The position numbers and the translations under genes are program-made. This document shows, in pieces, positions 1-64,000 of a DNA stretch of 64,000 nt. The DNA is from Polytrichum commune (Eukaryota; Streptophyta; Polytrichopsida; Polytrichales; Polytrichaceae). The DNA is taken from assembly GCA_950295325.1 (NCBI GenBank), contig OX485804.1:23746001-23810000 (forward strand), read 5' to 3'. Numbering within the stretch: the first letter of the stretch is position 1; each line of letters starts with the position of its first letter. The notes beneath the pieces were generated by a model. It worked only from the letters and a program-made list of their open reading frames with translations. It did no database searches and had not been told where the DNA came from.

Positions 1-222
1 GGAACATCGCAATTGGGAGGACCTAGTTGTTCAGTTACGAAATCACCAAACATGCGCTTCCATTAAACACAGCTGAGTACATCCTAGCAGAACTGACTTT
101 CGAGACAATTTTTGCTGACACTTCATCCTAGATTTTGAAAAGCAACACAAGTTTTGTTGTGTAGATCTAATCTGTAGAAGTTGAAGAACATGAAAAACGA
201 ACTGAATAACACCCGCACACCT
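1..222. repeat. Direct repeat, copy 1 (partner at 1026-1247)
   Basis: These bases recur at 1026-1247 with only a few substitutions, at an offset of 1,025 bases. The similarity stops at 222/1247, where the two downstream sequences diverge completely. The short minus-strand reading frame in each copy is a by-product of the duplication and is not called as a gene. This copy starts at the window edge, so the repeat may extend further left. Confidence 0.85.
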
Positions 223-832
223 GTAGATCCCTTGAAGATCCAAAAAGCCCATTCTGGGCCTCAAGGTGTCTTACGGGGTTTAGAGCCTACTTGATATATT
301 TAGCTAAATGTGCCAAAGTGACCCTATCTAAAATTATTTAATTCATCATTTGCATTAGTACAATGCAGCATGCATATATGTAAATTAAATTACAGAGAGA
401 TATGAACTCTTATTAGTGACCTAGACTCAAATACATATCACATGTGTTTAGCTAATCACCATTGTCACATATGGCTTTTATTTTCACTTCCTCATTTTAT
501 CAGGTTGTACTAAAATGTGGATTCAATATGCTAGACTAAATAAAATATCATCTCAATGCTTGGTTGGGGACTGGGGTTTGTACAAATTGTCACTCGGATA
601 AACACAACCCCCTGGTCCTTCAAGGGTTAATGCAAAGCTGCTAAAGTATTAGATTCATCTTACTTCGCTTGGTTAAATCTGTATCAGATACTTGAACTTT
701 GACCCAAGGTCTTTCAGTTGCCCAATTCAATATGGGTTTGATGGCAATCAAATTGCTCAAACATTGTCCAAGGATGCAGTTAAACATTCTATAAACTAAG
801 CACAATCTTCTGGCAATTGTTAAACATTTTGA

Positions 833-985
833 TTGCCTCCAAACCCATTGCTCTTGATGAATGCTCCATCAGCAAGCAGAATGATGAGTTTTTTTGAGGA
901 AGATCATACAGATGTGTGCTTCTTAGTAGACAACAAGCAGTTCAGATGTCATCGATTTTTATTGGGTGCTCGATCTGAATACTTG
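833..985 (+). pseudogene. BTB/POZ domain fragment
   Basis: The translation after the ATG at 833 contains a run typical of the start of a BTB domain: DHTDVCFLVDNKQFRCHRF, then LLGARSEYLKA. BTB domains mediate dimerisation and often link substrates to cullin-3 ligases. Only about 45 residues of a domain of roughly 100 are present. The frame then enters the repeat that starts at 1026, and the phrase attgggtgctcgat occurs on both sides of the junction (about 961 and 1011). I read it as a captured or truncated gene fragment. The BTB identity is fairly sure; function is unlikely. Confidence 0.6.
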
Positions 986-1025
986 AAGGCTAGAACAATA
1001 GGGAACAATATTGGGTGCTCGATAG

Positions 1026-1247
1026 GGAACATCACAATTGGGAGGACCTAGTTGTTTAGTTACGAAATCACCAAACATGCGCTTCCATTAAACACAGCTG
1101 AGTACATCCTAGCAGAACCGACTTTCGAGACAATTTTTGCTGACACTTCATCCTAGATTTTGAAAAGCAACACAAGTTTTGTTGTGTAGATCTAATCTGT
1201 AAAAGTTGAAGAACATGAAAAACGAACTGAATAACACCCGCACACCT
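1026..1247. repeat. Direct repeat, copy 2 (partner at 1-222)
   Basis: Near-identical to 1-222 in the same orientation. The BTB fragment lies between the two copies, so the unit is a segmental duplication or a pair of dispersed repeat copies. No terminal inverted repeat or target duplication was found at its edges. Confidence 0.85.
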
Positions 1248-2347
1248 TATACATTGATCTCGCGCAGCAACACCGCTCAGAAACAATCATCACAAGATGG
1301 AGTGTCAACACTCACCGCATCATGAGTACTGGAGCCAGCCAGCGCCGAACTCTGCCGGCAGCGAGCTTGAAGGCTACAAAGTTAAGGAGAAAGATGAAGC
1401 CCAACACCGGCTGCCCTATCTCCTAGAAGGCTCCAAGGCATGCTAGTATAGATCCAGGTAATGCCAAAATGTATTGAATCTCGATCCCACATACCATTGC
1501 CGATCGTGTAAGTCCCTGTTTCTGCCGAACTTCAACAATTCAAATCTGCAGCCAGAATTAGGTAAAGACTTCAACTTACGAGCTTCATTCAAGCACACCA
1601 TATCCATGTTTAACTCCACTAGTTGATTTAATCGAGAAGCTCAGTTGACATAGAAAGACAGGAATAGAGTCTAACAGGATACCATAGAAGTAACCGGAAA
1701 ACCCACCTTGTGGCAGGAAGGGAGCGATTGACTGGCCCGTAACATGGAAACCCTACAAATTGAGATTCCAGCCATCTTGCAACTTCTCAAAGAGACACGA
1801 ATGGCAAGAAACTAAGCCACAGGGAGGTGATTTGAGGAGCTCATCAGAAACCCCACAATCACACCCTACAACTGGTAATTTACAACCCCTTTGCATCACA
1901 AACCCTTACAACCACACCCTTAGCTACACAATCTAGAAACCTTGAACCTCAGCATGGGAGATGGGTACCTTACCAGGAGCGGAGAGCACAATGAGAGAAG
2001 AGCGCAGATCGAAACGGAGAGAATGAAGGGGGGACTTCGTCAACAGTCTGTGACCCCTGCAGACCCACAGCGAAGTGGACTGCATCCACACCTTCCACAT
2101 GAACGGCTCCGATGTCGCCACGTGGCGCGTAAAGAACCCTCCCAACCTGCATCCAACGCCCAAAACCCCAACGTGTGCTTCTCCCGAATTTTCGGAGCTG
2201 TGGGGCCACGGAGCATCTGATGCAGGCTTGTGTTAAGCAGTGCCGGATTTGGTGGCGCCAATGTAGCTGACATCGGACATTTGGAGGCTATTCATCCCCA
2301 TTAGTGATTTGGACACAACATTACAACACTTAGCAGGTAAGAAACAC
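1248..2347. other. No supported gene
   Basis: Several overlapping frames of 70-92 codons occur at 1930-2270 on both strands, but none has recognisable motifs and they overlap one another. Composition is unremarkable. I see nothing assignable here. Confidence 0.5.
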
Positions 2348-2656
2348 TTACAGACTCACTGCAGCTTGTTGCATGGGCTTCATAATCTCCTTGATCTTCG
2401 CGACGCGTTTGTCGCGTTCCATCTCATAGGAGCACCTGTCGAGGTCCCCATCGTCATCTTCAATGGGACCGCTGACAAGAGGTTGGCCACGCTTCTCCTT
2501 GGTCTTCGGAGGTCTGAGAGGTTCGGTCACGGAGTCCATATCCTCAGCCTTATACTTCAAAGATTCGCACAAACTACCTCTATACTCTCTACAGATAAGA
2601 CAACAATTTGAGTCTCTTGCCTTGAGCCCAGACGTGCAATACGCCATGGACTGCAA
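2348..2656 (-). CDS. Possible exon fragment, unknown protein (102 aa)
   Basis: A minus-strand open frame of 102 codons. It has a Cys-containing start, a Lys/Arg/Pro-rich centre (RPPKTKEKRGQP) and a charged end (YEMERDKRVAKIKEIM) followed directly by a stop. Charged ends of this type occur in many plant repeat-associated proteins of unknown function, but I cannot name a family. There is no intact upstream context. It could be an exon remnant or chance. Confidence 0.2.
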   Translation of the reverse strand: MQSMAYCTSGLKARDSNCCLICREYRGSLCESLKYKAEDMDSVTEPLRPPKTKEKRGQPLVSGPIEDDDGDLDRCSYEMERDKRVAKIKEIMKPMQQAAVSL

Positions 2657-2732
2657 TGTATTTAGGGGCGGGGACCTAACGGATACAATCCGACGCGCCA
2701 GGGCTTCACTATGTAGACTGTTCCAATTTGAA

Positions 2733-2806
2733 TAATGACTAGTGAATGACTCGTGAATGACTAGTGAATGACTTTTGGATGACTACTTAATGACTAGTGA
2801 ATGAAA
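2733..2806. repeat. Short repeats of the GACTAGTGAATGA type
   Basis: A run of near-copies of GACTAGTGAATGA sits just after the phrase GTTCCAATTTGAA. The same phrase followed by the same motif recurs near 7015-7110. More motif copies occur near 7890-8030, and a run lies in the last tnp2 intron (18630-18790). In CACTA elements, short repeats near the ends bind the element's own protein. I infer that these belong to CACTA-1. Confidence 0.55.
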
Positions 2807-4172
2807 ATAGGCATACGAAACAAGAATGGATTTCATCACACTTACGTATAAGTGCGGTATATGAATCGGGTGGAATCGATTATGATATATTAAAGGGTCC
2901 ACTAAAATTAGGCAAACAGGGTGAAAAATGTTGTTTATTTCAGGAACATGGTAAAAAGGGGTTGGAATTGGAATTTACTTAGGGCCTGATTGAAATTACT
3001 TTTACAAAACACGAACAGGTTTGGACACACTTACGTATAAGTGCGGTGGATGGGTGGGGTGGAATCGATTATGATGATCTATTTAAGGGTCCACTAAAAG
3101 TAGGCAAACAAGGTGAAAATGTTATCTATTTCAGGAACAGGGTAAAAAGGGGTTGGATTTGGAATTTACTTAGGGCCTGATTGAAATTACTTTTACAAAA
3201 CACGAACGGGTTTGGACACACTTACATATAAGTGCGGTGGATGGGTGGGGTGGAATCGATTATGATGATCTATTTAAGGGTCCACTAAAATTAGGCAAAC
3301 AGGGTGAAAAATGTTGCCTAATTCAGGAACAGGGTAAAAAGGGGTTGGAATTATGATTTACTTAGGGCCTGATTGAAATTACTTTTACAAAACACGAACG
3401 GGTTTGGACACACTTACGTATAAGTGCGGTGGATTGGTGGGGTGGAATCGTGTGAGAAATGTTGTCTATTTCAGGGTCGGAAAACAGGGTAAAAAGGGGT
3501 CGTAATTTGCATTTACTTAGGGCCCGATTGAAAGTGGGTATAGGAAACAAGAGTGTGTTTGGACACACTTATGTATAAGTGCAGTGGATGGGTGGGGTGG
3601 AATCGCTTAGGGTCTATTGAGGGCATGGATAAAAATAGGTGAAGGGTGTGAAAAACATTATCTATTTCGGTCTATTTCAGGATTAGGGTAGAAAGGGGTC
3701 CGAATTTGGATTTACTTAGGGCCCGATTGAAATTACTTTTACAAAACAAGAATGGGGTTGGACACAATTACGTATAAGTGCAGTGGATGGGTGGGGTGGA
3801 ATCGATTATGATGTATTTAGGGAATGGATAAAAATAGGCAAACAGGGTGAAAAGTGATGTCTATTTCAGGGTTGAGGGTAAAAAGTGGGTTGGAATTTGG
3901 ATTTATTTAGGGCCCAATTGAAAGTAGGGATACGAAAAAAGAATGGGGTTAATGACACTTAGGTAGAAGTGAGGTGAACGGGTGGGGTGGATTTGATCTG
4001 GATGTATTTAGGGGTAGAATAAAATTAGGTAAATAGTGTGATCTATTTCAGGGTTGAGGGTAAAAAGGGGTCAGTTTACAGGGTAAAAAGGGGTCGTAAT
4101 TTGCATTTACTCAGGGGCCGAATGAAAGTAGGTATAGGAAAGAAGAACGGGTTTGGACACACTTAGGTATAA
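2807..4172. repeat. Tandem repeats of about 190 bp
   Basis: The block CACACTTACGTATAAGTGCG, followed by GTGGATGGGTGGGGTGGAATCG, recurs roughly every 160-200 bases from about 2840. Copies become more diverged towards 4170, and deletions make the spacing uneven. The array resumes at 4571 after the MITE and after 6811 on the far side of the solo LTR. No gene is present. Confidence 0.8.
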
Positions 4173-4567
4173 GAGCATCCTCACTCGATCTAGGTAAAGC
4201 TCACTGCAAACCAAAACCTATCTTTTGACTGACCTAAAATTAGAAACTTAAATTACCATCATTAGAAGCACACCTAAATAAACGTGAGATATTTCTCAAG
4301 AAAAAAGAATTGTAAAAATTTGACGTAGGTGAAATCCCTCATTGAAAACACCACATTTTCAAATTTTAGAGGGAGTGTACCAAATCTTGCTTTAAAATGG
4401 AAAGATCCTCCCACACTCCCTCCAAATTTTTGACATTTAGAGGGAGTGTGGGAGGATCTGTCCATTTTTAAGCAAGATTTGGTGCACTCCCTCTAAATTT
4501 TGAGCAATTTTAAGCAAGATAGGTCTTGGTTTGCAGTGAGCTTTACCTAGATCAACTGAGGATGCTC
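4173..4567. mobile_element. MITE, PIF/Harbinger (Tourist) type
   Basis: A 395-bp element with long terminal inverted repeats of about 50 bp: it starts GAGCATCCTCACTCGATCTA and ends with the near-complement finishing GAGGATGCTC. A TAA duplication flanks it at 4170-4172 and 4568-4570. Removing the element and one TAA restores the surrounding repeat phrase exactly. A second inverted pair (AGGGAGTGTGGGAGGATC-like) lies inside, so the whole sequence could fold into a long hairpin. A 3-bp TAA/TTA target and TIRs of this form are typical of Tourist-like MITEs. It encodes no protein. Confidence 0.85.
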
Positions 4568-4659
4568 TAAGTGCGGTGGATGGGTGGGGTTGGATGGATT
4601 ATGATGTATGTAGGGACCGACAAAAAATAGTGAAAAAGGGTGATCTATTTAAGGGTTGG

Positions 4660-6806
4660 TGTGAGGCCAAACCCCCCACCCTTAAGCGTCCGTAGTCCGA
4701 GTAGTGGGTTTGGGCTCACATTCCTCCGCGGTATTGGATTTGGACTTGGATGAGTCCATAGTACAAGGTTCACCCTTCAAGTGGTCTTGGATTTAACTGG
4801 AATTTCACTTTTAACAACTCAATGTACGATTTCAATACGTATGTGGAGAATGCACAAGTTAACTATGTTATTTTAACCTCCTTATGCTCGGGTGCTATTT
4901 TGTCTTTGTTTGCTTCTAACGTCCATCCGGCCGCTTTAGCTACACAAGCCCTTAAGGATATCCCTCTTCTAAATGGAGTCCGTGCCGTTGACTCTATACT
5001 ACCACTTGAACTATCACTTGTGTATTCCGTATCGCTACTATAAGAGGTCTCACTTGGTGTCTCCATACCGTACATAAGCCTTTAAGTATTAAGAAATACT
5101 TATGTGACTTATGTCAATCTCTCCCTCGTACCTTTGGTCTTTGCTTCCTTTGTCTTGCCATCGCGAGAGTGCTCCACATTCTCCATTAATTTGTGCACGT
5201 GGTTTATTTTTAAAGAGAGGATGCAAGTGTTAAAAAAACACTATTCTCTATAGTCAATCTCAAATACATTTACTTGTGAAAGCCACACATAACACTAACT
5301 AGCATAATGTAACTAACTACTTGTCTATGAGCTAATTAGGTAGGCTATCTACTAAGCTCCTTCATGAACCCATCTCTTTACTTTCTAATTACATAAACCT
5401 AGCTCCTTCATAAACCCAGCTCCTTCATAAACCCAGCTTCTTAGCTTCTAACTAAACAAACCCAGCTCCTTCATGAACCCAGCTCCTTAGCTTCTAACTA
5501 AACAAACCCAGGTCCTTCATAAACCCAGCTCTTTACTTTCTAACTAAACAAACCCAGCTCCTTCATAAACCCAGCTCCTTTATGAACCCACAACTTTGTA
5601 GTTGTAATCCCCAACTACCTCACTAATTATTCAAGCCCTTAACTAATCTTCCTATCTAATTTCCCTAATTCTACTAACAACCCCTTTCTAATCACACAAT
5701 TCTTCTTTAATCCTAAAATCCTAAAATCCTAGAGAGGAGAGGGGGAGAGAGAATTTCCTAACTTCACTAAGACTAACTAATCCACACAAGTATATTTTTG
5801 CACTCATCACAACATCAAGTGCTCAACTCTTAAACATGGAACTTGCAACCACGTGTATTCAAAACATGAACTTTAAGTACCACAAATTGGAATCATGAAT
5901 TAACTTTAAAATCCTTCACGTCAACACTAATTCTACCAAGAGGTCAAGCCCTCTTCAAGGCTAACAAGCGTTGGCTCTCAAACTAAAAACTAAGCACACA
6001 CATGTGCTCCAATATGGCTTCCCACACCCACACTTATAACTCGTGGGGTGCCTTGGAGCACAAAGGAAAGAGAGGGTGAGTGAGGGAAGAATGAGGGATT
6101 ATATAGTAAGCTTGAGGGGGTGAGCACCCTCAAGGCTCACGATAAGCCCTTGAGATTTCCTCCTACTTAGTAGGCGCCAATCCTATCTTCTAAGCCTTCC
6201 TCCCTCAAATGATCAACAAAGATCCTAATTCGAACATTTAACTAGCCTTGGCTTTCTACCTACCACACTTTACCAAACTTGGGATGCTTCAACCCAAACT
6301 TAGCCTCCTTCGCTTTCCGCCGCCATAACTTTCTCCCCTTACTTTCCCAAATCGTCGCTCACCACTTAATTCAAACCACGATGCTTAACTCGTGATTTGA
6401 TTGGTGCTTTGAGAATTTGCTTATCCTCCACCTTGCATTCTTCCTTGGGCCTTCCCCATTAAGTGGCCATGATGAGGTGGTCCACTTGTGCGCTCCATGT
6501 GATCCTCCATTCATCCCAATTCGAATGCACTTGCCTCTTGAGTCACTTTGGTTGTCTCCATCCATTTGTACTAGCCTACTCACTAACTACTCAATCCAAG
6601 TTCTCCTTACCTATCCTCATTCACTCAAATCCTTCCGAAGGTAAAAACACAATAACAACTCACATCCTAGCCTCTTACAACATGGTACTTCTAAGACTAA
6701 CATTTCACTCTTTTTATATTTTTGTGAAGTAACATGCTACTTCAAAGTGCATCAACTAACGTTTCAAGGGTCTAAGACTAAATGTGGGCACCCTTTTGGG
6801 CTCACA
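4660..6806. mobile_element. Solo LTR (2,147 bp), family B
   Basis: The sequence begins TGTGAGGCCAAACC and ends TTTTGGGCTCACA, giving the inverted ends TGTGAG/CTCACA. It is flanked by a perfect 5-bp duplication GTTGG (4655-4659 and 6807-6811). It has no coding region, primer site or polypurine tract, so it is a solo LTR. The sequence is AT- and CT-rich and contains minisatellite-like copies of AACCCAGCTCCTTCATAAAC at about 5400-5590. Similar start and end sequences occur at 44623-45801. The orientation of the parent element is not known. Confidence 0.85.
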
Positions 6807-6811
6807 GTTGG

Positions 6812-8087
6812 ATGAATGCGGGAGGTAGGAAATAGTGAATTGGATGTTGGGGAGATTTAGGTATGAAGGAGAAAGGTTGCTATTGTGGCGGATTGGGTTT
6901 GGTTTCATTCGTGTAGGAGCAAACTTTGAATGGAATGGAACGGAACGTAACGTAACAGATTGGGGTGTGAATGGGTTACCCCGGTTAAGCTAGGGTTTCC
7001 ATACGCAGAGCGTTCCAATTTGAAGAACGATTAAGTAACGACTAGTGAGTTACTCTTGAGCGACTGGGAAGTCAATGTTGATTGACTAGGGAATGACTAC
7101 TGAATGACAAGCTTATGACCAATTTATGAAAACTGAAAGACTAGTGGTAATCGAACCCCTGATCAGACGCCACAACCCTATAAGCCCGTGAAATATGTTC
7201 ATTCTGTTGCGTCAAACCTCTGGCCCAAGACATGTGCATAGCCATCTTTATTATTTGGAGGATAATTTCGCCAGGTTAGAGCTAGGAGTGGAACTTATCA
7301 GCATGGTCGCAATATATCGTCCTATGTGCTGAAAATATACCAACTATGTACCCAACAACATATTCGTCCCCACAAACGTCTACCACGTATTGAATGGAGG
7401 GACCAACCCTCGGCGCATTCTTAATAGTCCAATCAGCTACATGTTGCCATGCTCCAAGTTTCCTTTATTCAAATGGGGTCTACTCTATAACATTCCTTAG
7501 CATGATTGGCAAATATCATGCAGTATAGAACTTCAGCTTGTGATTTCTCAAACTCAACCGGGTCATATGTAACTAACTGTCGGTCCCCCCCCCCAACAAT
7601 TAGTGAAGAATGCTCACTACTGAGGAGTGTGGACTCACCTGATGTCCATTTTGTGCATAACCAGTAGAGATCCTAGTGCACAACTACTTGAGATCGTGGT
7701 GTTTCCAAGCCCACATGGTTACGTGTAGATGACCTTGCACTTTTTTCTTTAATGGTTTCAGATATATTTCAGGAGATTTATGTAGTATGAGCATAGAACC
7801 TACAACTTAATTCAAGGGATGCAATCGTCTCACAGTAATTTGTGATTGGCAAACCACAAGAAGGGGGCATATACCCTCTGACCAACTAGTCAAGGTTGCT
7901 GACTAGTGAATGACTAGTAAATGACACGGGGATGACTAGTGCATGATTGCCCACATGTTTAGATATGTCTGGTTACATGTGAACGACTAGTGTGTGAGTA
8001 CTCTACGACCAGTTTATGACAGGTTGTCAACCAAGAAATGGGTGGATACAACCATGTTTAGGGGCCTAATATTAAAGTACCTAATAT
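6812..8087. other. Non-coding 5' part of CACTA-1 region
   Basis: The ~190-bp repeat continues briefly after the solo LTR. Scattered GACTAGTGAATGA-like motifs follow at about 7020-7130 and 7890-8030. No coding sequence was found. I did not find the left terminal inverted repeat of CACTA-1 here. Confidence 0.5.
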
Positions 8088-11059
8088 GTGCATAGTGGCA
8101 AGCCTGCAAGTTACATGGACCATCGAAGACTCCCTCTTAGTGACAGGAGACGGCAACAACTTCGAGACGACCATCTGTGGAGGAGGGAGCAAGAGAGGGC
8201 CAGATTGTATGGCTTGAGACGAATTCATTGCCCATGCTCCAAATGCAAGGGACGGGTTCAATGCTCTATTGCAAAAGTGAAGGACCATCTAATCCGAAAT
8301 GGGAGGGAACCCAGCTTCAGAGTGTGGAGGGGGCCTGGAGAGAGGGACGGATCCGATGAGGAGTGGGAACATGAGCTTAGTAGACCCCCAGGAGCACATG
8401 ACGGACACATTGACGAAGGGTTGGATATGCACGCGATGGTTGAGGACGCATTCACAAAAATTGATGAGGCACCAGCCCCCCCCACTACATTGGAAGATCA
8501 GTTGGAGGACATAGTAATAGGTGCCTTCACAGTCGTCGATGAGCTGGCCCATGATGACCACGAATTTTCTGACGATGAGCTAGAGGACGAGGTTTTGGGG
8601 GAAATTGGAGGTGGCATTGCAGAGGAAGACAATTATGGTGATCCGCACGAGTTGGAAACAACAATTGAGGAGTTGTACCATGGAGCCAAGTCTTCGGTGT
8701 TGGCCGCCACGATATTGATAATGACATTGTGTACGGTCCATGGTGTGAGCAACAAGTTTGCGGACCAGCTATTCACCCTCTTCCGCGAACACCTACTACC
8801 CAGTGAGAATATGCTACCCAAAAACCTCCATGCTGCAAAAGGCTTGATTCGGAAATTAGGATTGAATTACAATACAATTCATGCATGCCAAGCAGGTTGT
8901 GTATTATTTAGAGGGCAATATGAAGGTGCAACTCATTGTCCAAAGTGTAAGAAACCACGTTACAAAGACGAGGCCAATAAACGGAGGCCTTGGAAAGTAC
9001 TTAGACACTTTCCCCTAATTCCAAGACTAAGGCGTATGTTCTGTACACCCACAATATCTAAACTCATGGTGTGGCATGCAAAGAACACAAGCAGTGATGG
9101 ATTGGTAAGACATCCTTGTGATTCAAAGGCATGGAATCACGTACATGAAAATGTAGATTATAGTTTTGGCCAGGAAGACCGCAACATTCACTTAGGAATG
9201 GCGGCCGATGGAGTAAACCCTTTCAAGTTGCAACGTACGAGTTGGAGTACATGGCCGGTAATGTTGTTAAATTACAACATACCCCCATGGTTGACTACGA
9301 AGAAATTTTTCATAATGTTGGCGTTGCTAATCCCGGGAAAACAGTCTGTGACATCTCAATTCTTCGATGTGTACTTGGAACCATTGGTAGAGGAGTTCAT
9401 CCAACTATGGAAGGGTGTGGATGCTTATGATGTGCTCAAAGAGGTGGGGTCAAGGGCCTTCAAACTTAGAGCAATTTTGTTGTGGACCATACACGATTTT
9501 CCTGGTTATGGGACAGTTGCACGTGTTGCACATCAGGGCTATGCGGCATGTCCTGTGTGTGGGCCTCATTTTAAAGGTGAACATTCTATCGAACTTGGAA
9601 AGCAAACCTATACAGACACAAGGAGGTGGCTTGCCCATGACGATCCGTGGAGATCACCGGAAATGAAAGACCACTTCAATGGACGTATAGAAGTTCGCGG
9701 TAAGCCCAATGTGGTTAATGCAAATGAGCAAATGCAGCGAGCCACCGAGTATCAAACCTGGTTGGATGCAGGCAACAAAGAGGGTGCCGCTGGAGACCCC
9801 TCCAAAACACACGGCGTGAAAAGGAGGAGCATCTTACACAACCTGCCTTATTGGAAGGTATATGTTCCAGCTGCTTTGACTCAATTGTTGTATGCATCCT
9901 CACAGGGAACGACATGTCCAACTTAAAAAATACTAAAAAACGACTGAATGTGCTCATAGATGGCATAGACAAGTGCACGTGTCAGAAGCATTTAGTTGTT
10001 GAGTAGTAGCAGAATAGTCGTTTACCATACACATGGGCACATGTCCATTAACATAGTCGTTTGAAAATCATTTACAATACATATGTTCAACCAAGGGAAA
10101 TGACTACGAGAAACTACACGTCTGGAAACGTGGCAACACAGACGAGAGTATATGCTCCCACGACCCATCCATTAGTACAGTCGGTGCGTTACAATACGTC
10201 CACAATGACACAAAATTAGTAGTCGTTGTAGACATCAACGACGTAAACGCCAGTCGTAATCGTAGTCGTTATCGGACGAGTTTCCGCAGGGTCCTTTCAC
10301 TAACTAGTATATGACTATATTGCCAGGATCTGCTCATACGATACACCCTGGATGTTATGCATTGTGAGGCAAACTTTTCGAAGAACATATTGAAGACCGT
10401 CACAGGACACAAGGACACAGTAAAGGTCCGCCGCGACCTGCAACGCAGAGGCATCAGGCCGCATTTGTGGCTCATTCCCCACCCAAGGAAAAATGGGAAA
10501 ATGTTGAAACCGGCGGCCCCGTATGTGTTGACAAGCGAAGAGTTCGAAGTATTTAGCAGTGTTATCGAGAACCTGAAGACACCATCAGGACATGTTTCCA
10601 ACATGGCTCAGTACGTACGGAAGAGGACGTTCGGGGGTTTAAAGTCGCATGACTACCATGTGCTTATGCAGCAAATCATGCCACTAGCACTACGAGGTCT
10701 TTTACAACCTGGTCCACGAATGGCGGTGATGAGGATTTCGAAAGTGTTCCGAAGGATATGTGGGAGTGTTTGGAACCCATTGGAGTTTGAAGCTCTTCAG
10801 GCGGACGTCGCACGGAGCATGGCACTTCTGGAGATTCATTTCCCTCCCTCATTTTTTGACATTATGACGCATTTATTGTATCACCTTGTCGATGAATTGG
10901 ACATGTGTGGTCCCGTCTCCACAAGGTGGATGTATCCTATTGAAAGATACATGAAAACCCTAAAGCATTATGTTCGGAACATGGCAACACCGGAGGCATG
11001 CATGGCGGAGGGTTACGCGAGGGATGAATGCCTAGGTTTCATCACGGAATATCTACACA

Positions 11060-12032
11060 TGTCGCAACCCTTGCTAGGTCCCTTAATAATCTTGCCAATT
11101 TTCAATTCTAGCAAAGGTTACGAGTCGCTAACCCTTCGCATTCCGCCATGCTAATGGTTAGCTCCTCTTACCCCGGACCAATAGTTCATAGGAGGGAACC
11201 AACCCTCCTACTTTGCTTTCGGGACTCACCCCTTAATCGGTAACCCATTTCCCCAATGTGGACTTCCATCCATGGAAGTCCAATCCTATGTTGATCATCG
11301 CGTTGCCGGAGCAACACTACAACAACCCGAACCATACTAGGCAACTATGGCCTCACAATAGGCCAAAGCCCATGGAGGCCTTGCCGTTCGGCCTCGGGTG
11401 GGTGAGGCCACACCACCTCACCCATATAAGCCTCTAGGACTTCACGCGGGGCCCCTACCCCACCGTCAACCAACCTCTTGTCTCTCTACCAAGAGTTGGG
11501 GCCAAGTGGACATTTTCCTTTAGCTGCTGGGCCTAGAACCCACTAGCAGCTTAAGACCATCATAACTTCCTTGTATGATGTCTGATCATAACAACCAACC
11601 ACTCCATCTTCATCTACGCTTCACGTGGATGCCGATGGACTCCTCACTTGCCCCATTCGGACAAGTATTGAGGACGTTATGCCTGTTTGAACCTTGGCAG
11701 TCTCGGGAATCACTCCCAGGCACTGCTGTAGCAGGGCGCTGTCCCGGGACAGCGCCCCACTCAAATGGCCATAACTCCTAGCTCACACCTCCGATTGAGG
11801 TGTTCTTGAGCTTTCTAGAATCACCACGCCATGAGCTACGCATAGCTCATGGCCTTACCCTTGTGCCTCCCAGTCTTCGTGGGTGGGAGGCGTTCCCAAC
11901 GCCCGGGGCCCTCACCCACACTAGGATCACTTGGGCCCTCTCACCAACGGCGCCACAAGTCCCGGGTGTCACTCCGGGGTCCCCCTTGTGCCCATGGTGT
12001 TTCGGGCACTCCTCATGGAGAGGTGCGCGACA
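11060..12032 (-). repeat. 3' LTR of the Gypsy element (973 bp)
   Basis: It matches 17369-18341 at a constant offset of 6,309 bases. I saw no difference between the two on reading. On the minus strand the LTR runs from TGTCGCGCAC to GGTTGCGACA. The polypurine tract lies directly beside it at 12033-12044. Short open frames inside it occur identically in the other LTR and are not genes. Confidence 0.92.
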
Positions 12033-12044
12033 CTCACCCCCACC
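12033..12044 (-). promoter_or_regulatory. Polypurine tract
   Basis: On the minus strand this reads GGTGGGGGTGAG, immediately upstream of the 3' LTR. A purine run in this position primes plus-strand DNA synthesis in LTR elements. It fixes the element's orientation together with the primer site at the other end. Confidence 0.8.
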
Positions 12045-12045
12045 A

Positions 12046-13395
12046 AACGGAGTCGATGCCCTCATCGACTATACTCGTAGTCGGCACACCAATTCTCAAG
12101 TTGCCATCCTCTATGGTGCGGCATTGTGTTTACCTTAGGGCGCGACCCCCACAATGCATCTTCAAATTTGGCATAGTCCCAAAGGTGTCGTTCCTAGGTG
12201 GTCCGTTAGCGACCTTGGATCTCTCATCCAAGGACCTAACCTATACTAGACCCACCTACTTTAGGACTCACTTGGGTTGCCCCTCTTTTGGGGCCTCCCC
12301 CGTTAGGCTCCTCTAGCCTAACATGACACATCTAGGCGAGACCTCAACGCTTCCACTAAGTTGTCTCGGTTGCAACTCCGAGATGACTTTCCATTGTTAA
12401 GCCACGCCTCGATCGCACGGGGGTGATGCCAAGTCCCGCCCGACTCGGTTCCCACTTTGCTCTTTCGAGACATGGGTTCATGACTCCCATGCGCCAACTT
12501 TCGTTAGCTCGCGGGTAGCACTTTTATGAGCACGCGCCATCACCTTGTCCCCGCCCGGACAAGCCCACAACTAAGAAGTTTCTTGGTTTTATCCAAGGCC
12601 CCTCGAAGCCATGGCCCCCAATTACTCGGCTTACCCAACCTAGTTTGGCATGTCTATTCCCCCTCTTCCATTAACCAAGCACAAGTACAAGACTAGGACC
12701 TCATCTCATACTTTTCTCTTTGCACCACTAAAGTTTGGACTTTATTCCCTCAAGCCAAAGAACAAGTTAATGTTGTGGAGCAATTAACCTCGAAGCTAAG
12801 TGTGCTACTAGCGTCTCTCCCCCACTAAAGGAGATTGATGTCCTCATCAATGCCTACGCTTCATTTTATTGGAATCCTTAGCCTTAGTTTCTCCAAAGTG
12901 CTTCACCAATTCATTGGTGTTCACCATGTCTCTTGCCGCCACCCAAGCGGTTTCTTTCTCATGGTATCCTCACCATTTCACCAAGTACTCCTTTGTACTT
13001 TTTCTTTCATTTTCACTTGGGCTTCCTACACTTGAGGATGCCCTCTTACCTCATGTTCCAAATGACGTCCACAAGGTGGGGAGGTGGCCTAATCACTTGC
13101 TTGTGTTCAGGCCACAAGGTGTCGTCCTAAAATGACTTTCGTAATGAGACATGAAATGTCGGATGCACTTTGATCTCCGGCGGTAATTCCAACTTATATA
13201 TGTCCTTGACCACTTGTTCCACAATGGGAAACGGAGCTCCAATTTTGGACATAAACTTTGGAGTGAGGCCTTCCGGCTAAGTGAAGTTGTTCACATTCAA
13301 CAACGCCTTTTGGCCCACCTCATTCTCCACTTCGCGTCTTCCGGCATTGACTTGCACTCCGTAGCACCTTCGGGTTTTCTCCACCAACAACTTGG
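12046..13395 (-). other. Gypsy internal 3' region, non-coding
   Basis: This lies between the integrase remnant and the polypurine tract. No sustained frame or recognisable chromodomain is visible. Part of it (about 12140-12695) is found again at 43826-44385 in a separate truncated copy. Confidence 0.6.
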
Positions 13396-14262
13396 TCATC
13401 TCCAAGACTTGTTTACATTCTTGGCCAAGTCCTCACCATCTTGGTTGAACTCTAGTGTTGAATGTGCCCCCTCGAGAGCTAGGTTAATAGGTTGGAGCGC
13501 ATCCACTCCATAAGCCACCACGAAAGACCACCCCTTGGTAGCCAAGTGCGTGGCTACATTGCAATTACACTCCGCTCGACCCACATAGTCCGCCCAATCT
13601 CCTTGGTCCGCCCCCACCAAGTTCCTCAAGTATTGCTTCAAGACTCCATTCACACGTTCCGATTTCCCATTCATTTGGGAATGCAAGGTCGTGCTAAACC
13701 TTAGTTTCATTCCGACCTCCTTAGAGCAATGCATTGAAAATGCACTTGTGAACTTTGGATCTTGATCCCACACAATCACTCTTGGCAACCCGTGGTGCCT
13801 CAACCATCCTTTGAGAAAAGGCTATGCGGTCTCCAACGCGGTGGCGGTTCCCACAATCGGCACCATGTGTGCCCACTTGGCAAACCGCTCTACCATCAAC
13901 AAGATGGCATCATACCCATGTGACTCCGGGAAACTTGTGATCAAGTCCATGCACATACCATGCCATGGCGCCAACGGGATAGGCAACGGTTGCAAGAAGC
14001 CGCCTTGCTTTTGGTAAGAGGCTCGGTTCACTTTGCACTTTGATTCAAGCCTTCACAAAGTGGGCTATATCTTCCTTTATGCACCGCCAATGGTACCTCT
14101 TTGACACATTCTATGGCGGTTTTTTCTTTCTCCTCTATGGCCGGCAATAGGACTATCATATTCCTCCTTCAAAACCGATAGCCTCAACTTGCCTTGTGGC
14201 ACATATACCCGACTTTGTTTGCACTTGAACAATCCGTCCACCAACTTAACCTCTTTGAGCAC
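13396..14262 (-). pseudogene. Integrase remnant
   Basis: Minus-strand frames here read as a Gypsy integrase in pieces. First comes a His-containing zinc region (SPIAGHRGERKNRH, 14262-14077). The core start follows (WHGMCMDLITSFPESHGYDA, 14031-13822) with the first catalytic Asp. Then come the second Asp (VIVWDQDPKFTSAFSMH) and the Glu-containing SERVNGVLKQYLRN (13803-13396). The usual HPQTDGQTER-type motif is altered to LHSQMNGKSER. Frameshifts and stops separate the pieces, so no active enzyme can be made. Confidence 0.8.
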
Positions 14263-14524
14263 CTTGCTCTTGCGAAGCTCACCTAAAAGCTTTTGTGCTT
14301 TGGGGTAGTTAATTTACCCCTCCCGTATCTTGCATCACAAGTTTCGTTTGCCGGCACACATTAGCCACAAGGTTTGGATGGTTCTCATTGCTTGGAACTC
14401 TTCCGGTCTACTTCGCGCATCTGGCACCACATTTCCACGGTCCGGTTTGTGGATTAAATCCACCTTCATAAGCGCCAAACTATCATGCCTCCGCAATGAC
14501 TTGGCGTTCACTTATGCTTGTATG

Positions 14525-15565
14525 TCAAAATACTTTTAGGACACATTGTCCATGTAGACCTTTGCTTTGTGCGACCCCATATAATGTCGCCACATCTTCA
14601 AGCAATGCACTACGGCAAAGAAGTTCTTTGTCATGAGTTGGTTGTCTTCTTTGACAACCATCGAGCTTCATGCTCCCATATGCAATGGCCATCCATCTTA
14701 CACAAAATCCACCATTGGCAAAGTCATTCACCCCCGTATGCACCTCAAAAGGTTTGTCAAGCTCCGCGAACTTGAGCACGGGCGGCGAAGAGAACTTGCT
14801 CTTAAGCTTCCCCAAAGACTTGGTGACAAGGCTCATCCCATTCTTGGGATAGCCATTTCTTTCACGAGTCACACAAGGTCGGACAACCATCGAGCTTCAT
14901 GCTCCCATATACAATGGTCATCCATCGTGCATCAACATCCACCAATGGTAAAGTCACTCGCCCCCGTATGCACCTCAAAAGGTTTGTCAAACTCCAAAAA
15001 CTTGAGCACGGGTGGCGAATAGAACTTCGTCTTAAGCTCCTCAAAGACTTGGTGGCAAGGCTCATCCCACTCTTGGGATAGCCATTTCTTGCACAAGTTG
15101 GACAAGGTTGAACAACCATCAAGCTTCATGCTCTTATATGCAATGGCCATGCATTTTGCCTTAACATCCGCCAATGGTAAAGTCACCCGCCCCCGTATGC
15201 ACCTCAAAGGTTTGCCAACTCCACGAACTTGAGCACGGGCGGCGACGAGAACTTGGTCTTAAGCTTCCCGAAGGCTTTGTGGCAAGGCTCATCCCACTCT
15301 TGGGATAACCATTTCTTGCACACGCCGGACAAGGTTCAACAACCATGGAGGTTAATGCTCCCATAAGCAATGGTCATCCATCTTGGATCAACATCCGCCA
15401 ATGGTAAAGTCCTTCGCCTCCATGTGCACCTCAAAATGCTTACGAAAATCCGGAAACTTAACCACATCTTGTGAAGAGAACTTACTCTTGAGCTCCCCAA
15501 AGGCTTGGTGACAAGGCTCATCCCACTCTTGGGATAGCCATTTTCCTCAATAAGTTGATTAAGGT
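14525..15565 (-). pseudogene. RNase H-side remnant with four tandem copies
   Basis: A segment of about 228 bp, marked on the plus strand by CAACCATCGAGCTTCATGCT-like text at 14653, 14882, 15111 and 15338, is present four times in tandem. Each copy encodes part of the reverse transcriptase-RNase H connection: WDEPCHQ, PPVLKF, DKPFEVHT and AYGSMKLDGC. Normal Gypsy elements have one. The copies differ from each other, and each has its own stops or frameshifts. The multiplication is therefore not brand new and must have been inherited through transposition. Confidence 0.8.
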
Positions 15566-16247
15566 CCTAGCAACCTTCAAAAACTCTTGAATGAAGTGGT
15601 GGTAGTAGTTGGCTAGGCCAACAAATGACCTAAGCATTTTTTTGAATGAAGGGCCAATTCTCCTTTTGGATTGCTTTGACATTCTTCATGTTCATCCACC
15701 AACGTCCTTTGTCACCACATACCTCAAGAACTCAATCTCTCGTTGAGCAAAGTTATTTTTCACTCCTTGGCGGTAATTTTTTTGGGCAACACATTGGTGA
15801 ATACATCCTTGTATCTCACCAACATCCCACCAATGTGATTTGGGGGAGGCCCATCTTTCCTCGCCTCCCCATACGTTCTTTGGAGTTGCTCCAATTGAAC
15901 CACGACAATTATGTTTATATTTTGCATTTGGTCCATTAAGACCAAATTCAACTTGGGTCCTCCTACCATAGGAGTCCTTGTCAATTTGAACTTCAATTCT
16001 TTGCTATTATGACACATCATAATGCATTGCAAACACCCGGCTTGCACCTCACATCTATCATGTGAGTTTCAAAGAAGGCGGCCTTCACAATGACATGTAT
16101 TTCATCTATTTCACTTGGTGTGAAATTTTGACAAAAATCCAATGTCCCACATTGAAAGGTTACATGCATCGCGGCCTCCTTTGTCTCATGCGGTTCGCCC
16201 TTTCCAAACCGCACCTTGGTGGGCTTGCCCACTCTATCAATTGGCAA
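15566..16247 (-). pseudogene. Protease-side region joined to the end of reverse transcriptase
   Basis: Read on the minus strand, 16247-15760 ends with GPPPNHIGGMLVRYKDVFTN, a stretch that normally leads into the Gypsy reverse transcriptase. The next readable sequence (about 15770-15570) already matches the C-terminal end of that enzyme (AQREIEFLRYVVTKD, then RSFVGLANYYHHF). The fingers and palm, including the YxDD catalytic motif, are missing. The simplest reading is an internal deletion of several hundred bases. Confidence 0.7.
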
Positions 16248-16372
16248 GCCCCAACTCCCTTGTGAGCTTTGGGCTCATGAAAGAGTCCATTGCCTCTTTG
16301 TCAACTCATGAGACATATCTCCCATTCATTTGAGCCTCAAGGTACAAAAGACTTGGCCTCGGCTTAAGGGTA

Positions 16373-17328
16373 CTAGCCTTGGCCACAATGCCATCGTCTT
16401 ACATTTGGTCCTCCGCAACTTGGCTTGGCTTGGTCCGCAAAGCCAACTTCAAACATTTCGTGCGCGGGACAAATTGGTTTGGTGCCACAAAACCAATTTC
16501 TAATAGTTTGTCCGCAAAACAAACATGTTTTGACTTGGTAGCACAAAGCCACCTTCCCACACTCCGTCCGCGGCACGAACATGAATTGCCTTGGTAGGAC
16601 AAACCCACCTCCCAACATTCCGTCCGCGGCACAAGTATGATTTGCTTTGGAAGCATAAAGCCACCTTTCAACATTCCGTCCGCGGCACCAACATGTTTTG
16701 CCTAAGTAAAATGGACCAAACAATTTGCACTCATTTCTTTGGGACCTACTTTGGCTAAAGTCACTTGTGGTGATGCGCCGCCAAACTTCTCTTTGGGACC
16801 ATCGGCTTCAATGCTCTTGCGAACTTGATGGTCCCCACCATGTCCTAAAAAAGCCTTGGGGACTTAAACAAAGCATCCACCACCCGCTTTTAAAACCCCA
16901 CCTAAAACGATGCATTTCTTAGAAAGCTCGTCCGTTTTAGGTGTATCCTTCATTTGTGCGTTTGAATAGCGCACATAGGCCTTAAGAGGCCATGGGTGCC
17001 TCATTAGCACCAAGTTCATTTCAACATCCGAACCTTCGAAGCATCTCGAATTGAATTTCAATCCAACATTAATACCCTCCAAGGTTTTGGGTGCATTCGG
17101 TATTCTAGGCCCCAAATGTTTTTTTTGAGGTTTGCGGGAGCCCTTTTCAAAGCACTCCTCCATTTTCCTTACCAAATCCACCCTCATGCCCACCATTGTC
17201 ATTAGAACCAATGGTATGGTCAAATTCCACTTGCACATGATCCTTGTTCCAATTTGAGCCTCACAACCTTTTGGAAACCCCGGGCTCACCATCATAACCC
17301 GCATTTTTGATAGCCATGTTTCCCTCAA
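16373..17328 (-). pseudogene. Gag-side region with an internal minisatellite
   Basis: The minus-strand frame at 17328-16864 (154 codons) lies where gag is expected, directly after the primer site. No CCHC knuckle is visible. At about 16430-16710 a unit of roughly 57-60 bp containing TCCGTCCGCGGCAC is repeated four to five times. This creates longer frames that are not likely to be real proteins. The gag assignment rests on position only. Confidence 0.5.
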
Positions 17329-17349
17329 AGTGCGAGCTCAAAACTTGGA

Positions 17350-17366
17350 ACCCTGCTCTGATACCA
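17350..17366 (-). promoter_or_regulatory. Primer binding site, initiator tRNA-Met type
   Basis: On the minus strand, two bases after the 5' LTR, the sequence reads TGGTATCAGAGCAGGG. TGGTATCAGAGC is the standard complement of the 3' end of plant initiator tRNA-Met. It shows that the element is read on the minus strand, with 17369-18341 as the 5' LTR. Confidence 0.92.
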
Positions 17367-17368
17367 AG

Positions 17369-18341
17369 TGTCGCAACCCTTGCTAGGTCCCTTAATAATC
17401 TTGCCAATTTTCAATTCTAGCAAAGGTTACGAGTCGCTAACCCTTCGCATTCCGCCATGCTAATGGTTAGCTCCTCTTACCCCGGACCAATAGTTCATAG
17501 GAGGGAACCAACCCTCCTACTTTGCTTTCGGGACTCACCCCTTAATCGGTAACCCATTTCCCCAATGTGGACTTCCATCCATGGAAGTCCAATCCTATGT
17601 TGATCATCGCGTTGCCGGAGCAACACTACAACAACCCGAACCATACTAGGCAACTATGGCCTCACAATAGGCCAAAGCCCATGGAGGCCTTGCCGTTCGG
17701 CCTCGGGTGGGTGAGGCCACACCACCTCACCCATATAAGCCTCTAGGACTTCACGCGGGGCCCCTACCCCACCGTCAACCAACCTCTTGTCTCTCTACCA
17801 AGAGTTGGGGCCAAGTGGACATTTTCCTTTAGCTGCTGGGCCTAGAACCCACTAGCAGCTTAAGACCATCATAACTTCCTTGTATGATGTCTGATCATAA
17901 CAACCAACCACTCCATCTTCATCTACGCTTCACGTGGATGCCGATGGACTCCTCACTTGCCCCATTCGGACAAGTATTGAGGACGTTATGCCTGTTTGAA
18001 CCTTGGCAGTCTCGGGAATCACTCCCAGGCACTGCTGTAGCAGGGCGCTGTCCCGGGACAGCGCCCCACTCAAATGGCCATAACTCCTAGCTCACACCTC
18101 CGATTGAGGTGTTCTTGAGCTTTCTAGAATCACCACGCCATGAGCTACGCATAGCTCATGGCCTTACCCTTGTGCCTCCCAGTCTTCGTGGGTGGGAGGC
18201 GTTCCCAACGCCCGGGGCCCTCACCCACACTAGGATCACTTGGGCCCTCTCACCAACGGCGCCACAAGTCCCGGGTGTCACTCCGGGGTCCCCCTTGTGC
18301 CCATGGTGTTTCGGGCACTCCTCATGGAGAGGTGCGCGACA
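17369..18341 (-). repeat. 5' LTR of the Gypsy element (973 bp)
   Basis: The same length and, as far as I can read, the same sequence as 11060-12032. It ends at GCGCGACA (plus strand), followed at once by the ACACA duplication and the resumed tnp2 exon. Confidence 0.92.
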
Positions 18342-19534
18342 ACACAAGTTTGAAGTGGTTGACCGTCGAGTATGGGATGCGGATGAGGAGTACGAAGATG
18401 CAGAGGAGGTGCTAGAAGGGGTGGGAACAAAGTACTTGATGACACCAGCATTGAGAGATGTAGCCCACCAATATGCTTTGACGAATTTATCCCTCATGGC
18501 ACCTTTGCATAGGTGAGTGTGACCGTGTTTTTTTTTATTGCACATTATTGTGTCAATGTGCCCTGTTATTTTGCAAAAATATGAACGCCTCTGTAAACCC
18601 CTACTGCCTGAGCGGGCGGATGAGTCCGTCATGAATAATGAATGACTAGTGAATGACTAATGAGCGACTAGTGAGCGACTCGTGAATGACTATTGAATGA
18701 CTTATGAGCGACTAGTTAGCGAGTGGTGAAGGACTAGTGAATGACTTATGAGGGACTATTGAGCGACTGGTGTATGACTATTGAATGACTGGTTGGATGT
18801 ACAGGCAATGGAAAGTGGAACAGGAGGCGAATCCCAACATATCGGCTTTTGGAAAATGGATTAAAGACGTAGTACGCAATCACCCTGTTGACCCGAACGA
18901 TGAGGATGACATGGATAGGGTTCTGATGTGCAGCAGACCGTCACAGTTAGCCACACGATATACGAGGATGAAGGCATATGGAAACCACTTTCGGGTGGAG
19001 GACCAACAGTCCAGGACATTAAAAACCTACGATAGCGGAGTTGCCTCTGTGTTTCACATGCCCTGCGAGGGTTCGGAGGAGGTGACATTGAATTATGTGG
19101 GAGTACTAAAGGATATACTAAAATTGAACTATGGGCCAATTCGTACACCTGTCATACTTCTTAGGTGCGAGTGGATGAAGCAATTTGACAATCGGGGCAA
19201 CCCAACGTATGTAAGAGATGAGGCTGGATTCATGGTCGTGAATTTCCGCCACAGGGTTCCTCAGATGTTGGATCCGTTCATATTTCCCAGCCAAGCGACT
19301 CAAGTATTTTGGTCAGACGAAGTGCGGAAACCGGGGTGGAAAGTAGTCTTGGCAAAGGAGGCACGCTCCCAAAGACATGAACAGAGCACACAAGATGTCT
19401 TCATGACCACCACCGAAGAAACGGATGGCATGCAGTTGGCAAACCATGTGCCTCCCCCGCCCACCACAGCGTCATTGGTGGGAGCCATAGAACTATCAGA
19501 TTCCGATAACTCATTAGCACTAGCTAAATTTTAG

Positions 19535-20440
19535 GTGTTTGTTTTTACAGAAGCCTAGCTGGGGTCACAAATGTCCTTAATGGTTGTATTTAACAATATT
19601 GTGACTGAACTACAACTCCACTATGACTAAGACGTCCACGTCATCGAGTACGTGGCATGATAAATGAAAAAGATTGTTCTTGCCCAGTACCCTCCATTGA
19701 ACACATGATTTCAGACCTGCATCATATGTGCACATTGGCAATGTATATCTTCCATATATGTACTTGCAATCTGTTGGTGAGTCATGGTTAAGTATGGGTT
19801 AGTGAAGGGCAACACAGAAATGACTGCACAGTTGCTATATGAGAGTTGTTTTGGCACGTCACACCGGCATGGATGAGTTGGACGATGAATAACTAACCTT
19901 TCACCAAAAGTTGCACATGTCATCCACGAGTCATTTCAGTAACTGAACAATGACTAAACGCTTGTACACGTCATCCCAATCTTGGCGGGCGTGTGAGTCA
20001 GTCATTGAGCTCGAAATTCGTAGTCATTATTTTGACAGGTCACTATTATCGAGAATAATTTTCACTCAATTAATCCCTAATTTCCACATCATTAGAGGGA
20101 TGTAAGTGCCACATCACATATTTGTGTTATTTTTAAATAATAGTAAACACGTAGTCGTTAAATCACGACCAGATAATGGCTAACAGTCAGCCACGTCAAG
20201 ATATTCTATCCACGTCATACACGAATGGATGTAGTGGATGAAATTTGTTAGACATAAAATGAGTATGTTGTGCGGTCGTCAACAGAGTTCATCTTTAGTC
20301 ATTTAAATGACTAAACAATGACTCACATGTTAGCCACGTCACACAAGGTGACTTCATCAGGCATCACAGTCGTTTAATGAGTTGTTTAGGACACTGAGTC
20401 ATTGATACCCTGGTTGGAATGGACAAGGTTTGTTGTAGTG
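19535..20440. repeat. CACTA-1 3' subterminal region and right terminus
   Basis: After the tnp2 stop, the motifs AGTCATT, AGTCGTT, TGACTAA and CACGTCA recur many times in both orientations, as in CACTA subterminal regions. The region ends TTTGTTGTAGTG at 20429-20440, whose complement CACTACAACAAA is a CACTA-type end. The MULE-1 exon begins directly next to it, and its homology to MULE-2 stops at this point. The following TGG (20441-20443) may be half of the 3-bp target duplication. The matching left terminus was not found. Confidence 0.7.
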
Positions 20441-23400
20441 TGGTCCTGAAAATTTCTGGAAGGTGTCATCTCCTTCCGCTGGGGCAGTCTAAATCCTGCG
20501 TTTTCTAAAGAGAGGATCTCTTTGCGGGTTAAGTTGGTCCCCAACTTAACCGGCCATACCTCCGGAACGTTCGGGACTGAGACCACCCACCTCCTTTTTG
20601 TACCCTTAACGCATCTCTCAATGTCGTCATTGCAGAAAAAGAAGTCTTGAGGGTCCAATCTCTTCTTCCGATAGTTATCCATGAGGCCTGAGTAGGTAGG
20701 TGCAACGGTGCTCTTCCCGTCTTGTACAATCCGAGCGACGCACTTCTTCTTGGTGATTGCTTGTAGAGCAAAGCAAGCCTTCGCAGATGTCTTAGGCAGC
20801 CGTGCGATGTGCCACTGGGCAGGGTTGCATAATGTTTCCTCAATCGCGGTGATGTGGTGCCGATCCACCCGCTGCGGAGCGTCGTGTGTTGGAAATTGCG
20901 GTTCGTTTTCATCTGCAGTTGTGGGAGAATCTGGAGTTGTCACAGGAGGTGGAGAATCGTTCAGTCGGGCAGATCTGGTTTGGACGCGTGGTCGGGATAT
21001 ACTGATCTTGTCTGGCCTGTGAGATTCACGTTCGTCACCGAAAGCAGTATCCGGTTTACGCTTCAAAGAAACAAATACCTCTTCCCCTTCGAGGTGGGGA
21101 ATCCTGGTGCACCACTCGTCACCGCCAGGCATCTTCAAGATGGCCTCATGCAGCGGTTTCGAGATTCCTGTTTTTACGGCAGACCTCTGAGCACGCCTCA
21201 GCTTCAATTCCTCCTTCGACGGTCCAATTCCAGGGTTCTCTCCCTTTAGGAATTGGGAATATGCTAAGCACTGCATGAAAGCACGCACGAAGTCATCGAT
21301 TGTTGCCACATAAAGGTCGCTGCCCCGATCGCCAGATTGTTGCTTCCACTTGTTGTGGATAGATTCAGCAAGGTTACAGGATGGCATTTCCGCTAGTTCA
21401 GCTTCACTTAGATCCTGCAATGCCCATACAGTCCGAATTAGAATAATGGCGGAATCAATGTAGTTGAAGCATAAAGTGGGAACTATACAGGAAATATAGA
21501 GGGAAGCATAGACTTACCAACTCCATAAATCCACCCCATTGGCGGTAACGGAAATGCCAGAAGGCCAGCCAGAGCTCCAGTCGAGGTAGACCTTGTTCAG
21601 TTGCTGCCCCGGATGTCGCGCACCTCTCCATGAGGAGTGCCCGAAACACCATGGGCACAAGGGGGACCCCGGAGTGACACCCGGGACTTGTGGCGCCGTT
21701 GGTGAGAGGGCCCAAGTGATCCTAGTGTGGGTGAGGGCCCCGGGCGTTGGGAACGCCTCCCACCCACGAAGACTAAGAGGCACAAGGGTAAGGCCATGAG
21801 TTATGCGTAGCTCATGGCGTGGTGATTCTAGAAAGCTCAAGAACACCTCAATCGGAGGTGTGAGCTAGGAGTTATGGCCATTTGAGTGGGGCGCTGTCCC
21901 GGGACAGCGCCCTGGTGCAGCAGTGCCTGGGAGTGACTCCCGGGACTGCCAAGGTTCAAACAGGCATAACGTCCTCAATACTTGCGCGAATGGGGCAAGT
22001 GAGGAGTCCATCGGCATCTACGTGAAGCGTAGATGAAGATGAAGTGGTTGGTTGTTATGATCGGACATCATACAAGGAAGTTATGATGATCTGAAGCTGC
22101 TGGGGGGTTCTAGGTCCAGCAGCTAAAGGAAAATGTCCACTTGGCCCCAACTCTTGGTAGAGAGACAAGAGGTTGGTTGACGGTGGGGTAGGGGCCCCGC
22201 GTGAAGTCCTAGAGGCTTATATGGGTGAGGTGGTGTGGCCTCACCCACCCGAGGCCGAACGGCAAGGCCTCCATGGGCTTTGGCCTATTGTGAGGCCATA
22301 GTTGCCTAGTATGGTTCGGGTTGTTGTAGTGTTGCTCCGGCAACACGATGATCAACATAGGATTGGACTTCCATGGATGGAAGTCCACATTGGGGAAATG
22401 GGTTACCGATTAAGGGGTGAGTCCCGAAAGCAAAGTAGGAGGGTTGGTTCCCTCCTATGAACTATTGGTCCGGGGTAAGAGGAGCTATCCATTAGCATGG
22501 CGGAATGCGAATGGTTAGCGCTCGTAACCTTTGGTAGAAATGAAAATTGGCAAGATTGTCAAGGGGGGCTAGCAAGGGTTGCGACACCGGATGACATCCA
22601 CCATGCCCGAATTGCCAAATACTTTGTCTCGGCCTCCGCCATCGATTTTGCATTCTTGTATTGCTGGCATAGTATTCGATGCTGATGTTGCAGGTCTTGA
22701 CGGATGTCGGCCTTGGTATGTTTCTCCAAGGACTGCGTCCAATGGAAAAGACAAGTCCTCTCTCTATCCACCATCTTCTCAGACACATCTCCACTTCCGT
22801 ATATGATTCGAACAGCATTCCAGTTGGCTTGGGCACTGTCGGCCATGAAACCTTTAAAATTGACTTTGTCCACTCCATGTTGAGCCATGAGAGCATTCAG
22901 GTTCTTCCATACAACTGACTGGGCTGCAACATCTTCAGACTGCATGTCGCATACTGCGATGGTCATGACATGGCAATATGTGGAATCGTACACATGGCAA
23001 GCCATTGTCGTCCACGACCTGACACGTTTGACATGGTCAAACATTATCCAGGAGTTCTCCAAGTCACCACCGGGTTGCATTCGTTTGACAAGGTCAACTC
23101 CGCTGCCCGGTCCAACTTCAGACATCTTGAAGACAAAAACCTTGTCCATGTCCGCTCCTTGCCCTGGAAACCTATTCTATTGCACGAACCTCCAATTGCT
23201 AGCACCGCGTAACTTGGTAATACTGTCCATGACTCCAAAGCGACGCATAGTCCTGAACGTGGTGACTGCGTTACGAATGTTGGGCGAGGTGAGGTGCTTA
23301 CACCGATCGAAAATAACTTGCAGCTCGTCCAGCTCCAAGATCTTTTGTGGGTCACCTTCTTTAGCAAGGAGGAGTGGGCCCAGTACTTCCTTTGCAGTTT

Positions 23401-24586
23401 CAAGCACAATAGCGGAGCGAGTGGCTGATGGGGTGCGTTCAACTTGATCCCCAATCAAGGTGTTTGTCAAATCGATGAAGTCCCGATGATCACATGACTT
23501 GACGGGATGGTCGTAAGATCCCAAGTGCACACAAGCCCTCGTCATGTGAGGTGTCGCGGTAACATAGTAGATCTTGGCAGTGCAGACAGCAATACAGGTG
23601 GGAGGGACGTTACATGATTTGCAAACAACGGTCGAACCAGTTGGAGGCTTGGAACCCACTTCAAATAATTTCTCAGATAATCCTTCCCACTCTGTTTCAT
23701 TCACTTTGGAAATCCTATGGTCTCGCTGAAGATACTCACAGGCAGGATTGTCGCAACGGAGGTGGCCCAAACAAGAAGATGCACGAAACAAAAGCTTCAG
23801 ATCATTTTGAATATTGGATGTAATTGTGCGAGTCCAAGCATGGCCATCGTACCTTCTATCCATTCCACGAAGCAGCTTGGCCTTTGTATTATGGCCATGG
23901 TCACCTAAAGGTGGAAACTCGAAGATAACGTCCCCATCGTAACGAGGAGGAAGGTAATCAACCTGCTGGAGTCTGATCACATCAAAGTTAATTCGAGATA
24001 ACACACTTTTGGACCGCTTACGAGCTCCAAGGCGCATCAATGAATGAATGATACTGACAAGAAGACTTGCCACAACCTTGGCCTGACCAGGATTAGGAGA
24101 CGGACTAACAGGAGGAGTTGTTTCCTTGCGAACTACTTGTGGAGACAACGAAGCTTGGACTCTGCTCGCTGATTTTAAGAATTCAACATCGCCGTCGGAA
24201 TCATCACTCAACTCATAAATTGTATTTAGACCGGGCTCAATTTTGACCTTAGACAGCACCGGTCTCTCAATGCTAATAGTGGAAGACTCCTTGGGTGTTA
24301 GAAGTTCAGTGGAACACTCAAACATAGACTCGGAGACTCCATATACACGATATTTTCCAGGCTTCAACAACCAGAACGTACCGACGTCATTATCTACTCT
24401 AGTCTGACAAACTGCATGTGAAACTAGACCGGTATGATCGTCAAAAACTTCTTCTTCGACAAAGATAGTGACCTCACGATATTGAAACCTCAAACTCAAT
24501 GTTGCACAAGTGACTATAGCATGACCGTCTTCACCTAATGGAAAGAGGACCGGAACAGAATGAGGTTCAGCATGAAGCAGGGCCAT
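20441..24586 (-). pseudogene. MULE-1: Mutator-like transposase with GCM/WRKY-type zinc module
   Basis: A paralogue of MULE-2. Exon 1 runs 24586-22587, resumes at 21608 after a solo LTR, and ends at 21518. Exon 2 runs from 21415 until it meets CACTA-1 at 20440. Excluding the LTR and one target copy leaves exon 1 at 2,091 nt, in frame. Features: a KVKIEPG/YELSDDSDGD segment, zinc ligands in CLGHLRCDNPACEYL and HLGSYDHPVK, YDSTYCHV and FMADSAQANWNAV around the first two catalytic Asp, and NLAESIHNKW with the catalytic Glu in exon 2. Lesions: a TAG stop at 23179-23177, the LTR, and loss of the SWIM end. YDST replaces MULE-2's YDGT. It cannot make a full transposase. Confidence 0.88.
21609..22591 (+). 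mobile_element. Solo LTR (973 bp) of the Gypsy family, inside MULE-1
   Basis: The LTR occupies 21614-22586 and is the same length as the two LTRs of the complete element, but in the opposite orientation. It is flanked by a perfect CCGGA duplication (21609-21613 and 22587-22591). It differs from those LTRs at scattered positions, for example in the AGCTGCTGG...CCAGCAGCT hairpin. It arose by an independent insertion followed by LTR-LTR recombination. Its removal rejoins MULE-1 codons in frame. Confidence 0.95.
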
Positions 24587-25045
24587 AGTATACCACAGAA
24601 CTCTGAACAAAACAAGTACTGTGAACATTGAAATGGCATGAATATATAAGAGGGAACAAATTACTATGCAAACTGGTAATTTATGTACCAGCAAGCAGAA
24701 TTTCAGAAGATAATAGAGAGACATGGAGAGTAAGCTGAAAGACGGCTGAAAAACCATTTTTGGATGCAAGTCCAAGATAGGTAAGAAACCGATATTTATT
24801 TCAAACATAATATTCCAATATAAATAGAGCAAAAGAGGTGGGCGTATCATACACACTCACAAGGTGTTATGTTTACCTGTTTTCAAATAGTAGAAACCAA
24901 AAACAGACATACATTCTAAACATTGTTGGTTATAATATATATTGGCAAATAAGGCCATAAGAATGACGGCCGCCACGAATAATGTGGAGAGCATGATAGT
25001 AGCTCTGCAATAATAAATCCCAAACAATAGAATGCTACATTGTGA
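24587..25045. other. MULE-1 upstream region
   Basis: AT-rich sequence between the MULE-1 start and the next minus-strand frame. The MULE-1 frame stays open upstream to 24856, but that extension is hydrophobic and has no counterpart in MULE-2. I therefore place the start at the ATG at 24586. No clear promoter motif is assigned. Confidence 0.4.
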
Positions 25046-25474
25046 TTAACGACAAAGACGCTTATGGGGCCCTTTGCCATTTTTGTCACCGTCATGTTTA
25101 TGACAATGGTCAATCCCTAAACTATGAACTGCAGTGCATCCTGCGCAACCGAGTTTCTGTCGTTTGGGAAGTGGGAAACTCCTTAATACAGATCTAGAGT
25201 ACGTGCCCGGTTTAATAACCCCTGCTCTAGAATATGCATGAGTCTGTAAAGTAGACAAGTCCTCTATCAGCGTTGCAACATCCGCTTGCAAGGATGGAGT
25301 CCGTGCATGTGGACTCTGAACCACGACCGCCGGAGTAACTGAGGAGTCAGGTGGGTTGTCAATCTTCATGTTGTTGACAACTGCGAAACCATCGATGGAC
25401 AACGTGGTGTGAACTTGAGATGTACTAGGAGAACCTAAAGGAGCAGGGCTTGGGAGACTTGAGTCAGTACCCAT
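25046..25474 (-). CDS. Hypothetical 142-aa protein, Ser/Pro-rich with a Cys/His end
   Basis: The minus-strand frame starts MGTDSSLPSPAPLGS (25474) and ends in a basic, Cys/His-rich tail: KRQKLGCAGCTAVHSLGIDH, then CHKHDGDKNG and KRLCR. The tail could bind zinc, but I recognise no family. It lies between MULE-1 and the divergent plus-strand gene. MULE-2 has no equivalent in its 320-base upstream gap. The frame is longer than chance favours, but the gene is unproven. It could also be a 5' exon. Confidence 0.35.
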   Translation of the reverse strand: MGTDSSLPSPAPLGSPSTSQVHTTLSIDGFAVVNNMKIDNPPDSSVTPAVVVQSPHARTPSLQADVATLIEDLSTLQTHAYSRAGVIKPGTYSRSVLRSFPLPKRQKLGCAGCTAVHSLGIDHCHKHDGDKNGKGPHKRLCR

Positions 25475-25914
25475 TAGAGAAGAATATGATGAGATGACAT
25501 GAAGGAATGGGTACAAGCAATCGGGTATTATATACACCTAGGGTAGACACCAATGCGCGAATATTTGATAACATGTTAGATCAATTAATAGTCAATGTTT
25601 ATTTATGTAAATGCTGGACACCCTGTTTCATGTAGGAAAAGAATGTACTACAATAATAGTCAATACTTTATCAACCACCAAATATGTGACATGGCAGGAT
25701 TCTATTATGTAGAATAGGTTTTAGTGCCGCCAATTGTAGTGTATTAATGCTGTGTGGATTAACAGAGGAATAAATCAAGGAAATGCAGATTAATTATCTA
25801 AATCCAATGTGAACACAATTATCCAAAATGTGAACATAATGATGGAGAATAGATGTTAATTATGACAGAGTTGACAATGATATATAAGATCTGTTTGCTT
25901 CAATATTATTAGAG

Positions 25915-26455
25915 ATGAACACTAGGTCGAGAGCGAGAGCAGATCGAGAGATTAGGAGGACTATTGAAAAACAGAGGCGTATTGAGAGAAGGCAAAGGTT
26001 AGAATCAAGAGGGAGCTTAGGAACGCCGTACAACTTGCGGACAACAATGGGTAGACGAGGGGTTAATTCTTCTAGGGGCACATGTAGAGGTTCCAAAGGA
26101 GAAAAAACGTTTGATGTTTCAAAGGTAGCTCCAGTAGTATTATTTCCTGTATCGGAGGAAGACAACGAAGTTGACAAAGGGGGCAGTGAGGTGATGTTTA
26201 TCTGCAATCATAATGAAATTTTTATATGTGCAATCATAATGTTAAGTTCTATCACGGATAGTTGGAACAAATGAGACTCTCTAAATTCCCTTGTTGTGTG
26301 GGCAATGGTATCGGCTCCTTTATGTTGTGTTTTATGTTTGGTGGGGGATTGTGAATTGGGTTTGGTTTGGGTATCTGGAACAGGGAATGACGCAGACACA
26401 GGTTCAACCTGAGGCAACCTCCAGTGCCTCAACATCAGATCAAAGTGAGGAGCAG
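25915..26455 (+). other. Proposed exons 1-2 of the ParB/methyltransferase-like gene
   Basis: Exon 1 (25915-26190) starts MNTRSRARADREIRRTIEKQ, a basic stretch suggestive of nuclear targeting, and ends at GAG followed by GTGATG. Exon 2 (26384-26455) begins after AACAG, encodes a Thr/Ser/Gln-rich acidic stretch (TSSASTSDQSEEQ), and ends at CAG followed by GTTTGT. Both have lengths divisible by three and join in phase 0 to the exon at 31720, which has a good acceptor (ATATTTTGCAG). A TATATAA-like box lies at about 25880. No transcript evidence is available, so this is an inference from splice signals and frame. Confidence 0.5.
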
Positions 26456-29400
26456 GTTTGTAAAGATTGTAATCAATTGGTGACTTGAATGGTTTAGGGT
26501 AAGGGGTCTTTCAAATGCTAACATTGTATAAGGCCAAATTCATAGCTAATGAGCACCGGACATATACACTTAACAGATCCTTGGCGAATTCGATCAAGGC
26601 GCTGATAAAGGTGATCTTCGCGAAGCAAGAATGGACAATGAAGAACAACAATTCGGGGAAGAGGTACGTTGTCCCACACAAAAACACCCTGAATTTTATT
26701 TTTTTGCATAGTGTTCGGAGATCCAAGATTGTGAACTGAAATAAGGTAGACACCTATACCTCCCGAGGGAGACATTTCTGGTGAGGGGGAGGGTTGACGG
26801 TTGAGGGTGAAGGCGAGGGTTATGTGTCGTTCTTGGAGTTCTTGAAATCTGATGTGAGGTCTAGATATGGACGTATTAAGGTCCAACTGATGTGAGGTTA
26901 GATATGTGGGTTACAAGTGCAATCTGATATGAGGTTAGTTTGGACTTGTGGGTATAAGGGTGATCTGATGTAAGCTTAGAAAATTTTGAAATTCCAGCGC
27001 CGAGTTTGAGTGTCTCGGTCCCGAGACACAATTTTTGGTATTCAAACTGTAAACCCTACAATGATATTTGATATGGAAATCTAGATTTATTTGGTATAAG
27101 GGTACTCTGATTTGACACCAAACATGTGTGTTTGAAGTGCAATCTAATGTTAGGTCTAGATATGCTAGTATTAAGGTCAAACTGATGTGAGGTTAGATAT
27201 GTGGGTTACAAGTGCAATCTGATATGAGGTTAGTTTGGACTTGTGGGTATACGAGTAATGTGATTTAAGTTTCGAAATTTTTGAAATTCCAGCGCCGAGT
27301 TTGAGTGTCTCGGTGCCGAGACACAATTTTTGGTATTCAAACTGTAAACCTTACAATGATATTTGATATGGAAATCTAGATTTATTTGGTATAAGGGTAC
27401 TCTGATTTGACACCAAACATGTGTGTTTGAAGTGCAATCTAATGTTAGGTCTAGATATGCTAGTATTAAGGTCAAACTGATGTGAGGTTAGATATGTGGG
27501 TTACAAGTGCAATCTGATATGAGGTTAGTTTGGACTTGTGGGTATACGAGTAATGTGATTTAAGTTTCGAAATTTTTGAAATTCCAGCGCCGAGTTTGAG
27601 TGTCTCGGTGCCGAGACACAATTTTTGGTATTCAAACTGTAAACCCTACAATGATATTTGATATGGAAATCTAGATTTATTTGGTATAAGGGTACTCTGA
27701 TTTGACACCAAACATGTGTGTTTGAAGTGCAATCTCATGTTTGGTCTAGATATGCTAGTATTAAGGTCAAACTGATGTGAGGTTAGATATGTGGGTTACA
27801 AGTGCAATCTGATATGAGGTTAGTTTGGACTTGTGGGTATACGAGTAATGTGATTTAAGTTTCGAAATTTTTGAAATTCCAGCGCCGAGTTTGAGTGTCT
27901 CGGTGCCGAGACACAATTTTTGGTATTCAAACTGTAAACCCTACAATGATATTTGATATGAAAATCTAGATTTATTTGGTATAAGGGTACTTTGATTTGA
28001 CACCAAACATGTGTGTTTGAAGTGCAATCTAATGTTAGGTCTAGATATGCTAGTATTAAGGTCAAACTGATCTGAGGTTAGATATGTGGGTTACAAGTGC
28101 AATCTGATATGGAGTTAGTTTGGACTTGTGGGTATACGAGTAATGTGATTTAAGTTTCGAAATTTGTGAAATTCCAGCGCCGAGTTTAAGTGTCTCGGTG
28201 CCGAGACACAATTTTTGGTATTCAAACTGTAAACCTTACAATGATATTTGATATGGAAATCTAGATTTATTTGGTATAAGGGTACTTTGATTTGACACCA
28301 AACATGTGTGTTTGAAGTGCAATCTGATGTGAGGTCTAGATATGCTAGTATTAAGGTCAAACTGATGTGAGGTTAGATATGTGGGTTACAAGTGCAATCT
28401 GATATGAGGTTAGTTTGGACTTGTGGGTATAAGGGTGATCTGATGTAAGCTTAGAAAATTTTGAAATTCCAGCGTCAAGTTTGAGTGTCTTGGTGCCGAG
28501 ACACAATTTTTGGTATTCAAACTGTAAACCCTACAATGATATTTGATATGGAAATCTAGATTTATTTGGTATAAGGGTACTCTGATTTGACACCAAACAT
28601 GTGTGTTTGAAGTGCAATCTCATGTTTGGTCTAGATATGCTAGTATTAAGGTCAAACTGATGTGAGGTTAGATATGTGGGTTACAAGTGCAATCTGATAT
28701 GAGGTTAGTTTGGACTTGTGGGTATACGAGTAATGTGATTTAAGTTTCGAAATTTTTGAAATTCCAGCGCCGAGTTTGAGTGTCTCGGTGCCGAGACACA
28801 ATTTTTGGTATTCAAACTGTAAACCCTACAATGATATTTGATATGAAAATCTAGATTTATTTGGTATAAGGGTACTTTGATTTGACACCAAACATGTGTG
28901 TTTGAAGTGCAATCTAATGTTAGGTCTAGATATGCTAGTATTAAGGTCAAACTGATGTGAGGTTAGATATGTGGGTTACAAGTGCAATCTGATATGGAGT
29001 TAGTTTGGACTTGTGGGTATACGAGTAATGTGATTTAAGTTTCGAAATTTGTGAAATTCCAGCGCCGAGTTTAAGTGTCTCGGTGCCGAGACACAATTTT
29101 TGGTATTCAAACTGTAAACCTTACAATGATATTTGATATGGAAATCTAGATTTATTTGGTATAAGGGTACTTTGATTTGACACCAAACATGTGTGTTTGA
29201 AGTGCAATCTGATGTGAGGTCTAGATATGCTAGTATTAAGGTCAAACTGATGTGAGGTTAGATATGTGGGTTACAAGTGCAATCTGATATGAGGTTAGTT
29301 TGGACTTGTGGGTATAAGGGTGATCTGATGTAAGCTTAGAAAATTTTGAAATTCCAGCGTCAAGTTTGAGTGTCTTGGTGCCGAGACACAATTTTTGGTA

Positions 29401-32400
29401 TTCAAACTGTAAACCCTACAATGATATTTGATATGGAAATCTAGATTTATTTGGTATAAGGGTACTTTGATTTGACACCAAACATGTGTGTTTGAAGTGC
29501 AATCTCATGTTTGGTCTAGATATGCTAGTATTAAGGTCAAACTGATGTGAGGTTAGATATGTGGGTTACAAGTGCAATATGATATGAGGTTAGTTTGGAC
29601 TTGTGGGTATACGAGTAATGTGATTTAAGTTTCGAAATTTTTGAAATTCCAGCGCCGAGTTTGAGTGTCTCGGTGCCGAGACACAATTTTTGGTATTCAA
29701 ACTGTAAACCCTACAATGATATTTGATATGAAAATCTAGATTTATTTGGTATAAGGGTACTTTGATTTGACACCAAACATGTGTGTTTGAAGTGCAATCT
29801 AATGTTAGGTCTAGATATGCTAGTATTAAGGTCAAACTGATGTGAGGTTAGATATGTGGGTTACAAGTGCAATCTGATATGGAGTTAGTTTGGACTTGTG
29901 GGTATACGAGTAATGTGATTTAAGTTTCGAAATTTGTGAAATTCCAGCGCCGAGTTTAAGTGTCTCGGTGCCGAGACACAATTTTTGGTATTCAAACTGT
30001 AAACCTTACAATGATATTTGATATGGAAATCTAGATTTATTTGGTATAAGGGTACTTTGATTTGACACCAAACATGTGTGTTTGAAGTGCAATCTGATGT
30101 GAGGTCTAGATATGCTAGTATTAAGGTCAAACTGATGTGAGGTTAGATATGTGGGTTACAAGTGCAATCTGATATGAGGTTAGTTTGGACTTGTGGGTAT
30201 AAGGGTGATCTGATGTAAGCTTAGAAAATTTTGAAATTCCAGCGTCAAGTTTGAGTGTCTTGGTGCCGAGACACAATTTTTGGTATTCAAACTGTAAACC
30301 CTACAATGATATTTGATATGGAAATCTAGATTTATTTGGTATAAGGGTACTCTGATTTGACACCAAACATGTGTGTTTGAAGTGCAATCTAATGTTTGGT
30401 CTAGATATGCTAGTATTAAGGTCAAACTGATGTGAGGTTAGATATGTGGGTTACAAGTGCAATATGATATGAGGTTAGTTTGGACTTGTGGGTATACGAG
30501 TAATGTGATTTAAGTTTCGAAATTTGTGAAATTCCAGCGCCGAGTTTAAGTGTCTCGGTGCCGAGACACAATTTTTGGTATTCAAACTGTAAACCCTACA
30601 ATGATATTCGATATGGAAATCTAGATTTATTTGGTATAAGGGTACTCTGATTTGACACCAAATATGTGTGTTTGAAGTGCAATCTGATGTGAGGTCTAGA
30701 TATGCTAGTATTAAGGTCAAACTGATGTGAGGTTAGATATGTGGGTTACAATTGCAATCTGATATGAGGTTAGTTTGGACTTGTGGGTGTAAGGGTGATT
30801 TGATGTAAGCTTAGAAAATTTTGAAATTCTAGGGCCGAGTTTGAGTGTCTCGGTGCTGAGACACATTTTCTGGTGTTCAAACTGTAAACCCTACAATGAT
30901 ATTTGATATGGAAATCTAGATTTATTTGGTATAAGGGTACTCTGATTTGACACCAAACATGTGTGTTTGAAGTGCAATCTAATGTTAGGTCTAGATATGC
31001 TAGTATTAAGGTCAAACTGATGTGAGGTTAGATATATGGGTTACAAGTGCAATCTGATATGAGGTTAGTTTGGACTTGTGGGTATAAGGGTGATCTGATT
31101 TAAGCTTCGAAATTTTTGAAATTCCAACGCCGAATTTGAGTGTCTTGGTCCCGAGACACATTTTCTGGTTTTCATACTCTACTACCTACAATCATAGTAG
31201 ATATTGATATCTAGATATGCTTGTTATAAGTGTACTCTGATATGATGTTAGAAATGTTTGTTAGAAGTGTAATCTGATCTAATGTTTGATATCTGTAAGG
31301 ATAGGTAGGTTTGAAATTGAATTTTAGAGTTGATTTCTAGTTTCTCGGTCCCGAGAGATTATTTGAGACTATGAAACTCTTCCACCTCACTATGACTTTA
31401 GGGGCTATAAGTGTAATCTGATATAAGTGTAACCTGATATGAGTGTAATCTTATATAAGTGTAACCTGATATGAGTGTAATCTTATATAAGTGTAACCTG
31501 ATATAAGTGTAATTTGATATATTGTAAATTTGCAATGTGAGCTAAGAGGGTGATCCGATGTAAGGATCACTATTTCATGAGTTGAATATTTGTGCCTAGT
31601 ACTAGTGTCTCGGTACCGAGACATGTCTTTTGATGGTCAAACAATACCACATACACTTATAACTGATGGCAGCTGAGCTCATGTTCTCTCCTTGATTAAC
31701 TAGTACATATATTTTGCAGGTAGAGAACAACGCAATGGAGGATGTTCCTGCTCTTTCTCTGTTTTCTCTAGACTATTCTGAAGAGGGTCAGGATGAGGAT
31801 GAAGAGGGGCTTGGAGATAGAGATCCATATGAAGGGGATGAAGATGATATCAGGACCCAACATAAACTTAATTCTGTTGCCACGATTTCTCGACTGAGAG
31901 TCCAACCCCTGAGTTCCTCAAGGTTCCCTATTTCCTTGTGCAGAATGTTGGCCATGCCTATGGTGAGGCCGACTCTCCCAAGTGATCTTGCTAAATTGGA
32001 GCAGGAGTTTGTGCATGGGTATAGAGAGGGTGCCTCGGTATTTTATGTGACAATAACAAATGAAGAAGGGAAAACACATGAGGTTACTAAGGCTGATAAG
32101 GCATCGTGGGGTCCTATTTGGAGTGCCAAAAATGAACAATTCAACTCCTTTCTTCTGTCCGTTCCAGAGTTAGCCGGTTTTATGAATTTGATGTTCTTTG
32201 TTTGTGACGGGAACCATAGGCGGCAGACTTGGTTGAACCATATTGAACGACTTCACAAAACAGAAGAGTCATGGCATTTTTTGGTGGATAGCATCCTCCT
32301 TGATACCAAGGGAAAAATTGGTATTGTTATGCAAGTTATGCATAATATCAACAAGTAAGTTTTTTAAGTCCATTTTTTGAGGTTTTCATCTATGTACATA

Positions 32401-35400
32401 TATTATGTTGTTCTTGTCTTTAATATATGATTGTTACTTGTAGACATACGGAAGACTCTCATGTGAAGACAAACATAGTTCACACTCTATTTAGGGTGCA
32501 GAAGTATGGACTTATGCCACTCGAACAGTACCAAGATATTTTGACTCCCTCTGACATTAAAAGGTGCAAGAAATCTCAAACTTCAAAGAAGACATGGTAT
32601 TCATTAAATCTACATGTATTCACGAGCTTCATCTTCCAGGTATGATGTGATGTTGATGCTTGATGATGTGATTATTCTTATATTTAATCCCTTTCAACAT
32701 TTGGTACATATAATTGATGTTTGAATGTTTTTGTTTCTTTATGTGCTTTCATAACACCTTTTTGTTGCAGTTGTTTGATTACAAACTAACTATGGTAATC
32801 CCTTTCCAGCACGAACTGGCACTTGCTGCAGATGAGGGCGTTTGTCAACTTCTTGAGCAAACGGATGGAGAGGTGTCTGCTGCTGAAAAAGCAGCCGCCA
32901 TGAAGGTCGCTGCTTCAAAGAGAGCCGAGGCACTTCATAAGAAAATGTCAAAACTAGTTTGTGTGGCAAACCCAGACTTGACAAATGGATGGCTTCGGGA
33001 GGTATGTCCACTACTTTAAAACCCATTCTACATTTTTCAAGTAATTCATTGATCTCCATGATCTTAATATATTGCTCTATAGGTCACAGATTGCGCGTCA
33101 CTATACTCTTAACTCAATTGCACCCGAGCTCAACTTAGAGAAATTGCAGTTGATCACTACTGCAAAAGCATCACCCGCTTGTAAAATCAAATGGTTGGAA
33201 TATTTCAATTCCTCTTCATCAACACGTGAGGCTCGCAAACTGCCAACCAAGCCCACCAATGAGGACAAATTGCAGGCATTCCTAGCCAAGGCATGTTTTT
33301 GGGAAGGAGTGAGTACATAATCCCCTATGTACCCTTTAGTTCGGTGTTACTTGATTTGATCCCTTACATTAATTGGTCTTTCTCTTGGTTTCACGGTTAT
33401 TTCAATATATGAATCGATGTTGCTCAAATTCTTGTTCATATTCACTCTCTGTATATACAGATATCCGATCAGGCTTCCATTATATTTGAAGACACTTTGC
33501 GCCAAGACAGACTTGCTATCAACTTTGCACTACCCAGTGAGCCCTTGACCTTGGTTGCATACATCGAGGACTGTAGAATGAAATTATGGGACAACGCGTT
33601 TCCCACATTCTTCCGAGGGCAGGAGGCCTTTAACAAAACTCACGAATTTGAGGGATTTAACGGGACAGACTTGATTGTCCGAAGAGTTATCTTTCGGTGA
33701 GTTCTCTCCTTTCATACTTCAGTTCTATATGTGTGTTATAAGTGTACTCTCATATGATGTTAGTATGCACTTTGAGGTATTAGGGTAATCTGATATGAGG
33801 TTAGAAATTTGTGTTATATGTGAAATCTGGTGTGTGCTCTACATTTGGTTGTATTAAGGGTTATATGTGAAATCTGATATGAGATTATATATGGTTGATA
33901 TAAGTTTAATCTCATATAAGGTTAGTTAGCAATGTTTGATATCTACAGGTACTTCTTATAAGTGTACTCTGATATGAGGCTAGATATGTGTGTTATAAGT
34001 GCATTCTGATGTGATTTCTAGATATGCTTGTATTAAGGTCAATCCGATATGAGGTTAGATTTGTGTGTTATAAGTTTAATATGATGTGAGGGTAATCTGA
34101 TATAAGCTTAGTTAGTGACATTAGTTAGGGCCTAGTTTCATATAAGCCTAGAAATCTCTGAAATTCCAGGGCCTGGTTTGAGTGTCTCGGTCCCGAGATA
34201 CATTTTCTGGTCTTCAAACTCTAAACCCTACAATGATATTTGATATTGAAATCTAGATTTACTTGGTATAAGGGTACTCTGATATGAGGGTAGAGATGTG
34301 TGTTTGCAGTGAAATATGATGTGATGTCTAGATATTCAAGTAGTAAGGTCAAACTGATGTGAGGTTAGATATGTGGGTTACAAGTGCAATCTGATATGAG
34401 GTTAGTTTGCAATTGTGGGTATATGGGTAATCTGATTTAAGCTTAGACATTTCTGATTTTCTAGGGCCGAGTTTGAGTCTCTCGGTCCCGAGACACATTT
34501 TCTGGTATTCAAACTCTACTACCTATAATCATAGTAGATATGTGTGTTATAAGTGCATTCTGATGTGATTTCTAGATATGTTTGTATTAAAGTCAATCCG
34601 ATATGAGGTTAGATTTCTGTGTTATAAGTGTAATATGATGTGAGGGTAATATGATATAAGCTTAGTTAGTGACATCTGATATAAGCTTAGTTAGGGTAGT
34701 CTGGTTTAAGCTTGGTTAGTGCAATATGAGATTAGCTTAGGTAATGAAATCTGATATAATCTTAGTTAGGGGAGTCTTATATAACCTTAGTTTGGGTAAC
34801 CTGATATAAGCTTAGTTGGGGCCTAGTTTCATATAAGCCTAGAAATCTCTGAAATTCCAGGGCCTAGTTTGAGTGTCTCGGTCCCGAGACACATTTTCTG
34901 GTATTCAAACTCTACTACCTACAAACATGGTTGCTATTGATATCTACCTATACTTGGTATAAGTGTACTCTGATATGAGGCTAGATATGTGTGTTATAAG
35001 TGCATTCTGATGTGATTTCTAGATATGCTTGTATTAAGGTCAATCCGATATGAGGTTAGATTTGTGTGTTATAAGTGTAATATGATGTGAGGGTAATCTG
35101 ATATAAGCTTAGTTAGTGTTATATGATATAAGCTTAGTTAGTGACATCTGATTTGGCATAGTGTTTTGGTTTTTAATATGGCAGCTATGTCAATTGCAAG
35201 GTATTTAATGATGAGTTGTGTCTTTCCCGCAGGTATTTCAAGTACGAGCTCCTTGCAAAAGGAACAATAACAAAAGAAGATCTCCCTATATTCCTCTCAG
35301 CATGGCTTGACAGGTCTAACTCCACGTGCATGTTCTCAGCAAATCAACAACGTACATGGTCAACCTCACATCTCACTGGAGGTGGTTGGTACCTTGACTG

Positions 35401-38400
35401 TGCTCCTAGTTTCACTCCTTCCTTTGAAACTGAACTTAGGAAGTCAAGGGAGGCAGTTGGAGAATCTGGTGTTGAGATGATTGACTTACAGGGCATAGAA
35501 GACGAGCATGAGAGGGCAAAGGCCCTATCCCGACATCTAGAAGAGGATAGGAAGAAGGCGCTTAGAGTAAAGGAAGCAGAGGAGAAAGCCGCACAGAAAG
35601 AGATGGAAAAACTTCAAAAATCATTGGAGAAGACTACCATGAAGGGGAAAAAGAAGATGAACCCCCATTCTGAGCTAGAAGGTAAGAGTCCCGTTGCTCC
35701 AAGTCCAACCTATGAATCTGGTTCTCATGCTCCAACATTTTCTAGAGGAACAAAACGCGATTCCTCCTATGAGCAGTTGAGTCAAATTCCTATTTTGACA
35801 TCGGGGGAGGAGCTCGATATCCATATTCAAGAACTCATTCTCAACGCCTCAATGGAGGACGTTCTTGGTGGTGACACGGAGGAATTCACCCCTTCCTACA
35901 ACGAGTTGAAAAGATTCATGCTCAAGGTACTGCTCTTCCTTAATTTTGTCATAACATGTTTGCATTTAAATTTATGCATTTCAATGTGGTCCACATTGAA
36001 CATTCAGTAGGTACTACTTTTCATATTTCAGTAATCGGCCATAATTTTTTTCGGGACCGAATCATGGATTTGACGAGTAAGGCTGGTAGGGTATAGTTTA
36101 TGCGGGACCCAAACACCATGTGGAGTGCGAGCTGAGCCCTCAATGGACTCGGCAATTTGTTTTGTGCTTGCAATCGGCCATTTGTTTTGTTGTACCATTT
36201 TGTTTGTGGAAATTAGGAGTTGAAATATGAATGGTGAGGTGTCATGTTAATTTTTGAACTTTTTTAGTCGGAACACTGTTTAAGTGAAATCCCCGCCCTC
36301 TCTGAATTCTACCTTCTCTGAAATATGATGTGATGTCTAGATATGCAAGTATTAAGGTCAAACTGATGTGAGGTTAGATATATGGGTTACAAGTGCAATC
36401 TGATATGAGGTTAGTTTGCAATTTTGGGTATTGGGGTAATATGAGGCAAGTTTAGAAATTTCTGATTTTCTAGGGCCGAGTTTGAGTGTCTCGGTCCCGA
36501 GACACATTTTCTGGTATTCAAACTGTAAACCCTACAATGATATTTGATATTGAAATCTAGATTTACTTGGTATAAGGGTACTCTGATATGAGACTACACA
36601 TGTGTGTTTGAAGTGAAATTTGATGTGAGGTCTAGATATGCTAGTATTAAGGTCAAACTGATGTGAGGTTAGATATGTGGGTTACAAGTGCAATCTGATG
36701 TGAGGTCTAGATATGCTAGTATTAAGGTCAAACTGATGTGAGGTTAGTTTGCAATTGTGGGTATAAGGGTAATCTGATTTAAGCTTAGACATTTCTGATT
36801 TTCCAGGGCCGAGTTTGAGTGTCTCGGTCCCGAGACACATTTTTTGGTATTCAAACTCTACTACCTACAATCATAGTAGATATTGATATCTAGATATGCT
36901 TGTTATAAGTGTACTCTGATATGCTGTTAGAAATGTTTGTTAGAAGTGTAATCTGATCTAAGGTTAGATATATGTGTTGTAAGGTCTATCTGAATTGGGG
37001 TTGAATATGGGTGATATTACTGTAATCTGATGGGAGATAAGATATCTGGGCTATATCTGTTATCTGATATCGGGTTAGATATGTGTGTGATATGAGGTTA
37101 GATATGTGTGTTATAAGTACAATCTGATGTGAGGTTATATTCGCATGTTATAAGGTCAATCTGATATGAGGTTGAATATGGGTATCATAAAGGTACTTTG
37201 ATCTGTGGTTAGATATGTGGGTAACAAGTGTAACCTGATAAGAGGTTAGATTTGTGTATTATATAAGGTTAGTAATGAGTATAGATATGTTTGATATAAG
37301 GGCTAGTACTAGGCAATGTACAAAGCAAGGAGGATTATTTTAACACCAAACCTGGTTGTCCTTTGATTGTGCAGCACTCAAAAGACAAAACCCGGCACTA
37401 CAAGGGTTCTCCGGATGACCATCCCTGTTTGGACTTGATTCTTGCAGATATACCGGAAGGTCTTCCTGTTCCTGGCATATCAAACCCACCGTCGTCCATT
37501 CCCGCTTGGAATCAAGAATCGAAAGAGTGGTTACAACCACTCTTTGACTTTGCCGACGAACATCTGCACGACGACGGGGCAATTATTTTGTTTCACCCTT
37601 TTCGCATGAGTACGAAGTCCAATATTCTTGGATATTGCAAATCGTATGGTTTTGCAATTCGGAAAGAGTGGTGGGGAATGAACCGCCTTCATCTTACATC
37701 TCCAATAAATCCAGCATCAACTGTAAGATAAAGCTTAAGTCTTCTTTCTGATCACCGCATTCAGTTTCAATTTCATCCTTGAGGTAGTTCTGAGTGTAGA
37801 CCCACCTAACTATTATACTCACGCAGTTATGTTGTTCACTTTGTAAAGTAATATTGATCTTTATGTCTGGTACATTATAGACCATGAGGTTCGGTATTTC
37901 ATTGGCGGTCAGGAGCGTGCCGGGGTCACCTGCATCGAAGTTTTCATTTCGCCATGTCCCTGAATTGGATCCTTATGGGGTGGATGTTGCACGGGATGAT
38001 ATTCTCCAGAACTTGGTCTCTCGTGAGGACCAGCTAACTAATGGATCCACACCATGGCGAGGGCCTCGTGAAAAGTCCGTGCTTCTAATGCAAATGCTAA
38101 TTGAAGCATGTAGCTCCCCATGGGATATTATTCTAGACTGCACGGTAGCGACCGGTATGTCTTTGTAATCTTGCATTTCAGTTGGTTAATTGTTAATATT
38201 GTTTTGTTCTACAAAATTCATAGTGGTTTTCGTACTAAGTTTTTCCAACTTCTTTATTTGCAGGATCTTCCATTCATGCATGCCGCAATGTGCACCGTCA
38301 CATTGCGGCATTAGAGGCTGATGTAGATATTTTTGAGGCCGTACTTGCTCCATTGATTATCTCTAGAGCAGCCTCTGAAGTCACTCTTGAAGACCGTGTC

Positions 38401-41148
38401 ACCAGTGTAGAGGATCCTGAGGGTGAAGATATTCCCGTTGAGAGGATTGTGAAGAGATCTCGGTTTACTAAGTGAGTATGGTCCACAAATTCTCTTACCA
38501 GTGTTATGTTTTTTGCTGTCATTTCTTCTAAAGTTGAGTTATGAACATGGTACCATTGGCATTTGCAGATGCGATAAATGTTGAGTAGCAACATTATAGA
38601 AGAGAAAGAAGCAAGATAGAGCACATAACGACATCAAACAACTCCGGAGAGAAAGAGGAAGAATGCCAAGGAAGAATGCCGAAGAAGAACACCGAAGAGA
38701 GCTCTCCGAAGGTCGGCCACGGTAATAGGGTCACTTCCACGGCTTTACACACATTACGCGCGGTTATAGGTCCTATTACCCACGGCAATGGGTACCCAGT
38801 GGCTTAGCAAAGGAAAACTTAGAATTTAGGAAAGAGGACTATTATATAAGGATGAAAGGACTTATGTAAGAGGTATATAAGGGTATATAGGGTTATTAGG
38901 AAGTATGAATCACATTCTATTAGCATAGTATGTAGGATTTTGAGGATGAAGGATTATCCGAAGAAGTATGGTTAGGGAATATATTAGAATGTAGGATTTT
39001 GAAGAGACATGATTATATAGGAATGTAGCATTTTGAGAAAGCATGATTATGATAAGAATTTTAGATTCTTATGCTACAAAAACATTATGAAGACATTAAG
39101 AAATATATGGGACTAGAGTGCATTCTACGGGGAGGATCTAAATACCAATCATCGGTATTGAATCAATCAATCACAAGGAATTGATTGAATTCTCAAAGAG
39201 AAATTATGAAACAACAAAGATATAGTGGAATCTTGGAAAGAGGAACATTAAGGTGATGAAACGGTTATAACCGTTTAGGATAGGAATCATCTACATATTT
39301 TGAAGATAGATAGTTATTTAGAAAAGTGGAGATCACAACCACTCTTAATGTAGATTTTGGATTAGGAAGAGAAGACTATATAAGGGAAGCAAATTAGGAG
39401 ACTATTACCTCATTTTCTACACAACGAAGTTATCTTAAATTTGAGTGTCAAGAATCACTTGAAGCTTTTGTAACTCTCCTCTCGAGGAACTTTTGCAATA
39501 CATTTATCTTTTCTACAATATGAGTGATCTCTCTTACCTCTCCCTCTCAATTTGAACTACGAGTCGTCAATGGTACTTTGTAGCTTAAGTGATTGAGCAA
39601 CCGAGAGTAGAGTAGATTGAGTAGACTCTTTTGAGAAAGAACTTAAAAGATAGTGTGAGGGTGAGAACAAAGCGCTCAAGACAATTTGGAGAATCAATGG
39701 AACTTTGAGAGAGATTGATATGAGAAAGCAATTGTCAATTTATACAACTTGAGTGAAGGAAGCACGATTATCTCTCAAAGCGGAACTTATCATTGATCTC
39801 CTCAAAAGGGAATTATAAATATACATGTGATTGAATGATTGAAGAATTATATGCATGTTATGATTTAAGCAAAATAACTTAACGATTGCAACTCTTTCAA
39901 AAGAGGAGGAGCTTATTATTGAAAACTACATAATTGACTTATAAGTATTATACATATTATACTACATATTGATTGTTGAACTTATGATTAACAAGAATGA
40001 TGAAGACATTAATTCATATCAAAGTTTGAATACATATGAATGAAGTAATATTGATATAAGATAATCTACTTACTACAATTGTTATTGAAGCTTCTTACTT
40101 TAAGATTCTTTGTGAGTTGTTGGATGTCATTACAATTTGAAAGATTATCTATTCAAGAGAAGATCTCTCTTTCTCTTGAGAAAAACTCAAGAGAGATAGG
40201 TTTATCTTCTCGTCATCAAGAAACACTTTGTAGTAAAAGTGCTTCTTCTCTTAAGATACTTTGTGAGTTGTTGGATGTCATTAACAATCAAAGAGGAGTT
40301 CTTTCTCTTGAATAAACCTCAAGAGAGTTATAATTATTCTTGTCATTAAAACACTTTGAATGTTAAATGTGACATTGCAAAACAATCAATGATATGTTCA
40401 CGAAATTATAACTACTATATCCATACATGTCAAGTTACAATATTATAAGTAGTAACACTTGAGCTTAAAAAGGAAGACTCAAGAATATTAGATCTTCTTC
40501 ATCATTATAAGATTACTATCATTTGTGTGATTAATGTTTATGAACTACTAACATTAAGGATTCATACAATTTATTGAACACTATAATATTATCAAGGATA
40601 TTGTTACACCTCTTGAAGTTTTCTTTAAATCTAATGGTTCTTATTATCAATGATGCCTTACATTGAGAGTAAGAATTAAGATAATGAGATTGTGTTCACT
40701 CTAATAATTATATTCATATCATAAGGAGAAGAGAGGGATTATTAATTAGAGACCGAACATATTAATGAGGCACGGTAGTTCTCAAACGAATATAAATTTA
40801 CGTGATGTCTCACCGTGAGTCTTCTTGAGCTAAATTGCAAGGGAACGACCCATGGGGTGCATCAATAAATTGAGCTATCCTATTCACCGGCCTTTTTTTT
40901 GTGACCCTAAATTCTATCCCAGCCCTCCAAAGTCTTGGCAACTTCCTACATATGCAAATGTTATTGCTAATCAACTAGCTGGAGGTTCTTATCAGACTTT
41001 TACATCTAAATATCATCCGGGAAGAGTTTTAGAGTTTTTGGATATAGAAGCTTTAGAATCAGATGGTCAGGCCTCCTCTGATGCATATATTAGTGATTCT
41101 AGAATGTCTTCATCATCACGTGATCACAGTGATTCGGATCTGATGTAA
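25915..41148 (+). CDS. Split gene: ParB-like motif plus permuted DNA methyltransferase-like domain, last exon broken by an LTR element
   Basis: Predicted exons: 25915-26190, 26384-26455, 31720-32354, 32444-32639, 32771-33001, 33090-33308, 33461-33696, 35233-35926, 37375-37722, 37881-38154, 38264-38471, 38569-38578 continuing at 40870-41148. All junctions are GT-AG. Phases agree at every join, and the sum is divisible by three: about 1,225 aa if exons 1-2 belong. Order: basic N-terminus, acidic stretch, CDGNHRR motif (~residue 280), Lys/Glu-rich helix (~715-770), then LDLILADIPEG (~873) and DIILDCTVATGSS (~1055). Methylase motif IV before motif I is the beta-class N6/N4 order. Catalytic motifs are divergent, so activity is doubtful. 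As it stands, translation stops inside the insertion at 38582-38584. Exons 1-2 are less certain than the rest. Confidence 0.75.
26873..31170. repeat. 295-bp satellite array with trimeric higher-order units (885 bp)
   Basis: About 14.5 tandem units spaced exactly 295 bases apart (landmarks at 26935, 27230 ... 31065). Within 27820-30425 three unit types recur in the order A-B-C, giving an 885-bp higher-order repeat present about three times with near identity. Most units carry the hairpin arms GTGTCTCGG and CCGAGACAC around two bases. In the C type the left arm is mutated to CTTGG. The 81-codon minus-strand frames are identical by repetition and are not genes. The array lies inside proposed intron 2-3 (26456-31719) of the plus-strand gene. 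Confidence 0.95.
31171..31719. repeat. Diverged satellite edge and short minisatellite
   Basis: Degenerate 295-bp-type sequence continues with hairpins at about 31345 (CTCGGTCCCGAG) and 31603 (CTCGGTACCGAG, a perfect palindrome). At 31400-31515 a unit like GTGTAACCTGATATGA recurs several times. The intron ends with the acceptor TATTTTGCAG at 31710-31719. Confidence 0.7.
31720..33696 (+). other. ParB/sulfiredoxin-like exons
   Basis: Five exons with short introns of 88-152 bases. The first encodes an acidic start, then a compact region ending VCDGNHRRQTWLNHI. The D-G-N-H-R pattern followed by a helix resembles the G-x-H-R core of the ParB N-terminal/sulfiredoxin fold, which in ParB binds and cleaves CTP and is found fused to DNA methylases in phages and bacteria. 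The following exons encode helical sequence (ILLDTKGKIGIVMQVMHNIN; an Ala/Lys-rich stretch in 32771-33001). The fold assignment rests on one motif and on context, so it is tentative. Confidence 0.45.
33697..35232. repeat. Intron with diverged copies of the 295-bp satellite
   Basis: This 1,536-base intron is much longer than its neighbours. It is filled with phrases such as GATATGAGGTTAGATATGTG and hairpins CTCGGTCCCGAG near 34183, 34478 and 34877. These are older, mutated relatives of the array in the 5' intron. They are not in register at 295 bp. Confidence 0.8.
35233..35926 (+). other. Linker exon with charged helix
   Basis: The largest internal exon. It starts after the acceptor TTTCCCGCAG. 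It encodes YFKYELLAKGTITKEDLPIF, an aromatic-rich stretch (GGGWYLDCAPSF), then about 60 residues rich in Lys, Glu and Ala (for example HLEEDRKKALRVKEAEEKAA) that should form a long helix or coiled coil. A Ser/Pro-rich segment and an acidic end follow. It joins the ParB-like and methyltransferase-like halves. Confidence 0.65.
35927..37374. repeat. Second long intron with satellite-related repeats
   Basis: This 1,448-base intron carries about 400 bases of unrelated sequence, then satellite-derived phrases from 36320 to about 37290, with CTCGGTCCCGAG hairpins near 36489 and 36823. It ends with the acceptor CTTTGATTGTGCAG. Confidence 0.8.
37375..38471 (+). other. Permuted N6/N4 methyltransferase-like exons
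   Basis: Three exons (37375-37722, 37881-38154, 38264-38471). The first has LDLILADIPEG, in the position of the DPPY motif, followed by AIILFHPFR (a beta strand) and a helix. The second and third have REKSVLLMQMLIEACSS, then DIILDCTVATGSS, IHACRNVHRHIAALEADVD and F. This follows the family pattern: K-x-x-L-hydrophobic helix, D-x-F-x-G-x-G loop, Ala/Cys, Arg-his, then an acidic residue closing strand 2. Differences from active enzymes are ADIP for DPPY and TVATG for F-x-G-x-G. The fold is well supported by order and spacing; catalysis is not. Confidence 0.65.
38574..40869. mobile_element. LTR-type insertion (2,286 bp), probable solo LTR, in the last exon
   Basis: The insertion occupies 38579-40864, starts TGTTGAGTAGCAAC and ends GGGGTGCATCA. 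It is flanked by the perfect duplication ATAAA (38574-38578 and 40865-40869). It has no coding capacity. A TATATAAGG box lies at about 39372, as in LTR promoters, and the sequence is AT-rich. It falls between codons AAA and TTG of the host gene. Joining the two sides keeps the frame open to 41148. It introduces an in-frame TGA three bases after its start. Confidence 0.85.
40870..41148 (+). pseudogene. Stranded 3' part of the last exon
   Basis: This stretch continues the frame interrupted at 38578: KLSYPIHRPFFCDPKFYPSP, later YANVIANQLAGGSYQTF, and a Ser/Asp-rich end (SSSRDHSDSDLM) before TAA. It would add 92 residues after the insertion point. A local ATG in the insertion (40852) makes it look like a separate 98-codon frame, but the splice-frame agreement across the insertion shows that it is the gene's own C-terminus. 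Confidence 0.75.
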
Positions 41149-42410
41149 TAGCTTCATGTGAATGTCTGTGTACTATCTAATATACCGGTTTTTCTTCCGT
41201 TGGTTTTTCAGTTTGTGCACTCATTCCGCATGAAATTCATTGTATTTGTATTACTTTCGGAATTTATGGGATTGCATATATAAAATTGCAGATTTAGGTT
41301 AACTTTTGACTTCGTGTTTTCTGATATTGTTCACTTAATTCCATAATCGGCCTATTAGTTCATACCCTTCTCTTTGAAATTTAAGGGTTTCCACTATTCT
41401 TCTATTATCGTTTTCATATACTTTTTCAATGCTTGCTTACGATTTTAGGCGAATGTTGGGTTGAATAATTCACCATCAACCTCACCATTAATGTCACCTC
41501 ATGAAATTTGGCATTCAAGTGTCTTGACTAATATCTCGGCATTAGTATGTTCCACAATGATATGAAGTGCACACCTATATTACACAATGGTCTACAAGTT
41601 GACTAAAGTGTACACCAACGACACTTGACATTGGTATGCTCAAGAATATCTTCCCCTTGCATACTTCAACGCGGTCTAACAAACTTTTAGTACATATAGA
41701 TCCATCTCTAGTTAATTCTACTAGAATAATTCAAGGTCTTTGATCTTGATTAAGGTGTTAATTGGGTTTAGACCAATCATTCACATGTTCTACATGATAA
41801 TTAGTTTCTTTGCTCTCCCCTTTAGTAGGTGTCAGGAAACTTTAATCCCAATCAAGGATCAAACATTATGGCAATACTATGAGTTGAAGGTGACAAAAAG
41901 TTTATTGTTTAATATCGCTTAGGTTTTTAATTATTAAGACATAATTTACTTTAGACTCATGATCATAGATATACTCCAAATGAGGTTAGAATATGCAATT
42001 TTAATGTCAAAAACTTCCAAGTTCACATAGAATTGTGGTCATTGGATTGGATCATAATTTTCCCATTTGGCTAGCGACTGAGAACCAAGAAAATTTTTAT
42101 TTCATGTTTCAAAATTGAAGTTGAGATGCAAAGGTTATAATAAGTCAAAGTGAAGAATTTAATTTTTTTAAATGATGACTCGAGACCTCCTAGTTGTGTT
42201 GAGTGTTAAACCAAGAAGGCTTGTGCTTAAAATATGGACATCATCCTAGGTTTTATGTTCAACACAATTGCTCTTCTTAAATAACCACCTATATTTGAGT
42301 GGTATATAATAAGGTGTTGTTGTTAGAGGAACATGTTGTAAACACTTCCAACATTTTCAGTTTCTTTAATATTTTCTTTAAGTTTCTTTCAACATTTTAA
42401 GTTTATGCTC
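41149..42410. other. No supported gene
   Basis: AT-rich sequence downstream of the plus-strand gene with only short chance frames. The 3' untranslated region and polyadenylation signals should lie near its start, but I cannot place them. Confidence 0.5.
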
Positions 42411-42440
42411 ATATATATATATATACACACACATACAAAC
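42411..42440. repeat. TA/CA microsatellite
   Basis: A short alternating run of TA followed by CA dinucleotides. Confidence 0.9.
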
Positions 42441-42879
42441 GGATGGGTCTTCATGGGCATTACGTGTGAGGCCTGCAACATTGGGGTTTGGAGATTCCCT
42501 CACCACAATAGATGGAATCTTACTTGCTAAATTGCTAGAGGTTGTCATGAAATTGTCGTGGTCAGGTAATATCCTGAACCTCCAAGAAGGTGCAAGCAAA
42601 TACTATATAGGTTCCTCCACCACGGTTATAGGTTCTTTTTGTCAATAAATTTGTCAATAAATATTTCAAAAGTTAGCTCTACACCACGGCCATAGGGCAT
42701 GTTTCACCTGACAAAATTTCAATATTCTAGAAAACTTACCGCTCACCGCTCACCGCTCGCAAAATAGCTTTTCCCTCCCTCTCACCCTTCCTAATTTACT
42801 AGCCCATGCTCATAACCAACCCCCCTAACCGGCCCCTAATCGGCCCATAACCGGCCTCATGCCCTGTCCATACCCGGCC

Positions 42880-43542
42880 CGCTTCTCCGAGCTTAGCTCC
42901 TCACCAGTAACCAAATCAGTTAGCCTCAACCAACGATTCCAGCTGCTTCAAGCTTAGCTCCTCACCATGTAACCAATTCAGTTTGCCTCGGCAGCGATTG
43001 CAACTGCTACGATTCCAGCTGCTCGAGCTTAACTCCTCACCCTGTAACCAATTCAGTTTGCCTCGGCAGCGATTCCAGCTACTACGAGCTTAGCTCCTAA
43101 CCAGTAACTAATTCAGTTAGCCTCGGCAGCGATTCCAACTCCTCCCGAGCTTCTTGAGCTCCCCCTTGCTCCACACCAAAAGAAAAGAGAGACACACAAA
43201 AACTAAGAGGGCTTAACCCCTCACCTCTTCCCTACTTAGTAGGACCTTATCTTATCCACTAAACCCTCACCCCCTAAACCAACACAAACATGTCCTAAAT
43301 CAAACGTTTAAACCCAAGGCCATTCCCCTTGCCTCATTACACAACACTCATTTAATCAAACCAACTCCTAACGCCACTAAGCTTCTAATTAACCACACAA
43401 AATAAGCCTAAGGCCTAAAACATAACTCCACACCAAACCTCACTCTTTTTAATACTTTTAATCGTTTTAATAACAACTTCAAATGCAACTCTAAGTAAAT
43501 TCTAAACATAAAACAAATATGAGCAACCATTTTGGGCTCATA
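42880..43542. mobile_element. Truncated LTR fragment, family B
   Basis: The part from about 43150 to 43542 matches 45410-45801 closely and ends the same way (TTTTGGGCTCATA). The earlier part holds three to four repeats of about 60 bp containing AGCTTAGCTCCTCACC and CAGTTAGCCTCGGCAGCGAT. The expected 5' end TGTGAGGCCAAACC is absent, so this is a 3' fragment of a family B LTR. Confidence 0.65.
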
Positions 43543-43543
43543 G

Positions 43544-44385
43544 ACAGCGCCCCTCTTAAATTGCCATAACTCCTAGCTCAAACCTCCGATTGAGGCGTTC
43601 TTGAGCATTCTAGAATTACCTCACCATAAGCTAAGCATAGCTCATGGCTCTACCCTCGTGCCTTCTAGTCTTCGTGGGTGGGAGGCGTTTCCAACGCCCG
43701 GGGTCCTCACCCACACTAGGATCACTTGGGCCCTCTCACCTACGGTGCTACAAGTCTCGGGTGTCACTCCGGGGTCCCCCTTGTGCCCATGGTGTTTTGG
43801 GCACTCCTCATGGAGAGCTGCGCGACAACGACCCCCACAATGCATCTTCAAATTTGGCATAGTCCCAAAGGTGTCGTTCCTAGGTGGTCTATTAGCGACA
43901 TTGGATCTCTCTTCCAAGGACCTAACCTACACTAGACCCACCTACTTTGGGACTCACTTGGGTTGCCCCTACTTTGGGGCCTCCCCCGTTAGGCTCCACT
44001 AGCCTTGCATGACACATCTAGGTGAGACCTCGATGCTTCCACTAAGTTGTATTAGTTGCAACTCCGAGATGGCTTTCCATTGTTAAGCCACGCCTCGATC
44101 GCATGGGGGTGATGCCAAGTCTCGCCCGACTTGGTTCCCACTTTGCTCTTTCGAGACATGGATTCATGACTCCCATGCGCCAACTTTTGTTAGCTCGCGG
44201 GAAGCATTTTTATAATCATGCGCCATCACCTTGCCCCCATCCGGACAAGCCCATGGCTAAGAGGTTTCTTGGTTTTATCCAAGGCCCCTCCAAGCCATGG
44301 CCCCCAATTACTCGGCTTACCCAACCTAGTTTGGCATGTCTATTCCCCCTCTTCCACTAACCAAGCACAAGTACAAGACTAAGGT
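43544..44385 (-). mobile_element. Truncated copy of the Gypsy family
   Basis: 43544-43826 matches the last 280 bases (plus-strand view) of the 973-bp LTR up to GCGCGACA. 43827-44385 then matches internal sequence equivalent to 12143-12695. About 105 bases just inside the LTR, including the polypurine tract, are missing compared with the complete element. It is more diverged than the other copies and has no duplication at its ends. Confidence 0.75.
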
Positions 44386-44622
44386 AGAAATACCATAAGC
44401 GGTTAACCACCCTCTAGCCGTGCACTAGGGTTTTTTTGTTTGCATATTTGGATGAAAATTCAAGGCAAGCCAAGTATTACAAAATTACTAATGCTAAACA
44501 AGGCATGTACCATAGAATTAATGTGGATCACACTAAATTCCAACCCACGTGAATGTCCCACCACACTAATTAGATAATACAATGTAGTTCATGAACATTC
44601 CAACCAATATTACCAAAGTGTT
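44386..44622. other. Short AT-rich spacer
   Basis: No gene or named element was recognised between the Gypsy fragment and the next LTR. Confidence 0.4.
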
Positions 44623-45806
44623 TGTGAGGCCAAACCACCCACCCTTATGCGTCCTAGTCCGGGTGAGGGCGTGGGGCTCACATTCATACTCGTCCTAGTT
44701 TAACCTTTCCAACATCATTTATCCCCATTACATCACACATCCATTTGGTCACACCAATTTATTCCATATCATGAGTACAAGCGTTGACAAACGTTTTTCT
44801 CTTTTATTGTTCTCCTAACACCCCCTATCAACACCCCACACAAGTGCACACCCAATTACACAAATAGCTAACGATCTAAACTAATCCATCCTTCTAAGCT
44901 TAGGTAGCTAGCCATAATATAATGTAGTGTGAGCACTACTAAACCCCCTCCTCTTACAACTCCAATCCCCATTATTACTTGAAGGAACTACCATGTGCGG
45001 GTTCGGGGTTACACCCTCATCACCCGTCACTGGCCTCCACCCATTAGCCACCCTTGAAGCCATGCTTGAAGCCTAGTAACCAGCAGCCTCAATGCGCTAC
45101 CGAGCTTGCCTCGAAATCTAACCAGCAGCCTCAATGTGTACCGAGCTTGCCTCTGAATCAACCAGCAACCTCAATGTCTACCGAGCTTGCCTCGGAATCA
45201 AACCAACAGCCTCAATGTGTACCGAGCTTGCCTCGGAATCTAACCAGTAGCCTCAATGTGTACCGAGCTTGCCTCGAAATCTAACCAGCAGCCTCAATGT
45301 GCACCGAGCTTGCCTCGGAATCTAACCAGCAGCCTTAATGCGCTACCGAGCTTGCCTCGGAATCTAACCAGCAGCCTCGGAATCTACCAACAGTCTCAAT
45401 GCTCTACCGCCTAGCTCCTTGAGCTCCTCCCCGCTCAACTAACAAGAGAAAGAGAGACACCAAACAAACCACACCCCTTAAACCCCTTCCATCTAAAAAT
45501 AAACCCAATCCTATCCACTAAACCCTCAACCCCTAAACCAACGCGGGAAGGCCTCAATTCAAACAATTAAACCCCAAGGCCCTTCCCCTTTCTTAACACA
45601 CATCACTCATTTAACCAAAACAACTCCTAATGCCACTAAGCCTCTAATTAACCACACTAAATAAGCCTAAGGCCTAAAACATAACTCCACACCAAGCCTC
45701 ACTCTTTTTAATATTTTTAGTTGTTTCAATAACGACTTCAAATGCAATTCTAAGTAAATTCTAAACATAAAACAAATATGAGCAACCATTTTGGGCTCAT
45801 AGTGTT
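44618..45806. mobile_element. Solo LTR (1,179 bp), family B relative
   Basis: It occupies 44623-45801, begins TGTGAGGCCAAACC and ends TTTTGGGCTCATA. It is flanked by the perfect duplication GTGTT (44618-44622 and 45802-45806). The last base pair step CA has mutated to TA. Its ends match the 2,147-bp solo LTR at 4660-6806, but the middle is shorter and different. Confidence 0.8.
45084..45405. repeat. Minisatellite of about 42 bp inside the LTR
   Basis: Seven to eight copies of a unit containing CCAGCAGCCTCAATGTG and ACCGAGCTTGCCTCGGAATC. The 76-codon plus-strand frame here (SNQQPQC repeats) comes from the repetition and is not a gene. Confidence 0.85.
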
Positions 45807-47236
45807 CTACTAAATTCATGAACCTTCTAAATTAGTTCATGATTCTTCTAAGTTGGCTTGACATGTGGCACACCTCAATTTCATGATATTGAACCTTTAC
45901 CTCTCGTAGCTTCATAAATCCTCCAAACCAATTTCATAAATATTTTTGCAGTGTAGTCCAACCACCCATTCCCAACTAGGACCCCATTGGGAATTTCTAG
46001 GGTGCCATAATTTCGATTAGGTTGGGACTGAATTTTGCTTAGGTTGGAACCAATAGTGTCATGACACATGTGTTTGTTTTTAGTGCTAAAGTAAGGAGGA
46101 ACGAGTATTTAAAATGAATGGTTATGGAAAATCTCTAGATACTAGTAATATATTTAGGCCTTGTTGTGTGAATAACGATCGTGTGTCACTGCAGCTCGAG
46201 TACCAACTACCATTAACAAATACAACTAAAACATGGCAAAAACACACATAAACAACACACCTTCATAGAGAAGGAAGAAAGTCAAACCCTTGTAAGAGTT
46301 CTGATTCACTCTTCAAATGCACACAATAAATCAAGTTATTTCTTACTCCACCATGGGAGAATCCAAGACTGTAAGTAGGGAAAGAATAATTCAAGCTTTA
46401 TTGCAAAAAAAATGCAATCTTCACCTCACACAAGCTCTCTCCACACACTCATTCACAATGCTTGACTTGGCAAGAATGTCAAGCCAAGGAGGAGGCTCCT
46501 CACTTAGAAGCATCTCTCCAACTTCTAAGATTCATCCATCCAAATCTAAATGAATGAAATCCTCGTGGAAACACACAGCCTATAAGATCTCCAAAAAATA
46601 GAATGGTCGTCCTCCAACTGAATATGAATGAGTTTGCCTTTATAGCCTTCAGGATCCTAAAGACTTAAAGCAAAACATTTACCGTACAAGCAAATGAACG
46701 TTTGTACCTTTCGTGCCTCAGTACCAGGGAGATGAAGGCATAATTGCAATGGCCAATCATTAAATTTTGTGGTTTCCCTCTCCACCAAAGGGAACCATCT
46801 GATGCTGGCACGGACTCTAACTGTTACTAAGAGGAGGGGACATTAACCATGCCCCCAACCTTAGTGCCAATAATAGACTTTGGCCTCTTTTCATCGCCAC
46901 CAATATGTGATGATGAAGCCACCACTGAAGGCGGAGAAGACAAAGCAGCATAAATTTGTTGAGCTCGAAGCTCCTCCATCACCTCCTCCTCAAATCGAGA
47001 GATTCGTTCGGCTTCTACAACCATAGCCTCAATTCATTCCTTCATGAATGTGGACCGTTGTGCCCCCAGACCAAACTCCATTGCCCCCAGAGACAATAAT
47101 TAGTTATGATGATGTTGTTGCAATGCAAGGTATAAACCAACAGTCCACACCATGGTATTAAGATCCATGGCTTGGCCCAACACGAAGCGTCGTTGGCCCT
47201 CAAAGAGGCTACGAGCTGTTGTGATGCCAGTATGGA
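45807..47236. other. No supported gene
   Basis: Only short frames are present. A 65-codon minus-strand frame at 46827-47024 is Glu/Ser-rich (ISRFEEEVMEELRAQQIYAA) but has no neighbours or splice support. Otherwise nothing is recognised. Confidence 0.4.
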
Positions 47237-48330
47237 CACTATAAGAAACCCGCGTTTTTGGGGTCGTTTTGGGGAAACGAGTGATGTCTTCCGAGATGTC
47301 ACTATGTTCGGCAATAAACGCCCACAGAATTGCAGATTTTATTGGACGTTGCGTGAAACATGACAGATCATGGGCCAGGACATGGCGATGTCAGGAAGGA
47401 TAGCCATGTTCTTGTGGATGTCATTTAAAACATGCTGACGTCCTGCGTCGGGCCGTTTGTAAGGCCGCTAACGCCACGTCATCCCCACAGGTCTATCCAC
47501 GGCATGTATAAAGTTGCGGCGGGCAAACTTAAAGTGTTGCCCGGGAAAAAAAGGTTGGAGAATGTTCAACTATGTGTGGTTGGCTATAAAAGACAAACTT
47601 GTTCCCAAAAATTTGAGGGAATGCCACATAAATTTCTCACGGTGCATCAATATGGTTCTTGACATGCATGTTATTCTCCCGAATTCCGTTCAAATATTTG
47701 TAGCGGATGAGCCAAAAAACACGGGGGTGGTTGAGTCATTCTCTAATTGCCATAAGGTAGACATGCGGGACCACAATTGCATACCGTAGGTTCATATATA
47801 GCTAGTTCAACACATGTTAGCCGAATAATTAATTAAAGTGGAAAAATGCCCTTTGGATTAAAATAGAAAAATTATGAAATTTCAAGTTTTGCTACAAAAG
47901 GAATGTTTTCTCATTCACTTGTTTATAATTTAGTTTCTCATATGTTGATTTTGATTTCAAAGGATTTCAAAGGTTATATATTTGTACATTTAGACACGAG
48001 GAAATCAAGGGAAGACTTTTGCAAGCAAAATATGGCACTTCATTGCTCTTACAATTCCAAAAATACATGCGCCAAACGTGGGAGTGCCCACGTTGGATCT
48101 CGTGGCCACATTCCACATATAGACGAGCAACTGCTACTGGAAAATCTTAGTGCCTAGAAAATTATGACCATCCGTCTGTTTGAACACAAAGGACGTCTCC
48201 GCGGATACCCGAGTAGACATCAGCCTTGACAGTCGGTTCCTCTCCAGCAAGGCGTCCCTTGTGACGCAACCTTATACATTGCATGCCATGTGTGATGTGA
48301 CGTTGCTGTAGGTGCTTTGGGTTGTAACCA

Positions 48331-51300
48331 CTAATACTGTGTTCCTTCGTTTTCTTCTTCCCCACGAACATCCAACGAGGCTGGGATGTGCATGCCGCCG
48401 TCCGTTGCGGGCTCTCTAGTGGGCTCTACATCTTGCATTTGTGGTTGTAAACCCACAAAGTCAGCATCGTGGCCGACATCGATTATGCGCGGTAAGGTCT
48501 GGTTGGTTTGTAGTTGCCCACGTCTACCCCTCACGTCCGTGCGACATACAACCTTCCATCCTGGCCTCGTCGGGTCATTGGAGAAAAAAACTTGTTGACA
48601 ATGCAATGGAAATGCAAAAGAGTTTGAGTGCACTTTGCCATCCATGCGGTTGAAGTTCGCAACGGTGAAACCATATTGATCCCGTGTGATGTTAGGGTGT
48701 CGAGGATCTGCACTTGGGCGAACCCAATCGCACACTAGCACAGTGGTGCAATGATTTCGGTAGTCTAGCTCCAAGATCTCTTCGATGTAGCCCACATACT
48801 CCTCGGTTGTCTCTATGGGTCGCCCATTTCTCAAGCCCCATGGTATTTATCGTGTAAATGAGGCCACCACACATGAATCGCACGTGACGAGGCCACCCTC
48901 AACACCTCGTACTCGGAAGTGCATGCCAAACGTATACATTTTCCGGTGTGAGATTGCATATCGCTCGGGAGGTTGCGCGTATTGCGCAACATCGACGTCC
49001 ACAACTTCGCCGGAGGAACGCTGACGTGACAGACGCGACGTCAACCATGTTGCAAAGGGAGGAAGATCGTGTAGTTCCAACGGATACCGCACTGCCAAAG
49101 TTGGATGCCGGCGGCGACACATTTTCCGAAAGGCCTCCCTCTCTTTCCAACGCGAAACTCTAGCTGCCATAAACTCCCTGCACAAGGTTGTGTGCCATTA
49201 AATTGTGGTTAGAAATGGCCCTTGCATGTATATAAAGGTGATGCAAAAGTGTGATGGCCATCATCTGCAATATCACATGTGACGCGTATATCTCAGAAAG
49301 AATGTCATTTGGGACATCATGTCCAATACATCCTCATGCACTGCTGCATGTCACAGTTGACATGGCACAAGTATTTTGCATTGGGTGACAGTATATATCA
49401 TCGAGGCTTGAAGTAAAGTAAGTATGGGTTCCACTAACTCTCTGCAACGCTCCAATGACGACGCATTGTCCAAAACAAAAGCGTGCGCATAGTTGCGGAA
49501 TTCGTCGGACATCTTTCGCTTTTGTTGTGAGTTGCAACGGAGAATCTCATCGTTCATGGTTGCATCCTCTTCAATGTCTCATACACGATGTGTAGTTCCT
49601 CTGTACTGATGCATGTACTCCGTGCAAAAACCAAGCGTGTCGTCCATTTGATAACCTTCCGCTATGCTACCCTCCGGATGTGCAAATGTTCGAACGTAAT
49701 CTTTCAACGTTTTCATGTACCGTTCTATGGGATACATCCATCGACAATGCACTGGACCGCACGTGTACAACTGCTCCACCAAATGGACGGGAAGATGCGT
49801 CATGACATTCATAAATGTGGGAGGGAACTCCTTCTCCATGACGCACGTCGCCATCACCACATCCAACATTGTGCCCTCCTTATTGCCTCTCTTCACCTCC
49901 TTAGCGCATAGTCTCTGAAACACTCTACTCAGTTTGATAATAGCTACGCGCACGCTTTCATCCAATAGGTTGCGTATAGCCACTGGAAGAATCTGGAACA
50001 CATGTATTTAGAAAGTCAGAGAATGATTGTGTCGCGCCCCCCTGGACATCAGACAGAACATCTAGGAGCGTCATGAAGAACATGGAGTGCGAGAACAGTT
50101 TGAGGATAACGTCCCCCAGGATGTTGACACGTCAACCATGTTTGGAATGAGGTCTCAGTAGACATCATGCGGTGTGTGCCTATACTCCTATGACACATTG
50201 ATACATTGTATTACAACATTGACATCCCCGAGGGTGTCCTTCTTGACTTGCCTGTTGCATGAGAACATGGTAGTCGTGCGTTTTCATGTACTGCAATTTC
50301 TCATCCGCTAGGCGCTTGTGAATGCTACCCACGTAGTTTGTGGGGGTGCGAATATTGGAGACGATTCCAACAAACTCTGCGCGTTCATGTGGCCTAAAAA
50401 CATAGGGAGCATGCGGCATATAGTACCCATCCTGTGGCCGCCGTGGGGGTTGCAACCATATCTCTTCGCGTATTCCCAGGTCCTCCGCGTCGACCCTGCT
50501 TCCAGGACTATCATTCATTCCAAACAATGTCTTCAACAAGTTCTCGCACAAATTCTTCTCACAATGCATAACATCGAGGATGTGACGCTCTAGCAGGTGC
50601 TGCACAAGATACATGGGCAATTTCAGACACATTGCCAGCACTTTCATGGACACATGCATGCCTCGTCTATCCGTATGAGCAAAGCTGGTAATCATCATGG
50701 CCTGAAGCGTCAGGTCAGATGTCTTGGTGGACATCATTACAAACTACGTGACTGAGACGGACGTCGCGATGTCCACTTCAACATCTGTGGACAGGATGTG
50801 CAAACATTAATTGTCATACGGGAATCACCTGCCAGTATTCCAGCTCGAACAACGCACTAAGTCTTTTGACGCCTGTGACATGCACAGGATCGTTGGGTCC
50901 GTTCTCTCTCCCGCCCATCTGTAGGTATGAATCGCGCCAAGCTGCGTATCGAATGATATCATCCCCCGACATTGGTTTTGGCCTAGGACGTTCCTCTTCC
51001 TCCCCATTGAATCTCCTATTCCGGCGATACGGGTGGTGACGGGGTAAATAACGACGAATGCCGCCGTAAACAATTTTGGTGCCCCTAATGCTCCGATTTG
51101 GAAGCATGTCTCCGGTTTTTGCCATCCTCGCATCGGTGTTTGGTCCACAACAAGGGCACCCCTTGTAGCCCTTACAAGTAATACCAGAAATGAGGCCGAA
51201 AGCGGGAAAATCGGAAATGGTCCACATAAGTATGGCACGCAAAGTGAAAGTGCGACTCCCTTGTGGTTGGGAGAAATCTAAAGCCTCAACACCATGCCAA

Positions 51301-52586
51301 AGCTCTTGTAGCTCCTTCAAAAGCGGTCGTATAAACACATCAATGTTTGAAGAGGACGGCGACTTCTTCCCGAAAATCAATATACACAACGAGATAAAAA
51401 ACTTTTTGGTCACCAACCATGGCTCGAAATTGTAAATCAAAATCAATACCGGCCACGTCGACCAGTTGGTATTGTTTAGTTTAAAAGGATTCACTCCGTC
51501 CAAAGTGAGAGCTAGTCTCATGTTCCTATCGTCACGCCCAAAGTTGCCAAACGCGACGTCATTGTTAATGTGCTTCCATGCAGGGCTGTCAACCACAGAA
51601 CGCATGATGTCATCACTGCTGACGTGTTTGGTGTGACCTGTCAATAGACGCGCTATCTCAGACGAGCGTCACATCCGTTTCAACCTAGGAATTAGGGGAA
51701 AGTGACGGATTACTCTTGCGGGAATGTTGTTGCTGCCATCCAGCCATCGTCGCGCCGTGCACTTGGGACATAAATCATGATTTGCATATTCTTCGTCATA
51801 TAGAATACAACCATTGGGGCATGCATGGATATTGTTGTAGGTCAATCCAAGTCGACGGATGCTCTTCCGAGCCGCATAATGAGTTTTGGGCAACTTGTTG
51901 GGCATTGGTAACAAGTCTCCAGACAAAAATCGGAACAACTCATCGGTAAATGTATTGCTCACACGGAACACCGAGCACATGTTCATTATGATGATCGTGG
52001 CGGACACAACACTCATTTTTGAACCCGGGTACACTGGAGTCGTGGCTTCCGTATACAAACCATCCAATTCATCTTCGATGTCGCCGTCTTCCTCGTTCTC
52101 CATATGCAAACGTCCTTCAACTACGGCCTCTTCGTGGAGTGCATCCCCTCTGCCCAGTGCCTCCAGCACCTGACGTTCAACTTCATGGAATTCATCCAGG
52201 AGGGGTGGGGGAAGTGCCCCGTTGTCGGCGTCCACGGGTTTAGGTAATGTGTTCGAAGGGATGTCTTCTACAACGTCGTTGTCACAACAGACGTCCTCCA
52301 CCCACATTCCAGACGGTGGGTATCCATCGACGGGGTCACCGCCTAGTAAAGACTTGGTTAGAAATGGATCATGGCCAACTGCCGCGTGGTGTTGCCGTAT
52401 AACTTGTATGGTTTTTCTGCGTCCACCCTTGCAGTCTTTGCAAGGACATCTAAATGTGTGCACATTGTTCTCTGTCGCCACGCGGAGCTCCGTGTGAAGT
52501 ATCAAATCCCCTATTGGCACGTGACGAAGTGTGCGTCCATCGTCCGTCAAACGAATGGTTGCACCACGACGCACAACCGAACCCAT
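48331..52586 (-). pseudogene. tnp2: CACTA-2 transposase (Tnp2 family), three in-frame stops
   Basis: Predicted exons on the minus strand: 52586-50829, 50599-50252, 49992-49439, 49177-48331. Together they make 1,169 codons in one frame, the expected size for Tnp2. Domains: a zinc-binding start (FRCPCKDCKGG), Tnp2 core (NPFKLNNTNWSTWPV, CPCCGPNTD), DUF4218-like (LDVMHCEKNLCENLLKTL, RWMYPIERYMKTLKDYV) and DUF4216-like (NDPTRPGWKVV). TGA at 51671-51669, TGA at 49581-49579 and TAA at 48849-48847 break it. No frameshift is needed anywhere. Intron 2 appears to use a GC donor (GCAAGT). It is clearly related to CACTA-1 tnp2 but far diverged. Confidence 0.88.
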
Positions 52587-52701
52587 GTTGTGTGTCCCGA
52601 ATTGGAAGATGTTACCTCACTGGGCCAATGTTACACACCCTGCAGCGCTTCCGCAAGGTCTCCGCGTGGTCGTGTTGCGCATGAGCATTGATATAAACAG
52701 A

Positions 52702-52930
52702 GGACACCATTCGTTGACACTATGCGGAGTGTCTCTTCCAGGGTGGATGTCACTGAGAATGTCCATGGGGACATTGCTGTTGATCTGTCGGCGTCAATTG
52801 TGACATCTTCCTGGACACCATTCGTTGACACTATGCGGAGTGTCTCTTCCAGGGTGGATGTCACTGAGAATGTCCATGGGGACATTGCTGTTGATCTGTC
52901 GGCGTCAATTGTGACATCTTCCTGGACACC
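52702..52930. repeat. 111-bp tandem duplication in the CACTA-2 subterminal region
   Basis: GGACACCATTCGTTGACACT starts at 52702 and again at 52813, with the intervening 111 bases identical as far as I can read. GGACACC begins a third, cut-off unit at 52924. The unit contains the palindrome-like ATGTCCATGGGGACAT and GATGTCA motifs shared with the other end of the element. Confidence 0.9.
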
Positions 52931-53304
52931 AAAATGAAGGTCACACACTACACGACAGTGTGTTCCATACACACCCACGTGAGGGATTTGACTGCTGCAG
53001 AACATCGAAACCACAATGGTCATGTCGATGACCTAGATCTTTCATTCCCGCACACAATGGGGAGCGCACAGTGTTCGAATTAAGCACATGTCGCATTGGG
53101 TGTCTTACATGACGTCCAAGAAAACACTGGTATCTACGACGCCAATAAAAAAACAATGTAACTGACATTTTCCCACGTGTCCCAGAGGGTATTCCAGGCA
53201 GTGGATGCCCCAGAGGACCCTGAGAAGGCTCGCCGACATTCTCTAAACCCTAAGTGTTGCGGCTTCACCTTTGTACACTCATTGCTTGAACATCCCTTAG
53301 CAGT

Positions 53305-53601
53305 ATGGCGGTGTCGCGTTCAGCACGAAAGTCTGGTAGGGTTGTCCGTTTTATAGACACATCACAACATCCGCAAAGGGTGGATGCGGATGACTCCGAG
53401 GCCGCTGCAGTGTTGTCCACTTTGGTGTTTGAATGTGAAGAGAAGAATGCAATGATGCCATCCCAAAAACCCAACACAATTCAAAGAACCCAACGTGCAC
53501 ACCGTCGCCGCCGCTCACGCTTGCTCAACTTCTTTGGGAGTGAAAATTTCACAACACCCATTGAATCATCGAGCATCGCTATCAACCCAGTTCCAAAACA
53601 G
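53305..53601 (+). CDS. Orphan first exon, unknown protein
   Basis: The ATG at 53305 starts MAVSRSARKSGRVVRFIDTS. The frame has an acidic/Ala part and a basic part (RAHRRRRSRLLNFFG), then ends at AAACAG followed by GTAAAT, a good donor, after exactly 99 codons. It faces away from CACTA-2 tnp2. It may be a second CACTA gene (a TnpA-like protein), or the start of a gene like those at 25915 and 58901. No clear next exon was identified; 54247 is the nearest candidate. I do not recognise its family. Confidence 0.4.
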
Positions 53602-54246
53602 GTAAATCTTCCATCTCATATGCATGCATCACAATTTAGGTCACGGTCAAATTTTGCTGTGCGGCGAAATTTTTCGCCGCTCTCGGCCACTAGAAGCCAA
53701 ACTCCGACAATGGCACTGGGAAGCCCGCATGCGGACACGGGACGACACTTGTATGTGAGCGGAGAGCGGAGAGCGTAGATTTGGAGAGCGGAGTGCGTAG
53801 AGGAAATAAAAATAGTAAACTTGTCAGACTAAAATTAGGATATTTCAAAATAGCCAAGAATATACCAAGAATATACCAGAATCTGACAATAATAGTAAAA
53901 AAATGGACCTATTTCCGTGGGATGTATAGGTCATAAAATAAAATAAAAACCCTGAATTTGAAATGGTCTCATTAAGTTTGGAAACCGTGAGGTGGTTGAA
54001 TTATTAAAACCAAGGATGACTACAAGAAAAAATCAATGAAAATGGATTTTTTGAGATTGGTATAATTGAAGAATGAGTCAATCAAAATACAAAGGAATCA
54101 AAATAATAAACTTGCTTGGTTTTTATTCATCACTTTTCTCTTTGTCTTATATGTGAGTCTATTCTATAGCTTAGACTTTAGCAATTATCGTTTGTGGCCG
54201 AATAGATTATAAATTGGACTCATACCCAACATCATTGTATATACAG
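53602..54246. other. Spacer or intron
   Basis: AT-rich, with a GGAGAGCGGA-type short repeat near 53756-53795. It ends with an acceptor-like TTGTATATACAG before the frame at 54247. No gene is seen in it. Confidence 0.4.
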
Positions 54247-54723
54247 TTGCACACAATGGGAAATGAGAGAGACATGTTTGCTGGATTAGGATGGGATAAG
54301 GAAATTAGAAGTCTAGCAGATCCTCATATTCCGGTTAATCCATCGCCGGAATTTCAGTTTGCTGCTGGAAATCGAAGTAGTGATGACTACGAGCTGACTT
54401 CATTTTCGCAATCTACACAAGCATGGAGGTGGAGGGTACGGGAGGAGCAAAAAAAATATGAGAAAAAAGAAAACAGGCAGGAGGATGTGCCGGAGAAGGA
54501 TGCTGATTTGGATGAAGACAAATCGAACGAAACGGAGGAGGAGATGAAGGTGGAAGGGGAATCTTTGAAGTATCTTTCATTTCGCGAACGGATGAGAGGA
54601 ATGATGCCACATCATCTTCCGCTGAAGGATCGAAAGAGAGATAAGACAGTTTCTTATATGGATTTGCTTCGACCGGGTCCACCTCCCTCGCAATCATCTA
54701 AGAAGTATGCAAAACGGAAATAG
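54247..54723 (+). CDS. Orphan terminal exon, unknown acidic/basic protein
   Basis: An open frame of 158 codons follows the acceptor TGTATATACAG. It encodes FAGLGWDKEIRSLADPHIPV, an acidic Lys/Glu stretch (about residues 70-110) and a basic end (SSKKYAKRK) before TAG. Acidic then basic composition suggests a nuclear protein. It converges on MULE-2, whose stop is 162 bases away. It could be the last exon of a gene whose 5' part was displaced, or it could start at an internal ATG (54256). No family recognised. Confidence 0.4.
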   Translation: MHTMGNERDMFAGLGWDKEIRSLADPHIPVNPSPEFQFAAGNRSSDDYELTSFSQSTQAWRWRVREEQKKYEKKENRQEDVPEKDADLDEDKSNETEEEMKVEGESLKYLSFRERMRGMMPHHLPLKDRKRDKTVSYMDLLRPGPPPSQSSKKYAKRK

Positions 54724-54884
54724 AGTTGATAGACATAGGAAGCATTGTAATACAAAATTTTGAAGCAAATAAAAATAATCATTGAGATTATACCTTTATT
54801 ATATCAATCAATTATTGCTTCACAAGAGGTCCAGAAATGGATACATATATCATAGCCCAAAGTACTGCTAGGCTGAGATAAATT

Positions 54885-57800
54885 CTAAGAAGTAGACTTT
54901 GTCAAAAGACCCCCTTCGAGGAAGAGTTTGACTTCGTTGAAGCTAAATGTCGAGGTGTGAATGAACAAATTCACTTCCGCATCCAAATTATAAACATTGA
55001 TGAAAATGTAATACAAATGCTTACAATTCAGATAAGAATTTCGTTTGCGGCTGAACTTGGAAATCATATCCAAGAAGTATGCGCAGTTGCACTCTGGAAG
55101 AGAACTGACTGTCATTTGGTAGATCGGTGGTTGGGGTTCTGATTTGGACTGCAGTGTGATAATGCAACCAAATCCCGGTTGAGGGATCATAGTTAACTTC
55201 AGAACGGTACCATGCACAGCTTCAGCAGAGGCCACCATCTGCCTCTGCTTTGCCGAAGGTGCGCTGCTGGATCGCCGAACAAGCTTGGACAATCTTGTCG
55301 GAGGGATCATGTCGGGGCTTTCTGGAACACGGATTCCAGACATATCCAGCGGGGGAGCAGAGTTGGTGAAGAGTTGAGTCGGTGTGATGCGCTCCTTTGG
55401 TGGGAGTTGAAAACCTGCGTTCTCAAGGGCGAAGATCTCCGAGTGGGTGAGGTTGGTACCAATCTTCACGGGCCAGATTGGGGGAATAGGAGGCTTCTGG
55501 TCATCAGCAGAGAACTGCATGACCCATTTCCGACGAGGGCCCTTCACGCAACGCTCAATGTCGTCTGGGCAAAAGACAAAGTCCGTGCGCTTCATAGATT
55601 GGAGTTTGTAATGATGCCACATACCGGTGTAGGTCAGCGCAGGGACGCTCTTATTATTAGTGACGATTCTTGCGGTGCACTTCTTCTTCGTGCCCGCATG
55701 ATTAGCCCAACAAGACTTCCCAGATGTATAGGGTATGCGGGCAATATGCCAAAGAGAGACATCTACTTTGGTTTCTTGCACGGCAGTGACACGCTGGAAA
55801 CCAAGTCCTGCAGGTGAAGGCACTTGAACCTCTTGTACAGACGGGGAACACTCCTCAATGATAGTGGGTAGTGTTTCTGGTTGAGATCGAGTGACACGCT
55901 TACCGGGGGGAGGGCGAGAGAAGTTCACGGTATCGGGGCGGTGGGTCTCGCCATCATCACCAATTGGAGTGTCTGGTCTTCGCTTCTGCGATCCAAACAC
56001 CTCGGCGCCTTCAAGGTGTGGATCGCGAGTGCAAAATTCTTCCCCACCGGACATGTCAAGCAAGACCTTCTGCAACACTGTGGGGTCGCCAGTACGCTGA
56101 GCTCGACGTTGAGCACCCCTGAGCTTTAGTTCTTCTTTGCTTGGACCATCTCCGCCAATTCCACCTTTAAGGAACTGGTAGTATGCAACAACTTGTAAGA
56201 AGGCGCGAATGTAGTCGTCAACCGTAGCCACGTATAGATCTCCACCCTTGTTGCCGGAGGCTTGAAGCCACTTGTTGCCGGAGGCTTGAAGCCACTTGTT
56301 GTGGACGGACTCCGCAAGATTGCACGACGGCATCTCGGCCAATTGGTCTTGGGTTAAAACCTTTTCCTGATTGGAGAAATCAAGTATTAATATAAATGTA
56401 CAGAGAGAGGAAATCGAATCCAAGAAAAACCAATAATGAATTATAAAGGAGATGTACCAATTCCATGAAACCACCCCATTGAAGGTAGCGGAAGTGCCAA
56501 AAAGCAAGCCAGAGCTGAAGATGCTTGAGACCGTCCTCACTTGTACAATTCGATGACGCCCACCAAGCCTTGATAGCTAGGTACGTAGTCTCAACCTCTT
56601 CCATAGATGACGCATTTCGATATTGAAGGCAAAGATGTCTATGTTGGTCTTGTAACTCATGCTTTATATACGATTTCGTATGTTTTTCGAGCGATTGTTT
56701 CCAATGGAAAAAACAAGTGCGCTCACGACCCTCCATTGGAACTTTGGGATCCCCTGAACCATACACAATGCGAACAGCGTTCCAATTGGCTTGGGCACTG
56801 TCCGCCATGAAGCCTATAAAGTTTGGATGTGGGATACCGTGTCGGGCCATGACGTGGTTGAGGTTCTGCCAGAAGAGAACTTGGGCATCCTTATTCTCCG
56901 ATTGGAAATCACAACATAAAATGGTCATGACCCGTTGATAAGTCCCATCGTACACATGAGCGGCCATGGTGGTCCACCCATTGATCCGCTTCACGTGATC
57001 GGACATCATCCACGCGTTCTCCAGGTCCCCACCCGGTTGCATCCGACGAACCAAATCCACTCCACTTCCAGGACCAACCTCCGACATCTTGAAGACGAAC
57101 ACCTTGTCTGTATTGTCACCTTGTCCTGGGAATTGGTTCCGTTGGACGTAGGCCCAATTGCTAATGCCTCGGAGCTTCGCGATGCCATCCATAACACCAA
57201 ACCTCCGCAAATATTTGAAAGAGGTAACCTTAGAGCGAAGGTTTGGGGAATTCAACTCTCTACAGCTCTCAAAAACAGGTTCAAGCTCTTTTAAAGAGAA
57301 GAGACGGTGTGTGTCATTATCGCCAGAAAGGAGAAACTCACCAACAATGTCCTTGCTAGCTTCAAGGACGATCTTGCTGTGGGTGGCTTGAGGCGTACGT
57401 TCAACGTGCTCCTCAAGAAGTGCATTGATACGCTTCCGACTGTCTCTGCAGTCTCCAACCTTCACTGGATGTTGATGAGAACCGAGATGAATGTAGGCTC
57501 TTTGGGATGACTCCTTCCCATGGACGTAGAAGATTTTGGCCTCGCATAGTGCAATGCATTTGGGAGGCTCTTTACAAATCCTGCAGACAAGAGTAGATCC
57601 GGATGGCACAATGCCAGAGAGAGGGAAAGGATCTTTAGTGAAACCTTCAAATTCTGTGTCATTGACCTTAGAGGTATGATGGGCGCGTTGAAGGTAATCA
57701 CAACTCGGGTTTTGGCATTGGAGATGGCCAACACAGGTAGAGGAACGAAATGCAAGGCCAACGTCGTTTGTAATGTTGGTGGTTTGAGTCTTAGTCCAAA

Positions 57801-58581
57801 CATGGCCATCATATTGCTTGTCCATGCCGTCCAACGACTTGGCCCTGGTTTGAGATGAAGAGACTTCTGTTGCAGGGAGGACAAATAACTGGGTGCCATC
57901 GAAACGAGGGGGAAGGTGATTAACTTCTTGGATTTTGATTTTATCGTAATCTATTTTCTTGAGGACGTTCTTACTACCGGGCATAGAGCCAAGACGACGA
58001 AGACATTGAACAATAGTTTGAGGAGGTTTAGATGTAGGGACCGAAGTAGTTGAAGGGACAGAGCTAGATGGAGAAGGCGTTACGTAGGATGCAAAGGGAA
58101 ACAAATGAGGGGAATCATGGACAACAACCTTATGCACTGGTACATCTTCACTCGAAGAATCAGACAAGTCTATAACGTTGTCTACACCAGGCTCGGTCTT
58201 GACGCTTATTACCGGGGGTGTGCTAAAGGCAACAGTGGATGATCGAAGAGGAGGAAGGATTTCTGTTGACACTCCCATCTGAGAATCTGGCCAGCCACAA
58301 ACCCTATACTTTCCCACGCCAAGCTCCCACACTACATTGCCATTGTCAGTTACCTTGGAGGTCTCATGGAAGGTATGAACGAGCAATCCAGTATCAGGAT
58401 GGTAGATCTCACGCTCTACCCATATTGTACTAGCTTTCAAAGAGAACCTAATGCTAAGATGAAGCTCCGAGACAACAACAATACCTTGTGCACCAATGGG
58501 GAATATAATAGGGACCCCGATGCCATGTGAACGAAGTTCGGCCATCTCAGAGACGGGAGGAAGAATTGAGGTGGAAGCCAT
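54885..58581 (-). CDS. MULE-2: Mutator-like transposase with GCM/WRKY-type zinc module and SWIM end
   Basis: Two exons, 58581-56458 and 56366-54885, joined by a 91-base GT-AG intron, give an uninterrupted 1,201-residue protein. Order: N-terminal domain shared with MULE-1; VKTEPG and VIDLSDSSSED (~128-146); zinc module at ~283-371 (CVGHLQCQNPSCDYL, CRICKEPPKC, HLGSHQHPVK); MULE catalytic core with YDGTYQRV (Asp ~545), FMADSAQANWNAV (Asp ~594) and RTCFFHW; catalytic Glu in NLAESVHNKW (~727, exon 2); SWIM zinc finger CNCAYF...NCKHLYYIF (~1134-1160). MULE enzymes cut and paste DNA with long inverted ends, and some are domesticated regulators. The start at MASTS matches MULE-1 homology; an upstream ATG at 58620 is possible. 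It looks functional. Confidence 0.85.
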
Positions 58582-58900
58582 GAAGGCAGAGAAAGCAAAC
58601 GTGAAGGAACAAAGATGCAAAGATGCATAGAGAAGGAGAATGGTGATGATGATGAAGTTATAAACAAATACGCATGAATATCAGGAAGGAGACAAAACTG
58701 TCAGGCATCCTAAAAAAAGATACCCCTAATTACAAAGATGGTTGTTAGATAGTAAAGCGCGCCTCCCATCGGGAGGTATTGCAATTATATACTGAGAAGA
58801 ATGCGATTGCTCACTTTCTTTCCAATGTGTGAGTTTGATGTGGTGAGGTTGTGGAAAGGAAATAGAGCGAATAGGTCTGAATTGCGGGAGGGTTGAACAC
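58582..58900. promoter_or_regulatory. Divergent intergenic region
   Basis: About 320 bases separate the start of MULE-2 and that of the plus-strand gene. The two must share upstream sequence. No TATA box or operator can be assigned with confidence. Confidence 0.35.
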
Positions 58901-59849
58901 ATGAAGGAAATAGGCAATTCACAACCTCCGACAACGGAACCATCTAAGAAAAAGAAGAGGAGGCGATCGTCTACACATTACACTGATAAGAAGAGAAAGA
59001 CAGTGAGGACACAAAAGTCACAGGCAAGGAAAGCGCCAATCGAGGGCCGTGGGACGCCCGAGGATTTGAGCCAAAGCATAAAGGACCTGCGGAAACCTTC
59101 GTGGAGGCTAGACTGTGGGATTCGGCCTTTTCATTTATCACCGATTGTAGAAGAGGCGGACGGAAGTAAAGCGCAACCAATGGCAGAAGTGGAGGAGTTG
59201 GGAAACGACAGCATCCAAGAGGACTCACGCGAAGAAACAAACTCTACAAGTATCGTACGTATTCTTCGGGTTCTCCATATATTCAGTTGTTTGAGCACAT
59301 AATAAAAATGGTAGAACATATTCAACTGTGAAACAACTTTTCTTTTAGATATTATGGTTTGTCATCATTGTTATAAACATTGTTTTATCTTAAATATAGG
59401 AAGAAGGGGGGAGTGGAGATAGTGGAAATATCTACGAAGAAGACAACAAGGAGGTAGCACAACAAATTGAGAAGGCGTTAGAAGAGCGAGAACCGATGTC
59501 GGGACAACCAACGATTCAAGCAAGAGAAAAAATGAAGGCGTCCAAGAGGAAAGCGGCAAAGGAAGATCTGAAATCAAATTTGTTGGGAGGCCGCGAAAGA
59601 GCTGAAGGAGGAGACCCATGCGCAGAAACCCTAAGTGTGGATGTTGTGACCCCTGCTTCAAGATTTCAGCGAAGCAAGGCGGGCGGAACACAACAAACAT
59701 CAAGGCGAGGGCGTGGCCGCGGGAGAGGAATGGCGCAAGTAAACCTCAGAGATTCGAGAAGCACTCCAATAACGCCGACAGAGGACGGGACCTCGGAAGA
59801 TAGTGGCGCCAATATAGGGGCTTCAGTGGAGGGCATACTCCAAATTTTG
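58901..59849 (+). CDS. First exons of a divergent plus-strand gene
   Basis: Exon 1 (58901-59254) starts MKEIGNSQPPTTEPSKKKKR, very basic, then acidic, ending before GTACGT. Exon 2 (59400-59849) follows AAATATAG and encodes EEGGSGDSGNIYEEDNKEVA, a Lys/Arg-rich part and RRGRGRGRG, then ends before GTAAGG. Both are multiples of three and join in phase 0: 268 residues so far. Without splicing at 59849 the frame would end at 59900. A basic then acidic N-terminus divergent from a MULE gene repeats the arrangement at 25915. No enzyme domain lies within the window; further exons would be beyond 64000. Confidence 0.55.
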
Positions 59850-59984
59850 GTAAGGTGTCGGGATCTCGGCCAAGCTATGTTCGCCAACGTTTTTGCTTAA
59901 TTTCTATCACCTTGATTTCTCATAGTATTTGGAATATCAGCTTGACTTGCTTTCGGCCTTGTCCTGATTTGGGTTTAGGAACAT

Positions 59985-62065
59985 GTCAGGAAAGGTATGT
60001 TTGTGCTTGAAAAATCAAAAGGTTATGTGCACATCATGTTGCTCTCGGCCTTGTCTCATTTTGTGTAGTGCACAAGAATGAGCTAGGGGAAGAGGCCTCG
60101 GATCCGAGGCCTCATATTTGTGTAAGTTTGAGTATGTGAAAGGTAGGGTTTTGAGAGAGGCGAGGTTCTTGATTTCTCAAACAAATGGAATGTCGACTTT
60201 CTTGCTTTCTTGATTCCTTGCTCTCGGCCATTTCTTCTATTGTGTAGTGCATAAGTGGGAGCCATAGGAAGAGGCCTCGGATCCGAGGCCTCTTATTTGT
60301 GGGTAGGTTTGTGCTTGAAAAATCAAAATGTTATGTGCACATCAATTGCTCTTGGCCTTGGCTCGTTTTGTGTAGTGCACAAGAACGAGCTAGGGGAAGA
60401 GGCCTCGGATCCGAGGCCTCATATTTGTGTAAGTTTGAGTATGTGAAAGGTAGGGTTTTGAGAGAGGCGAGGTTCTTGATTTCTCAACCTAATGGAATGT
60501 CAACTTTCTTGCTTTCTTGATGCCTTGCTCTCGTCCGTTTCTTCTATTGTGTAGTGCATAAGTGGGAGCCATAGGAAGAGGCCTCGGATCCGAGGCCTCT
60601 TATTTGTGGGTAGGTTTGTGCTTGAAAAATCAAAATGTTATGTGCACATCAATTGCTCTCGGCCTTGTCTTGTTCTGTGTAGTGCATAAGAAAGAGCTAG
60701 GGGAAGAGGCCTCGGATCCGAGGCCTCATATTTGTGTAAGTTTGAGTATGTGAGAGGTAGGGTTTTGAGAGAGGTGAGGTTCTTGATTTCTCAAACTAAT
60801 GGAATGTCGACTTTCTTGCTTTCTTGATTCTTTGCTCTCGGCCATTTCTTCTATTGTGTAGTGCATAAGTGGGAGCCATAGGAAGAGGCCTCGGATCCGA
60901 GGCCTCTTATTTGTGGGTAGGTTTGTGCTTGAAAAATCAAAATGTTATGTGCACATCAATTGCTCTCGGCCTTGGCTCGTTTTCTGTAGTGCACAAGAAT
61001 GAGCTAGGGGAAGAGGCCTCGGATCCGAGGCCTCATATTTGTGTAAGTTTGAGTATGTGAAAGGTAGGGTTTTGAGAGAGGCGAGGTTCTTGATTTCTCA
61101 AACAAATGGAATGTCGACTTTCTTGCTTTCTTGATTCCTTGCTCTCGGCCATTTCTTCTATTGTGTAGTGCATAAGTGGGAGCCATAGGAAGAGGCCTCG
61201 GATCCGAGGCCTCTTATTTGTGGGTAGGTTTGTGCTTGAAAAATCAAAATGTTATGTGCACATCAATTGCTCTTGGCCTTGGCTCGTTTTGTGTAGTGCA
61301 CAAGAACGAGCTAGGGGAAGAGGCCTCAGATCCGAGGCCTCATATTTGTGTAAGTTTGAGTATGTGAAAGGTAGGGTTTTGAGAGAGGCGAGGTTCTTGA
61401 TTTCTCAACCTAATGGAATGTCAACTTTCTTGCTTTCTTGATGCCTTGCTCTCGGCCGTTTCTTCTATTGTGTAGTGCATAAGTGGGAGCCATAGGAAGA
61501 GGCCTCGGATCCGAGGTCTTTTATTTGTGGGTAGGTTTGTGCTTGAAAAATCAAAATGTTATGTGCACATCAATTGCTCTCGGCCTTGTCTTGTTCTGTG
61601 TAGTGCATAAGAAAGAGCTAGGGGAAGAGGCCTCGGATCCGAGGCCTCATATTTGTGTAAGTTTGAGTATGTGAAAGGTAGGGTTTTGAGAGAGGCGAGG
61701 TTCTTGATTTCTCAAACTAATGGAATGTCGACTTTCTTGCTTTCTTGATTTCTTGCTCTCGGCCATTCCTTCTATTGTGTAGTGCATAAGTGGGAGCCAT
61801 AGGAAGAGGCCTCGGATCCGAGGCCTCTTATTTGTGGGTAGGTTTGTGCTTGAAAAATCAAAATGTTATGTGCACATCAATTGCTCTCGGCCTTGTCTTG
61901 TTTTGTGTAGTGCATAAGAAAGACCTAGGGGAAGAGGCCTCGGATCCGAGGCCTCATATTTGTGTAAGTTTGAGTATGTGAGAGGTAGGGTTTTGAGAGA
62001 GGTGAGGTTCCTGATTTCTCAAACTAATGGAATGTCAACTTTCTTCCATTTTTGATTCCTTGCTC
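59985..62065. repeat. 307-bp satellite array with trimeric higher-order units (921 bp)
   Basis: Units recur every 307 bases (landmarks 60255, 60562, 60869, 61176, 61483, 61790). Each holds two copies of a perfect palindrome with arms GAGGCCTCGG and CCGAGGCCTC around AT, spaced 179 and 128 bases apart. Sequence variants recur every third unit (60083 and 61004; 60299 and 61220), giving a 921-bp higher-order repeat. The 60-73 codon frames are repeats of each other, not genes. The array begins about 135 bases after the last exon of the plus-strand gene. Confidence 0.95.
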
Positions 62066-63235
62066 TCTGCCTTGTGCCCTACGGGTGAACGCCCGTGGGC
62101 CATGTAACAAGTAACTTGGTTAGGCATGTCTTTATGAGGCACTTTGGTTGGTTCTGAGTATGTAAACTAGTTTGTGTGTGAGGCCTCGGATCCGAGGCCT
62201 CTCGGCTGAGGCCACTTGAGGTTTTTTGATTCAAAGTATAACTTGTATGAATGAGGCACTTTGCTTGTTTTTGAGGATGTAAACTAGTTTGTGAATGAGG
62301 CCTCGGATCGGAGGCCTCTTTTATGTGTTCCAAAACAAGTGTACGGAAGAGGCACTTTGGTTTGTTTTGAGTATGTAAACTAGTTTGTGAATGAGGCCTC
62401 GGATCCGAGGCCTCTTTTATGTGTTCCAAAACATGTGTACGGATGAGGCACTTTGGTTTGTTTTGAGTATGTAAACTAGTTTGTGAATGAGGCCTCGGAT
62501 CCGACGCCTCTTTTATGTGTTCCAAAACATGTGTACGGATGAGGCACTTTGGTTTGTTTTGAGTATGTAAACTAGTTTATAAATGAGGCCTCGGATCCGA
62601 GGCCTCTTTTATGTGTTCCAAAACATGTGTACGGATGAGGCACTTTGGTTTGTTTTGAGTATGTAAACTAGTTTGTGAATGAGGCCTCGGATCCGAGGCC
62701 TCTTTTATGTGTTCCAAAACAAGTGTACGGAAGAGGCACTTTGGTTGGTTTTGAGTATGTAAACTAGTTTGTGTGTAAGGCCTCGGATCCGAGGCCTCTC
62801 GGCCGAGGCCACTTGAGGTTTTGTGATTCAAAGTATAACTTGTATGAATGAGGCACTTTGCTTGTTTTTGAGGATGTAAACTAGTTTGTGAATGAGGCCT
62901 CGGATCCGAGGCCTCTTTTATGTGTTTCAAAACATGTGTACGGATGAGGCATTTTGGTTTGTTTTGAGTATGTAAACTAGTTTGTGAATGAGGCCTCCGA
63001 TCCGAGGCCTCTTTTATGTGTTCCAAAACAAGTGTACGGAAGAGGCTCTTGGTTGGTTTTGAGTATGTAAACTAGTTTGTGTGTAAGGCCTCGGATCCGA
63101 GGCCTCTCAGCCGAGGCCACTTGATGTTTTTTGATTCAACGTATAGCTTGTATGAATGAGGCACTTTGCTTGTTTTTGAGTATGTAAACTAGTTTCAAAA
63201 TGAGGCCTCGGATCTGAGGCCTCCTTTTAGTGCCC
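62066..63235. repeat. 96-bp tandem array, first block
   Basis: Units of about 96 bp containing GTAAACTAGTTTGTGAATGA, the palindrome GAGGCCTCGG-AT-CCGAGGCCTC and TTTTATGTGTTCCAAAACAT. Variant units carry GGCCACTTGAGGTTTT and CTTGTATGAATGAGGC and recur at about 62200, 62800 and 63110. Because 96 is a multiple of three, minus-strand frames of up to 149 codons run through the array; they are artefacts. Confidence 0.92.
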
Positions 63236-63445
63236 TCGATCAGCAGTCCCCAGGGAGTGGCTCCCGGGACTGCGAATGTTTAAACAGGCATAATTTCCTT
63301 CAATTTTGCTCAAATGGAGCAAGTGAGGTGTCCATCGGCATCTACATTTCACGTAGATGACGATAGAGTGGTTGATTGTTAGATTCGGAGACAACACGTG
63401 GAAGATATGGAGGTCTGAAGCTGCCGGGGGGGGGAAATGTGTTTT
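63236..63445 (+). mobile_element. Gypsy-family LTR fragment inside the satellite
   Basis: This stretch matches the middle of the 973-bp LTR in the orientation of the solo LTR, equivalent to about 21925-22100: GGAGTGACTCCCGGGACTGC, then AAACAGGCATAA, CCATCGGCATCTAC, CACGTAGATG and TGAAGCTGC. It is diverged and lacks both ends, so it came by rearrangement or by old insertion followed by loss. The satellite differs in type on its two sides. Confidence 0.8.
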
Positions 63446-64000
63446 GTTAAGTGCATATGTAGGAGCTAGGAGAAGAGGCCTCGGATCCGAGGCCTCTTTT
63501 ATGTGTTCCAAAACAAGTGTACGGAAGAGGCACTTTGGTTTGTTTTGAGTATGTAAACTAGTTTGTGAATGAGGCCTCGGATCCGAGGCCTCTTTTATGT
63601 GTTCCAAAACATGTGTACGGATGAGGCACTTTGGTTTGTTTTGAGTATGTAAACTAGTTTGTGAATGAGGCCTCGGATCCGAGGCCTCTTTTATGTGTTC
63701 CAAAACATGTGTACGGATGAGGCACTTTGGTTTGTTTTGAGTATGTAAACTAGTTTGTGAATGAGGCCTCGGATCCGAGGCCTCTTTTATGTGTTCCAAA
63801 ACAAGTGTACGGATGAGGCACTTTGGTTTGTTTTGAGTATGTAAACTAGTTTGTGAATGAGGCCTCGGATCCGAGGCCTCTTTTATGTGTTCCAAAACAT
63901 GTGTACGGATGAGGCACTTTGGTTTGTTTTGAGTATGTAAACTAGTTTGTGAATGAGGCCTCGGATCCGAGGCCTCTTTTATGTGTTCCAAAACATGTGT
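63446..64000. repeat. 96-bp tandem array, second block, running off the window
   Basis: After one unit resembling the 307-bp type (GTTAAGTGCATATGTAGGAG), regular 96-bp units with the same palindrome continue to the last base. Units here are nearly identical, so this block was expanded recently. The 254-codon minus-strand frame (repeating KEASDPRPHSQTSLHTQNKP) is produced by the repeat. Confidence 0.92.

Follow-up and report, generated by a model that had tools for sequence, protein, structure and literature searches.

Two loci in the 64,000-nucleotide stretch of moss DNA analyzed here (the window), designated A and B, belong to a large MULE-like family of DNA transposons. At each of them, in the window and its extension, a minus-strand transposase-like gene lies head to head with a plus-strand, multi-exon partner gene whose introns hold palindromic satellites. 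These satellites are most likely arrays of binding sites belonging to an element-encoded anti-silencing system like VANDAL/VANC, a reading to which we assign a probability of about 0.5. Genome-wide counts given below refer to a 408-Mb genome that contains light-harvesting genes. The elements, their transposase-like genes, and a third open frame were delimited as follows.

20440..42775, no strand assigned: element A, a MULE-like copy whose left end is truncated at 20440 and whose right inverted repeat stops at about 42775.
53740..76544 (22,805 bp), no strand assigned: element B, complete, with 53740..64000 in the window and the rest beyond it.
20440..24586 (approximate), minus strand: transposase-like gene A, truncated and interrupted at about 21616-22577, where an insert lies.
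54885..58581 (approximate), minus strand: transposase-like gene B, open, read as two exons.
54175..54723, plus strand: third, small open frame in element B, starting MGNERDMFAG, read from open frames.

The ends and inverted repeats of element A were identified via its other copies; colinear copies with 96–99% identity were present twice on C1 and once on C2, and the right-hand part on C7. Comparison with copies also revealed two later inserts in element A, at about 21616-22577 and at 38580-40864. The target duplication of element B, TGCGGACACG, is at 53730-53739 and 76545-76554. Both ends were read in four copies, two of A and two of B, and all four had 10-bp target duplications, within the 8–11 bp by which MULEs are recognized: TGCGGACACG in B, GGCCTCTCGC in copy c1a, TTCTTTTGAT in the C3 copy, and GTTGGTATTG/GCTGGTATTG, with one mismatch, in copy c1b. 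The terminal inverted repeats, also a mark of MULEs, were about 30 bp long, with left ends reading GGACGA... and right ends GGGAAA..., and held GAGCGG units, a motif other than the intron palindrome. With shared ends, inverted repeats, and target duplications, the gene pair and the satellite form one mobile unit, one of the two options proposed in the first-pass annotation. An Rfam search of the window at gathering thresholds gave no match.

The transposase-like genes A and B were 42–69% identical in long pieces, and gene A had an in-frame stop near 23177. MULE transposases are characterized by a SWIM finger and by a D-D-E pattern in which C-x2-H follows the second D. By eye, residues that may correspond to these signatures were present (DGTY, MADSAQ, CFFH, NLAES, and CxC...CKH). 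From the residue pattern, also by eye, we take a Cys/His region of transposase B at about 57440-57730 to be GCM-like, and CxC...CxH at about 55000-55100 is presumably a SWIM-like finger. No MULE profile was found among the Pfam matches of whole frames or cut-out domains, which were unrelated and sub-threshold (best E 0.047); the label "GCM-type MULE" given before was therefore not confirmed at the profile level, and we name the transposase "MULE-like". The structure prediction for transposase B was too poor for use (pLDDT 37).

The partner genes were modeled as follows.

25915..38584, plus strand: partner gene A, 11 exons, 1110 aa open, hand-made model with GT-AG at the ten internal junctions.
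25915-26190, 31720-32354, 32444-32639, 32771-33001, 33090-33308, and 33461-33696, plus strand: exons 1–6 of partner A, hand-made model.
35233-35926, 37375-37722, 37881-38154, 38264-38471, and 38569-38584, plus strand: exons 7–11 of partner A, hand-made model.
31720..32354, plus strand: ParB-resembling exon of partner A with CDGNHRR, from alignment.
37375..38471, plus strand: methyltransferase-like exons of partner A, with DIPE at the motif IV position and DCTVATGSS in the motif I region.
58901..75542, plus strand: partner gene B, 13 exons, of which the window holds 58901-59254 and 59400-59849.
71588-75222, plus strand, beyond the window: ParB-like and methyltransferase-like exons of partner B.

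The last exon of partner A is interrupted by an LTR-like insert, and the apparent end of the gene comes from the insert at 38580-40864. Partners A and B were 25–37% identical, depending on the piece. Exons predicted beyond position 64000, the methyltransferase motif included, were present at 71588-75222.

Genome-wide, the first look yielded 1268 candidates for the partner exon. For 88 of 150 scored partner exons, a scored transposase was located upstream on the opposite strand within 25 kb, whereas random placement gave 3.2 partner–transposase pairs irrespective of orientation (at most 9 in any of 200 trials, with approximate lengths for C3 and C5). The expectation that the two genes are neighbors and divergent above chance was thus borne out. 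The partner protein is conserved: its exon is constrained, with dN/dS about 0.1 between subfamilies and 0.07–0.18 in the 11 inter-subfamily pairs computed, at pS of 0.28–0.66 between subfamilies. In young A copies, pN/pS was 0.45–1.09; four fetched A copies showed, respectively, two stops, three stops with a single-base insertion, a single-base deletion, and no match to exon 1.

The C-terminus of the partner is a permuted amino-methyltransferase-like domain related to bacterial DNA methyltransferases, which is supported by sequence comparison. Motif IV is followed by motif I at the C-terminus and solved members are similar, as expected for the beta class of amino-methyltransferases; significant matches span the motif I part, and motif IV was assigned by order and context. 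The methyltransferase-like part of partner A matched a solved bacterial enzyme (PDB 5hfj/5hek) with E 1.4e-6 and Pfam N6_N4_Mtase (PF01555) with E 1.5e-5 and 25.5 bits, below the cut-off of 26.7; for partner B, the values were E 0.009 (PDB) and E 0.18 (Pfam). The SAM-binding region reads DWQCG.G in B, L043, and L045. The catalytic motif IV [DNS]PP[YFW] (DPPY) was absent in all five aligned partners, which read [DN][IV]P[ED] (DIPE, DIPE, DVPD, DVPE, and NVPE). The aromatic residue of [DNS]PP[YFW] stacks on the flipped base. The domain may serve SAM sensing or DNA contact and not base methylation. At the sensitivity of the scan, no relatives of the methyltransferase-like part of partner A were found in viral contigs.

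The ParB-resembling exon of partner A had 40 scored copies among 122 candidates, with 87–100% DNA identity, and GNHR, a candidate for the GxxR box of ParB/Srx-like domains, was invariant in all seven aligned partner sequences. No Pfam profile matched any of seven members; a PHROGs search of the segment gave weak matches without described function (best E 0.076), and a PDB search gave a single match (E 1.8), with a saposin-like chain. Since none of the three databases returned anything usable, ParB is kept as a resemblance only. The single-sequence structure prediction for the exon of A was too poor for use (pLDDT 42), and no relatives of the exon were found in phage records, viral contigs, or prokaryotic genomes at scan sensitivity. 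Of the "ParB-like/methyltransferase-like" partner proposed initially, the second half was supported and the first was not confirmed.

Palindromic sequences were located in four introns of the two partner genes.

26846..31642, plus strand, partner A intron 1: satellite with palindromes (295-bp monomer) and sites flanking it, site TGTCTCGG-NN-CCGAGACA.
33697..35232, plus strand: intron 6 of partner A, diverged satellite copies, 3 palindromic sites.
35927..37374, plus strand: intron 7 of partner A, diverged satellite copies, 2 palindromic sites.
59994..~71196 (window part to 64000), plus strand, partner B intron 2: satellite with palindromes, site GAGGCCTCGG-AT-CCGAGGCCTC.

CTCGG-NN-CCGAG had 86 matches in 104 kb, and all 86 were inside introns of the partners, 17 of them in A and the other 69 in B; in neither element did a match lie in the intergenic space or close to an inverted repeat. 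Together with the gene models, this confirmed that the two loci follow a common plan of divergent pair and palindromic satellite. Perfect palindromes with arms of at least 8 occurred at 2.0, 0.65, and 2.1 per kb in introns 1, 6, and 7 of partner A and at 6.7 per kb in intron 2 of partner B; shuffled versions of the four introns had a mean of 0.1–0.3 per region. Six other tandem arrays contained no perfect palindromes, these arrays being short (163–1205 bp) and their shuffles also giving 0. Three non-element DNA stretches had 0.19–0.35 palindromes per kb (7, 2, and 9 matches; shuffle means of 1.4, 0.7, and 1.1, all lower). Other details of the first description held in part. A satellite after the first two exons is correct for B, whereas in A it follows exon 1, with further copies in introns 6 and 7; the monomer of about 300 bp applies to A (295 bp) and to one type in B (307 bp), but B also has monomers of 128, 96, 485, and 127 bp. 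In A, the trimeric higher-order structure was weak (97.8% identity at lag 3 vs. 95.3% at lag 1); it was slight in the 307-bp array of B (95.3 vs. 94.1%, six units), and absent in the 96-bp array of B, and is not general. Site number in near-identical A copies was 9, 10, 37, and 10 in the four fetched copies and 17 in the window copy.

Genome-wide, CTCGG-NN-CCGAG occurred 7400 times vs. 154 for the reversed control. Among the first 100 listed sites (first 2.5 Mb of C1), 64 lay on the 5' side of a listed partner exon, at most 8 kb away, and no site was solely on the 3' side of one. Of three site clusters away from listed exons that were examined blind, two had partner fragments no more than 2.7 kb distant, with the sites on the 3' side of the fragments, and the third had no partner nearby. 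After masking of the sites together with 8 flanking bases, the satellites of seven subfamily groups (A; the B clade of B, L034, and L035; L029; L030; L031; L036; L040) were mutually without similarity at E 1e-3, and unmasked, several group pairs matched solely around the palindrome, which is thus conserved in otherwise dissimilar satellites. Without masking, the L036 and L040 arrays gave an alignment of 177 bp with 70% identity, and these two may therefore share ancestry.

The palindrome flanks were subfamily-specific, extending the dyad to 18–24 bp. Site type GGCCTCGG was found in B, L034, and L035, and likewise in L031, where many units have AGCC on one of the two sides; CCCTCTCGG in L030, L036, and L040; CCCTCTCG in L029; CCCACGG in L032/L033, which have one site each and not an array; and TGTCTCGG in A. 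Some subfamilies had other cores, CACGG-AT-CCGTG and CTCG-ATTC-CGAG. Three of the 13 sampled copies (L037, L039, and L041) had no such palindrome in about 2.1 kb 5' of the exon; the sampled copies L029–L041 were hand-picked to span identity classes. In the partner tree, from which L040 was left out and where 2 of 11 inner branches were well supported, B, L034, L035, and L031 formed a supported clade (96/98), and the copies with CCCTCTCGG, with CGAGTG-A-CACTCG, or without a site were poorly resolved. That site type follows the protein is therefore supported by the sequences for the B clade only; throughout the family, site and protein may co-diverge.

For the binding-site array we count the mobile unit, the linkage, the intron-confined palindromes, the genome-wide excess of sites and their 5' placement, the site types with the supported B clade, the dissimilarity of masked satellites, the low dN/dS, and the analogy with VANC21. 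The element's own partner protein, presumably as a dimer, would bind the palindromic arrays of its own introns and, acting from these sites, would keep or make the element accessible, with loss of host silencing marks; accessibility would allow expression of partner and transposase, and joint divergence of palindrome and protein would let each subfamily serve itself. Against this we count the three copies without palindrome, the single sites of L032/L033, the mixed outcome of the blind-checked clusters, the core common to partners as different as A and B, the poorly resolved site–protein match outside the B clade with the possible shared ancestry of L036/L040, and the pN/pS values and disrupted frames of young A copies. 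The first-pass annotation contained no binding-site reading of the satellites.

If instead the transposase bound the arrays through its GCM-like region, they would be an internal synapsis enhancer or cis-preference sites, and the partner a mudrB-like transposition co-factor. The same element does code for a transposase with Cys/His-rich regions (by eye), and mudrB of MuDR is reported as apparently needed for integration (PMC6446971), but the confinement of A and B palindromes to partner introns, away from the inverted repeats and the intergenic space, and the different motif of the inverted repeats make this doubtful. A host transcription or silencing factor could also recognize the palindrome, the element being a builder of intronic enhancers, or a target, via the host protein; one host factor would predict a core common to distant subfamilies, as seen for CTCGG-NN-CCGAG, but the subfamily-specific flanks of the 18–24 bp dyad and the deviating cores render it unlikely.

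That the partner is an active DNA amino-methyltransferase, placing N4-methylcytosine or N6-methyladenine as a self-mark on the palindromes or the element, as in restriction-modification or by the bdelloid enzyme N4CMT, would agree with the recognizable domain and motif order and with DWQCG.G in B, L043, and L045; replacement of the catalytic motif in all five aligned partners, with its aromatic residue missing, makes it improbable. Passive satellites, in which hairpin-prone palindromes seed tandem amplification and the common core reflects ancestry or recombination, would account for the very variable array copy number between near-identical copies and for site clusters where no partner exon was found. 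However, the palindrome persists after the rest of the monomer has lost detectable similarity, at pS of 0.28–0.66, and because masked satellites are dissimilar yet the palindrome is kept, we consider this very improbable. An extended form of the preferred anti-silencing reading is possible, if far from likely: a second, independently evolved system in which a captured phage-type ParB-methyltransferase with a rebuilt catalytic site would load at parS-like intronic arrays and spread along the element, excluding host silencing, with protein and palindrome co-diverging in perhaps more than 1000 copies and fragments.

To our knowledge, sequence-specific transposon anti-silencing is known in detail from one plant system only, VANDAL/VANC. 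VANC21 binds short motifs that are tandemly repeated in the introns and further noncoding regions of VANDALs, and both the motif and the VANC protein diverge between families (PMC5735166, PMC10398659). The moss elements resemble these Arabidopsis MULEs in the extra gene, the tandem motif repeats in accessory-gene introns, the variation of repeat number between related copies, and, as far as the B clade shows, the divergence of motif and protein among related elements. They differ in having inverted repeats, which in VANDALs are absent or short and degenerate (PMC6446971), in a long dyad palindrome, confined in A and B to partner introns, instead of the motif YAGTATTAY, and apparently in a methyltransferase-like accessory protein. 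With MuDR/mudrB and other MULEs with extra genes, they share a transposase plus second gene and target duplications within 8–11 bp (PMC6446971), but the partner here is multi-exon, head to head, and methyltransferase-like, with satellite-filled introns. The phage ParB-CTPase fold fused to an N6_N4 methyltransferase (PMC12704722) would present the same two parts on mobile DNA, if the ParB-like segment is real. Unlike in the phage protein, ParB is here a resemblance only, the catalytic motif is altered, and the gene has introns and resides in a eukaryotic transposon. Fungal KDZ transposons carry TET/JBP genes, DNA-modification homologues expanded in one lineage. They are alike as a transposon family with a homologue of a DNA-modification enzyme and unlike in transposase and enzyme, and we know of no palindromic arrays in them. 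A bacterial-type amino-methyltransferase also occurs in bdelloids, where 4mC is reported as an epigenetic mark (PMC8885841); here, unlike there, the catalytic motif is lost and the gene is transposon-borne. No named element with such content was found in searches of the open-licence PMC literature.

If the anti-silencing reading is true, the moss elements would represent a second such system, one whose partner is methyltransferase-like and whose targets are palindromes, and intronic motif arrays may be a general solution. The family would offer a natural series of protein–site pairs for studying change in DNA-binding specificity and a source of epigenome tools. It would also give a reason for the existence of some satellite arrays, as binding platforms inside introns of transposon genes.

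The minus-strand transposase-like gene, its head-to-head plus-strand partner gene and the palindromic satellite had been proposed in the first-pass annotation to form one mobile element, and the ends that the copies share, their inverted repeats and their target duplications bore this out. Genome search with exon 2 of the partner gene of element A (left-truncated in the window, from 20440) yielded 40 scored copies among 122 candidates, with 87–100% identity. Three 40-kb stretches around A copies (two on contig C1, one on C2) were colinear with the window from 20440; in a fourth copy, on C7, the match started only at the intron-1 satellite and continued onward. The two A copies read at both ends were 16.1 and 17.2 kb long and had inverted repeats of about 30 bp (left GGACGAAGCTATTTTGCGAGCGGTGAGCGG, right GGGAAAAGCTATTTTGCGAGCGGTGAGCGG) as well as target duplications of 10 bp, of which one contained a mismatch. 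Element B was complete at 53740–76544, past the window end, and was flanked on both sides by TGCGGACACG; a second B copy, on C3, was flanked on both sides by TTCTTTTGAT. The duplication length of 10 bp comes from four copies read together, and the tenth base matches for B too. The suggested search for element ends and duplications of 8–11 bp was successful, and the duplication lengths for A and B copies fall inside the range given for MULEs (PMC6446971).

The genome holding the window (C2:23746001-23810000) comprised 408 Mb in 64 contigs. Its chlorophyll a/b-binding matches numbered 58, of which 14 were equal-scoring light-harvesting (PF00504) genes clustered within 95 kb (G000:C5:1751760-1846160); such a gene content points to a photosynthetic eukaryote, most likely a green plant. 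Other features of the window and of element B were as follows:

8085–11154, plus strand: long frame that by eye resembles a TNP2-type (CACTA/EnSpm) transposase
48331–52616, minus strand: another such frame, likewise judged by eye
52702–52931: perfect 111-bp tandem duplication adjoining the preceding frame
25046–25537, minus strand: open frame MGTDSSLPSP..., lying between the transposase and partner genes of A and partly present in A copy c1a; perhaps a small gene or an additional exon
38580–40864: solo LTR-like insert interrupting the final exon of partner A, starting with TGTTGAGT and ending with ...GTGCATCA, with ATAAA on both sides; missing from c1a
54175–54723, plus strand: third small open frame of element B, MGNERDMFAG..., charged-residue-rich, 155 aa from ATG, between the left end and the transposase gene

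In c1a, only ~0.36 kb separates the left end from the transposase frame, which leaves no room for a counterpart of the third frame of B.

The transposase-like proteins of A and B were 42–69% identical in long pieces. At the DNA level, the only matches between 18000–48000 and 53000–64000 were transposase pieces (66–84% identical) and one 200-bp stretch (79%), located in the later transposase insert of A (21906–22107) and inside the partner B satellite (63229–63431), evidently a dispersed repeat that had inserted into each of the two elements. In B, the gene for the transposase-like protein was open across two frames, joined as exons. Since a Pfam search with it gave no family near the cut-off, the MULE part of the initial label "GCM-type MULE" rests on the ends, the duplications and the residue patterns D..D..E, C-x2-H and CxC...CxH, MULE signatures that were read by eye. 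Linkage was assessed by comparing 150 partner exons scored among 1268 candidates (by hand count, 118 of the 150 lacked a stop) with 150 transposase pieces scored among 1733 candidates. A scored transposase lay within 25 kb of 91 partner exons, in 88 cases upstream and on the opposite strand, vs. 3.2 expected from random placement in any orientation. The two genes are therefore divergent neighbors far above chance genome-wide, as anticipated.

Partner A had 11 exons encoding 1110 aa, and partner B had 13 exons, its C-terminus after exon 12 being read by hand; the phases of shared internal exons agreed. The C-terminal part matched PDB 5hfj/5hek with E-values of 1.4e-6 (A) and 0.009 (B). The entry is named adenine-specific DNA methyltransferase (DpnA) and is presumably M1.HpyAVI. 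The E-values with Pfam N6_N4_Mtase were 0.18 for B and 1.5e-5 for A, the latter match falling just short of the curated cut-off. The significant matches span the motif I part, and motif IV, whose position was assigned from order and context, reads [DN][IV]P[ED] in all five aligned sequences instead of [DNS]PP[YFW]. The SAM-loop region was DWQCG.G in B and two further genomic copies (L043 and L045), DCTVATGSS in A, and variable in others. The partner is methyltransferase-like, as first suggested, with an altered catalytic motif. The suggested ParB-like character stayed at the level of resemblance: GNHR, invariant in an exon farther upstream, is reminiscent of a ParB box, but profile searches of this exon in Pfam, PHROGs and PDB did not confirm homology.

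The dN/dS of partner exons between subfamilies was 0.07–0.18 (11 pairs), indicating that the protein is kept by selection; in two near-identical pairs it was 0.27. Young A copies had pN/pS of 0.45–1.09 and individually are partly decayed: of four fetched, one had two stops, one combined three stops with a single-base insertion, one had a single-base deletion, and one had no exon 1 match.

All 86 CTCGG-NN-CCGAG sites in 104 kb were inside partner introns. Genome-wide, this pattern occurred 7400 times vs. 154 for the reversed pattern. The first 100 genome sites listed all fell within the initial 2.5 Mb of C1; of these, 64 sites in four of seven clusters lay on the 5' side of a listed partner exon, at most 8 kb away. 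In the flanks (2.4–2.7 kb) of the remaining three clusters, two had partner C-terminal exons, though the sites lay 3' of these, and one had no partner. The region G000:C1:467247-474772 contained 20 sites whose central dinucleotides varied (AG, GG, TA, AT, GT) and no partner match within 2.7 kb on either side. Half-sites and centers of three of the palindrome types were:

AGAGGCCTCGG-AT-
TGTCTCGG-NN-
GACCCTCTCGG-AA-

The stretch 5' of the exon was surveyed in 13 further partner copies. CTCGG-NN-CCGAG was present in six (7 to 18 sites each), CTCG-ATTC-CGAG in one (12 sites), and a single CACGG-AT-CCGTG in two. One copy, L038 (G000:C3:42838226-42840980), carried five CGAGTG-A-CACTCG, with half-sites arranged opposite to CTCGG-NN-CCGAG. 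No recurrent palindrome was found in ~2.1 kb 5' of the exon in L037, L039, and L041, where the sites may be elsewhere or lost. Dyads reached 18–24 bp, with subfamily-specific flanks. With palindromes masked, seven satellite groups had no mutual similarity at E 1e-3; unmasked, the L036 and L040 satellites aligned over 177 bp. Retention of the palindrome while its surroundings were replaced is the hallmark of a binding site. In the 14-row protein tree, which had good support for two of its 11 inner branches, a supported clade united the four GGCCTCGG carriers; the other types were poorly resolved.

Beyond the observed mobile unit, gene linkage, protein constraint and site conservation, we put at roughly one in two the probability that partner-bound intronic arrays constitute an element-encoded, VANDAL/VANC-like anti-silencing system. 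A dimeric protein would recognize the dyad, and the partner, whose own introns house the arrays, is for that reason the best candidate binder; bound by it, the array would probably act as an anti-silencing platform. The analogy is based on motif arrays in introns: VANC21 is reported to bind short tandem-repeated motifs in VANDAL introns and to cause methylation loss there (PMC5735166, PMC10398659). Repeat number is likewise described as varying between related VANDAL copies, as array length does here among near-identical A copies. Site counts were 17 in the window, 9 in c1a, 10 in c1b, 37 in c7, and 10 in c2b. It is rather unlikely that a captured ParB-methyltransferase protein loads at parS-like intronic arrays and spreads against silencing. 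Confidence in both readings is lowered by the partial decay of A copies and by site type tracking the protein phylogeny with support in the B clade only.

Searches of the open-license literature yielded no described element that combines such a partner with such arrays, and we know of none. A MULE with an accessory gene and motif arrays is an already known kind; the partner, the form of the motif, and the intronic satellites are new here.
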